A DNA stretch of 64,000 nt from Tetracentron sinense. Lineage: Eukaryota; Streptophyta; Magnoliopsida; Trochodendrales; Trochodendraceae. The notes beneath the pieces are model-generated. The model ran no database searches and was not told the origin of the DNA. It saw nothing but the letters and a program-made list of their open reading frames with translations. Where the stretch lies: NCBI GenBank assembly GCA_015143295.1, contig CM026571.1, positions 28,176,505-28,240,504 on the forward strand, given 5' to 3'. Below, one piece after another: positions 1-64,000 of this stretch. Position 1 is the stretch's first letter, and each line of letters begins with the position of its first letter. A program made the position numbers and the translations under genes.

Positions 1-510
1 AATGGCTAGGAAAGTTGATTTACACATGTATAAGGCTATCTATGTCTATATTTGTCAAGAAAATCATATTTATGAATAATGGTTTATGAAATTAGAGCCT
101 AGTAGAGTGTATCTACCTTATGAGATAAAATCCCTTTGATCCAATACTTGAAGAAGCTTGAGGAAGGTTGTAGAAGTGATACCCAAACTTGTGGATGAAG
201 ACCCAAGCTCCAATGGCGCGTGAGGACGAGATCCAAGCTTGAGGAAGCTTGAAAGTAGGGATTCAAGCGCCACCTTTTATCTCACAAGAAAAGCCCCTTT
301 TTGATTGTTTCCTCGTGGCTTAGTTCGTGAGAAAAGCCATAGCTTGCATGATCCTTTATCCTCTTTTTGGTCTTGAGAAGCTTGAAGGTTGAATTTGGGG
401 GTTTCCTTAATCTTGAGAGAAACCCCTCTTTTGGAAACCTAAGTTTCTTTCATTTTCTCTCAAAAAGTCCCTCTCTAGGTGTTAGAAACCTTGGTCCCCC
501 GAAAATGGGG

Positions 511-520
511 TACATATAGG
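511..520 (-). promoter_or_regulatory. TATA-like box of the leftmost LTR
   Basis: The minus strand reads CCTATATGTA. It lies 46 bp on the promoter-downstream side of the CTCGAG palindrome cluster, the same arrangement as in other LTRs of the window. It is a weaker match than the others. Confidence 0.4.
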
Positions 521-565
521 TGTTTAGGTTGAGAAAAACCCAAAAAAAAAATATTTCTGGGCGAT

Positions 566-670
566 CTCGCTCGAGCGGGCTTCCATCTCGCTCGAGCGGG
601 TTGCTCTCGGGACTCAGAAATTCGGTTTTGGTCTATCTCGCTCGAGCGGGTTTGGATCTCGCTCGAGCGA
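566..670. repeat. Four CTCGCTCGAGCG palindromes
   Basis: Near-identical copies start at about 566, 587, 637 and 658. Each contains the palindrome CGCTCGAGCG. They lie upstream of the LTR's minus-strand TATA-like box. Confidence 0.9.
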
Positions 671-1464
671 GTTTGTCTGCAAAAGTATCTTTCGATATTT
701 TGGTCATAAAGTTTGACTCAGTGGTCCGATTTTGACGATTCAACTTGCGTTGGAATCCTCTTTCGAAGGGAAACAACTTTTATGTTTTATACAACTTCTA
801 ATTTTGAGTTTTAATCTTACAAAAATGGCTCTAAAGTCGACTGATCTGCAAATTGGTTTCGACAGTCCAGATTTTCAACAGTCCCAACTTTGGAAATTGG
901 ACTTCTGACTCAACCCCGGCTCAAAATCAGGGAAAGTGATCAACATGAACCTTGAAGAGGGTTCCAATACCTTTCTAAAAATTCAAGAATCACTCGATTC
1001 TGATCATCAGTTATCACACTAGTGCTTCTTGAAGTTGAGGGAAATGCCAAAACAGGCCTCTTCAACACCTAGAACACTTTGAGTGCTTTCACACTCTTTT
1101 CCCTCGGTTCCAAAACCCTACTCACACCTCATAACTCGTTTTCCATAGGTTTTTAACCCACCTCAGTGATCGTTAAATTCACATCGACATGCATGAAATG
1201 CCCTGGCCTCTTTATGCCTTGCGCACTAGCACTATTCACTACACTATTCACTTATAACTCATTAAACACTTAGGGCATTTTATACCCCTTTCTTTTACCA
1301 ACTTAGAGTATATTTATACTCTCTTTGAGACTCAAAACATGTACCTAAACCCTCACTTGACTCACCATAATAACCAAAACACCAAGGAAGGCCTTAGGAC
1401 TTTACACACATCATGTAAGGGCACTATTCACATGAACAGTGAACTCAAATTACGAGGCTCTACA

Positions 1465-3555
1465 CTATCTCCATAATTTAAATTTAAAACAAATGGTGGG
1501 CTTTTGGCCCATGGGTTTTCCACCTTAGACCCATACATATACATATCTATATATAAATATATATATATATATTTTTTAATTTTTAATTTTTTTTTTTGTT
1601 CAGGATATTACAAACTACCCACCTTAAAATAATTTCGTTCATGAAATCAAGACATACCCATCTGTATCAAATTCATAAACCTCGTATCGTCTGGTTTCTA
1701 ATTGTCTCAGGGAAATACATTTTATATAAGATTTCTTAAATTGATCTCATTTATCTATGAATTATGTATACTAGTGTCATCAATGTAATGTTTACATGTA
1801 AAAAAAATAATAATAAGTACCACATAACACATCATTTGAGTAATTACAAATTACTCAAAAATTCATTATTGTATACCACTTTTGTGCCATTAATACCTTA
1901 ATTATGTCTTATAGATGGTCCTAAGTACATTATAAAAAATAAAGGTAATCGATTTTTTTGTTTTTTTTTTTTTGGGATCATTCATGACTACTCACACATT
2001 TGTTATTAAACTCCTAAGATTTACTAACTGATGCTCTGATACCATATTGTCACGCCCCGATTTCTAAAAACTCACAACTCAGCCCATTATCTAAGGTCCG
2101 GCCTGAGATCTAGAATTCGGGGGGTGAGGATTATTAATAATTTAATTTATAATTAGTATTTCAAGTATATTAATTTAATTTTTTTTATTGGTTTGTTTTA
2201 CATATAAATAGTTTTGAAATAAATAGTAAACAAAATTATCATGGTATAAAATTTTACAGAGACATACTTCTACAAGTCTATGAACTACGTATAAAATTTC
2301 AGAATTTTCTGATAATTGAAAAATATTCTGTAAATATTTTTCTGAAACTACACTTAAAATTTCAAAAAAACAACAATGTCGCATTACTTTTATTTAAAAT
2401 ATTAAAAAAAAAAAATTGGTCCCTATACCTATCATGTTTTCCTAAGATCTATAAATGAATTCTAGAAAATAAATTTACTTCCGAAGTTCTTACATCATTC
2501 ACTAATTTAAATTAAATAAAAAAAAAACATTAATGATATCCACTAAAACATGATCCTTTAATTTTGTAATTAATTCTAAATCATGAGAGAAGTCTTCATA
2601 TTTCTTCTTTACTTCCAAGCACCCATTACTCTATACCTGAAAATATTGACAAGAAGGTCTAATGAGCTATGAAGCCCAATAGCAAAAATCCACTCTCTTT
2701 CTTATAATTAATTTACAATTAAAAAAAGCATGCAATATAAATACATGGAAAAATATATAAATTAACATTATGATTCATTCAAATATGATGGCTCGATTTT
2801 CGCACCAACTCGGCCTTACTATCATCATCGATTTTAGTACCAGTTCGGTCAAACTGACTATCCCAAGCAAGGGATCTTCCTCGACGGCTTTAGGGCCTTT
2901 CACCGAAGGATCCACGATCGTGGCTTACTCATCATTTTAGGGGCTCTCACCTACGGTATCATATAACTGTCTTTAATGCATCAATCATGCATAAGATGCT
3001 ATTTACAACATAACAATCATTGTATCATATATTTTTCATCTTCACAAATCTCATGTTATAGATTTCTACATTATTTGTACAATAATAAACAAATAAAAAT
3101 TAATGCATGCTAATATAATTCTGAAAATTTCAAATAACATGTCATCATTTAATTAGAATTTTTTTTAACAATATCATCATTATCAAATATTTATTTGATT
3201 TTTTTTTACTACAAATTAATTTTAACAAAAAGAATGGCAAAAACCTACCTGGATTTTTTTCTCGATTAATGATTTCCTCCCAAAAACTTTCGACTCGAAC
3301 TTTTCACTCATTTTCTCGAGCTTAATCTATGCTTCTGCATAATTCTTATTTCTCATTTCTTTATCTTTTTCCTGTGATCTCTCTCTCTTTCTCTCTCTTA
3401 TATTTAATTCCTTTAAAATTTAAAGAGATTTTAAAGATTTCAAAAGAGATCTAATCTAAACTAACCTTATTTAAGCTAATCTCTATCTCCTTAATTTAAA
3501 TTTAGAACAAATGGTGGCCGTTTGGCCCATGAGTTTTCCACTTTAGACCCATACA

Positions 3556-3602
<47 letters not shown>

Positions 3603-5526
3603 TAGGATTTTACAAATTACCCACCTTAAAATAATTTCGTCATCGAAATTAAGACATACCCATCTGTATCAATAAACCTTGTATTGTCTGGTTTCTAATT
3701 GTTTCAGGGAAATACATTTCATATAAGATTTCTTGAATTGATCTCATTTATCTATGAAGTATGTATACTAGTGTCATCAATGTAATGTTTATATGTAAAA
3801 AAAAAAAAAAATAGGTACCACATAACACATCATTTGAGTAATTACAAATTATTCAAAAATTCATTATTGAATACCACTTTTGTGCCACTAATACCTTAAT
3901 TATTTCTTATATTTGGTCCTAAGTACATTATAAAAAATATAGGTAATCAATTTTTTCTTTTGAGATCATTCATGACTACTCACACATTTGTTTTTAAACC
4001 CCTAGGATTTACTAACTGATGCTCTGATACCATTTTGTCACGCCCTGATTTCTAAAAGCTCACAACTCAGCCCATTATGTATGGTCAGGCCTGAGATCTA
4101 GAATTCGGGGGTGAAGATTATTAATAATTTAATTTATAATTAGTATTTGAATTATATTAATTTAGTTTTTTTTATTAGTTCGTTTTCCATATAAATAATT
4201 ATGAAATAAATAGTAAACGAAATTATTATGGCCTAAAATTTTACAGAGACATACTTCTATAAGTCTATGAACTACGTATAAAATTTCAGAATTTTCTAAT
4301 ACTGGGAAAATATTCTGTAAATATTTTTCTGAAACTAAACTTAAAATTTCCAAAAAAACAACAATGTCGCATTACTTTTATTTAAAATATTTAAAACTAA
4401 AATTTGGTCTCTATACCTATCATGTCTTCCTAAGATATATAAATGAATTCCAGAAAATAAATTTACTTCCAAAGTTCTTACATCATTCACTAATTTCAAT
4501 TAAATTAAAAAAACATTAAAAGTATCCACTAAAACATGATCCATTAATTTTGTAATTAATTCTAAATCATGAGAGAAGTCTTCATATTTTTTCTTCACTT
4601 CCAAGCATCCATTACTCTATACCAGAAAATATTGACATAAATGTCTAATGAGCTATGAAGCCCAATAGGAAAAATCTATTCTCTTTCTTATAATTAATTT
4701 ATAATAAAAAAAAACTTGCAATGTAAATACATTGAAAAATATATAAATTAACATTATGATTCATGCAAGTATGTTGGCTCGATTTTCGCACCAGCTCGGC
4801 CTTAGTATCATCACCAATTTTACTACCAGTTCAGTCAAACGGATTATCCAAAGCAAGGGTTCTTCCCCGAGGGCTTTAGAACCTTTCACTCAAGGATCCA
4901 CGATCCTGGATTGCTTATCATTTTAGGGGCTTTCACCCACGGCATCATAAAACTATCCTTAATGCATCAATCATGCATAACCTGCTATTTACAACATAAC
5001 AATCATTGTATCACATATTTTTCATCTACTTACAAATCTCATGTTATAGATTTCTACATTATTTCTGCAATAATAAACAAATAAAAATTAATGCATGCTA
5101 ATATAATTCTGAAAATCTAAAATAGCATGTTATCATCTAATTAGAATTTTTTGTAACAATCATCATTATCAAACATTTATTTGATTTTTTTACTACAAAT
5201 TAATTATAACAAAAAGAATAGCAAAAACCTATCAGGAGTTTTTTCTCAATTATTGATTTCCTCCCAAAAACTTTCGACTCAAACATTTCACTCATTTTCT
5301 CGGGCTTGATTTATGCTTCTCCATAATTCTAATTTCTTATTTCTTTCTCTTTTTCCTGTGATCTCTCTCTCTCTTTCTCCATCTTGTATTTACTTCTTTT
5401 AAAATTTAAAGAGATTTTAAAAGAGTTTTAATCTAAACTAACCTTATCTAAACTAATCTCTATCTACTTAATTTAAATTTAAAACAAATGGTGTGCTTTT
5501 GGCCCATGTGTTTTTCACCGTAGACC

Positions 5527-5573
<47 letters not shown>

Positions 5574-7518
5574 AATTTTGGAAATTACAAACTACCCACC
5601 TTAAAATAATTTCGTTCATGAAATTAAGACATACCCATCTGTACCAAATCCATAAACCTCGTATCGTCTCGTTTCTAATTGTATCAGGGAAGTAAATTTC
5701 ATATAAGATTTCTTAAATTGATCTTATTTATCTATGAATTATGTGTACTAGTGTCATCAATGTAATAATTATATGTAAAAAATAAAATAATAAGTATCAC
5801 ATAACACATCATTTGAGTAATTACAAATTATTCAAAAATTCATTATTGGATACCACTTCTGAGCCATTAATGCCTTAATTATGTCTTATAAATGGTCCTA
5901 AGTACATTATAGAAAAAATCGGTAATCAAATTTTTTTTTTTGGATCATTCATGACTACTCACACATTTTTTTTAAACCCCTACGATTTATTAACTGATGC
6001 TCTGATACCATTTTGTCGCACCCCGATTTCTAAAAACTCACAACTCAGCCCATTATCTATGGTCCGGCCTGAGATCTAGAATTTGGGGATGAAGATTATT
6101 AATAATTTAATTTATAATTAGTATTTTAATTATATTAATTTTGTTATTTTTTTGGTTCATTTTTTATATAAATAATTACGATATAAATAGTAAACGAAAT
6201 TATTTTGGCCTGAAATTTTACAGAGACATACTTCCATAAGTCTATGAACTACGTATAAATTTTCAGAGTTTTTTGATAATGGAAAAATATTATGTATTTT
6301 TCTGAAATTAAACTTAAAATTTCTAGAAAACAACAATGTCGCATTACTTTTATTTAAAATATTTAAAACTAAAATTTGGTCTTTATACCGATCATTTCTT
6401 CCTAAGATATAGAAATTAATTCCAGAAAATAAATTTACTTCCAAAGTTCTTACATCATTCACTAATTTCAAGTAAATTAAAAAAAAACATTAAAAATATC
6501 CACTAAAACATGATCTATTAATTTTGTAATTAATTCTAAATCATGAGAGAAATCTTCATATTAATTATTTACTTCTGAGGATCCATGACTCTATACCTGA
6601 AAATATTGACATGAAGGTCTAATGAGCTATGAAGCCCAATAGAAAAATTCCACTCTCTTTCTTATAAATAATTTACAATAAGAAAAAACATGCAATATAA
6701 ATACATTGAAAAATATATAAATTAACATTATAATTCCTGCAAGTATGATGGCTCGATTTTCGCACCAGCTCGGCCTTACTATCATCACCAATTTTAGTAC
6801 CAGTTCGGTCAAACTGAATATCCCAAGCAAGGGATCTTCCTCGACTACTTTAGAGCCTTTCACCTAAGGATCCACGATCGTGGCTTAATCACCATTTTAA
6901 GGGCTCTCACCTACGGCGTCATATAACCGTCCTTAATGCATCAATCATGCATAAGATGCTATTTATAACATAACAAGCATTGTATCACATATTTTTCATA
7001 TATTCACAAATCTCATCTCTTAGAATTCTACATTATTTGTGCAATAATAAGCAAATAAAAATGTAAGCATGCTAATATAATTATGAAAATCTCAAATAAC
7101 ATGTCATCATCTAATTAAAATTTTTGTAATAATACCAACATTATCAAAAATTTATTTGATTTTTTTTTTACTAGAAATTAATTTTAACAAAAAGAATGGC
7201 AAAAACCTACCTGGATTTGTTTCTCGATTATTGATTTCCTCTCAAAAACTTTCGATTCGAACTTTTCATTCGTTTTCTCGGGCATATTTATGTTTTTCCA
7301 TAATTCTTATTTCTCATTTCTTTCTCATTTTCATTTGATCTCTCTCTCTCTTTCTCTCTCTTGTATTTAGTTCTTTTAAAATTTAAAATGATTTTAAATA
7401 TTTTAAAAGAGATCTAATCTAAACTAACCTTATCTAAACTAATCTCTATCTCCTTAATTTAAATTTAAAACAAATGGTGGGCTTTTCGCCCATGGGGTTT
7501 CCACCTTAGACCCATACA

Positions 7519-7549
<31 letters not shown>

Positions 7550-10500
7550 TTTTCAGGACATTACAAACTATCACCTTAAAATAATTTCGTCCTCGAAATT
7601 AAGACATACCCATTTGTATCAAATCCATAAACCTCGTATCGTCTAGTTTCTAACTGTCTCAGGGAAATACATTTCATATAAGATCGTTTAAATTGATCTC
7701 ATTTATCTAGGAATTATGAATACTAGTGTCATCAATGTAATGTTTATATGTAAAATAAAATAAAATAATAAGTACCACATAACACATCGTTTGAGTAATC
7801 ACAAATTATTCAAAAATTCATTACTGGATACCACTTTTGTGCCAACAATGCCTTAATTATGTCTTATAGATGGTCCTAAGTACGTTCTAAAAAATATAGG
7901 TAATCAAATTTTTTTTTGTTTTTTTGGGATCATTCATGACTACTCACACATTTGTTTTTAAACCCCTAGGATTTACTAACTGATGCTCTAATACCATTTT
8001 GTCATGCCCCAATTTCTAAAAAGTCACAACTCAGCCCATTATCTATGGTCCGGCCTGAGATCTAGAATTGGGCTTGAAGATTATTAATAATTTAATTTAT
8101 CAGTAGTATTTCAAGTATATTAATTTAGTTTTTCTTTGTTTGTTTTTCGTATAAATAATCATGCAATAAATAGTAAACGAAATTATTTTGGCCTGAAATT
8201 TTATAGAGATATACTTCTATAAGTCTATGAACTACGTATAAAATTTCAGAATTTTCTGATAATGAAAAAATATTCTGTATATATTTTTCCGAAACTAAGC
8301 TTAAAAGTTCATGAAAACAACGTCGCATTACTTTTATTTAAAATATTTAAAACTAAATTTGGTCTCTATACCTATCATGTCTTCCTAAGATATATAAATG
8401 AATTCCAGGAAATAAATTTACTTCCAAAGTTCTTACATCATTCACTAATTTTAATTAAATAAAAAAAACATTAAAAATATCCACTAAAACATGATCCATT
8501 AAATTTGTAATTAATTCTAAATCATGAGAGAAGTCTTCATATTTTTTCTTCACTTCCGAGCATCCATTACTCTATACCTAAAAATATTGACATGAAGGTC
8601 TAATGAGGTATGAAACCCAATAGAAAAAATCTACTCTCTTTTTTATAATTAATTTACAATAAAAAAAAAGCATGTAATATAAATACATTGAAAAATATAT
8701 AAATTAACATTATGATTCATGCAAGTATGATGGCTCAATTTTCGCACCAACTCGGCCATCCCCAATTTTAGTAACAGTTCGGTCAAATTGACTATCCCAA
8801 GCAAGTGATCTTCCTCGAGGGCTTTAGGGTCGTTCACCCAAAGGATCCACAATCCTAGCTTATTCATCATTTTAGGGGCTCTCACTTACGACATCATATA
8901 ACTGTCCTTAATGCATCAATCATGCATAACATGCTATTTACAACATAACAATCATTGTATCACATATTTTTCATCAATTCCCAAATCTCATGTTATAAAT
9001 TTCGACATTATTTGTGCAATAATAAACAAATAAAAATTTATGCATGCCAATATAATTCTGAAATTCTCAAATAACATGTCATCATTTAATTAGAATTTTT
9101 TGTTATAATATCATCATTATCAAACATTTTTTTGATTTTTTTTACTACAAATTAATTTTAACAAAAATAATGGCAAAAACCTACCTGGATTTTTTTCTCG
9201 ATTATTGATTTCCTCCCAAAAACTTTAGATTCGAACTTTTCATTCGTTTCCTCGGACTTGATCTATGCTTATTCATAATTCTTATTTCTCATTTCTTTCT
9301 CTTTTTCCTACGATCTCTCTCTTTTTCTCTCTCTTTTATTTAGTTCTTTTAAAATTTAAAGAGATTTTAAAGATTTTAAAAGAGAACTAATCTAAACTAA
9401 CCTTATCTAAACTAATATCTATCTCCTTAATTTAAAATTTTAAAAACAAATGGTTGGCTTTCGGCCCTAGGGTTTTCCACCTTAGACCCATATATATATA
9501 TATATTGTTCAGGATATTACAAACTACCCACCTTAAAATAATTTCGTTAATGAAATTAAAACATACCCATCTGTATCAAATGCATAAACCTCGTATCGTC
9601 TGGTTTCTAATTGTCACAGGGAAATACATTTCGTATAAGATTTCTTAAATTGATCTCATTTATCTATGAATTATGTATACTAGTGTCATCAATGTAATGT
9701 TTATATGTAAAAAAATAATAATAAGTACCACATACCACATCATTTGAGTAATTACAAATTATTCAAAAATTCATTATTGGGTACGACTTTTGAGCCATTA
9801 ATGCCTTAATTATGTCTTATATATGGTCCTAAGTACATTATAAAAAAATAGGTAATAAATTTTTTTTTTTTTTTTTGGGATCATTCATGACTACTCACAC
9901 ATTATTTTTAAACACCTAGGATTTACTAATTGATGCTTTGATACCATTTTGTCACGCCCCGATTTCTAATAACTCACAACTCAGCCCATTATCTATGGTC
10001 CAGCCTGAGATCTAGAATTTGGGGGTGAAGGTTATTAATAATTTAATTTATAATTAGTATTTCAAGTTTATTAATTCAGTTTTTTTTTGTTCGTTTTTCA
10101 TATAAATAATTATGAAATAAATAGTAAATGAAGTTATTTTGCCCTGAAATTTTATAGAGACATACGTCTATAAGTCTATGAACTACGTATGAAAAAATAT
10201 TATGTATTTTTCTGAAACTAAACTTAAAATTTCTAGAAAACAACAATGTCGCATTACTTTTATTTAAAATTTTTAAAACTAAAATTTGGTCTCTATACCT
10301 ATCATGTCTTCCTAAGATATATAACTTAATTCCATAAAATAAATTTACTTCCAAAGTTCTTACATCATTCACTAATTTCAATTAAAGTAAAAGAAAAACT
10401 TTAAAAATATCCACTAAAACATGATCCATTAATTTTGTAATTAGTTCTAAATCATGAGAAAAGTCTTCATATTTCTTCTTCAGTTCCGAGCATCCATTAC

Positions 10501-11411
10501 TCTATACCTGAAAATATTGACATGAAGGTCTAATGAGTTATAAAGCCCAATAGAAAAAATCCACTCTCTTATAATTAATTTACAATAAAAAAAACATGAA
10601 ATATAAATACATTGAAAAATATATAAATTAACATTATGATTCAAGCAAGTATGATGACTCGATTTTCGCACCAGCTCGGCCTCACTATCATCACTGATTT
10701 TAGTACCAGTTCGGTCAAACTGACTATCCCAAGCAAGGGATCTTCCTCGATGGCTTTAGGGCCTTTCACCTTAGGATCCATGATCGTGGCTTACTCATCA
10801 TTTTAGGGGCTCTCACCAACGGCATCATATAACCGTTCTTAATGAATCAATCATGCATAACATGCTATTTACAACATAAAAATCATTGTATCACATATTT
10901 TTCATATATTCTCAAATTTCATGTTATAGATTTCTACATTATTTGTGCAATAATAAACAAATAAAAATTAATGCATGCTAATATAATTATGAAAATCTCA
11001 AATAACATGTCATTATCTAATTAGTTTTTTTTGTAACAATATCATCATTATCAAACATTTGATTGATATTTTTTTACTACAAATTAATTTTAACAAAAAT
11101 AAAGTCAAAAACCTACCTGGATTTTTTTCTCAATTACTGATTTCCTCCCAAAAACTTTCAATTCGAACTTTGCATTCGTTTTCTCAGACTTGATCTATGC
11201 TTCTCCATAATTCTTATTTCTCATTTCTTTCTCTTTTTCCTGCGATCTCTCTCTCTCTTTCTTTCTCTTGTATTTAGTTCCTTTAAAGAGATTTGAAATA
11301 TTTTAAAAGATATCTAATCTAAACTAACCTTATCTAAACAAATCTCTATCTCCTTAATTTAAATTTAATACAAATGGTGGGCTTTTGGCCAATGGGTTTT
11401 CCTCCTTAGAC

Positions 11412-11461
<50 letters not shown>

Positions 11462-12117
11462 TTTTTGTTCAAGATATTACAAACTATCCACCTTAAAATA
11501 ATTTCGTCCTTGAAATTAAGACATACCCATCTGTATCAAATCCATAAACCTCGTATCGTCTGGTTTCTAATTGTCTCAGGAAAATACATTTCTTATAAGA
11601 TTTCTTAAATTGATCTCATTTATCTATGAATTATGGATACTAGTGTCATCAATGTAATGTTTATATGTAAAAAAAAAAAAATAAGTACCACATAACACAT
11701 TATTTGAGTAATTACAAATTATTCAAAAATTCATTATTAGATACCACTTTTGTGCCATTAATGCTTTAATAATGTCATATAGATGGTCCTAAGTACATTA
11801 TAAAAAATATAGGTAATCAAATTTTTTTTTTGTTTTTTTTGGATCATTCATGATTACTCACACATTTTTTTTAAACTCCTAGGTTTACTATGCTCTGATA
11901 CCATTTTGTCACACCCCGATTTCTAAAAGCTCACAACTCAGCCCATTATGTATGGTCTGTCCTGAGATCAAGAATTTGGGCTTGAAGATTATTAATAATT
12001 TAATTTATAATTAGTATTTCAAGTATATTAATTTAGTTTTTTTTTTTTGTTTTTCATATAAATAATTATGAAATAAATAGTAAACTAAATTATTTTGGCC
12101 TGAAATTTTACAGAGAC
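1465..12117 (-). mobile_element. Tandem array of a short non-coding LTR retroelement
   Basis: LTRs: end of copy 0 (to 1612), 2048-3614, 4036-5589, 6014-7565, 8000-9521, 9950-11481 and a truncated 11907-12117. They are separated by internal segments of about 420-435 bp (1613-2047, 3615-4035, 5590-6013, 7566-7999, 9522-9949, 11482-11906). Each LTR starts TGTCACGCCCC (plus strand) and ends near GGATATTACA. Each internal segment carries the complement of a TGGTATCAGAGC-like primer-binding site (initiator Met tRNA type) three bases before the next LTR, and CTACCCACCTTA at the other end, a purine-rich tract on the minus strand. No coding capacity is seen. Copies differ by an estimated several per cent. 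This looks like a TRIM/LARD-type element concatenated by LTR-LTR unequal recombination. Minus orientation follows from the primer-site position. Confidence 0.85.
2033..2044 (-). promoter_or_regulatory. Primer-binding site (initiator Met tRNA type), first array unit
   Basis: The plus strand GCTCTGATACCA is the exact complement of TGGTATCAGAGC, the common plant LTR-element primer site. It recurs, sometimes with a changed base, before each later LTR start (about 4021, 6000, 7984, 9935 and 11892). Confidence 0.85.
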
Positions 12118-14250
12118 TGTGACACCCCGAATCCGCGCCTACTGGAGTAGTGTCCTGAGACGCGTGCCCGATCGTTCATATCAGCTTAGCAGAAGACTTT
12201 ACCGCACAAATGCGAAAAAATTTAAACTTTACTCACATGGAGCAACATAAACTCTGGTCATCACAATAGCCATCAACCACAAAACAAATACCTGTATATT
12301 ATTTACCATTGTGTCTGTTTTACAAAACGGAGGCGCCACTAATGCGCCGGGACAAGTCTCTATCTAAAGACAAAAGTACAAGGTGTAGGATCCACACCCA
12401 CTACTCGTCTGCTCCAGTATCTGTTGACATGAAACGTCAGTGAGCTATGAAGCCCAGTAAAAAAAAACCACAATCCATCTATACTATCTTCCACATTATA
12501 GCAAAGCATCAATAAACACATAATATACATATGCCGGTTCATGATACAATTTAGTAATATATCCAAGTTATATTGTGACCCTCAGTCACACAGGGCCATC
12601 GCACCCAACACGAGATTCCCAATCTCGAATATCTTTCCCAATTATGGAGTTCGTTATGCAACATGTATTTCTTTTACCAAGTTATTTGTTTCGATCATCA
12701 ACCATGTTTTACTCTGAGTCCTAAAACTCTGTTAACCGGTCTTTAGCCCATACATGTTCATCATAGAGTGGTCTCCATACCCTATTTGAGCTTGATCATT
12801 CCAAGCTCAACACAATTCCGGCATTACCCGGTCACATCATAACTTGAGTCATCCAGACTCCTGAATACTGTTCCGGTATTTACCTGAACATGACCAACCA
12901 TTGGGTGTCCCAACCCACACAGACCAGAATCCTGAAGATTCTACACAACTAGGGTAATCATCCTCCAAGGACTTACCACATATACTCTGACTGACAGCAC
13001 CTACTGTGTATACACACCGCCATCTCACTGGTTATCAGTCATGAAGGAACCCCGGCCAACTTGTCTACCGTCATCTTTTGGCTATTCACTGGAGGCACCC
13101 CGGGCCTTACTAGACACCGTCTCTCCATGACGTACCACCTAGAAGGAACCCGATAGGCATAGTGCCGCCTCTTCGGACCCAACCATAGAGGAACCCCGAT
13201 CAATACACTATATAATGCTCAGTCACTTTAGACATCTTTTAGGACTCCGACATCTCCCAGTTCAACCAATTGTGACAACGCTTGAGCATGCCGGCTCAAC
13301 TAACTACGAATCCGAAGATTCCAGACTATACACAATCACTACTCTGGATCTAGTCAAAGAGGATCTATGGATAGTAATCCACTCACTCCGGACTATCAGT
13401 CACGGTGGTCTACACACTACGATCCTGACTATTCCAGTATCAAAATAATCATCCCATCATATACACATGCCATGTCAAGTCAACAAATCGCTTAGCGATT
13501 GGTCACCCAATCGATCGTTGAACCTAAATTCCGAGTTATTCAACCCGAAACCGAGGGCTACGCTCCTCTGTTCAATTCCTATGCAGCCATACAAGTACAT
13601 ACAACCCATTTTAACACACCATGACACGCATAATGTTGAATAAAGATCTGAGATCAGGAAGGGGCTCTGTAATTATCAAAACCATACTATTGTTCCTAAA
13701 ACGACAGACTAGGTTTTATTTAGAAATTCATATTGTCAAATCCAACCATCAGATCTCATTGCAATTTTGATATGATTGACAAAGTAGGAAGGTCGCAATA
13801 TGGAAAAATATGAGCATGATCTGAGATAAGGAAGGTTCCCTGTAATGATCAAAACCGTACTGTTAGCCTTAAAAACAGCACACTAGGTTTTCCTTTAGAA
13901 ATTTATATCATCCTATCTAAACATCAGATCGCAGTGAAATTTTGATATGATTTACAGATTAGGAAGATAAATATGTGGTAAAATGTATAGCATGATCTGA
14001 GATCAGGAGAGTTCCCTATAATTAGGAAAACCGTACTATTAGCCTTAAAAACAGCAGACTAGGTTTTCCTTTAGAAATTCATATCATCCAATCCAACCAT
14101 TAGATTGTAGTGAAATTTTGATATGATTTACAGATTCTGATACATTTAATACATTCGGATATATGTTCTGATATGATCTGGAGCGTTTTTACCTGCATAG
14201 ACTCCTTCTAAAGATAATGGATTTCGTCGCCTTTGTAGGAAGGGGGCTAA
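12118..14250 (-). mobile_element. LTR-like block interrupting the array
   Basis: The last array LTR stops after CAGAGAC and a new sequence begins TGTGACACCCCGAATCC, a typical plus-strand view of the 3' edge of a minus-oriented plant Ty3-type LTR. The block holds GGAACCCCG-type short repeats (13040-13200) and a three-copy tandem repeat (13645-14150). I could not find the other boundary or a second GAGAC, so the right end is arbitrary. No gene is seen. Confidence 0.5.
13645..14150. repeat. Three tandem copies of a 172-177 bp unit
   Basis: Copies start at GATCTGAGAT near 13645, 13817 and 13994. Each continues through AAAACCGTACT, GACTAGGTTTT and GAAATTTTGATATGATT-like segments. Copies 2 and 3 are the most alike. 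Confidence 0.85.
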
Positions 14251-15306
14251 ATGTTGATGATGGAAAATGATAAGATGACACGTGGAGGTAATTTCCTAGT
14301 CAGATCAAAACTTGAACTAGTCAGAAGCCACGTAGATCAAGATTATGACGATCTCAAAAGGTTCCATTACCTTAAAATACTTTTTACAAATTTTGAGTCA
14401 ATAGCGTATCAGATATTTGTTTACACAATTTTGTGGTTTAAACATTGTTGAAGGCATAATAAGTCTTCGGGTATTAATTACTGACGCCTTTCTCAGCTTG
14501 AGTAATATTTTACAGATACTTCAGATAAACTTTTGATCTTGATAAAAGCTCAAAGGATTCGAAAGGTTCAGATACCTTAAAGTATGCCACGTTCGAGAAT
14601 AAGATCCGAACTACGAGCATACTGGATAACTCACTACGCATTCATAGTTTGAAGAAGCTGAGTAGTCAACAGATGATGTAGTCAAAGGAGAAGATTTTGA
14701 CTAACTGATAAGCTTTCAGAAATCAGATGGAAAGCTCAAAGGCGGTCTACTTTCCGTCAGGACCAAATTTTTCCTTGGTAAGATTTTAGGAAAATCAGAT
14801 TACTAAATGTATTCTAATGCCATTATGATATCTTATTCTTCAAGACAGGTCTTGAATCAATGGCGTTGCGAGCTGATGCTGATCAGAAGCTCGAAGGAGT
14901 AATACTCCAATTGGACGAAAGACGGTTACTGGTTCAGCCTTGTCTTCATAGGGATTCAGTAGAATGATATCACCATGCTCCCTATTGCCTTGTCAGGGGG
15001 TAAAGGCACAGATTGTCTTCCTCGTGGGAATGGGCGTGCGTGTTCCCCCCATCTCCTATTCTAGCAAAGTACGGATTACTTCCTGGGCTGACAGTCAGGA
15101 GGGAATTTTGGGATGGATCATGCCCCATTTCCTTGTGGGCTATTGGAGGGAATCGAGGCCTCCATAGTCCCATTCTCTCGTACTAGATGATTAAGGCTTG
15201 ACGGTGGATATTGCATCCACCCTGAGAATAGTGCCCTTGTTCAGCACTTATGATTTCTTTAGACAAGGTATCCTAAAGGCTTATGACCTGCCTTTGGTGT
15301 ACGATG

Positions 15307-15309
<3 letters not shown>

Positions 15310-15351
<42 letters not shown>
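15310..15351. repeat. (TA)n microsatellite
   Basis: About 21 uninterrupted TA dinucleotides. Confidence 0.95.
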
Positions 15352-15354
<3 letters not shown>

Positions 15355-15609
15355 TATGTATCTGGGAGAGGATTATGAGATGTGGTCTAGAGGGCTAGGA
15401 GGGAATTTGTTAAAATAGATAAACTCCTTTTTAAAAGTAGTTTACTATTTTAACCTTTAAAGTATGCATCCAAAAGATTGTTTGGGTCATAACAGCTTAT
15501 AGGATTAAGTCATAATTGGAAGTCGGTTATGATGGTTTGATGAGCGGACAACTCTTTTCTAAAAACACGTGATATTTAACAGATAAGTTTCCTTTAACAT
15601 ATGACAGTT

Positions 15610-15745
15610 ACTTTTAATAGAATCCATCCTTTTGTTAATAGAAAGGCTCCATTTGATAGATTCTGTCCATTTTGTTAACAGAAAGGCTCCATTAAATGGA
15701 TTCTGTTTTCTTTCTAATAGATTGACTCCTTTTAACAGATTACAG
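15610..15745 (+). repeat. Short direct repeats upstream of a TATA box
   Basis: Three degenerate copies of a roughly 45-bp unit with GTTAAYAGAAAGGCTCCAT and GATTCTGT cores end about 80 bp before the TATA box at 15828. The placement suggests LTR promoter repeats, but that is inference. Confidence 0.6.
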
Positions 15746-15827
15746 TTGTCACACGTCCAAAATTAGTTAAACGTCACATCAAAGATTATTTTAATATTTT
15801 ATTAAATTAAAAAAAAATGATTTTCTT

Positions 15828-15837
15828 CTATAAATAG
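15828..15837 (+). promoter_or_regulatory. TATA box (CTATAAATAG)
   Basis: Canonical plant TATA sequence about 80 bp downstream of the direct repeats, within a retroelement-like region. Confidence 0.5.
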
Positions 15838-16330
15838 GAGGCATCTTCTCCATAAAGATTATTATGATTCCTTGGGGGGAAAAACCAGATTTTCGGAGAT
15901 TGAAGAATTGGAATTAGGATTTTTGGAGGGAAAAGAAATAGGATTGTAGAGTGTTCTTAGGAAAAGTCTGCCAGTTCATCGAGTGTTCTTCATTGTTCCT
16001 TCTTCTCTCCCCCTAGATCATTTCCATTTTCTTTCCTTTATTCTCTATTCTCATCTTTCAGGAAACCTGGAGAAGTGCAATCATGGCAAAAACTACTTCA
16101 GGCTTTCAAATCACCTAGAAATACTTTAGAGGCAAAGCTTGAAAGTTGAAATAGTTGTCTGAAAGCTCGAAGATGATGATCTTGTTAAAGAACTTGAAGA
16201 CGATCCAATCATTTAAAAGTTGAACAGTCGTCCTGCTCAGCAAGCTTTCAAATCCTCGGATCCAACAATGTTTTAAAATGCCTAAATTATCCCTGAAATA
16301 CCAGTAACAGTAATTTTTTTTACCCACTTG

Positions 16331-17054
16331 TTAGCTGGAGTTAGGTTCTAACCAGACATGTTAGCTAGAGTGAAAGGTAGCCCTGACTTGAAGTTTCTTC
16401 TCATGACTTAGTCTAAAGAAATCTCTGCTGATCACGTTTTTGATGAATTAGAGCTTGCAATATGAGACATTAAAATTTTCATGTAGAAGATTTGAGTACG
16501 TAAGTACTCTTTCACATAAAAGATTTGAAGATCTGCTTAATTTCATAAAGAAAGTTTCACTTTAGAGTAGCATAGTTATTGAGTCTTGACTCTTGAGTAC
16601 ACAAGTGCAAGCTTTGTAACTATTTTGAAGATATGAAGTAACATGGATTGCTTGCAGTCTCATGCTCACCCAAAGGACCTTTCGTAATCTTCATCTTAGT
16701 GATCATAACATCCAACAGAAAATACCTGCTTGAGACAACCTAAATCTTCAAACTGGTACCACCTTTGGTGGATGAAGAAGAAACCCATTTCCCCATTTTA
16801 GTTTCAAAGAAAGACAAACATGCAATTATAAGCATAAAAAGGGAAACCCCACATCAAAATTACTCAGTTTTTTCTTGTGGAGACAAAAGAGAGAGAAGCA
16901 AAAACTTCGGCCTAATTTACATGCAATTACAGACACACCCCATTACTGAGAACACTCAACAAAGAATCAAAGAAAGAAAAAACAGAGAAAAAATGGATTT
17001 AAATGAAGAAGGAAATGACAATTAGCAATACTAGTAGTTCAAAGTTTTTGATCT
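16331..17054. other. No gene recognised; 3' flank of the AT-hook relic
   Basis: AT-rich unique-looking DNA. On the minus strand 16750-17054 would be the 3' untranslated and downstream part of the AT-hook gene relic. No conserved coding frame or RNA gene is seen. Confidence 0.4.
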
Positions 17055-17110
17055 CAATTAAAGTCCACTGCAGCAATTGGTGTCTTCACCTTAGGCGGCC
17101 TACCCAGTAT
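17055..17110 (-). pseudogene. Multi-AT-hook protein relic, C-terminal part
   Basis: The minus strand encodes LGRPPKVKTPIAAVDFN followed by TGA (17055-17057). GRPPK is an AT-hook core. The copia element separates this piece from its upstream part at 24671. The codons continue in phase on the other side of the insertion and GTAT is repeated at both edges (17107-17110 and 24671-24674), so the two pieces were one exon. AT-hook proteins bind the minor groove of AT-rich DNA in chromatin. Which gene family this is (HMGA-like or another plant AT-hook protein) cannot be decided. Confidence 0.7.
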
Positions 17111-18151
17111 TGTTGGGATATTGGTAATAATTGTTGTATGTTATAATTTATATATATGCAAATTACAGAATTCTAAAAAACAATTACAGAACATACAATC
17201 AATGATAATAGAACAGAGAATTAAAAGGCAGTGCACATTACTGACTGAGGCTTGAATTTGATTCAATGTCCTTAAGACAATATTGCCCCGCACAGGTGGT
17301 CACAGCCTACAGCAACTTGTCTCCCAAGATACAACAGTCTCGTTCTGGGTACTACCACTAGAAACCCGAGGACACAGCGAACCAGTGATGTTTAGTACTC
17401 TCTCTTGACTGATATGCAGATGACAGAATGCAAAAGAAGATGGAAAACTAGGGAGTAGAAGATCTGATTTTTGTACTCTAGAAAATGCAGTAGAAAAGCC
17501 TTAAATAATATGCTAAGGAGACTGTCCAGAATGGTCATGTCTCTTGGGTTTCAATTTAAATCCAACAGACATGACTGTTGGATTAAAAAGCTATTGGGTA
17601 TAACTGTATAAGTTGAATGGGCTTTGGCCCAATAAAAAATAAATATAGGGGCCAGGCTTTAAGGCCCACAAAGTAACCAAACCAAACCAACCCAAGCCAG
17701 CCGGCCGGCCGGATCGGATCGGACTCGGACACGAGCACGGGCCGGGTCGGCGGCGGCATGCGTGTGTGTGGGTGGTTCCACTATGGAGCATGGGCTCACT
17801 CTTTCGCAAAATTTGGGTGCCCAAAGGGCCCACCCTTTACTCCAAGGTAATGGTATATAAACCAAACAATGGTTTCACTAATTTTCCGATGTGGGACTAT
17901 TATTCTATACCATTCTTCAACTTACAACACATGCTTAAGTGGCCCACTTTGAGATTAATTTCTCATTCACCACTTCACTATTTTGGACAAGTAAATATAC
18001 CACGTTAATCTCCTCATGGAGGAGAACACGGATCCACTTTGACCCGCTTCAAAACCCTTGTGGGTCCCACTTATTTTTTGGGTCAAAGGTTGTAAAAAAC
18101 AGGTTTTCCAAACCACCCAGAATTTTTCCAAAACAGATTTATTTCCCAACA
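17111..18151 (-). repeat. 3' LTR of the copia element
   Basis: Starts TGTTGGGATATTGG and ends TTTCCCAACA. It pairs with 23653-24670 along its length. Confidence 0.95.
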
Positions 18152-21100
18152 ATCCTCACATGAATGAGAATTCCTAGACAGAACACAGAATATATGCAGA
18201 CACTAAAAGAGAGTACAAGTGAAAAGTTACTGAATCGGGAAAGGTAGCTTTTGGCCTTGAACCTTCCTTAGTGAAGTACTATCGGATTTACTGGCTATCC
18301 AGTGAACATGATGTCTTGAACTGTTCAGCCATAGTGTAAACCAAGACAATAGAACTCACACATTTTGAACACCTTTGGTTCTCATGGTTGTGTTCATTTT
18401 GGCCTTGAACAACTCCTGATTTTTTCATAAGTGCTCTTAAAGAATTTTGCCTTTAAAAAAAAAAAAAATTCTTATAGAAGAGGCCCCTCTTCACACTTAT
18501 ATAGGTTATCTCTTATCAAGAGTATCTCATCATACCCCACTTGGATTTCTAAGATATAAGAATCATTAAAAGCTTTGCTTACCCTAGATTCTTTCACTGT
18601 TTCATCATAGAAATGTGATGAAGAAATTTATTCTTCACAGTGACATTACTGAGTTACACATAATTAGGTTGTCCCTTTAAACCTAGATCTTTGGATCTCC
18701 AGTTAGCTAGGTTGGGTTTCTATTATGTCGACTATTTAGATATAGGCTTTAGTCCAATTCCCCTCGATGATTTATACACTTGCTCTAAAGTCAAACCTTT
18801 GGTTAATGGATCTGCTATGTTATTCTTTGACTTTACATAATCAATGGAAATGATTCCATTTGAGAGCAACTGTTTCACGGTATTGTGTCTTCGACGTATA
18901 TGTCGAGATTTACCGTTATACATACTGTTTTCTGCCCTTCCAATCGTAGATTGATTATCGCAATGTATGCAGATAGCTAACACAGGTTTTGGCCAACTTG
19001 AAATATCTTCTAAAAAGTGACAAAGCCATTCTGTTTCTTCACCAGCTTTATCTAAAACTATAAACTCAGATTCCATAGTGGATCTAGCTATACATGTCTG
19101 TTTAGAAGATTTCCAAGATACCGATGCACCTCCAAGTTTAAAGACAAATCCACTAGTTGATTTTGAGTCTTTAGTATCAGATATCCAATTTGCATCACTA
19201 TACCCTTCAAGTACAGCTGGATATCTTGTATAATGCAATCTATAGTTTTGGGTATATCTCAAATATTTGATAATCCTAACTATTGCCTTCCAGTAGTCTT
19301 CCCCTGGATTGCTTGTATATCAACTCAGTTTGCTGACTGAGTAAGCTATATCAGGTCTGTAGTTCATGAGATACATTACACTACCAATGATCCGAAAATA
19401 CTCCAACTGGGATATTTCTTGTCCAGTATTCTTACTTAGATGTAAATTTACATCTACTGGTGTTTTTGCAAGACTTTTATCATCCTTGATAAATCTTTCA
19501 AGGGTCTTCTTAATGTAATGAGATTAAGATAAGATGAGTTGTTCAGATGTTCTAGTAATTTTAATTCCTAGAATTATATCTGCAACACCTAGATCTTTTA
19601 TGTCAAATCTTTTATTTAACATCCTTTTGGTAGATTGAATGATTTCATTACTGCTACCTATGATTAATATATCATCCACATAAAGACAAACAATGACATA
19701 AGCTTTTTCAGTGCTTTTGACATAAACACATTTATCGCACTCATTAATCCTGAAATCATTTGACATCATAACATTGTCAAATTTCTCATGCCATTGTTTA
19801 GGAGTTTGTTTTAATCCATAGAGGGATTTAACAAGTTTATATACTTTCTTTTCTTGGTTACTTGTCATGAAACCTTCAGGTTGTTACAAGTAGATCTCTT
19901 CATTCAAATCACCATTTAAGAAAACAGTTTTTACATCCATTTAATATATCTCTAAGTTGTTAACAGCAACAATAGCTATTAACATACGGATGAATGTTAT
20001 CCTTGTAACTGGTGAATAAGTATCGAAATAATCGTTACCTTCCTTGTGCTTTTAGCTCTTTACTACAAGTCTTGCTTTGTATTTGTCAATCGTTCTATTA
20101 GCTTTCATCTCCTTCTTGAATATCCATTTACATCCTAATGGTTTATTCCCTGAAGGAAGATCCACCAATTCCTAAGTATGATTTTGCATGATGGACTCGA
20201 TTTCACTATTTATAGTCTCTTTCCAAGATGGTGCTTCTGGAGAAGACATGGCTTCTTTAAAGCTTTGAGGCTTATTTTCCAACAAATAAGTTAGAAAATC
20301 AGGACCGAAAGATGTAGTAGTTTTTGCTCTTTTACTACGCTTTGGTTCATCTTCATTCTCCTTATCTATAGACTCTTGATCTATATTTTCTTGATGATCA
20401 CTATTAATAGTGTCATGTATCCATTTTATAGGATTATGTTCTTGTACAACCTTACAAGGAAATATAGTTTCGAAGAAAGATGCATTCCTTGATTCCATTA
20501 TCATATTGACATGTATATCAGGAATATTTGACTTGTGTACAAGAAACCGATATGCACTGCTATTGTAAGCATATCCAATGAAGATGCAATCCACTGTCTT
20601 TGGTCCTATCTTAACCTTCTTAGGAGCAGAAACTGCTACCTTTGCTAGACACCCCCCACACTTTTAAGTATTTGTAGGAAGGTCTTCGACCATTTCACAA
20701 CTCATAGGGTGTCTTTTCTATTTTCTTGTGGGGTAGTTTGTTAAGAATATAATTAGTAGATAAGACTGCTTCCCCCACAAGTTATGAGGCAAACCTGAAC
20801 TGATCAATTATGTATTCATCATTTCCTTTAGAGTTTGGTTTTTGCGTTCAGAAATACCGTTCTGTTCAGGTGAGTAAGGAGCGGTTCTTTGATGAATTAT
20901 GTCATGTTCTTTACAGAACTCATCAAATGGTGACACCTATTCACCCCTTCTATTGCTTCTTAGCATCTTAATTTTTTGGTTAAGTTGATTTTCAACTTTA
21001 CTTTTATAAAGTTTGAACATATCCAAAGCCTCATCTTTGTTACTTCGCAAATAGATATGACAGTACCTTGTGCAATCATCAATGAAGGTGATGAAATATT

Positions 21101-22739
21101 TTTTCCCACCTCTTGTTTGTACAAATTTTAAATCACAGATATCACTGTGAATCAACCCTAAAGGTTCAGTACTTCTTTCAATTGAGTGAAAGAAGTTCTG
21201 GATAATTTGAATTCCACACAAATTTCACATTTATTATTTGAATCAAATTTAATTTTTGGAATTAAATCTGAATTAGCACGTCTACGTAATGAATCAGAAT
21301 TTGCATGTCCTAGTCTAGCATGCTATAAATCAAATGACTCAAGCATATAAACAGAAGAACTAGCTTTATTATTATTGTTATTACCCGAAGGTATCACAGT
21401 CATTACATTCAGTTTGAATAATCCTTCACAGAGATATCCTCTGCCAACATACATCCCATTTTTAGTCAGAACAAATTTGTCTAACTTAAAGACTAACTTG
21501 AAACTATTCTTACTAAGAAGTGCTCCTGAAACAAGATTCTTTCTGATGTCTGGTACATACAAGACATCATTCAAGGTAAGCCCCGAAGTCATCTTCAGAA
21601 CAACCTTCCCGGATCCTTGAACAGTTGAAGTAGATGAGTTTCCCATGTAGAGTTTTTCTACTGCAGTAACTCTATGATAGTTACTGAATGCACTCCTATT
21701 TGAACAGATATATCGAGTTGCTCCAGTATCTACCCACCATTGTTTGAGATTCAGCATTATATTTACTTCTGAAATAACTGCTGACAGGTGCATATCTGAA
21801 ACATCATCAGTGATGTTCTCTACTTCAGTAATGTGAGCCTGAGTTGATTCTTTCTTGGATTTCCCTTGGAAGTTCCGGTTTCTGCAGTTCTTAGCCACAT
21901 ACCCTGACCTGTTATAGATGTAGCAAAGGCCCTTGAACCTTTTCTGTTGCTTGCCTTTTTGCTTCTGACTTGAACCTGCTTCAAAATGGTTCCTCTTCTT
22001 GGACTTATGTTCCACCACATCGGCCTTTGATTCAAGAACTTGTTTTCCAGCCTTTCTTTCATATACTCTATTATCTTCCTCAATTCTGAGTCGGATAATT
22101 AAGTCATCTACCCCTATTTCTTTTCGCTTGTGCTTAAGATAATTTTTGAAGTCCTTCCAAGATAGAGACAACTTCTCAATTACAGTAGCAACTTGGAATG
22201 ATTCACTTATCATCATTCCTTCTGCATGGATCTCATAAATGATCAATTGGAGGTCTTGGACTTGGCTTATCACAGTTCTTGAATCAACCATTTTGAAATC
22301 AAGAAATTTGCCAACCACGAATTTCTTCATCCCGACATCCCCAGTCTTGGATTTCTTGTCCAAGGACTCCCATAATTCTTTAGCGGTCTTAATTGGACTA
22401 TATACATTGTATAATGCATTGTCCAAGCCGTTCAAGATGTAGTTCTTGCACAAGAAATCAGCATGTTTCCATGCTTTAATTGTAGCAACTGTCATCCGAT
22501 CTGATTTATCCTCTTTCAGGGTAGGGGCATCCTCTTGCAAGAATCTTGCCAAATTCAAGGTGGTCAGATAGAACAACATCATTTACTGCCATCTCTTGAA
22601 ATCCGTTCCATTAAATTTCTCAGGTTTTTCACCATGAGCAATGGGGCATGCAGTGGGAATAGTTAGCACTTGTGCCACAATTGGAGTAGGAACAATAGTC
22701 TTTCCGATAGTCATGTATGTTTTGATGACTGTAAAATAA

Positions 22740-23652
22740 TAATATAAAATAAGATTCTAGACTTTTAACTAATCACAGAAATGAAGATTACTAATGTAGT
22801 AATCTAACTTCACAATGCAGATTTTATCAATGTAGAATTCTAAATTTCAGATTACAGAAATGCAGAAATTCAAAATCAGAATTCCAATTCCAAAAGTTGA
22901 AAACAGAATTAGAAATTGAAGTAATCTAAATGTAGAATTTACTGGTGCAGATTTTGAACATGCAGATTGCAGAATTTAAAATGTAGATTTTATGAATTAC
23001 AGATTTCAAATCTAAGAAAATGAAATATCAGATTTTAATTTTAGATTTAAAAAATTGCAGATTCAAATTTATAGAATTGTAAAGTGTAGTAAATTAATTG
23101 CAGAATTAAAATTGGAGAATTATAAAAAAAAATTTTAAGAGGCATAATCTAACATTGCAGAATTCTGTTAAGTGTAGAATTTAAATGCAGAATGTAGAAT
23201 TTGCAAATTGCATAATTTTAACAATGTAGTGCAGAATTTGAATTCTAAAGTGCAGATTTTAAATTGCAGTATTTCAGAATCCAGAATTAAAAGTGCAGAT
23301 TTCGGAATTTGAAATAGCAATATGCAGAATTCTAATTCGAAATTGCAATTTTAAAATGTGTAGAATTCTGTACAGATTCTAAAACTCCAGAATTAATAAG
23401 TGCAGAATCTAAAACTGAATTGCAGAATTTAAAGTATAGAATCTGAAATTCCAAAATATGAATTTCAGTATTCTAAATGCAGAATTTAATTTTACAGAAT
23501 TCAAATTTCAGATTCAGAATTACAGTATTTCAAATTGTAGAATTTGAAACTGTAATTACAGAAATTGGAATACAAAATTTCAGCAGACAGTACAGAATAT
23601 TGTAATTTGCAACAGTAAGAATAATATACAACAACAATACTGTCTTAAGAAT
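22740..23652. repeat. Degenerate TGCAGAATT-rich leader of the copia element
   Basis: About 0.9 kb between the 5' LTR and gag consists of dozens of irregular variants of TGCAGAATTTAAA-like words. The period is not fixed. There is no coding frame. Confidence 0.8.
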
Positions 23653-24670
23653 TGTTGGAGATATTGGTAATAATTACTGTATGTTATAATTTATATATAT
23701 GCAAATTACAGAATTCTAAAAAAAAATTACCGAACATACAATCAATGATAATAGAACATAAAATTAAAAAGCAGTGCACTTTACTGACTGAGGCTTGAAT
23801 TTGATTCAATGTCCTTAAGACAATATTACCCCGCACAGGTGGTCACGGGCTACAGCAACTTGTCTCCCAAGATACAACAGTCTCGTCCTGGGTACTAACA
23901 CTAGAAACTCGAGGACACAGCGAACCAGTTATGTTTAGTACTCTCTCTTGACTAATATGTAGATGATAGAATGCAGAAGAAGATGGAAAACTAGGGAGTA
24001 GAAGATCTAATTTTCGTACTCTAGAAAATGCAGCAGAAAAACCTTAAATAATATGCTAAGGAGGCTGTCCAGAATGGTCATGTCTCTTAGGTTTCAGTTT
24101 AAATTCAACAGACATGACTGTTGGATTAAAAAGCTGTTGGGTAAAACTGTATAAGTTGAATGGGCTTTGGCCCAGCAAAAAATAAATATAGGGGCCAGGC
24201 TTTAAGGCCCACAAAGTAACAAAACCAAACCAAATTAAGCCAGCCGGACCCGGACACGGGTCTGGTCGGTGGTGGCGCGCGCGTGTGTGGTTGGTTTCAC
24301 CATAGAGCATAGGCTCACTCCTTCTCAAAATTTGGGTGCCCAAAGGGCCCACCCTTTACTCCAAGGTAATGGTATATAAACCATAAAATGGTTTCAATAA
24401 TTTTCCAATGTGAGACTATTATTCTATATCATTCTTCAACTTACAACACATGTTCAAGTGACCCACTTTGAGATTAATTTCTTATTCACCACTTCACTGT
24501 TTTGGACAAGTAAATATACCACGTTAATCTCCTCATGGAGGAGAACACGGATCCACTTTGACCTGCCTCAAAACCCTTGTGGGTCTCACTTATATTTTGG
24601 GTCAAAGTTTGTAAAAAACTGGTTTTCCAAACCGCCCAGAATTTTTCCAAAACAGATATATTTCCCAACA
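23653..24670 (-). repeat. 5' LTR of the copia element
   Basis: Starts TGTTGGAGATATTGG and ends TTTCCCAACA. It adjoins GTAT of the interrupted AT-hook exon. Confidence 0.95.
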
Positions 24671-24915
24671 GTATTCTCGGCGATCCAGTTGCTGTCGTTG
24701 TAGCTGCAGTCGTCGTCATTCGAGCCTTCTTTGGTGGAAGCCCATGCCCACGAGACTTCCCACTACCTGAAGAAACTTTCAACAGCTCAGCCACAGTTGA
24801 AGAGTCCCTTGGTTTGGGTAGTCAACCTCTTGGTCTCAGTAGTGAAATAACAGTCCCCGACAGCAATGGAAGCTTCGGCTTCGGCGGCCGGCCACGTCCC
24901 GTGTTGGTGGGGCAT
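24671..24915 (-). pseudogene. Multi-AT-hook protein relic, N-terminal part
   Basis: Read leftward from 24915, one frame gives TNTGRGRPPKPK, then LRPRG, an in-frame TGA, LPKPRDSSTVAELLKVSSG, KSRGHGLPPKKAR and TTTATGSPRI. Three AT-hook-like cores are visible (GRGRPPKPK, RPRG-x-LPKPR, RGHGLPPK), and a fourth lies beyond the copia insertion. The TGA falls where CGA (Arg) would complete the second hook, which fits decay of a methylated CpG. RGHGLPPK looks like a decayed RGRGRPPK. No ATG opens this frame here; the ATG near 24950 belongs to another frame. The copy looks dead even apart from the transposon. Confidence 0.65.
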
Positions 24916-25575
24916 CAGGATTTGGCCGCATGTAATTGTTCTTTGCCATGATTAGCTCTCCACTCTTTTTTAGTTCAAGTGGTGAAACAACAACAATGAG
25001 TGATCGGGCGGTAGATCTCCGTCCAAAGTAAGGATATGTATCACTTTTTAATCAAGACCCAATCTAGGGGAGCAATGAAAAACCCCTACATTTAAGAAAG
25101 CTAAGAAAGCACATAACTACATAAGCTATAATTTGTTTTGGTGAGAAGAAGTCTTGCTAGACTTGAGAGGCGTGTTAGACTTGAGAGGCGTGTTGAGTAG
25201 AGAAAGTTTTTGAGTGAAAAGGAAAAATGCTTTAACTCACAATAGCATATTTTCTGTTAATAGTGTTAACTTGACCAACCTGACAGGGGAGGGCAATGTA
25301 ATTTTAGAAACTAGAGGGGAGGTCTTTGCAATTTCACCAAACCATAAGGGAGGTAACTATAATTTACCCAAGATTTTATTGTTTCTGAAAAATAACTTTA
25401 GCAACACCTATTTTTATACTATTAACTTTTATATAAACCCATAGCTTCCAAATTAGGGATGTTAACTCATAAACCCTAAAAGAACTTTCGAGAAATTTTA
25501 ATTACTATATTTAATTTGTTTAACTCTCTTTTCTTACTATCTCAAGTTCTTCATCAAATCTACACCAGGAAGAAG

Positions 25576-25607
<32 letters not shown>

Positions 25608-25970
25608 TCATCAAATGAGATTATATTCTTTATTATTATCAAACATAGTAGATAATTTTTCCTCTATTGTTGCAGTTGAAAAGAGATATCAATTCAAGTG
25701 TGCCCCCCAAACCCTAGTTTTTTCTTTTAATTGTATTCTATATCTTTCTTTTACTCATTCTCTTTTTTTTATTATTTTATTTTATAGAGAATGAGAATTA
25801 TTTGGTGAAGATTTTTTAAACACACACTACTCACACACACACAGAGAATGATGAATGTTGATGAATGTCTGATTGAATGATTTGGAGTGCTATAGTGTTG
25901 ATGATTAATCATAGATTTTAGGCCTAGAATCAGCCTTAGGTTCAACTACATAAAACAGTTTAAATACAAA
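24916..25970. other. No gene recognised
   Basis: Low-complexity AT-rich DNA with a poly-A run at 25576-25602. No conserved frame, RNA gene or clear transposon end is seen. Upstream sequence of the AT-hook relic may be included. Confidence 0.4.
25576..25602. repeat. Poly-A tract
   Basis: About 27 consecutive A residues after AAGAAG. Confidence 0.95.
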
Positions 25971-26149
25971 GAGGAGCTCTGCTTCATGGCATTGAGCGGA
26001 GCTCCCCCATTTACATTGTGACAGTGGCAATGTTGTAATTATGTGTGTTGCAAAATTGTCTCAGGCTCTCTCAGTAATTACAACCGTGCCACTGCCCTAG
26101 TGTAAATAGGGGAGCTCCGCTTCAAAGCCGTGAAGCAGAACTCCGGCTC
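25971..26149. repeat. Foldback: 70-bp inverted repeat with short loop
   Basis: Arm 25971-26041 pairs with 26075-26149. Blocks shared by both arms include TTCTGCTTCA-type, GCGGAGCTCCCC and TTGTAATTA words. Pairing is estimated at 80-85% and the loop is about 33 bp. It is a MITE-like foldback or a decayed palindromic element. No target duplication is evident. Confidence 0.8.
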
Positions 26150-27844
26150 AAAATTAATTTCTCTTACATAAATGCTCCAAAATTGGAATTGCCTCAAGCT
26201 TAGACCTGATTTGAGCCGAGATAAGATCTATCTAAAGCGATTTCCAATCGGGCATGTTTGCACTCTTGATAACGCCTTATACTATATTCTAATTATGATA
26301 AAATATGATTGGCCTCTAACCAGATTACCTAAATTCAAATATTCGGTATCCAGAGGTTTTCTAATGTTCTTAAATCATCAGCCTTAGATGTGATTTTTTA
26401 GACTGGCTTGTCTTAAAAGTTATTCTGAAGAAGTCTTTCCCTTCTCAGTAAAATTTATCCAAACAAGCTCTTATTGTTATAGGTTGGAACTTGATTTGGA
26501 TTCTACGATTAGATCCGATAAAGTGCCGGCCTTAAGCTGTGGGAGTTTGGTTACAAGGTTGCAACTCCAGTGTCGCAGACCCAGGCCTACTCCAAGGTCA
26601 GAGGAGTAAGAAATACTGTAGAATGTGTCAGCTTTGTCCCATTTTGCAAGTAAGACATGACAATAAAATGGTTTAAGTACATGAACAATAATATGAAATA
26701 TGAGAGATCGATTGTCTAACTTCCACACTTAAGTCTATGGCTGCCGGCTCAGCAAACAATGGACAGTTTGAATGCAAATAAATAAAGTGAAGTCCAATGC
26801 AGATATTCCAAGATATCTTCCTATTACAGTTTGACTCTAAACTCAGAAACTTCTGAGGAAATAATTCTCCCACTTGCTTGTATTTAGGTTTTGTTTTATC
26901 AACTGTTCAAATAAAGCTCATACTGATTACATTATGAAATCCCTAACCAATCTCTTGTTTTTGGTAGAGATATGGATAACCTAAAGGCTATCCAGGCAGA
27001 GCTGAGGGCTGGATCTTCCAACACTGTTCTCTCATAGTAGGGGTCAATCCAGAGCGGAGCCAAGATTTTCTTGTAGGGGGGGCTTGCGATGGTTGATTAA
27101 AATTTTTAGTAATTCTTGATGGATTTGTAAATAAGATGAATGCTAAGCATACTCCCACACATTTTAAGTAATAAAACAAAGGAATTGTGTCAGCCAACTA
27201 ATGGGGTTCACACTAATTCATTTGTTTTATTATTTTAAAAAGGTGAAAGGAGGGATTGTGAGAGTATGTTTAACATTCCCTGAGTAGAGAATGATTAGAT
27301 GGATACGAAATATTTTGGATTTTGGGGATAGGGTTCAAGGTGTATCCTCCTAAATTTTTTTTTTGACGAATTGTTGTGAGTCATTTTGAATTACTAAGTT
27401 GATGAATTTGTAATTTCAGACTAAAGTGGAGAACCAACATTGCAACCGATGTCATGAAAACAACATGTTTGACTTTTAGTCAACTCAGTTTGATTTAATA
27501 ATACCTACAAGTAAAGTGTGGGTTAAGATTTTGGTTTATTAAATTTCTTGATCTAGTAGTTAATGTTTTAAAAGCGTAATTACGTAATTGCTTAGGTATG
27601 TTGCATTCTTTCTGTCCAAACCAAATCACTAAAAAACATAATTGAAAGAGTTGATGATATCATATCATTTTCTAGAAAATTATGTATCCAATGGCATATC
27701 CCTATGACTGATTATTCATCCAAAATTTATTATTATTTTTTGGGTGGGGGGTACATCAATGTTAGTAGTTTCAATATATTTTCCTTTTACCGTGAGTATG
27801 TCAAGCCGCGGCAAGAATCTGCATTGTAGCACTATATGAGCTTA
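26150..27844. other. No gene recognised
   Basis: Unique-looking non-coding DNA. Minus-strand frames of 60-85 codons (26477-26728, 26673-26873) have no recognisable domain. Confidence 0.4.

Positions 27845-27877
<33 letters not shown>
27845..27877. repeat. (ATT)n microsatellite
   Basis: About eleven ATT units. Confidence 0.95.
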
Positions 27878-27878
<1 letters not shown>

Positions 27879-27934
27879 ATTTTACCATCTAAAAGAAGAA
27901 TTAGTGTATCGTGTACTCCAAAAATGTACTCCCA

Positions 27935-27974
27935 AATCCTAATTGTTTAACTCATTTATTAAACAATTAGGATT
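27935..27974. repeat. Perfect 16-bp inverted repeat
   Basis: AATCCTAATTGTTTAA (27935-27950) pairs exactly with TTAAACAATTAGGATT (27959-27974) across an 8-base loop. Confidence 0.9.
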
Positions 27975-28329
27975 AAGGTTGATGTGGTATTAGAAAAGAC
28001 AAAATAAGCTAAGGCAAATCCTGGCCCTTAGGGTTAGTTATAAACTGTTAGAATTAGGAAGAATATTTGGGAGTACCCATGGACCGGCTCCTAAAAAATG
28101 CTTAGCAGGCGATTAAATCATCCACTTGTGGAGGCCTACTGATTTGTCTTGAGCTTCTTTGTTCTCTCTGTTATAGGGCTCTTTTTAATGATCAACTGGG
28201 CTTTCTGACTGAGTTACAGATATGATCTTGGGTGTAGAATTTGATCAGATTTGGGCTTACATGTTCTTAACTATATAGTTAATAGATACTAGTGGGTAGC
28301 ACGTGCGATGCACATGAGAGCGAGGGGAA

Positions 28330-29490
28330 GGAGTTAACCACAATTAATAGGAGTTAAAAGGGACACGTGTTAACCCGTGGGTACGATTGAACTCTCCCCG
28401 AGTTCAATCGCAATGGGCTATGTTCTATTCTTTAAATAGATAAGGGGTAGTTTGGGAATTACAGTAAAATATTAAGAGTAACACTTCCATACCCTTAGGG
28501 TACCAAAGGGTTAAGCACCTAAGAATCGTGGCCGTTCATCTGGCCACGATTTCTCCTTAATATATTGAATCAAAGTTTTGTTTTATATAAGGGTAGTTTA
28601 AGAATTTCAGAAAAATTACGCCTCCCTCTCCCATTATAATAGTAAAGATTAAAAAGGACGAGTGTTGACCTGTGGGTGCGATTGAACTCTCCCTCAATTC
28701 AAACTCAATTGAATGCGATCTCGTGAGGGAGTGCTTGTGTTTAAAGCTATCACAAAAAAAATAAAAAATAAATAAATCCGAACTAAACGAGTCCTCAGTC
28801 CTTTTACATGGCACCCATTGGTCTCTTGGTTTGTAGAAAAAAGTATGTAAAAAATTAACCTTAGGATTAAGAAATTTTAATCCTAAGGTCAAATTTTTTT
28901 AAAAAAGAAAATTTAAAAAGCAAGGTTAGATTGTTGAACCCTAAGAATTAGTAAATCTTAACCATGATTAATAAGGGTTAAAAAAGACACGTGTTGACCT
29001 GGATACAATTGAACTCTCCTTCAATTTAATCGAGATTGGCTGTGATTCGATCCCTTTTACATGCTGACATTTTGTTTTGGTTAAGTGATAATATTAATGC
29101 CACACCCTAAACACACCCGGCAAAGGGTTTACCCCTCTGGTGAGCAACAGATCAATGGACAAAAAAACAACACTTCATCATAAGTCATTTTTTTTCCTGC
29201 CTAATTTTTGACTTTTTCCCATTCAATTTTTTTTTTCCTTTTTTCTTATTTTTTTGTCCATTAATCTTTTGCTCACCGGGGGATACTCTGGTGCTCACCG
29301 GAGAGTAAACCCTTTGCCAAACACACACATGATGAATTTGGGAAATGGAAAACGGACCTGGGATCTCATTAGTCCACACCCCCTTTTACCACCCATTAAC
29401 TGTGGTTAGGATTCACTCGCCCCATAGGGTTAAGCTCAACCATGGTTAAGGAGGAGTTAAAAAGGGACACGGTGACACTGCGGTCAGCTT
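28330..29490. repeat. Four diverged copies of a local module
   Basis: The string GTTAAAARGGACACGTGTTRACC followed by ATTGAACTCTCC recurs near 28345, 28645, 28975 and, shortened, 29455. The first copy has a perfect 11-bp hairpin (CGATTGAACTC at 28384-28394, GAGTTCAATCG at 28400-28410). A second 10-bp hairpin, AATCGTGGCC/GGCCACGATT, lies at 28524-28551. The family is not identified. Confidence 0.65.
29119..29318. mobile_element. 200-bp MITE with about 27-bp terminal inverted repeats
   Basis: The left end GGCAAAGGGTTTACC..GGTGAGCA is matched by the reverse complement of the right end TGCTCACCGG..GTAAACCCTTTGCC. The interior is T-rich and non-coding. AAACACAC lies beside both ends (within two bases on the left), suggesting an 8-9 bp target duplication. 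It splits the repeated module around it. Confidence 0.75.
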
Positions 29491-30713
29491 AGAATAGGAC
29501 CCTGGGGTCGTTTTCATGCAATTTCTATCTGAAAATGAGACCATTGGAGAGCATGATACAACAGTGCCCACATGCACAATACAAGAAAAGTCCAGTAAAT
29601 TAATGGGGCAGTTTCCATTGATGAGAAATGAGAATGACTTCTACTATCAAGCCGTTTCCCCTAGGAAGAAGTTGGGGGGGTTTGGTCTTCTCATGACTAC
29701 GTCAACAGAAAACGCCCTCTCAACGGCTACATTTTTCTATTTAAAAAGTAAGGTCATTTTCATGGCTTCCTACTATCAAGCCGTTTCCCCACCTCTAGCT
29801 AGGTCTGCCTCAACTTCTCCACTTTCTTATTTTATTTCCTTTATTACTATGCAAATTAGAATTTCTTTTCAATACAATGAATCTGTCGGTTAATTTCTTT
29901 TAAAATAATATAAATACTGTTAGATTTCCCTCAGTTTTCAACCACTGGAAACTCTGATTACTGAAGTTGAGAAATCAAGGGTTTTTTTTTTTAATCGGAA
30001 AAAGACAACCTTTGAATTTTGGAATCTTGGGGGCACTAGAAATTCGAAGATCCTATTGCTTTATGATTGTTTATTCCCACTAAATTAGTAAATTATTGAA
30101 AAAGAAAATGCCTGTTTCTTTAATATTTAATCTCAGTATATTGATCTCACATCGGAGTCAATGGTATCTAATAAGTTTTTCTACCCACTTAGAAGAGTTT
30201 TTCCTTTATCATTTGTGTTCTAGTTTTGTTATTTTGATTCTGGAACTGTGATTTTCTGGTTCTTCTTAGTTCTGTTTAGAGATTTTGTTTCCGTCAGAAT
30301 CTCAAACAAAAGCTTGCAAACTGTTTTATTAGCTGATCCATGATTGTCACATATATTCTTAGCAATATGTGGAACCCTGTTTGTATTTGAGTTGAAGATT
30401 GTTGCAAGAAGCTGCTTGGACTTTTCAATACTTCGGTATTTGATCAGTCAAGTTTCCATCTCAACAAGGATTTGAGTTTTTGTAGTAGCGGTTGTGGTCT
30501 CCATGCTTTTCATATGAATAGTTTGTTCAGAAGGTTTCTTTGGTCAAATTCGTATTTCTGAGGATTGATCCATCTTAGTTATATCTTGACAAGATTTCAA
30601 TTCTTAGTAGGGGTGGGGGGTCAGGAGATCGGTAGTGCAAACAGTTTGCTTCATAGTAATAGAGTGTTTTATTTTTTCTTCTGGTGCAAGGAAAGGGTGG
30701 ATCATCAGATAAT
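29319..30713 (+). other. 5' flank and probable leader of CYCLOPS
   Basis: No separate gene is seen. A 21-bp direct repeat (CTACTATCAAGCCGTTTCCC core) occurs at about 29641 and 29770. A pyrimidine-rich stretch ending TGCAAG/G near 30690 could be a 3' splice site of a leader intron. No TATA box can be placed with confidence. Confidence 0.4.
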
Positions 30714-31031
30714 ATGGTCCAGAATGGAAACAGAGAAATCTCAGTGGATGATTCTTTGATAAAACCGGAAGGCGATCTGCAAAATCCAAATTCTTTGCAA
30801 TCTCAGACAGTTAAGAGGAGTGACACAGATAAGAAGCTCATGGAGACAGATGGAGGGAACTTCTCTGAATTCTATAGGAACTCGAGCGAAGAAATTTTTC
30901 TGAAATCGTTGATGGAAAGCTCAATTGGAATTCCAGCACCAACCATGGAGATGTTGGGGTTTAAGAATCTTTCTCAGAGCTTTCGTGCAGATAGCGAGGA
31001 ACTCTTTAACAGCTGGCTATCAAACGGAGAG
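30714..31031 (+). CDS. CYCLOPS (IPD3): CYCLOPS exon 1
   Basis: 106 codons from MVQNGNREIS to SWLSNGE. The first 42 residues precede the Met (30840) that aligns with the usual MEGRGFSE-type start, so translation may begin at either. An in-frame stop lies upstream at 30660. The donor is GAG/GCAAGC, a GC-type 5' splice site. Read-through past it would end at 31097 and lose the family match at once. Confidence 0.92.
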
Positions 31032-34000
31032 GCAAGCGGCTATACTATCCTTTCTATTTACTTTGGTTTTGATCTGGAAATTGGGAGAATCGAATAGTAC
31101 ATCATTAGAGTGTCTTAACTTATGAGTAAGATAAAAATGCCAATTACTCAAGAATTTTGGGAATTGTCTTGCATACTTTAGGAACCCCCCCGATATTATA
31201 TACTCACTCAATATATTGATGGTTTTTTTTTTGAAGTTTATCGCATACGAGAGAATTATTTTTGTGATATTTAGTGTTTTCTTATCTTTAATTTTTCATG
31301 GTGATTAAGATGCGATTGAACCCATGACCTCCTTGTGGGGACGTCAACCAATTGAGGTATGGGAGCAAAGCTGCTTAGTAATGTAGTTAATCGTAGTGAA
31401 AATTATCTGGTTTACAAAAGATGGCAGTCTACTTTGTGTAGGATTTGTCAGTCTGGCTTGGTTCTGGACCAAACAAGCATCTCTAGTAACTCATAGCTTC
31501 TACATATCGTGGTATAAAGGTTTGTTGAAATGAATAGTTATTAGTGGTGTTTATACATGTTAATTAGTTGGGTCCCTAGAAATGCCAATAATGCAATTGA
31601 ATCCCTAGCTAGGCAAGGGGCTCATGGTCCTTCATTCATCTGGGGCACAAGTTACCTAATTTGCTTTCTTCTTTACATTTCTTTCTGTTATATGAAGAAT
31701 TTGGTTGAGTTATTTTGAGAAAAAGAAAGAACACAAAAAATAAATTGGGTAGAGAAAGATAAGCTATAGGGTTTTTTACATTGGTGCTACATTACCTCAG
31801 CATAGAAGAGGGAACACTTTGTAGGTCAACCACTTGTGTTTATCAATAATCCTAACAAAGACTCGCATTTTAATGTGCTCTCGTTACCTAAACATGTACC
31901 TATATCAATATTTCGATAGTCTATACCATGTGGCAGATGTCTTGTTAAAAACTAGACCTATATCAATATTATTCATATTCCCATACCATATATGATGACT
32001 ACTTTGGCATCTTCCAGATTTGTTTTTGGTTTACTAAATACTTCCAATGGATGATGAGGTGGATTTTGGAGATCCTGAACTGATTCAGAATGAAATAGTT
32101 AATGTGTTTCTGTATGCCACTAGGGGTTGGTGCAGTTGGCTAGCATCCCGGGTTTGCTTCCTATGGTTGTGTGTTCAACTCACACTCCTCGACTTAACCT
32201 AGTGTCCTTAGGGAACATTCTGAGTGGGGTCGGTGCGAACACCCGAAGGGACTAGTCCTTGCCTCCAAGGGTTTGGGACACCCTCCATTACCAAATAAAA
32301 AATAAAAATTGTTGAAGCCTCCATGTCCTGTTATTTCCCTTTGTAGGGGGGCCACTTGTAGTATTTTCAGTGGCTAACTATAACTGGATTTAAATAAGTT
32401 GATTGATGGATGACAACAAATCATTTTCTTTACTACTAGAAGTATTAGAGTGACTTTATTATTAATTTATCAATATATCTATCTTTTGATACCCACCAAT
32501 TTGGACATCAATGGGAAGGACAGAAAATGCTACTTTCTATCTAGTCAAGTGTTTATGATGTTTTTCACGCTTATTACTTACTAAATGAAGGATATAGTTT
32601 AAGATATTCATGTGGAGTTCCACTGTCTGATATTACTTTTTCTTTTTTCTGATGGTTGCTTGTTTTCATTGATATGTTTTCCAGATTCATGGCTACAATT
32701 CAACAAGCATAGCACATCGCACTCGCCAGGCATCTCGGAGGTGAGTAGGTGACCTAGTAGATTTTTCTTCTAACTAAATTATATCTCCCATTCAATTGAG
32801 TGATTTCTATCCATAGTTTGGACATATTCAGCTGTATGGTTATCCTTGAGGGATTTGCATTATATGTATTTTGTGAATGGCTTTACATTTTTTGTTTCAA
32901 CCAATGATGCTCAGGCTTTGATCTAAAACATAAAGCTGTGGTATGGATGCTACATGTAGAAAACAATTGTGGGTAATTTTAAGATGTGCAGGAATCTATA
33001 TATGGATGAGGTATGATTACAAATCTTTAGTCTTTTGAGTTGAGGGGCCTATTATGCAGACATTTTAGAATGGCAATGATATTAGTAGAATATAATATTG
33101 TTAAAAATCACATCAGTTAAGGTATCTCTCAATAGTTAACAGTGTTTTCTCACAGATATGGGGCTAGGATTAGTTGCAATTCAATTGTTAGGGTTATTGT
33201 ACCCATATAGTTGAGTAGGGGATTGTGAATAACCCAATTATGGTACAAAATTTCCATTAAATTATATGTTTTAATTAATATTAGTGGGCTCAGCATGCAC
33301 CCTTTCGTCTTTTATGATTGCTACTTGTATATTAATTGTTACAAGATACTAATATGAGGAAAAGCATGTCAACGTGGAAATCTATTTATTTGCAGATCCT
33401 GCACCTCTAGAGCTAGAGAAGGTTAATGCATTGAAAAAACATCCTTGTAGGCCCATTATATATATGATGATACAATAGATGTTGTTGTAATGGAAGTGCT
33501 AAGGCGTGAGCTTGATATGATTGACAACATGGGCTTCTTGTGCAATACCGGGCCCTTGTCTTTGAACTAATGGAGACTGCCATTGGAGCATCTACGTGAA
33601 TTATGGTTGCTAGCACGAGAATAATTTGGGTGAGATTATGCGTTTCCATTTACAGTAGGCTTACAGCAGGGTCGGCCCTGATTCCATATCTTTTTTTACA
33701 GTAGGCTTACAGCAGGGTTGGCCCTGATTAAGTAACTGCTCACATTCAAGAGGTCCCTTCGTGTATGTTATTTGCAGATGATCTAGTATAGATTGATGAG
33801 ACAAGAGGGGTTTGATGAAAAACTAGAACTATAGCTGGATATGAATGGAAGTGAGAGGTGTTAGTTAACATCAATGGATGTGAGATACTCCAAAACAACA
33901 TATTCAGTTGTCTTGGTTCAATTAACCACAAGGAGGAATAGATTGAGATGCAAGCTGCCCACAGAATTACAGCAAGGTATCTAAAAGTAGAGATGCTCTT

Positions 34001-37000
34001 TTGTTGTGCTATGTGACCATTGCACGCTGATTAACCAAATGGGAAGATCTTATAAGACGATAACTAGACCTGCTATAATCTATGGAGCGAGATGTTGGGC
34101 AATCAAAATGCAACATGTTCATAAGATGAGAGTAGATGAGACGAGGATGTTGAGTTGATGAGTGGAAAAACCATGAAAGACAAAATCAGAAATGAACACA
34201 TTCGAGGGAGTCTTGAAGTAGCCCTAAGTAGGTGAATAGCATAAAGATAAGAATTAAGATGGTTTGGGCCTGTTCAAGGAATACTTAATGACGACCCCAA
34301 TGAGTAGTTCAGTGGTGCAGGATGAAGGCTCTAAAAGGGCAAGGGAAGTCCGAGGACATGGATCGAGGTAGGGATAAGATATTTGGGAAACATGTTCTTT
34401 AACAAAAGATATGGCTCTAGACAAAAAAGAACGGAGAAATCAGGAGGACAAGGCTGTCTTTGTGGTTCTGTGAGCTGATGTTAATGGTAAGTGACAAGTG
34501 ACTAAGAGCGCCAAATCATGCACATAGGTGCATACAGCCAAAACTGCGTAGAGGAATATCAGTAACTTTTGTTGCTGACCCTCTCTCTCTTCCCCCCCCC
34601 GGCATAATTTCTATGACAAATGCATACTAATCAAACAAAAGGAAAATTTTATAAGGTGCCAGATAGACCCGTTATAATCTATGGAACAAGATGTTGGGTA
34701 ACCAAGAAGCATCATGTTCATAAAATGAGTACCCAAGACGAGGATAGAACACTATAAAGTATAATCCATTATATATAGCAGCACACTCTTTTTCCATTCT
34801 CATTCCTAATCGAATTTCTGTTCGCGTACTTCGTCATGAATAGGCTGTTAGTTTCTCTTCTAACATTCAAAATGTTGCTGCTTGATGCATCAAAGCTTGA
34901 GGGGGTTATAGAGTTAGTATTGTATTGTTCAACATTATTAACTTCTTATGATATTATTGAGGGTAGATTATTTATCTCTTGCTCTGGGGTTTTTGTTTGT
35001 TTTACACAATAGGGCTAGTGGCGTGTTCCTTTGAATTTTCTCATTTCCATAATTCATGTCTCAGGTTTAACCATTTAAGGGTCTACAGAGCACCTCATGT
35101 ACAATCAACTGATTGTAGTTCATGCTTTCAACCTTAAAACTTCAGTTTACATGGTTTCATGGCTGGTTAAATTTCCATGTTGTTTTCTTTTTTGTTAGTT
35201 GCTATTTTGGTAGTTCTTTGTACATCAGACATGGAAATCTTGCTGTCCTGTTTTACCTGCATACTTGCTTGGACAAGATTTGTTGTTTGATTAGGTTTTG
35301 TTCCAGAGTTGATTGCACTATGTGCTAAATTTTGTACCCAATGTTTGAATAGTCATCTTTTTTAGTTTTTGCTGCATCAATCTCTTCGTTGCTGGATCTA
35401 TTGTCATTTTTCGCTCTTTATACTGAACTCCCGATATTGAGCCTCACCAATTCCTTGCTTTCATCTAGACAAGGACTAGGAATGCTCGAAGATTAAGCTA
35501 AATCTATGAATGACCTTTCTTACTTTGTTAGCTCATCTTCCTTTGGCGTGACTTACTTTTTTGGCATTCTTCATGATTATATTAGTGTCTCTGTCACACA
35601 ATTGACTCTCACTAGTTATGTTTGAGTGAGATCTCTCATATGTTTAACGCCTTATTGATCTGATCAAATATCAATATCTATTTTGCATTTTTTTTGGGAA
35701 GGTCATTTAACAACTAATGTAGAGTTTGATGGACATTGTTGATTATTTGTTTACCTGTTATGTCGAAATGGTGTTATGCTCTGTGTACTGCAGCATTAAG
35801 GATCTTTCATTTGAGCTGTTATAACTTAGAATCCAATTTGACAAAGGATTTGATACAAAAAAAAAGTGTCTTTCACTTTTGTGTTTCCATTTAGTTGTCT
35901 TAAAAAGATAGACCTTGAATAGCTGATAATTTCAGTAGCCTGAGTATAAATCGGTAGGTGCAAATAATAGCGTCATTCTTGGTGTTGTTAATGGTTATCC
36001 AGCTGGTTTTTTTCCTGCTCCACTGTCTTCACCAAGGGGATCCATTATTTCCTTTCCTATTCATCATGGTTATCAAAGTTCTTAGCAAGCTAATCTAGGA
36101 AGTTATAGAGGGGGCATGATTCCAAGCTTCACCCCAGGGACGCTAGAGTACCTCTATCCATAAAGTTTATGATGATTCCATGATTTTTTGCCAGGCCAGC
36201 CACGAGGAGGCTAGGTATTGGAGGTGTATCCTTTGTTGTGTTTTGAAACTGGTCAGGCCTCTGTATTAATCTCACTAATAGTAGTTTTCGGAGTTAGCAA
36301 GGTGGGAAGCTTGGCATATTTGGCAGAGGTTATCGGGGTGTAAAATTAGTGCTTGTCCTTCTACTTACCTTGGGCTCCCTCTTGGGTCTAGACCTATCTT
36401 AAGACGGTGTGGGATTTGTGATGAAAAATTTGGTTGCATGGAAAAAGGTTATTTATCATAAGGTAGGAAGGTGACTTTGATTTGTAGTGCTTTGGATAGT
36501 TTACCAACATTCTACGTGTCCCTTTTCACTATTCTGGCAACGGTTAAGGCAAAGATTGAGAGGCTCCAATGGGATTTCCTATGGGATGGGGTTTCTGGCA
36601 AAAGGAAGTCACTAGGTGGAGTGGAAAAAGATTTGTTTCCTTAAAGAGGTAGGAGGGTTGAGCCTGGGGTGGTGAACAAAGCCTTACCTTACTAATAGTT
36701 ATGGAGATTTGTTGTGGAAAACGACAATCTATAGAGTTAGTGATTTGCAGTAATTATGGGTGTGCAAATGCGGGGTGGGTCCGGTTGATGCCACTTCCTC
36801 CTATGGTATGATTCTATGGAGAGGAATTCTCAGAATGCAGGAGGACTGTTGCAAATGCATTAAAATCTAGAGGGTGGAGTTTTGCTAACCGTTGTTTCTT
36901 GTGCCTAAAAGCGGAAGAGACAGGGGATCATTTGCTCTTGCATTGCCCCATTGTGGGTGTGATCTAGGGGTATTTCCTATCTCGAGTAGGTGTGGATTGA

Positions 37001-40000
37001 GTTTTCCCTTCTTCCCTTCACAACTTCTTATCCTGTTGGATCTTGATTAGTGAGGATAGTGCACGGCAGGCCATTTGGGTGGTCCTTCCTGGGGCTCTTT
37101 TGTGAGTAATTTGGAAAGAGCGCAATTTGAGAGTTTTCGAGGATTCTTCTTCCTCTCTTCAGTGTATTTATTCTCGTGCCCTGCTTGCTGATCTTAGATT
37201 GGGCTGCCCTTCGGTAGGAGAGGGCAGACCTGAGAGTCGTGCTGGGTTGACATGATGTTTTCCCCTATGCAAAGGCATCCCAGTTTGTGCTGGTTTCTTG
37301 CCTTGTTATGTTATTTTTGTTTTTCTCTTGGGTTTACCCTTCTCTTTGTAGTTCTCTTTGATTAATATATGGATCTCATTATTGATTAAAAAAAAAAATT
37401 GGGGTGGGAAATCTAGTGAGATTCTTGGAGGACCATTGTAGGGGAGGCCCCTTGCGGTTGATTATCTCGAGTTGAATGCTATGACTACGAAGAAAGGTGT
37501 TTTGTGGGCGAGTTGTTTATCCAGGAGTCAAGGTAGGAGGGTGTGAATTTTCAGTTTTAGGTGTAATGCGAGTGATTTTGAGTTGGAAGAGCTTGCCAGT
37601 TTGTGTGATATACTGGAGCAGCAAAATATACCGGTATGAAGGGAATATTTCTTGGTGTAGAAGAGGGATTCTGCAGACCCCACTATATTGTGAAATCCTT
37701 TCTGCATTGGCTTGATCGTAGAGCCCCAGAAACACATCTCACTCGTATGATTTGGAGGATGCTGGTCCCTTCAAAGGTAGCAGTCTTCTTGTGGTCGGTT
37801 TCTTTGGAATTAATTCTGACCGTGGACACAATGATACATAGATAGTGGATGATCCATAATATCTGCTTACATGTAGAAAGAATTAGAAAATAATTCACCA
37901 TCTTTTTCTTTCATGTGATAGTGCTATAAAGGTGTAGCTTTTAAATCAGTTTGGGTTGGTTTAATTTGGATGACTCCCCTTTGCTTATAGACCTTATCGT
38001 ATGCTAGCTGTCATGTGCCTTTGGCCCTTGAGCTTCCACCCTATGGAGAATGCTTCTTTTCTATCTTTGGTATATCTGAAAGGAGAGCAACAGAAGATTC
38101 TTTGATGGGAAAGAGGAGGGGGGGGGATCTGGGTGGTGTGTGAGAATGTCTCTTGGCTATTGTATCTTTGGTTCTCTTCTCTCAAGGACACCTCCAGAAT
38201 GATTTAGTTGAGCCCTTTTTTCTTTATTGGATTCCTCATCTGATAGAACCTGATTAGAGTTATACAGTCTTTTCTTTCTTTTTCTTTCTTTCTTCTCTTG
38301 GGTGTTGGTTTGGTTATGTAATTTAGGTTTTTTTTAAAAATCATTTTAGTATTATCTCATATTTGTGTATAAAAGAATAATTCAACCATTGCTTGCTTCC
38401 TAAGTGCTATAATAGTCAAGTGCTTACAATCTGGTGTAAGCTTACTTTTCCCTTCTGCTATATGTGACCTGTATTTGCCCTCATCAAACTATTAACAATT
38501 AAACTCTGATGTTGGGATTATCTGAATTCTGAACATAGGACATTGCATCTCAATCACTATGCTTCTCTTTTAACCTGACAAGGAAAGCTTCCAAGTTTTT
38601 TTTCCTTGTTATTATCAGTATTGTATTTTATGTCATGGAGGAAATTGTCAAGAAAGGGAAAACCTTACGCAATGTTTAGTTGGGGAGAACATTGGCAGAG
38701 AAAAAAAACTATAGCAAAAATGAGCTTCTCTTTTAACTTGAAAATTTGCCTTCCAAGTTTTGTCCTTATTTTCAATAATATATTTCATGTCATGGAGAAA
38801 TTTTCAAGAAAGGAAAAACCTTTAAGTTGTGGAGAAATGGGCAGGGAAAAAGAAAATGAGTTTTTTTTTTGTTCTGTTTGTTTGTTTCCGAAGAAACCAA
38901 AATATAGAAAAGTAATAAGGAGAGAATTGAATAATATTTTCTTCAAAACAATGGATTTCAAAATCCTTAAGAGAAGCTTAGATTTGATGTAGAAAGAAGA
39001 GAAAATAAAAAGGGACCAAATGAGAGTCATTGGCTCATTTCATCAATCCCATTGAGTAACGGCAGACACTTCAACCCTGAGGATCCGTTGACGATCATGA
39101 CTCCGGGAATTTGTCGATGATCTCGACTCTATCAACCCGTCAGCAATCCTGCCTCTGGCTATCCACTGACACTTTCGACTCTAGTGGTTCCACATGACTT
39201 CGACTTTGGTGATCCCGTAGGCTTATTTTGAATCCAATGACCCATCAATAATTTTGATTCCGGTGATCTACAGACAATTTTGACTTTGGTTGTCGTGACC
39301 CAAAATCCCCCCTAGAAGTTATGGGACTTTGGCTCGTGACTTTATACTTCAAACCATCCTGCAAGAGCATTTAAAGCAATGCTAAAAATCAGAAGCTAAA
39401 AATTTTCTTAACAATGCTTAATCGTATTCCAAGAACATTAACAAAACAGAATGTAATAGAAGTTTAATAAAGTAAATGAGTCTAATGACCAAAAGACATG
39501 AGTGGACATCTGTCGCGCCCAAAAGCCCACCTAGGAGAATGTGAGATCTTGGCATGTGACTTACTTAACAAACCATCTTGTTAAAAGCATTTAAGGCATA
39601 CTAAAATACGAGTCTAAAAAAAAAAATTCTTCAATTAATAACATCAATTAAATTCATAATCCCCAACTGCAACTGAAATATGATTATGATTATGATCATC
39701 CATCATGATCATAATCAAAACTAAATTAAACATGAATCTCCATAAGGTCAATTAAAGTCTCCCTGAAATTGACTACTAATAAATTAACTTCAACAGTAGG
39801 GCCAATGATCAAGATCACGTTCTTCCTCAGGATAATCACCTTCCGGTTCTTCTAAGTATTCCTCTTCTTCTCACGGTCCGGACACACAAATATCAAAACT
39901 TGAACCTGCCGACAACAAAAGTCATCGGCTGAGTAACAAGTTACTCCGTGTATATAACAGACCATAGTGAACAATATAATGAATATTAACTTGCATACAG

Positions 40001-43000
40001 CTTACAAATTCATACATCAGTTCACATATATAATCGGAGTGCAGAAACAATAGGTACATTTTCTTTTCTTACTTTATTACTTTTCTTACTTTTTATACTT
40101 CGTACTTTATCGTTTTATGAACACACATTCACATACATTGGTAATAAATTAAAATACCGCTTTACTGTATAAGGAAAGGGGTTACTATTTCCCAGTACGA
40201 TGGCTTACTTACTTTGGCATACTTCTCGCCATTTTGATGGTATTCAGTGGTCCAAAACATAACATACATTATCGCTTTCGTGTGTCTTTCTTTCTTACTT
40301 ACTTTATTTTTGGTCTTACTTATAATCTCCTTAGTTTCTTTAATTGTCTCTTTAAACATGTGCCTATTTTTCATTTGTGAGTGTACAATGATACGCCTTT
40401 TGTTTAAATTACTCCTAAGACTAACCGTCAAGGGCCATAGGACATCTCACCATAGTGTCCCATTTCACTATGCTAACCATGCCTAGGCAAGCTTGACTTT
40501 CATCAAAGGTTCATTTATCCAAATGTATATCATGTATAAAGAAACATAAAAGAAACACACAACCTTTCATATTTCCAATGATTCGACAATTTAAAATCAG
40601 TGTATATTAAAATGCACATAAATAACGACCCAATTAAATGTCAAATCCCTTTTCTTTAATCAACATCAATATCTTAATTATAACACCTTTCATCAATAAT
40701 AGTTCTCATTAATTATAAACATAAAATCAAACTCACATATAATTAAAATCCCACAAATAATTCATCCATTCAATTCCATCTATAAATCCACACACTTCAA
40801 TAAAGTTTCCCAATTCCTTTGTTGAATCATAACTACTTTAACTTGGTTCTTCACATCCTAAAATTAACGATTTAAGAACAGAGATCATAAATATGGTTAT
40901 TCACATCCTATTTTAATGATTCAAGAGTTATTAAGTGGAATCATAAATATGGTTATTCACTTCCTATTTTACGATTCAATAATAATGAAACAGAATCATA
41001 AATATGGTTATTCACATCCTATTTTATCGATTCAAGAATAATAGAACGAAATCATAAATATTTTTCATAGATCCTACCTATTCTTCTGTTCTTACTTAAG
41101 TTTACTCCTTTTAATTCATTCTTTTAGGTTAATATTCAAAATATGGATCACTAGATTTGTTATTTTACCTCACTTGATTACTTCCCTACGATCTATCGCT
41201 TGCAAATAAGGCTCTATATCGATTCCGAGCCTCTTTTCTCATTTTTCTGCTCCAATCTTTGAAATCCTTCAGTTTCTCCTTTTTGATCTCTCAGAAAGCT
41301 CTCCCTTTTCTCTGTTTTAGGTTTAGAAGCCTATAGAAACCCTAACTCTCAAGTTGGAGGGTTATTTATAGTGTTTGGAGACCCTAGGGAGTTAAAAGGG
41401 TCGAAAAATCGTGCTAACACGGAAAAATCCCACATTGGGCGATCGATCGGCCACGCCGATCTCCATTTTTTTTTATAAGTCTTTTGCTACATTTTACTCT
41501 TCTTTTATTTCATGCAATTTATTTCTATAAACTCGCTAAATTGAATAAAATAAATGGGTTTTCTTTCGAGGTTTTAACACATTAATTTCTCATAGGAGTT
41601 TTGCATAATTCTAGCATGTTTATTAAGAAAATTAAATCATATAATCATAAAAACGAGGAATTTAATTTGGGTCATTACAACATCCCTACTTCAAAACAAG
41701 TCTAAGTCAATATATACAAGTCACTCCCTTATAGTCTCTCAACAACAGTCTAGATAGGGCCACTTATCAATGCCCTTACTCTCCACTGCCTGGTCTCCCT
41801 TGGGAATCTCCTCAGTGTACTCCTCCTCTATCCATGGAGCTGGAGCACAAATGTCAAAAGGACTTGCTGACAATAACAGTTCGGCTGAGCATGGAATGTT
41901 AGCCTTTAGGTTTTCAACTTAAGGTAACATCATTAATTTTGATGATAACACAATAATGTAATGTCATTTGTGTTACTAATGCTTCTATTGAGTTTGAATG
42001 TAATTCAGTTTATGAAGAGCATTAGCAAGTCTTCAATAAAAAAACATGAAAATGACACCATTTATGAGAAGATTCAACATCAAATCAAACAAGTCAATAT
42101 GGATCAAAATGAAGACATCAAAGATCAATCAAAGTCCAAGATATGAAGATGAAGTCTAAGAAGCCATCTTGATCAAAGAAGCTTAAAGATGAAATCAAGA
42201 CCCAAGATCAAGTTGAAGATGAAGACTCTCCTAAAAGTTTTAAATTTTGTCTTAGGACTTATGTAAAAATCCTCAAAGTGTGGTTGATTGAATGCTCAAA
42301 GCCTAGACTGATCATAGGAGCCTTAGACCAAAATTGTTGTAAGGCCGTAGGATATCAGAATGACAAAAAACATGATAAAAATGAGCCAAGAGTCCTTGCA
42401 AATCATTCCCATCATTTAGACAAGGTAAAGATGAGATTTCTGTGAAATAACAGAGAACTCGTCGATAAATTTACAGAGGCATTGAGAACTCGTCAACGAA
42501 TTCAGCCGCAGAGGCTACTGTCTCTGTTCTGGCATTCATCTCGTTGACGAATTCAAAGAGCTAACCCAATCTCATCGACGAATTCTTGCGGGAAGCTAAA
42601 AACTCTATAACGGCTAGTTTCGTTTTCAATGCTTTTCCAACGGTTATAAAACCTCTTGGGCTATAAATAGGGATGGTTTATGAACTAAAAGAACTCCAAT
42701 CATTCTAATACTCACTCTATCATTCATTAATAAATCCTTTGAGTAGAAAGCCTAGAAACCCAAAAGAGTTCGAATTTGAGCTATTCAACTCTATTCTTTG
42801 AGACACTCTTAGAGAAGCTTGAAAGTGATCATCCACTTTGTTATAAAGTGAGAGTGAAATCAAGAATCGGTGAATTCTTGTCCTTAAAGCGGGGAGCTTT
42901 TTATAGGCTTGATCTTCGCCCGTAAGAAGATTGTAAAGGTATGATCTTCACCCGTAAAGGGATTGTAAATGTTTGATCTTCACCCAGAAAAAGATCGGTT

Positions 43001-46000
43001 ATCGAGTGAAAATCGTGGTGAATCCTTTAGTGGGTATAGCTTGAGGCGGGGATGTAGGCGGGCTTGCCAAACCTCGTGAACAATATATTGTGTTTGCATT
43101 CTATTTCCCTACTCTTTACTTTATTGCTTTTTATTGATTGCGTAGAATTACATATTTCCATTCCCTTTTAATTATTAAAATTGAAATTCTGCTTAAGGGA
43201 ATATGAATAATTTTTAAATTGCCATAGACCCTATTCACCCTCCCTTTAGGGTCCAAACCTTGGGCAACATGGAAGGCTCATTGTGTACTAACTACTAAAC
43301 AATGATGTTAGACAAAAACAGGATTCACATGCAGTTCATATATTTCAATTGTCAAAACACATGCATACTACCAATCAGACATGCGGAAATCATAACTTCG
43401 ATAAACATGTGCATACTTTTCAAAACCATATACTTTACTTTTCTTTATTTGAAAACAAACCACATATTCTTACGATTTGTTTCATGTCTTTTACTTCATA
43501 CTTATCATGTTTCATTACTTTTTCTTTACTTAGCCGAGTTGATCCTTTTTACTTGAGATCAGGCGATTAGTGGTGTACCTGGTCTAAACACACTAATGCC
43601 CTCCCAATCCTTGTTCATTCTTTTACTTGGGATCAGTGACTATTGACTAGTGGTGTACCTGGTCTAAACACATTAGCATCCTCTCAATAGCTTTTCAATC
43701 CTTGTTTTACTTGAGATCAGGTGACTAGTGGTGTACCTGGTCTAAACACACTAGTAGCACCCTCCGAATAAAATATTCTTGTTTTACTTGAGATCAAATG
43801 ACTAGTGGTGTACCTGATCTAAACAAACTAGCATCCTCCCAATAGTATATTCTTCTTTTGTTTTACTTGAGATCAGGTGAATAGTGGTATACCTGGTCTA
43901 AACACACTATCACCTTTCCAATAGTATCTTCTTTTCTTTCTTTCATCTTCTTTACTTTACTTTTCGGATACCCATACTTATACAAAACTTCGATCATGCA
44001 ATTCAAGTGCTCATATATACCATTTGTGTGTGACATATAGGCAATAAAACTTCAATAACATGACACATGCATTTCAATTTCCATTTCATAGTCTTAAACT
44101 TGCTCTCATATAATTTAGACACATATAATTTAATCCATTTAACATGCTTTTGAACATCATCATCTTCTTCAATAATTTACCATATGAATATTCAAAGTAG
44201 GTTAATTAGAACATTTGCATCACATTTATTAATTCCATCATTTCTTTCAATAAGGGATACATCTAGGTCATTTAGTAGAGATTATCTACCTCAAATCATC
44301 ATCAAAATGCTTTCATTTCCATTTCTTATGAAGAAATGATAATAGGGTTGAACAATAGAGTATTTGCATCACATTTATTAATTCCATCATTTCTTTCAAT
44401 AAGGGATACATCTAGGTCATCTAGTAGAGATTATCTATCTCAAATCATCATCAACATGTTTTCATTTTCATTTCTTATGAAGAATTCATAACAGGGTTGA
44501 ACAATAGAATATAATCTACAACATATCATAGCATGCTTTTTTCATCTTAATTTGAACTAAAGAATAGCAACAACACTATTTAGTAGAGAGTATCGACCTT
44601 ACAAGACTGAATCCCTTCAGTCCAAAGCTTGAAAAGGAGTTGAGAAGGCTGAATTCCAAGCTCCTCCTTGCTCCTCTAAGAGTTTTCCTTAGAAAACCTA
44701 GGGTTTTCTCCCCTACTTTGCCAAATTGGGTGAAAAGAGCTTAGAATATCCTAAACCCTCGAATTAGGTGTCCTATTTATAGTCCAAGGGTTTAAAACTC
44801 TAATCCGCACTTAGCACATTAAAAAAAAACTGCTTTTGTGAACTTCGTTTGAACGAAGTTTGGGTTCGTTCGAACTAACCTGTTCGTTCAAACGAATGCA
44901 GCCCATTTCAAACGGAAATGGCTGTTGAATCCGTTTAAACTACAATTTTTCTGGCTTTGTTCGAACCATGGTTTTAAAAAACGCCGAAACCGTTATGTAA
45001 CGCCCATTACGTAACGGTTTCGTTGAACACCGTTACCCATTACTGTTACGCTACACCCATTTTCCCTTATGGGTACCGTAACGTATTCGACATATTTTTT
45101 CACTAAAAAATATCTGTCACCCCCCCCGAGCAATCTGTTGAAGGTAAAACGATATTTTTTAGTGAAAAAAACTCTTTAGAATCTTGTTACTTCTTCTTTA
45201 CATATTTATTTTATTTTTTTTTCTATTTATTTTAATTTTTTTAAGCAAAAAAAAACTTGTAAAGGCCGAAACCGTTAACGGTTTCGGCCGTGTCTGTTAC
45301 GGTGCCAGAAATCGTTTTTTTGAACCTTGGTTCGAACGAAAGTCCAGAATCTTGTTTGTTTGTTTTTTTTTTTTGTTTTTCTCCCAACCTAGCTTCTTCT
45401 ACTTAGGCTCATACCCAATTTAAACATTCTAAGACACATTTTAAGATTTAAACATTCGTCCAACAGTTTTATTAACTTTGAGCATGACACATACTTCAAT
45501 ATTGACCATTTTACCCCTTTTTCGACACTTAGGACATTTCTTTCTTCCCTCAAGACACTTGGGATACTCTTCCCTAGTACTCAACACTCCAATGCACACA
45601 CAGATACCCCTAATAAGGTTCCTATTAGTATTTTTACTCTACACACTACACTTGGAAGGCTTTTGGCCTTTTCCAAGCCCATGTATAAGATACTATTCAT
45701 TAAGTTTTTGGGGTTCTACATTGGTAATCCCATGTGCTATTCTGACTCTAATGGCCCATCTAGGTTGTTAATTTTAATTCCAATGATCCCTCCGGCGATT
45801 TCAACTACGACATCTTTTACTACTGATGTTGTCTTTTTATGCTCAAAAGCATCTCAACCCATTTATAAAAAGGGTTGGATTTGTATCTGTGAGGTTATAA
45901 TACCTAATTATTTTAGAAACTTTCTAAACAACCAAACAGCACAAAGATAATTTGTCTCCAGTTTTCTCTTCTCAACCAAGCAACATGAAAAACTGATTTC

Positions 46001-46808
46001 TTGCTTTCTTTTCGTTTCCTTTCTACACTTTTCCAATTTTCTTAGCAACTAAACACAGGGTTAGGTACAAAGTAAAGTTTTTGGAAATTGTTGTATATGT
46101 TACATATGTTGTCTACTAAGTATTGATCTTTTTTCTAGGTGGTGTGCTTTTTGTTGCACCTGTTGTTATATTTATTATATCACTCCATTTCCTTTGCATC
46201 TAAATTACTTCTTTTAGCATTCTTCTCTGGACAACTATTTTCTTTCTGTAGGCATCTAATATTGCAGTAAATGCAGGATATCAACTGAAATTGCTGCTTT
46301 GTCTAATCAGCAACATGTGGGTACAATGCAAAAGAAAATTAGCAATGATTTTTTATTCCCTCAAAATGCATCCATGGTTGATGATCTCCCAACTGAACTC
46401 AATCAACATTCACTCAGGTGACTACTGCATCTTTTAAATAACAAATCTTTTTATTATAAAACTAACTGAGGTATGGTATCTGATGAGCACTGTCGATTAA
46501 TTCATCATGACTTTTGATGCTATAAACTCTTCTTCTAATTAGATGTTGATCAATGGTTACTCGTACTCCCACTAATATGAGTGTGATCCATCTATATATT
46601 TTTCTTATTGGACCTTCATGGGGTGCTACATTTATCTATTTAATCCAAGCACACATAAAATTATGACTAAATATTAAAGATATACTATTTGTACTTTTTT
46701 TTTTGGAAATACTATTTGTACTTGTGACATTACTTCTAAGCTAGATTTCCTTGTGCAAAGTGGATACAACTTTTGGTCACCTACTTCAATTAAAATATTG
46801 TGTTCTTA

Positions 46809-46853
<45 letters not shown>

Positions 46854-49167
46854 GTACTAGAATCTGGTGGTTTTCCTAACTGGACCCTTAATTGGGTGAA
46901 CGGTGGGAAAATAAACTGACTTTGGTATCTCACTTAAGACCTGATGCATTATGCCAGATCTATTTTGGATTACATATTATATGGAACTTTGTGCTAGATT
47001 GCTTTTTGATCAATCCTCATTCTGGTTAATGTTTGAATGTATCCAATGTTCTCTTGTCCTGTTCATTTCCCCGAGTAACTTAGCACAAGATTTGCCAAGA
47101 GACAAATAGTTTGAACATTAACATCTGTACTTTGGTTGATGGTTTACTTTGGCTTCATTTTTGTCAGGAATGCGGTGGAAAAAGGAATGCAAGCTAGTAA
47201 CCTGTATTTGGCCAAGGTTAAATTATATTGATCTCTTTGCGCAAACATTAGTGATATAATATATGATGATCTTACAGTCTCCTGATCTTATATTTAACCC
47301 TTCATGCAGGCATGGTTTCATAGTTCTCAACCAATGACAAGAAGCCGTTCCTCTGAATTACGGTATCATACGCTTAATATATTATTTTAACAAAATTCGC
47401 ACATGCATGTTTAATCATGGGACTTTTCATTGAAGATGCTCTGCGTTGCTACTTTGTAACATTAGATAGTCTGGTCTTACACACTAGGAAGAGCCTTGAA
47501 AGCATTGCAAATAAATTCTTATATTGGCCTTGCAGCACAGACACATGCATGTGCGAATTCACACATATGTGAACATTGAAATCTATATTCTTAATCCTTC
47601 TTTTTTCTGCGTAACTGTTTTACTTGGAGTGGAAATTAGTGTAGCCTCATTTATTTGGACAAGTATATAATTCTGCGTAGGAGGAAGTATAATGCCTTGC
47701 AAAGCTTTCAAGCATCACCTGGTATGGAAGCCCCACAGAGTGTATCAGGACATGGTGTCAGCAGAATGAAACAAGATTTTGCAACCAAAAATAGTTTCCA
47801 TGACCCTTCAATGTCTGAGATGCCCATCCAATTCAGCACGTTCATGTCTCCTTCCAATTCATCTACATCTCCTTTTAATGCTCCAACTGTGGATACTGTA
47901 GATGCAGTTTCTTCTGTTGTGAACATGCTCAAGGGTACACTGGAACGCAAGAAGTTCAGTAACCAGATGAACAAAGAAGCTGTTGAAGGTAGCTCTTACA
48001 GGTTTTATGATGCTCAAGAAATTCTAGTTAACACAAGTTTGGATCAAGGACCAGGGACTCATATTCTTGATCCATCAGAAGCTTTCCAAGTAATATCCCC
48101 TGTTCGAGTTAATGTTTCTGGGGCTCTACAAACAATCAATGGATCCATAGATATTGATATAGATGGTTTTATGAGTCCTGCAAAACCAATCCAAATGAGT
48201 ACGGTCTCTCAAGAACCTTCACAAAGTGAATCTTCTGCTGCTGTACTCTCAACTGGTTTTGAAGTATGTGATGATCCCACCAACTCAGGTAACACTCCAT
48301 CCATTTGTGAGAGCTCTAGAAAACAAGTCGGCAACGCGAGTTCAGAGCTTGGCGCCAACGCCAACGGTATGTATTTTACAGTAATGGTCAATATGCACCA
48401 TTTAGAGACGCAGTTGGATCATCTGTTAATCATTGCTTTTCAACATTTGACTGCTCGAGCTATCATTTTAGTTACATTAAGAATATTTTTTTGAAGATGC
48501 TAATGTTTTGTTCACATTATGATTTTTGAATCTGCATCTAAGAGCTTTAAATTCTTCTTTAGTTGACTCCTCCCATATTAGATATATTTCACTCAATAAG
48601 CAACACTTTCCTTCAGATTAATAGAATCCATAAGTACAAGCATGGGGAATTATAATAATATTTTATAACACTTGAAAGACTTGAAATAAGTATGAATATG
48701 ATTGATATATTAACTTTCCTGGGAAATGTCACTTTCTGAAACTTGTCATTTATGAAGCTGTCATTTGCCTGGTGTGTGTACAAAAAGGTTGAAACTTTTG
48801 TTAAAATGTCATGTCTTTAAGAATAATCATCCAAAGCTAAGAGATCAACAATTAAGGGCATTTAATACATTCATATCCTCTGCTTTATTATTTCTCTTCA
48901 ATTGACATGCATTTTCACTATTTATGTAATCTATCATCTTGTTGCTATGCAGAATTCAGAGAGAGGATATTCGAAAAAAAATTAAATGATAATCGAAAGG
49001 TATATTTTCCAATTTCAAGATCTTGGATCCTGAGTACAGTTCTTGTTTGAATAGATGTGCTATGAAACTTGAAATATTTCACTCAGTCTCAATTTCTTTC
49101 CTTTTTGGGTGTCTTCAACAGAAAGGAAATCTAGTTCGAATGGGATCTGTGACATCTGGTGGCTCAG
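30714..49167 (+). CDS. CYCLOPS (IPD3): CYCLOPS/IPD3, symbiosis transcriptional activator (eight exons; C-terminus not in window)
   Basis: CYCLOPS is the nuclear partner and phosphorylation target of the calcium/calmodulin kinase CCaMK and switches on genes for arbuscular mycorrhiza and, in nodulators, rhizobial infection. Exons: 30714-31032-1 (ends 31031), 32685-32740, 46277-46417, 47168-47216, 47310-47362, 47681-48366, 48953-48999, 49122-49167. They join in phase over 465 codons without a stop. Family landmarks in order: FYRNSSEEIFLKSLMESS, PTMEMLGFK, RADSEELF, YNSTSIAHRTRQASRR, ASNLYLAKAWF, MTRSRSSELRRR, FMSPSNSSTSPFN, MLKGTLERKK and EPSQSESSAA. The serines homologous to the two Lotus CCaMK sites (RTDSEEL, and the MTRSRSS region) are kept. 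The C-terminal DNA-binding and coiled-coil exons (KKRRVERSRKMAEAKER region onward, roughly 110 residues) were not found. Introns 1 (GC-AG) and 2 (13.5 kb) are unusual. ATG 30714 was chosen as the first in-frame ATG; ATG 30840 matches the start of known orthologues. Confidence 0.93.
31300..31390 (-). mobile_element. tRNA-derived SINE fragment
   Basis: On the minus strand, a box A-like CCTCAATTGGTTGACG (31342-31357) is followed by a box B-like GGTCATGGGTTCAATCGC (31312-31329) at tRNA-like spacing. Confidence 0.5.
32122..32312 (+). mobile_element. tRNA-derived SINE
   Basis: GGTTGGTGCAGTTGGCTAGC resembles box A, and GTGTGTTCAACTCACA some 40 bp on resembles box B. The roughly 190-bp element ends in an A-rich tail (AAATAAAAAATAAAAATT). 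No clear target duplication is seen. Confidence 0.65.
32685..32740 (+). CDS. CYCLOPS (IPD3): CYCLOPS exon 2
   Basis: Acceptor CCAG/ATT, donor GAG/GTGAGT. Encodes IHGYNSTSIAHRTRQASR plus two bases of the next Arg codon. It joins exon 1 in phase 0. Confidence 0.92.
33480..34560 (+). mobile_element. RTE-clade LINE fragment
   Basis: Plus-strand translation, in broken frames, shows the RT motif neighbourhood (MLFADDLV then IDETR.G..EKLEL) and the downstream RTE hallmark TRPAIIYGARCWAIKMQHVHKM. It is 5'-truncated and full of stops and shifts. A 48-bp tandem duplication (TACAGTAGGCTTACAGCAGG) lies at 33650-33730. Confidence 0.7.
34610..34760 (+). mobile_element. Second RTE LINE fragment
   Basis: Encodes KGKFYKVPDRPVIIYGTRCW and KKHHVHKMS, the same RTE region as 34035-34150, so it is an independent piece or a duplication. 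Confidence 0.65.
35965..37396 (+). mobile_element. L1-type LINE, 3' part with poly-A tail
   Basis: Broken plus-strand frames show plant L1 RT motifs (GDPLFPFLFIMVIKVLSKLI, LGLPLGSRP, LQWDFLWDG) and the zf-RVT domain (NRCFLCLKAEETGDHLLLHC). A poly-A tail follows at 37385-37396. It is 5'-truncated with many stops. Confidence 0.8.
37397..38290 (+). mobile_element. Second L1-type LINE relic, 3' end
   Basis: MIWRMLVPSKVAVFLWSVSL (about 37747-37806) matches the zf-RVT region of plant L1 elements, and a later DSLMGK segment matches the usual RRFFDGK near the L1 C-terminus. Heavily decayed. Confidence 0.6.
38563..38870. repeat. Two-copy duplication, about 160 bp
   Basis: TCTCTTTTAACYTGA..GAAA through TGTCATGGAG and TCAAGAAAGG occurs at 38567-38720 and again at 38729-38860 with moderate divergence. 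Confidence 0.75.
39062..39290. repeat. 27-bp minisatellite, left part
   Basis: Units resemble GACTCYGGTGATCCRTTGACAATTTT, with about eight degenerate copies. The array is cut by the LTR inserted at 39291 and resumes at 45721. Confidence 0.75.
40855..41075. repeat. 56-bp minisatellite, four copies
   Basis: ATCATAAATATGGTTATTCA recurs near 40884, 40940, 40995 and (decayed) 41051. Confidence 0.85.
41361..41371 (-). promoter_or_regulatory. TATA box of the nested solo LTR
   Basis: The minus strand reads CTATAAATAAC, about 70 bp from the palindrome at 41438-41452. Confidence 0.65.
41438..41452. repeat. Palindrome CGATCGATCG
   Basis: A single perfect 10-bp palindrome within GGCGATCGATCGGCC, upstream of the minus-strand TATA box. 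Confidence 0.85.
42458..42585. repeat. Four CTCGTCGACGAATTC-like palindromic motifs
   Basis: Copies at about 42458, 42489, 42540 and 42571 are variants around TCGTCGACGA. They lie about 75-200 bp upstream of the plus-strand TATA box. Confidence 0.88.
42661..42670 (+). promoter_or_regulatory. TATA box of the copia solo LTR
   Basis: CTATAAATAG downstream of the palindrome cluster. Confidence 0.75.
43546..43930. repeat. About 80-bp minisatellite, five copies
   Basis: Each unit holds TTTTACTTGAGATCAGG, ACTAGTGGTGTACCTGG and TCTAAACACACTA. Spacing runs from 73 to 82 bp. Part of the outer LTR. Confidence 0.9.
44211..44515. repeat. Two tandem copies of a 150-bp unit
   Basis: The stretch from ATTTGCATCACATTTATT to AGGGTTGAACAATAGA occurs at 44211 and again at 44361 with few differences. 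Confidence 0.92.
44773..44782 (-). promoter_or_regulatory. TATA box of the outer LTR
   Basis: The minus strand reads CTATAAATAG at this site, with palindromes 60-185 bp upstream on that strand. Confidence 0.7.
44841..44966. repeat. TTCGAA-type palindrome cluster
   Basis: ACTTCGTTTGAACGAAGT (44842-44859), GTTCGTTCGAAC (44864-44875), GTTCGTTCAAACGAA (44882-44896) and GTTCGAAC (44959-44966, duplicated at 45330-45337 by the hAT insertion). Confidence 0.88.
44967..45329. mobile_element. hAT-type non-autonomous element (363 bp)
   Basis: Ends CATGGTTTTAAAAAACG and CGTTTTTTTGAACCTTG match as inverted repeats at 14 of 17 positions. Flanked by a perfect 8-bp duplication GTTCGAAC (44959-44966, 45330-45337), the size expected for hAT. 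The interior has inverted GCCGAAACCGTTA/TAACGGTTTCGGC segments and no gene. The hAT fragment at 50901-52087 has the same terminal motif. Confidence 0.88.
45721..45815. repeat. 27-bp minisatellite, right part
   Basis: Continues the units broken at 39290, for example GACTCTAATGGCCCATC and AATTCCAATGATCCCTCC. Confidence 0.7.
46277..46417 (+). CDS. CYCLOPS (IPD3): CYCLOPS exon 3
   Basis: Acceptor TGCAG/GATATC, donor CAG/GTGACT. Encodes ISTEIAALSNQQHVG then MVDDLPTELNQHSL. ISTE-x-NQQHVG matches the known orthologue. It joins across the 13.5-kb intron in phase 2. Confidence 0.92.
46810..46852. repeat. (AT)n microsatellite in CYCLOPS intron 3
   Basis: About 21 AT dinucleotides. Confidence 0.95.
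47168..47216 (+). CDS. CYCLOPS (IPD3): CYCLOPS exon 4
   Basis: GTCAG acceptor, AAG/GTTAAA donor. Encodes NAVEKGMQASNLYLAK, ending on a codon boundary. Confidence 0.92.
47310..47362 (+). CDS. CYCLOPS (IPD3): CYCLOPS exon 5
   Basis: TGCAG acceptor, CG/GTATCA donor. Encodes AWFHSSQPMTRSRSSEL. The RSRSS stretch corresponds to the region of the Lotus CCaMK phosphosite S154. Confidence 0.92.
47681..48366 (+). CDS. CYCLOPS (IPD3): CYCLOPS exon 6 (main exon)
   Basis: GTAG acceptor, AACG/GTATGT donor, 686 nt. Encodes RRKYNALQSFQ through the Ser-rich FMSPSNSSTSPFN, MLKGTLERKKF, an acidic middle part and EPSQSESSAAVLSTGFEVC to LGANAN. It corresponds to the activation-domain region mapped in the Lotus protein. 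No stop or shift. Confidence 0.94.
48953..48999 (+). CDS. CYCLOPS (IPD3): CYCLOPS exon 7
   Basis: TGCAG acceptor, AAG/GTATAT donor. Encodes (E)FRERIFEKKLNDNRK, matching the family FRERI-x-LKDDRK segment. Confidence 0.88.
49122..49167 (+). CDS. CYCLOPS (IPD3): CYCLOPS exon 8 (last in window)
   Basis: CAACAG acceptor, TCAG/GTAACG donor. Encodes KGNLVRMGSVTSGGS and one base of the next codon, matching the family GSVTS segment just before the nuclear-localisation/DNA-binding part. The next exon was not found up to 64000. Confidence 0.88.
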
Positions 49168-49519
49168 GTAACGTTATTGTCTAGTATTTGAGCAGTATGC
49201 CTCTTTGGGTTTCTTGTTTAATGCATTACTGTATGAATCAGATCGTGAAGACAATTTCATGCTTCTTATAACAGGCTTATGTGGTCTGAGATTATTGAAC
49301 TATTAAATTGGTTTTAAGAATGTTTTTTATGAATGACTTTGAGCTGAAGATAAAACATGTTCTAGTTAATGGAGCATACATCATGGATTAGAGTCTTAGA
49401 CACTATCTCCATAATAGTGAGATTGAGCACCGTTTGTCCTGTCTTGATACTCTGACTGTCTTGATACTCTGACTGAAACATTTTAGAATGGAAAATTTTC
49501 CATTATACTAGGGGCTTAT

Positions 49520-50900
49520 GCAATAGCTGGGCACAAGAGAGGGTGAGATATGCCCATAAACTTGCAAGAATAGGGATTAAAAAACTAGAGACCTAGATCA
49601 TGTTAGATGTATTAAGGGTGACGACTAAAGAATATTAGTGAAGGATGAAGAGATGAAGGAGAGATAGAGAGGATATTTTCAAAAGTTACTAAATGAAAAT
49701 TGCTCATAGAGCCTCATACTAGATGGAGACAATAAAATGGAGGCTAGAGAGCATTGTAGCTTCTTAGAATAAAGGCAACTGAAGTAAAAGAAACTCTTAC
49801 TAGGATGAAGATAGAAATGCTCTGGGATCATATGATATTCCAATTTAAGTGTTGAAATGTATAGGAGAAACTGACATAGCCTGGTTTATAAGGTTATTTA
49901 ATAATACTTTGAAGACTAGGAAAATGTTGGAAGCATGGAGAAGTATTGTGGTATCGATCTACAATAAAGGAGATGTCTAAATTTGTACTAATTATTGCGG
50001 ATCAAACTCTTGAGTCATACTATGAAGTTATGAGAGAGTGATGGAATACAAATAAAGATAAGTAATTAGAGTTTTAGAAACCAATTGGAATTAATGTTAG
50101 GGAGGTCCACTACCGAGGCTATCTTCTTACTTAGACAATTGATGGAGATGTTTAGGGCGAAGAAGAAAAATCCTCATACTGTTTTTATTTACTTAGAAAA
50201 CACATATAATAAAGTTCTTATAGGATTCATTTGATGGGTGTTGGGGAAGAAAGGAATTTCGAGAAAATATATTGATATCATCAAGGGCATGGGTGAGGGA
50301 GAAGTAACAACTGTGAGAACAATTAATGGCAAGACAAAATGAGTTCCTTGTGATAATAGGTTACATTAGGGGTATCGTTTTTTCATTGGTTATGGATGAA
50401 TTGGATATTTTATTGAAGTATCCCTTGGCGTATGCTATTTGCAGATACCATGATATTAATTGATGAAACTAAAAAGGGGGTAAATGCAAAACTAGAGTTA
50501 TGTAGGGATACCTTGGATTTTATTGTTTTTTACATTGGTTATGGATGAATTGGCTGATTTTATTGAAGAGGAGTATCCCTTGGCGTATGCTATTTGCAGA
50601 TGACATGATAATAATCGATGAAACTAAAGAGGGGGTAAATGCAAAACTAGAGTTATGTAGGGATACCTTGGATTTTAAGAGTTTAAAATAAGCTGAATCA
50701 ATAAAGACAGAATATATGGAATATTGGAATGTAACTCTAGTAAGAACGCGAATAGGGTTGAGGCAGTAGTTAAGTAGATGACCAAGAGGTATCCCAAAAC
50801 TAGTACTTTTGGTAAATCGACTTATTTATTCATAAGGATGGAGAGATTGAAAATGATGGTTCCCACAAAATTAAAGCTGGGTGGCTAAAGTGGAGATGCA
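49520..50900 (+). mobile_element. RTE-clade LINE fragment with internal duplication
   Basis: Broken plus-strand frames show ALGSYDIP-like, GVWKYIGETDIAWFIRLFNN-like and LRQLMEMF segments of RTE RT, then CMLFADDMIIIDETKEGVNAK (50595 onward). A segment of about 140 bp is duplicated: 50391-50525 resembles 50537-50675. The LINE stops near 50900 at a hAT fragment and a further RTE piece appears at 52671. Confidence 0.75.
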
Positions 50901-52087
50901 CTTTTGCGGCAATTTTTCTTTTATGAGCTTTGGCTGCTTGGGCACCCCTCAAATGATCTCTCATCATTATTCAGACCTCTTTTGGAACCGCAATAAACCC
51001 TACTACATCACCTACTTTATGAGCCAAATGCTCCTTGAATCTTGTAATCCCCCCATAAACTATTTTAGAGCAATAGTTACACTTGATCTTCTGCCTATCC
51101 CCTATTTTCTGCCCGAACTCCCAGTCAATGTCTGTTTCTTTTCTCGGCATTATGTCAAGTCTTCAATAAGTACTCTAATGAGTCTAATCTGCAAAAATAA
51201 GACAAATAACAAGATTAACAACTTTATTTAACAAATAACAATAACAAGTAAACACAAGTTAATATTATAAATCATTATATTGTATTATGTATATATAAAT
51301 TAAAAATAAGATACGATAAAAGTATCAAAACAATAATAAAACAACATTCTGAATTTTTAATATTTGTTTAGCAACATTTTATAATACAAATAGTTATCTA
51401 AACAATAACCAAATTACATTAAAAATAAATCCCTTAAAAAAAATATGCAATACTATAAAAAATAACAATATTAATGTATTAATCTTCAATCCTAAACCCA
51501 ATATATGAAGATCATCCAAAAAAAAGTGTTAATAAGTTAAAAAAAAGTAGAGATCAATTAAAAAAAATGAAACCCTAACAACCTTAATGAAATAAATAAC
51601 TAATGTTCATGGATTTTAAATGGAATCCATAAAACTCACATACATTTTGTTAGTTTTAGTTGAATTGAAACATGATTTGAGTAAAAATTTGAGAAAACTT
51701 ACCCGATTTAGTTCACAAAGTGAGTTCTCCCCGAAATGAAGAACTTGGCTTAGATTCCTTTAAATCGATGATTCAAACACCAAATCAAGTTGTTAATCAA
51801 CAAAAAACAAAAAGATTTTAGGTAAAAGGGGTAAGAATAGGTAAAGTTTGAGGAAGGAAAGAGGGGTTTTTAGAATGTGTTTAAGGATCATCGGAATCCC
51901 TCTACTTCATAAAACATCGATCGAGTCCTACACCCGAAACGTTATGTATTGTGCGACTCGCTTGATACGTAATGGTTTTGGGCTGAGTCTTATTTTTTTT
52001 TCGGAAAATGTTGGTAAAGTCACAGTTTTGGGACCTGGGTGGAACTGAAACTGATACGTATTGGTTTCGGTGAGTTTTTAAACCATG
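50901..52087 (-). mobile_element. hAT transposon fragment with BED-finger transposase start
   Basis: On the minus strand the terminal motif CATGGTTTAAAAACTCACCG starts at 52087. The transposase N-terminus runs leftward from ATG 51150: MPRKETDIDWEFGQKI, then the BED zinc finger KCNYCSKIVYGGITRFKEH with HLAH, then MMRDHLRGAQAAKAHKRK. One in-frame TGA separates PKEV and MMRDH. The rest of the transposase and the other terminus are missing. hAT transposases cut and paste DNA with 8-bp duplications. Confidence 0.75.
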
Positions 52088-52270
52088 TATATAATACCTC
52101 ACAAGATCGCTTCCCTACGATCGAATCGCTTTAGAATGTGTTGGATCTCAATTTCCAAGCTTTTCTTCTCCTTGGAACAAGACCCCTTTCAAAAATTTAG
52201 GTAAACTCTCTCTGGGATTTCTCAACCTCTTAGAATGTTAAAAATCCTAATACCCACGAGTTAAAGGTCT

Positions 52271-52280
52271 TTATTTATAG
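52271..52280 (-). promoter_or_regulatory. TATA box of the LTR remnant
   Basis: The minus strand reads CTATAAATAA, 70-240 bp from the palindromes. Confidence 0.65.
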
Positions 52281-52348
52281 GGTTAATTAGAAATCACTAA
52301 ATCTTGGAATCCTATTGAAATTAGGAATTTCTGGGCAATTTAGCAACC

Positions 52349-52510
52349 GGGTGGTCGACCGGTGCATATGGGCGGTCGACGGGTGATCTGGTGGTCAACC
52401 GGCTTGGGCGGGCGGTCGACCGGCCGAATGCTCACTCTCTGCCAAAAAACCCCATACATTCTTTTTTTGTGTTTTCACTTGAGGGTCGATCGGGCTTGAG
52501 GGGGGTCGAC
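52349..52510. repeat. GGTCGACC-type palindrome cluster
   Basis: GGTGGTCGACCGGTG (52350), GGGCGGTCGACGGGTG (52370), GGTGGTCAACCGGC (52390), GGGCGGTCGACCGGCC (52410), GGGTCGATCGGGC (52483) and GGGGTCGAC (52502). Confidence 0.9.
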
Positions 52511-52670
52511 TTTGGTCAATTTTGGTAGTTTTTTCTTCACTTAATCCCTTGTGCAACTTCATACATGCATAGTTAATCATATTAAAACATAGAAAACAAT
52601 ATTTTGACCTGAATACCACTGTTGTAATCAAATTTGCACAAACATGAATACATGAAGTATTGGATCTCTA

Positions 52671-52810
52671 CACAAGCAATAAGACTAGTTATGATTTATG
52701 GAGTGTAATGTCGGGCTACTAAGAAGAAACATATAAATATAATAATTATAGTCGAGATGAGGATGGGTGAAAAGATAAGATCAGAATTGAGCGCATTTAA
52801 GATAACTAGT
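52671..52810 (+). mobile_element. RTE LINE fragment, later segment
   Basis: Encodes TRLVMIYGV then ATKKKHIN and VEMRMG..KIRSEL, the segment that follows the RT region in RTE elements. It is probably the continuation of 49520-50900 after the insertion between them. Confidence 0.65.
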
Positions 52811-54560
52811 TGTCACAACCCAAAATCCTCCTAGCTGAAATGGGACTTTGAATCGCGGCACTGCTTACCTTAACTTATCTTAAGAGCTTAAAAGACACAC
52901 TACTTTAAATGATCATTCATCTTTAGATTAAAGGTAAAATGAACCTTGATAATCCAAAACTATTCACTATAATTCTAAGTCAACATATTTAGTTTCATCA
53001 TCCATTCAAAATAATTTAATTATAATTCATTGATTTAAACGTCTAAGTCTCAAAAGTAAAGAATTGTCCAATTAACCATCTTCTATTTGGATGTCACCTT
53101 CTAAATCCTCAACGTAGTCTTCCTCTATCCAAGGTTTAGTAGCAGCCTCGGACTCTAAACCTGTAGTCATGAATATTTTGGCTGAGCACATACGGCTCAA
53201 TAGACATAACATTCTAGCTAACAATAATCATAAACATCATAACATATATTCTCAATACATTTCATTTAATCTATTTTACATAATGAAATCAGAGTACGAA
53301 ACTACATATGAGCATACATATCGTGCATAGCTTGTGCGGGCCTCATAGTACAAGTCATATTGTGCCTATTCTAGGAGAACACATGCATTGTGTGTGCATA
53401 ACTTAAAATAACTTAAAACTCTTATATCGGTCATGAGGTTACATATATTGTGGATTTCAACTAGTTGACCCTTGTCGGCGTCCCGCTACTAGCACCATCG
53501 TTTTCCTATTGCACTTCTACTTATGAAGCAGGTTACAACCATCGTTTTTCCTAATTTTGCGTCTACTTGTGAACCAGGTCAATACCCTCGGTTTCCTAAT
53601 TGCATCTACTTGTGAACCAGGCACTAGCATGTTATTGGTATCCATAGCTGGTTGAAACTCAACAAGCATCATACATATACTTATCTACACAATTGTGAGG
53701 TCTTGTGATACTTGCAAGGTCTTGTGAGACTTGCGAGCTCTTGAGACTCATGAGTTTGTACGAATATCACTTGTGAACATTTTGTGTTCAAAACCTTTTC
53801 ACGCATATGGTCATTTTATCTCATAAGATGATGACACATAATTCATATAAGATAATGACACATCTTTCAGAAACAATAGAGGCAACAAATCATAACACTA
53901 TAAGGATACACCTACTCATTTCTTATCTTACACGGTCATAGCATACACTTTTCATACAATAGGTCATAATTATCTTACTAAGGCATACATTATGACGTTC
54001 ACACTAATATATACTTAGCACTCATGCCATCATAAATCATAAGATTTCGTCTATATATATATGCAACATTCATCAGTTATACTCATAAGTAATGTTTACG
54101 ATGCCATTAGCTATTATATCGACATAATATCTAATGCAACACTCATAAATTGATGCTCATGTTATTGATAGTTAGAAATATTATATCTACCTTAAATTGG
54201 CGCTCCTTCGTGCTTTCCTCGAATGTTGAATTTCCGGTCTAGGTCCCCACTCTACAACGCTTCTTCTTTTCCAAACCTTTAAACACAAATAATTATTATA
54301 GATTTCATGTCATTACCTATTTATTGACTCTCCTTTACTCTATTAGGGTCTTTTACGCTTTAACCCTAGGAGATCTCCAGTAAATCTGAGCTATTCTCGG
54401 ATGCTTGAACTCAATGGGTCCTCGACTCACAAGTTAGGCCCCAGGTTTTGCATTAACTCATTTGCAAAAACCCAAGTCATAATCATAATAGGAAAAAACC
54501 CTCTTTCAAAACCTTACTTAAATCATGTTACCAGGATGAAAACCTTTTCTAAAAATCTTA
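52811..54560 (-). mobile_element. LTR fragment (left-hand part)
   Basis: Starts TGTCACAACCCAAAATCC, like the LTRs at 39291 and 39511, inserted in the RTE fragment after CTAGT. A 60-bp minisatellite lies at 53470-53635. The promoter-bearing right part is not reached; the sequence runs into a LINE near 54560. Confidence 0.65.
53470..53635. repeat. Minisatellite, three copies of about 60 bp
   Basis: CATCGTTTTTCCTA followed by TCTACTTGTGAACCAGGT-like text recurs near 53500, 53535 and 53585. Confidence 0.75.
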
Positions 54561-55800
54561 CTATAACACTTTTTAAAAAAAAATAAAATAATAATAATCA
54601 CCCAGAGGAAGGGGCGGACATAAAACCGAAACCCCTTTAAAAAACAACTTACATTCTGACATTAAACAATGGAGATCTATCTATGCACATCATACCTTTA
54701 ATTGCCTTCAGGCAATGACTAATATTTCTGAAATTCTTATTGTCCTGATTCCTTCAGACTGATAATTTTCTTCCACCAATACCAAGATTTCCATGGAGGA
54801 TCAATTTTCCCATTAATAACATCTATAATAATCTTTGAGTCACTTTCCACTAAGATATTTGATATCCTCAATTTATCACACCACAAAACACCATCCCAGA
54901 TGGCCCTAAACTCAGCAATTGTGTTAGATTCCAAAACATAGGACTCATAAAAAAGCTAAGATCATCTTGCCATTTGAATCACGAATGATCCCTCCTCCTC
55001 CACTAACTCCCAATTCACTATTAGCTGCACTATCTGTATTTAATTTGAACCATCCCGGAGATGGACTAATCCATTTGGTAATAATAGGCCTTTTGGTCTT
55101 AGGACTAGTCACGAAGATGTCAAAATAAAAACATAAATCAGCCTCAATGGTGCTGAAATTCCTTGAAAACTTCCAAGCATTTGCCACTCCTTTTACCCCT
55201 TCATTAATTCTTGTAACAATATCCTTAAAGTGTCTTTTGAAGTTATCATACCTAGACGCATTCCGAAAGAGCCAAATCTCCCAACATATGAACACCGGAA
55301 CCACATTACAAAGAAATCCCACCACTAAACCATTTTTCCTTCCTTGGAAAAATCTCATCAGCCTAGTTTGAATAGTGTCCTCTTCACAAATCTGAACATT
55401 CAAAACATTTCCCACTCTTTTCCAAATATTCGATGCCAACTCACTTTGGCAAAAAAGATGGGATAAGGATTCCCTATTAGAAGTCTTACAACATTCGCAC
55501 TTACTTGATAGAGAGATCCCTTTTGATTGGATGCTCAAATCAACCGCAATGACATTATGAAAATTTTTCCTAAGAAGAACTGAAATTTTAGTAGGAATAG
55601 CCTCGTGCCAGATAAAAGTTGCTCACCTTACTTTCGATTTCACTTCCTAAACACATTCCCAATAGGATTTAGTAGAAAATTTCCTTGAACTTTCTTTAGT
55701 CCAAATGATTTTATCTTCAACCTCCTTCATAAATCGGGTTTGCTATTTTATTCCAAGCGACCCAATGAGCTCTATTACATCCCAAAATTTCGTTCCAAAA
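54560..55800 (-). mobile_element. L1-type LINE with RNase H domain, 3' part
   Basis: On the minus strand, zf-RVT (CECCKTSNRESLSHLFC, with IWKRVGN, near 55500) is followed by an RNase H domain: GWFKLNTDSAANSELGVSGG near 55050, then TIAEFRAIWDGVLWC and VESDSKIIIDVINGK (54780-54930). HWVAWNKIANP at about 55740-55770 is the upstream L1 segment. RNase H C-terminal to the RT is usual in many plant L1 elements. The frame is broken (at least between 54934 and 54945) and the element is 5'-truncated. The 3' AT-rich tail lies near 54560-54600. Confidence 0.8.
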
Positions 55801-58395
55801 AAGCGAAGCAAAGATACTTGTAAACACATAAATTTACCGCCTTTCCTTCCCTCTCATCTCTAAGTGTCGAGATAAGGTCCGAGAGTAGAGGAATAACGCT
55901 AAATTTATTTTAAGAGTCGCCACCTACTCAGGGGAAGTAGGATCCCAAGATAAATCCAAAATAAGGGGTCTGCGGTCCAGAGTAGTCTAGGTAAGAGATC
56001 CATTTAGGTCCTGGGGAAGGGGTTAGGCACCCCAGGACCTCCATCCAATGATGGTAACCTACTCACTAGGTCTAAGCCAAACATTTAAATCACTTGAAAT
56101 TTCCTAAAACAATTATTAATTTTGCTAATCAAACATAAACAATCATAAAGGGGTATAAGATCTTTATCCTAGGTTGGGGTCGAACCCTGGCTCGGGCTGC
56201 CTACTTATCCGGTTAGTCGGAATCAGACCCTCATAGTAGTTCGGGGGTTGTGACTGTTTTTATACTCGTTTCGGAGTGTGGTCACTTCCAACTCGTGTTT
56301 GAGTTGGGGGAGGGGAAGTGGAATTGAGATTTATGAATCTCATTCCGGGAGATGGTTGCGTAGCTAGGTGCTCGTGGTGGAGCTCTAGGGGGCGTTCACT
56401 TATTAGGGTAAATTTCTTTTAGATTTGTTTTTGGATGTTTTTGTTATTTTATATTTTTTGATTTTTTTGTATTTTTTTTTTATTTTGGCAAGTTTAACTA
56501 GTCAAGAACTAACCTAGATGCCCAAGGTAGGCAAAAAAGAAAACAAGCTACAGCCTACTCCTATAAGGCACATACATACATGGATCCAAAATCTGCACAA
56601 ATGAATTAAATTACAAATAGTGAAGATAAAGGCCAAAATGGGAATCGGGCTTGCTAGGCTTAAACCAATTGGGCCCATAAAAAATAAGGCATGGTTCAGC
56701 CCAGTGACCTTCATTTTCTCCATATTTACAATGGTCTAGAGAGAAGACTAAACTATACAAAGGATCGTATAAATAAAGCTAATGTGCTAAGGCCTATTGA
56801 TCATTCTAAATTGGTCGATTGACTTTAGCACATCAACCAACTCTGAAATCCTCTTAGTCTCAAATTTAAACTCATACAATCATTCAGGGAGAGACATAAC
56901 ATCTAAACAAACCAGCGAAATAAGTTGGAGACAGGGAACATACCTACGTGGCTTGGAAATCAATGATGATGAAGGACTGAGGTAATGGCAACAGCAAAGG
57001 TATCTGGCCCGAATTGTGAAAACGACCGAAGGTGGGTCTGCTACTACCAAGAACAGGAAGAAGAAGAGCTTGCCGGTGCTGAGGATCGCTGCTGAAATGA
57101 GGGGTTCCGGCGAGCTAGATCTCCTGGAGAGAGCTATTGGACTTGGATGGAGTAATGGTGGAGGCTTTGAGATCTAGATCAGATCTGGATAGAAAGCTTA
57201 CTGGCCGGAGGTAATGAGGAAGATCGGAGGTCTACTCTGCTCCTGTTGATCTGAGATTAAAGAGGAGGGACGAGTTGCAAATAAGCAATGGAGATCAAAG
57301 CTGCCATCAATCTAACGCCGGTGATGAAGCATGGTGGAGCTGCTGGTCTGATCGGAGGCACGATCTGATGCGGTGGCCAATACTGCCTGAGAAGAGAGAA
57401 AAGATCGGGAGGTGCTGGCCGGGGTTGCAACTGCCGCTGGAGAAGGGTGGATGGTGATTGACGCAGGTGATCTGCTGGCCGGAGCTGCGGTGATCTGGAT
57501 TGAAGAGCTGGATCTCAATGACTTGCCAGACTGAGATCAAGAGAGAGATGGATCGGGAGATAGAGCAACAGGATCCCTGTTGCTGCCGTATACTGAAGAA
57601 GAAATAAGAGAAAGGGAGGAAGAGAAGGGGGTTGTCTCAAACGAATGAGATTTTTTCTTCACATCTCCTTTGATGTCGAAAATAGGGAGAGAGATTAACT
57701 CTCTGTCGCCGGCGAGAGAACAAGAGGAGAGAAAGGGCAGCTGGAATTAGATCTTCCACAGATCTGAGATGCTACTGCTATGAGGGTAATGGCCTCGCCG
57801 GAAGTGGTAGCTGGTAGGGATGGATCGGATCTTAGCTTCTGAGGAGGGAGGAGATCGGTGCCTTGCTAGTCGAACCTCAGTGGCGAAGACGCTAGATCTG
57901 AGATGGAGGATTGGTGGTATGCGCTGCTGCAGAGGTGGACGACGACGCGCTGGTCGGAGCGTGGTGGTGTTGGATCTCAACGGAGCTGGAATAGACGAAC
58001 GGTGAAGATGGAGGTAATCAGGAGCAACAGTGAGCTCGCCGGCGACATTGCTGGACGGAGAAGATGATCGGAAACAGTGAGCTCGCCGGCGATATTGCTG
58101 GACTGATCGGGACCGTTTCCTCCTCTACTACATATCTAAACCAAAAGGAAGAAATAATAAAAAAAAATCAAAAGAAAATCATACAAACAAAACAAAACAA
58201 AAGGAAAATGAGAAGCTTGAGGGAGAGAGATACCGAGAGAAAAGGGGAGTGCTGTTGCCGAAATGGTGTAGCTCGCACAATGGTTTAAAAGCTTCTGGAC
58301 TGAAATTGCCGCTGCCGGGAGGAGAAAGAAGGAGATAGAAGGGGCGGCTATTCTGTTTTCAACAAAAGTGAATAGTGTTTTTAACCCATCTCTTG

Positions 58396-58404
58396 ATTTA
58401 TATA
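58396..58404 (-). promoter_or_regulatory. TATA box of the Tat/Ogre-like LTR
   Basis: The minus strand reads TATATAAAT. Confidence 0.6.
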
Positions 58405-58505
58405 GGTAATAGTGATGGGCCTTGGGCCTTAGGGTTTATACCCCTTGAGGATTTGGGCTTAGGTGGACTTGGGCTTGGGGTTTTGACTTGGATCTTGTTT
58501 TGGAA

Positions 58506-58521
58506 ACGTGACGGGTCACGT
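58506..58521. repeat. Palindrome ACGTGAC-GG-GTCACGT
   Basis: Perfect 7-bp arms with a 2-base centre, about 100 bp upstream of the minus-strand TATA box. Confidence 0.85.
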
Positions 58522-59120
58522 GAACTGGGTTCTCGGCCAACGGCTTACATGGAATGTCTCTTCCTCTCTCTCCCTAATAAAATAAAATTAAAATCACATA
58601 AATAATAATAAATAATAGAATAATAATAAATAAAATAAAATAAAATACAAAGTAAATAAGATTTTAGGGGTGTAAAAATGGGGTGTTCACAGTTGCCCCT
58701 CTTTGTCGGAGAGTGCTGGCAATTGAACGACAAAGACTGAAACACTGTCATTTTTACACACATAAAACCCAAAAAGTTTATGAAAATCAAAAAGAAAAGG
58801 AAACTACACAAATGATCCTAGTAAACTTGCCAAAACAAAAAGATGGAGTGATGGATAATAGTTTATGGCCTCATTACGGAGGTCTGCTAGGGAAAATGGG
58901 TGTACACGAGATATGGACTGAAGGACTGCTGTGGAAAATGAATGTAAGGGAAACATGGATTGAAGGGAGCTCGCGTACACTACTGCATGGAGACTGATAT
59001 AGTGTTTGGAGCGAGAGTACTGCGACATGAAATTTGAGGATGAAATAGATGTCATGGGTTGAAGGGAGCACATGAACACTACTGCATGGAGACTGATATA
59101 GTGTTCAGAGTGAGAGAAGT

Positions 59121-59310
59121 GCTTACGGAAAGCTGAGATGCGCACGGAAAGCGGGGAATGCTCACGGATAGCCGCGATGCGCACGGAGCGCGAGGAACGC
59201 TCATGGAGAGCAGGAAATGCTCACGGAGAGCTGAGAATGCTCACGGAGAGCAGGGACTGCTCACGGATAGCAGGGAATGCTCACGGAGAGCTGAGATGCG
59301 CAGGGAATGT
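59121..59310. repeat. About 20-bp tandem repeat (GCTCACGGAGAGC)
   Basis: About nine degenerate units built on GCTCACGGAGAGCNGGGAAT. Confidence 0.85.
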
Positions 59311-59319
59311 TGGATGAAA

Positions 59320-59900
59320 TGGGTGACAACACATTCTGATGTCAACCAAACCAAACTGAATGACAACACATTCCGATGTCAAACAGGGGAGATGAATGCA
59401 TGACAACACATTCCGATGTCAAGCAGACTGAACTGAGTGACAACATATTCTGATGTCAAATAGATGAGATGAATGCATGACAACACTTTCCGATGTCAAG
59501 CAAACGAGATGAAATGGATGACAACACATTCCGATGTCAACCACTCTGAACTAAATGACAACACATTCCGATGTCAAACAGAGGAGATGAATGCAAGACA
59601 ACACATTCCGATGTCAAGCAGACTGAACTGAGTGACAACACATTCCGATGTCAAACAGATGAGATGAAATGGATGACAACACATTCCGATGTCAACCAAA
59701 CCGAACTGAATGACAACACAATCTGATGTCAAACAGGTGGAGATGCATGCACGACAACACATTCCGATGTCAAGCAGACGAGGTGAGATGAACTGAGTGA
59801 CAACACATTCCAATGTCAAACAGAAGGGATGAATGACAACACATTTCGATGTCAAACATGCTGAAATGATGGGTGACAACACATTTCGATGTAAACCAGG
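59320..59900. repeat. About 39-bp tandem repeat (ACAACACATTCCGATGTCAA)
   Basis: About 15 units. Each has TGACAACACATTCCGATGTCA, whose ends TGACA/TGTCA are inverted, plus a variable GAACTGAAT/GAGATGAATG part. Confidence 0.92.
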
Positions 59901-59913
59901 ATTGAATGTGATG

Positions 59914-60845
59914 AATGACATCGCCTTGAATGTCAAACAAAAGGATTGATGGTGACATCGCCTTGAATGTCAACCAACAAGATGAGAGGATGACATCGCC
60001 TTCAATGTCAACCTAAAGGATTGATGGTGACATCGCCTTAAATGTCGACCAACAAGATGGGAGGGTGACATCGCCTCAGATGTCAACCGAAAGGATTGAT
60101 GGTGACATCGCCTTGAATGTCAACCAACAGGATGAGAGAGTGACATCGCCTTCAATGTCAACTGAGAGGATTAATGGTGACATCGCCTTGAATGTCAACC
60201 AACAAGATGGGAGGGTGACATCACCTTCAATGTCAACCGAAAGGATTGATGGTGACATCGCCTTGAATGTCAACCAACAAGATGGGAGGGTGACATCGCC
60301 TTGAATGTCAACCGAAATGATTGATGGTGACATCGCCTTGAATGTCAACCAACAGGATGAGAGAGTGACATCGCCTTCAATGTCAACTGAAAGGATTGAT
60401 GGTGACATCGCCTTGAATGTCAACCAAAAGGATTGATGGTGACATCGCCTTGAATATCAACCAACAAGATGAGAGGGTGACATCGCCTGCAATGTCAACC
60501 AACAAGATGGGAGGGTGACATCGCCTTGAATGTCAACCAACAAGATGGAAGGGTGACATCGCCTTCAATGTCAACCAACAAGATGGGAGAGTGACATTGC
60601 CTTCAATGTCAACTGAAAAGATGGATGGTGACATTGCCTTCAATGTCAACCGAAAGGATTGATGGTGACATCGCCTTCAATGTCAACCAACAAGATGGGA
60701 GGGTGACATCGCCTTCAATGTCAACCGAAAGGATTGATGGTGACATCGCCTTGAATGTCAACCAACAAAAAGAGTGACATCGCCTTCAATGTCAACCGAA
60801 AGGATTGATGGTGACATCACCTTCAATGTCAACCAACAAAATGGA
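59914..60845. repeat. About 37-bp tandem repeat (TGACATCGCCTTGAATGTCA)
   Basis: About 25 units. TGACAT..ATGTCA are inverted arms. The linker alternates between CCAACAAGATGGGAGGG and CCGAAAGGATTGATGG types, giving a partial two-unit higher-order pattern. Confidence 0.95.
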
Positions 60846-60954
60846 TGAAGGTAGTCTGACTGATGAAAAGTGTTTGGTGCGAGCCGTGCGCTAGAGACTT
60901 CGCGGTCTTACCTAGCTTGGCATGTACGCGACTTGAGAGAAATGCATGATGATG

Positions 60955-61560
60955 CAAATATGGTGAGGTGTATGTGGAGTTACATGTGTGCTAAGTGACA
61001 AAGTGGCTGAAATATGACTCGATTGAGTGTGTGCAACTGGAATGCAGTTAGGTACAATATGTGTGACTCGATTGAGTGTGTGCAACTTGAGTGTACAAAT
61101 GAGTATGAGCAATCTGTGTGCAACTAAAGTGCAATATGTGCGACTCGATTAAGTGTGTGCAACTGGAATGCAGCAAGAGTGCAAAATGTGTAACTCAAAT
61201 GAGTGTGTACAAGTGTGATGTGTGCGACTCGATTGAGTGTGTGCAACTTGAGTGTACAAGATGGGTGCAACTAGTGCGATATGTGCAACTAGAGTATACA
61301 AATGAGTGTGTGCAAGATGAGTGTAACTAGAGTGCAATATGAGTAACTCGATTGAGTGTGTGCAACTATAGTGCTAGATGGGTGCAACTAATGCGATATG
61401 TACAACTATAGTGTGCAAATGAGTGTGTGCAAGATGAGTGCAACTAGAGTGTAATGTGTGCGACCCCATCAAATGTGTGCAACTGAGTGCTACAAGAGTG
61501 CAAAGTGTGCGACTCGATTAAGCAAACGAATGTATGCAACTAGTGTTAACTAGAGTGTAG
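60955..61560. repeat. GTGCGACTCGATTGAGTGTG repeat block
   Basis: Irregular repeats of GTGCGACTCGATTGAGTGTG, TGCAACTNGAGTG and GTGCAA words with variable spacing. Confidence 0.8.
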
Positions 61561-62279
61561 TGTGTTGAATGTGTATTGACTGGACTTGAATGGTATGCAT
61601 GTATAACATGTATGAGAAGCAGGACAATGCAAGACTCAACTTATGCAAATGCGCGGATGATGCGACTAGACCTGGATTGAACCAATGCAGTACTAATGGA
61701 AGATACAGATTGATGATAGGCTATGTATATGACTCGCTCTTAGATACCAGTCTCATGCTTGTCAGAGATTTCAGATGTTCTTGACCTTGCTCCTGCTTCC
61801 AATCGAGGTTGTTTGGCGCCCGAACAGTTGTTGAGATGAGATTGATTTGACCAAGCCAAGAGACATAACCGACACTATGACCTTGATGACCAAATGGAGG
61901 ATGATAAGATATTTCTTGGAAATGCCCTACGGTTTGAGTGAGATTGATTTCAAACGAATATCAAGATCCTGATTTTGGTTGGTTATTTTGAAGACAACCG
62001 AAATTTTCGAATGCAAATGCTTTCTTTGCTCATTGGATTTAATAAGGTGATCACCTTCACAAGGCGATTGAATTTTGTCCTCAAGGGTAGAACATGATGC
62101 TAAGCAAGTATGACCCGTCATGCTGTATCAGTGGTAAAGTTGATCTTTAATCCTTGACATATGCTGAATTGGGCCTTGCTACGAACAAGAGACACTTAGT
62201 CCACTCTGACGATAAGATTCTTCAGATGATGCCTGAAAGTGCTTTGTCTTGATCTCGATGATGCTCCTAGTGAATGCTT

Positions 62280-62925
62280 GTTGCTTTCAACTTTTCCCTT
62301 TTTTACCCTTGGAATGACCAAGTCTGGGGATCGCATAGTTTTTACGCAATGAGGCCGTTGCCGGTTTTCACTCATGCATGCGAAGTTGATCAATTTTTGT
62401 ATTTCCCTTTTTTGCCCCTAGTCACAAGACTAGGACTGGGGTTCACGTAGTTTTTGCGCAATGAGACCGTTTCCGGTTTTCACTCATGCCTACGAGTTTG
62501 ATCAAATTTTTTTTTTCTTTTTTTGCCCCTAGTCACAAGACTAGGCCTAGGGTTCGCATAATTTTGCGCAATGAGGCCGTTTCCGGTGTTTACTCATGCC
62601 CGCGATTTGCTTGAGGTAAAGCTCTGTCTCGACCATAAAATCCTTCAATTGGTGCTTGAAGTTCCTTCGAACTGGTCTCAAGGAAACTGCTGTTGAACGC
62701 TTGATGTTTTCAACTTTCCTTTTTTTATCCTTGGAATGACCAAGTTGTGGGGTCGCATAATTTTTGCGCAATGAGGCCGTTGCCGGTTTTCACTCATGCC
62801 TGCGAAGTTGATCAATTTTATATTTCCCTTTTTTGCCCCTAGTCGCAAGACTAGGCCTGGGGCTCGCGTAATTTTTGCGCAATGAGGCCGTTTCCGATTT
62901 TCACTCATGCCTGCGATTTATTTCA
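62280..62925. repeat. About 110-bp repeat, five copies
   Basis: GCGCAATGAGGCCGTTTCCG followed by GTTTTCACTCATGCCTGCGA occurs near 62346, 62456, 62568, 62767 and 62877. Flanking text shows a higher-order duplication of about 421 bp (62230 and 62650). Confidence 0.9.
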
Positions 62926-64000
62926 AAGTAGAGCCTTGCTCCCTTCATTGCCTTGGAGCATTCTGCTTTGAATAATGTCTGATAAATTATCTGCACTCTT
63001 AATCTCTAGGGGATCGAGGTGGACTTAAGATAGGACGCAATGTAGGCTGGGGGACCGAAAGTTTGGGACACCCTTTTACTTGAGAAATTATTTTCCACTA
63101 TGGGGAGAAGAATCTTGATTCTTTTGCTTCTGATAGAAGATAAAAATTTCCATTGAAAATTCATCTACTTGAGCGCCTCTTGACTTTTTCCTTGCCCATT
63201 TTTTTTTTTTTTTTCCTTTTGACATTTTGTCTTTCTATTTTTTTTTATGAGCCTTTTTTTGATTGAGGCTGATTTTTTGCTCAATAGATTGAATGTTATG
63301 ACCGAACCTAATTTTCTAGGCTGCCTACATACCCTTTTACAGGATCAGGTCATTGACGTAGTTCAAGCAGACAGAGTACAGGGTGTCCCGTTGAAAGTTT
63401 TTTGAAAGAAGGGCTATTAGGCTCGAGATGGCTAACTATCGGAATTTGATGATATATCGAGGGTGTTACATGAATCATAAGGGAAGTAGATGACAAACAT
63501 GGCCTCCTGTCCTTTCCCGAAGAGGCTTAGAGTGCAAGCATTTATCAAATAAGACCCTAAGCATAATACTTTTTAACCTTATCCATGTTGATTGGCTCAG
63601 GGCTCCTTGTACAAATGTTGAGTTTGCCCCTTGCATTGCATAACTCGATGATGCCTTGGTGAAAACGAATCATTTGCTCTGGCTTGTTGATCTGCACAGC
63701 TGTGTGAAGAGTTTGACCACTTTTACTCTGGGTGAGTGCTCTGATGAGAATGGATGAGAATTTCATTTGAAGAAACATCTCATATCTTAATGAGAGTGGC
63801 TTTGCCCCGGCATGGACAAATCTTGATTTAGTTCTGCTTTCTCGCTTGTCTATGATAATTGCTCAGCGGCATTTCTCAAATTTGGATCTTGAGCAACCAC
63901 ACTATTCCTGCCCCAAGCATCGGTGAGGGTACTGTTGTGGTGAATCTGTTGCCCCAACTTATATCGTGATCTTAGGGGGGTTTTGAATCCCACCTCAAGC

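Follow-up and report, generated by a model that had tools for sequence, protein, structure and literature searches.

The window, that is the whole 64-kb stretch of DNA analysed here, contains six long terminal repeats (LTRs), E1 to E6, in each of which the original prediction placed a cluster of CG-centred palindromes. Four of them carry arrays. The E1 LTR (1–1464, minus strand) extends past the window edge. Its 5′ end, TGTAGAGCCTCG at 1464, starts with TG, and the homology of a 1.98-kb tandem array ends at exactly 1465, an insertion edge that supports this limit. The E1 array (566–671, minus strand) comprises four CGCTCGAGCG sites with centres at 572, 593, 643 and 664 (spacing 21/50/21 bp). 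The TATA-like element CCTATATGTACC (509–520, minus strand), judged by its letters, is a degenerate TATA box that can still be aligned with CTATAAATA of E2. E3 is a solo LTR (41,897–43,269, plus strand; TATA at 42,661) with TG...CA ends and TGGAA flanking both sides; from its ends, we take it to be copia-like. Limits of 41,889–43,266 (3–8 bp off) were used in the block-similarity and palindrome-enrichment tests. Its array (42,458–42,582, plus strand) has four TCGTCGACGA-type sites centred at 42,463, 42,494, 42,545 and 42,576 (spacing 31/51/31 bp); TCGTCGACGA is an inferred consensus, and E3 has no perfect 8-bp CG palindrome.

The E4 LTR (43,270–45,720, minus strand; 3′ end approximate) starts with TGTAGAACCCC at 45,720, has its TATA at 44,782 and contains an insert at ≈ 44,970–45,345. 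Four CGTTCGAACG-type sites (44,844–44,969, minus strand) are centred at 44,850, 44,871, 44,889 and 44,962 (spacing 21/18/73 bp). Two extra E4-type sites were excluded from the array, one at 45,333 (551 bp upstream, inside the insert) and one at 44,553 (4 mismatches, downstream of the TATA). The E5 array (52,351–52,493, minus strand), in an LTR with approximate limits and a TATA at 52,280, has five CGGTCGACCG-type sites centred at 52,356, 52,377, 52,396, 52,417 and 52,487 (spacing 21/19/21/70 bp). A further E5 site near 52,508 (GGTCGACT) was also left out of the array, and overlapping near-hits within E1 and E4 were excluded from the site lists.

E2 and E6 each hold a single dyad with an array score of 0. 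The E2 LTR (40,700–41,679, minus strand) starts with TGTAATGACCC at 41,679 and has its TATA at 41,371; its lower limit is arbitrary, and one unsupported CA+GATGT match was seen at 39,511. The E2 compound dyad (41,440–41,461) consists of CGATCGATCG overlapping GATCGGC-GTG-GCCGATC on the minus strand. The E6 LTR (57,584–58,691, minus strand; TATA at 58,404) was delimited by the purine run AAAGAGGGGCAAC followed by TGTGAACACCCC at 58,691 and by the sole CA+GCAAC match found at the lower end. Its dyad, ACGTGAC-GG-GTCACGT (58,506–58,521, minus strand), had been described as CG-centred. This applies to its half, TCACGTGA, and not to the whole dyad, which has a GG spacer; the CACGTG within it is presumably a G-box. 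The window holds no complete element carrying the E1–E6 LTRs and no partner LTR for any of them. The sole LTR pair found belongs to a copia element (17,106–18,151, TATA at 17,648, and 23,648–24,670, both minus strand). The first of these is CpG-rich upstream of the TATA, the second is 24 bp shorter in that zone, and neither has an array.

Since the E3 and E5 copies are mostly imperfect, we scanned for consensus arrays instead of perfect palindromes, using 1276 overlapping 250-bp segments over the 64 kb and none of the originally proposed motifs. With overlaps merged, five segments reached an array score of at least 7. Four of these were the E1, E3, E4 and E5 regions (ranks 1, 4, 5 and 2; scores 12, 7, 7 and 9), so that the predicted clusters were recovered in four of the six LTRs. 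The rank-3 segment (23,301–23,550, AATTCGAATT, score 8) was AT-rich and lay inside the intact copia element, away from any promoter; its score was reached in 0/1000 local shuffles. The E1 score of 12 exceeded the best of 500 whole-window shuffles, 9, a value obtained once; at least 8 was reached in two and at least 7 in 17. There are only four arrays, and two of them are modest window-wide, given that 17/500 shuffles score at least 7. In local shuffles, the scores of E3, E4 and E5 were reached in 0/1000, 3/1000 and 0/1000, respectively. A GC-centred control scan returned two segments with at least 7 (scores 9 and 7); of the 20 shuffles made for this control, one gave 8.

Perfect CG-centred 8-bp palindromes numbered 36 in the window against 21.5 expected, with 0/100 shuffles having as many. 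AT-centred (238 vs 136.8 expected) and TA-centred ones (231 vs 117.1) showed a larger excess, which we think stems from simple repeats, and perfect palindromes alone were dropped as a measure. GC-centred ones numbered 50 vs 40.2 expected, matched in 4/100 shuffles. Eight perfect CG sites were grouped at ≥ 3 per 200 bp. Five of these belong to E1, counting the one at 838, and the other three to the E4 area, where the site at 45,010 lies within the E4 insert. Elsewhere in the window, the E3 motif (≤ 3 mismatches) matched 16 times outside E3 and the E4 motif (≤ 4 mismatches) 23 times outside E4. No match to the E1 two-site pattern turned up in the viral collection; two were seen in a single Micromonospora contig, which we take as chance in GC-rich DNA.

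All four arrays lay upstream of the TATA, at distances of 52–144 (E1), 85–198 (E3), 68–180 (E4) and 76–207 bp (E5). The predicted placement, always upstream at ≈ 55–240 bp, thus holds for the arrays, with the qualification that the E1 box is degenerate; the E1 copies fell outside every TATA zone under all three box definitions. The window has six CTATAAATA boxes, four of them in E2–E5, and three of the six (15,828, 20,215 and 41,371) have no array. The regions 40–250 bp upstream of these boxes make up 2% of the window and include every scored copy from E3, E4 and E5. The enrichment at −250 to −50 relative to the rest of the LTR, proposed as a check in the original prediction, came out positive: 13/19 CG-centred 8-bp palindromes in eight LTRs fell in this zone, which is 15.4% of the length (binomial p = 3e-7), in a test set that is small and partly pre-selected, six of its seven families having been chosen for their palindromes. 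The sole family not so chosen, the copia pair, has no array. Control 8-bp palindromes fell in the zone in 3/7 (GC, p = 0.08), 2/14 (AT) and 2/14 cases (TA, p = 1 each); for 6-bp palindromes, the counts were 19/34 for CG (p = 6e-8), 7/32 for GC, 12/64 for AT and 6/61 for TA.

The −250 to −50 bin was the richest in CpG in six of the eight LTRs, namely E1–E5 and one copia LTR, but not in E6; in the other copia LTR, the richest bin fell outside the LTR, as the bins extend beyond the LTRs (E1 lacks two bins). The arrays reflect CpG richness in part; the palindromic share of CpGs was also raised, with 13/96 in the zone and 6/150 elsewhere in the LTRs (p = 0.012). Differences of the E3–E5 copies from their consensus were concentrated at CpG positions (15/78 vs 2/68 at others, p = 0.003), and 11 of the 15 were transitions. 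Without the E4 copy at 44,962, the counts were 13/72 and 1/60; with E1 added and that copy left out, they were 13/96 and 4/92 (p = 0.04). The three differences among the E1 copies all lay at one non-CpG flank letter.

The thirteen within-array spacings clustered at a 10.5-bp period (R = 0.76), a value that random placements reached with frequencies of 2.5e-4 and 4.5e-4 in two runs. With any one array left out, 0.0016–0.0066 of random placements were as strong. The mirrored spacings, 21/50/21 and 31/51/31, may come from the duplication of a pair, and the thirteen spacings are therefore not independent. Such near-helical spacing fits the dimer-binding part of the original prediction. Term searches of the main texts of PMC2829016 and PMC4029996 returned nothing on helical spacing.

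Core promoters were similar between E1 and E2 (z = 5.8) and between E4 and E5 (z = 5.6), both above all 200 shuffles. Downstream blocks resembled each other between E4 (44,633–44,581) and E1 (152–100), and between E2 (41,201–41,166) and E5 (52,131–52,095). These similarities suggest that E1, E2, E4 and E5 are probably distantly related, so the six LTRs are not independent cases. The claim of repeated gain in different families is weakened accordingly, with E3 standing apart; the pattern looks like motif turnover inside one LTR group plus one separate LTR. The Del/Tekay (Ty3) gag-pol carries a chromodomain. No Ty3 gag-pol or other Ty3 coding domain was found in 21/82 stop-free minus-strand pieces of ≥ 48 aa beside E2, E4, E5 and E6, which leaves the presence of both Ty1/copia and Ty3 LTRs without support. 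Compared by eye and ungapped, the published consensus of the Del/Tekay U3 end, TGTAACACCC (72.2% mean identity), was matched at 8/10 letters by E4, 7/10 by E2 and 6/10 by E1. The 3′ end of E3 reads ATTCACCCTCCCTTTAGGG plus 18 bp; compared by description, the C-rich integrase signal of Sireviruses is placed at a distance of ≈ 21 bp from the 3′ end of the LTR, and E3 may be a Sirevirus. Further markers of that genus are the PPT AGGGGGAG and the PBS TATCAGAGC at the junctions.

As described in the main text of Bousios et al. 2010 (PMC2829016), Sirevirus RM boxes are palindromic, CpG-rich repeated units that differ by element and lie in the upper LTR half, shortly upstream of the TATA. The E1, E3, E4 and E5 arrays, 52–207 bp upstream of the TATA (degenerate in E1), share this layout, and the Vitis Sirevirus RM CGGTCGACCG given there is identical to the E5 unit. 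However, that text reports at least 8 RM copies per element, compared with 4–5 per array here, counted in one LTR per element. It also shows a CGG-CCG core in 12/13 published RMs, whereas here only E5 has one, and E1, E3 and E4 have CGCTCGAGCG, TCGTCGACGA and CGTTCGAACG. The same text presents RMs as Sirevirus-specific and missing from classic copia elements (PMC2829016). Del (Ty3) LTRs bear CpG islands, except those of eudicots, in the account of Cruz et al. 2014 (PMC4029996), the main text of which does not mention palindromes, inverted repeats or dyads; unlike these islands, the zone here is short and arranged as palindromes. In maize Sireviruses, palindrome clusters occupy the LTR regulatory region, as here, and are linked to excess small RNAs (PMC10760457 and PMC5311732, citing Bousios et al. 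2016); the small-RNA data concern maize, and our case rests on sequence. Palindromes as insertion targets, as outlined in PMC6911290, were rejected as an explanation that leaves sites inside LTRs at one TATA distance unaccounted for.

We lean, by a little, towards reading the arrays as U3 activator elements for a dimeric host factor, with a motif that turns over in a fixed slot. In this view, a self-complementary site is repeated directly in short tandem arrays, and each copy could bind the factor as a symmetric dimer. Near-whole helical turns between the copies would place the bound dimers on the same DNA face, 50–210 bp upstream of the TATA. The slot would be kept while the letters change between related LTRs through unit duplication or loss and methyl-CpG decay, with silencing as the putative driver. 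The wider rule, in which plant LTRs across superfamilies keep a fixed −50 to −210 slot of helically phased CpG palindromes, their sequence repeatedly replaced next to a still recognisable core promoter and the dimeric factor switched under methylation or small-RNA pressure, is a doubtful extension.

The palindromes could instead act as RNA: transcripts running through them would form hairpins, either as a source for small-RNA silencing or for a function in the element's own RNA, and DNA binding would be secondary. The maize association agrees with this, as does RNA folding against dinucleotide shuffles in E1 (z = −5.5), E3 (−6.6) and E4 (−5.3), where 0/200 were as good. Yet good folding is expected of any palindrome array, the E5 fold was unremarkable (z = −1.3, 18/200 shuffles as good), as were E2 (−0.75) and E6 (−1.5), and an RNA role predicts neither the 10.5-bp phasing nor a place just upstream of the TATA; we regard it as unlikely. 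Folded as DNA, E1 (z = −5.9), E3 (−4.3) and E4 (−4.9) again stood out, and E5 (−1.2) was not unusual. About equally improbable is a neutral by-product, in which tandem repeats rich in CpG gain and lose copies in a part of U3 that tolerates this, and the short unit is self-complementary by chance. The E1, E3 and E5 copies do resemble direct repeats, with flanking letters common to the copies in one orientation. Moreover, the zone is plastic even without an array, as 24/25 gap columns of the aligned copia pair lie no more than 100 bp upstream of the TATA, and one LTR with the CpG peak is arrayless. Nevertheless, the units of the four arrays differ and yet each is self-complementary around a CG centre; the raised palindromic share of zone CpGs and the spacing bias also speak against neutrality. 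That palindromes near a TATA can simply be found by looking in an AT-rich 64-kb window seems very improbable. Two of the six cases are single dyads, and a broad TATA definition makes 28% of the window upstream zone, but the motif-free scan returned the other four within its top five and the narrow strict-box zone has all scored copies of three arrays.

This kind of array is already known from the published Sirevirus layout; a non-Sirevirus setting is likely here. If a slot with a changing motif holds genome-wide outside Sireviruses, it would offer a simple way to test by what means host factors are recruited to LTR promoters and how these promoters change under silencing. Any annotated plant genome would allow a check of the helical spacing, which is a specific prediction.

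Four of the palindrome arrays near LTR TATA boxes are real, and two of these four are modest on the scale of the window. The DNA has a GC content of 35.5% and a CpG observed/expected ratio of 0.53, and looks plant-like in appearance. In each of 1276 overlapping 250-bp windows, the motif-free scan recorded the highest-scoring array of a CG-centred palindrome of 10 bp, whatever its sequence; overlaps were then merged. The top five comprised E1 (12), E5 (9), E3 and E4 (7 each) and, in third place with 8, an AT-rich stretch at 23.3 kb. The best score in 20 shuffles of 500-bp blocks was 6; among 500 shuffles of 250-bp blocks, 17 reached at least 7, two at least 8, and one 9. In 1000 shuffles of each sequence on its own, none reached the score of E1, E3, E5 or the AT-rich stretch, and three reached that of E4. 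Clusters had been predicted in six LTRs (E3 on the plus strand; E1, E2, E4, E5 and E6 on the minus strand); they stand in E1, E3, E4 and E5, but not in E2 and E6, which hold single dyads and, like both copia LTRs, score zero. The array scan covered two centre types, CG and GC; GC centres yielded windows 23101-23350 (score 9) and 21651-21900 (7), both within the copia element, and 1 of 20 shuffles went up to 8. The AT-rich array (23301-23550), also within the copia element, comprises six AATTCGAATT-type sites and overlaps a 29-bp tandem repeat; none of the six lies upstream of a strict TATA box.

Each of the 17 scored copies in the four arrays sits upstream of its TATA element, at a distance of 52-207 bp and on the correct strand. 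Six strict boxes, CTATAAATA, are present in the 64 kb (E2, E3, E4, E5, 15828 and 20215), and three of them are accompanied by an array. The E1 box is degenerate and aligns with that of E2; under three definitions, the E1 copies fell inside no TATA zone. The comparison of the -250..-50 zone with the rest of the LTR, proposed in the original prediction, gave enrichment: across E1-E6 and both copia LTRs, 13 of 19 CG-centred 8-bp palindromes lie in the zone, which makes up 15.4% of the length. The associated p of 3e-7 is too generous, because array members were counted as independent and six of the eight LTRs had been chosen for the feature. In this set the limits of E2, E4, E5 and E6 are assumed, E1 is truncated at the window edge, and the limits used for E3 are 3-8 bp off. 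Zone counts for the other 8-bp palindromes were 3/7 (GC), 2/14 (AT) and 2/14 (TA). E3 contributed no perfect palindrome to the CG-centred counts, and E6 had one in the zone versus three outside.

The only LTR pair found in the window belongs to a minus-strand copia element (17106-18151 and 23648-24670, 91% identity), in which copia-type gag, integrase and reverse transcriptase domains were found in the pieces searched. No partner LTR was found within the window for E1-E6. E3 is a solo LTR (41897-43269), because it has TG...CA ends and a 5-bp duplication, TGGAA. The 5' end of E1 is accepted as that of an LTR, because a tandem array (1465-12117, ~1.98 kb unit) breaks off exactly at 1465, beside the minus-strand TGTAGAGCCTCG at 1464; this array, cut by E1 at 1464, has ~5.4 copies of 1.93-2.0 kb with 87-89% between-copy identity. 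E6 is likely an LTR, since a purine run precedes TGTGAACACCCC at 58691. Immediately upstream of that tract, three contiguous satellites (59114-60836; 20-bp, 37/77-bp and 75-bp units) each contain, by eye, an interrupted palindrome (GCTC-ACGGA-GAGC; TGACA...TGTCA; TGACAT...ATGTCA) and may represent 3' non-coding sequence of the E6 element. E2, which starts with TGTAATGACCC at 41679, and E4, with TGTAGAACCCC at 45720, are likely LTRs, judging from these starts and from downstream blocks resembling E5 and E1. Inside E4, at the edge of its palindrome zone, an insert (44970-45345) is bounded by imperfectly inverted sequences (CGTTTTTT..AACC..TGGTTCGAAC) and contains GTAACGGTTTCGGC-like repeats, both seen by eye; it looks like a small inverted-repeat transposon. 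E5 is a candidate LTR only through its core promoter and downstream block, with limits that are not fixed. Directly upstream, 52800-53300 holds the apparent end of another LTR (TTTTGGGTTGTGACA); a block at 53281-53224 resembles E4 44145-44088 (72%, E 0.002), which suggests nested or tandem LTRs. Matches to zf-RVT and RVT_3 (54740-55622) and a zf-RVT match under the cut-off (37609-37842) are presumably plant LINE remnants.

E1, E2, E4 and E5 probably form one LTR group in which the upstream palindromes have been turned over, with E3 separate and copia-like. Core promoters (-10..+130) of E1-E2 (z 5.8) and E4-E5 (z 5.6) exceeded 200/200 shuffles; E2-E5 (z 3.3), E1-E5 (2.7) and E2-E4 (2.6) were weaker, and E1-E4 showed no similarity (z 0.0). 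With the TATA box removed, E1-E2 stayed strong (z 4.9), E4-E5 and E1-E5 dropped to 2.6 and 1.9, and the similarity of E2-E5 (0.5) and E2-E4 (0.3) was gone. The E3-E4 likeness (z 3.3) appears only with the box included. Downstream, E1 and E4 share a 53-bp block (77%, E 3e-6) and E2 and E5 one of 37 bp (84%, E 1.3e-4), the latter not decisive because an AT-rich E4-E6 match reaches E 5.6e-5. Upstream regions were weakly similar at most (E1-E4 z 2.4; E1 with the copia LTR at 23648-24670, 2.3; E1-E5 2.0). The copia pair illustrates the plasticity of this zone: of the 25 gap columns between its two LTRs, 24 fall in the 100 bp upstream of TATA, in a CpG-rich stretch (17640-17760 versus 24190-24290) whose length differs by 24 bp.

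Palindromic LTR motifs upstream of TATA are a known kind of feature. According to Bousios et al. 2010 (PMC2829016), such repeated motifs form CpG islands in Sireviruses, have element-specific sequence and are called Sirevirus-specific; the Vitis motif given there, CGGTCGACCG, is the unit of the E5 array. For Del LTRs, Cruz et al. 2014 (PMC4029996) report CpG islands that vary and lie towards the 5' side, with none in eudicots, and a 2023 maize paper (PMC10760457) describes regulatory regions of transposable elements as often repeat arrays, sometimes palindromic. Among the titles and abstract openings listed by literature searches, which covered subscription journals in part, none reports arrays of CpG palindromes placed upstream of the TATA box in Ty3 LTRs. 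The helical spacing may be new, as may the extension beyond Sireviruses, which hinges on LTR classification.

Centre-to-centre spacings are 21/50/21 in E1, 31/51/31 in E3, 21/18/73 in E4 and 21/19/21/70 in E5. At a 10.5-bp period, the four arrays give a resultant of 0.76, reached by fractions of 2.5e-4 and 4.5e-4 of random placements (20000 trials, array ends fixed) and, with one array omitted, 0.0016-0.0066; the true weight of this statistic is lower because mirrored spacings may stem from pair duplication. Mismatches to the palindromic consensus in E3, E4 and E5 fall on 15/78 CpG positions versus 2/68 others (p 0.003), and 11 of the 15 are transitions. In the copia pair, 13/48 CpG-context columns differ versus 59/974 others, under a definition (CG in either sequence) that favours CpG excess. 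These CpG-focused differences follow the pattern expected of methyl-CpG decay, and would imply methylation.

Tandem, same-face, self-complementary sites close upstream of TATA are the familiar anatomy of an activator array for a dimeric factor, and the 10.5-bp spacing fits dimers sharing one helix face. There are two main rivals. The palindromes could yield hairpin RNA that feeds silencing; three of the four arrays fold, and published maize data, as cited in PMC10760457 and PMC5311732, lend support. The arrays could also have arisen by neutral repeat expansion. We lean slightly towards regarding the arrays as putative activator arrays, in which a dimeric factor on self-complementary sites, all on one helix face, would activate these LTRs from close upstream of the TATA box.
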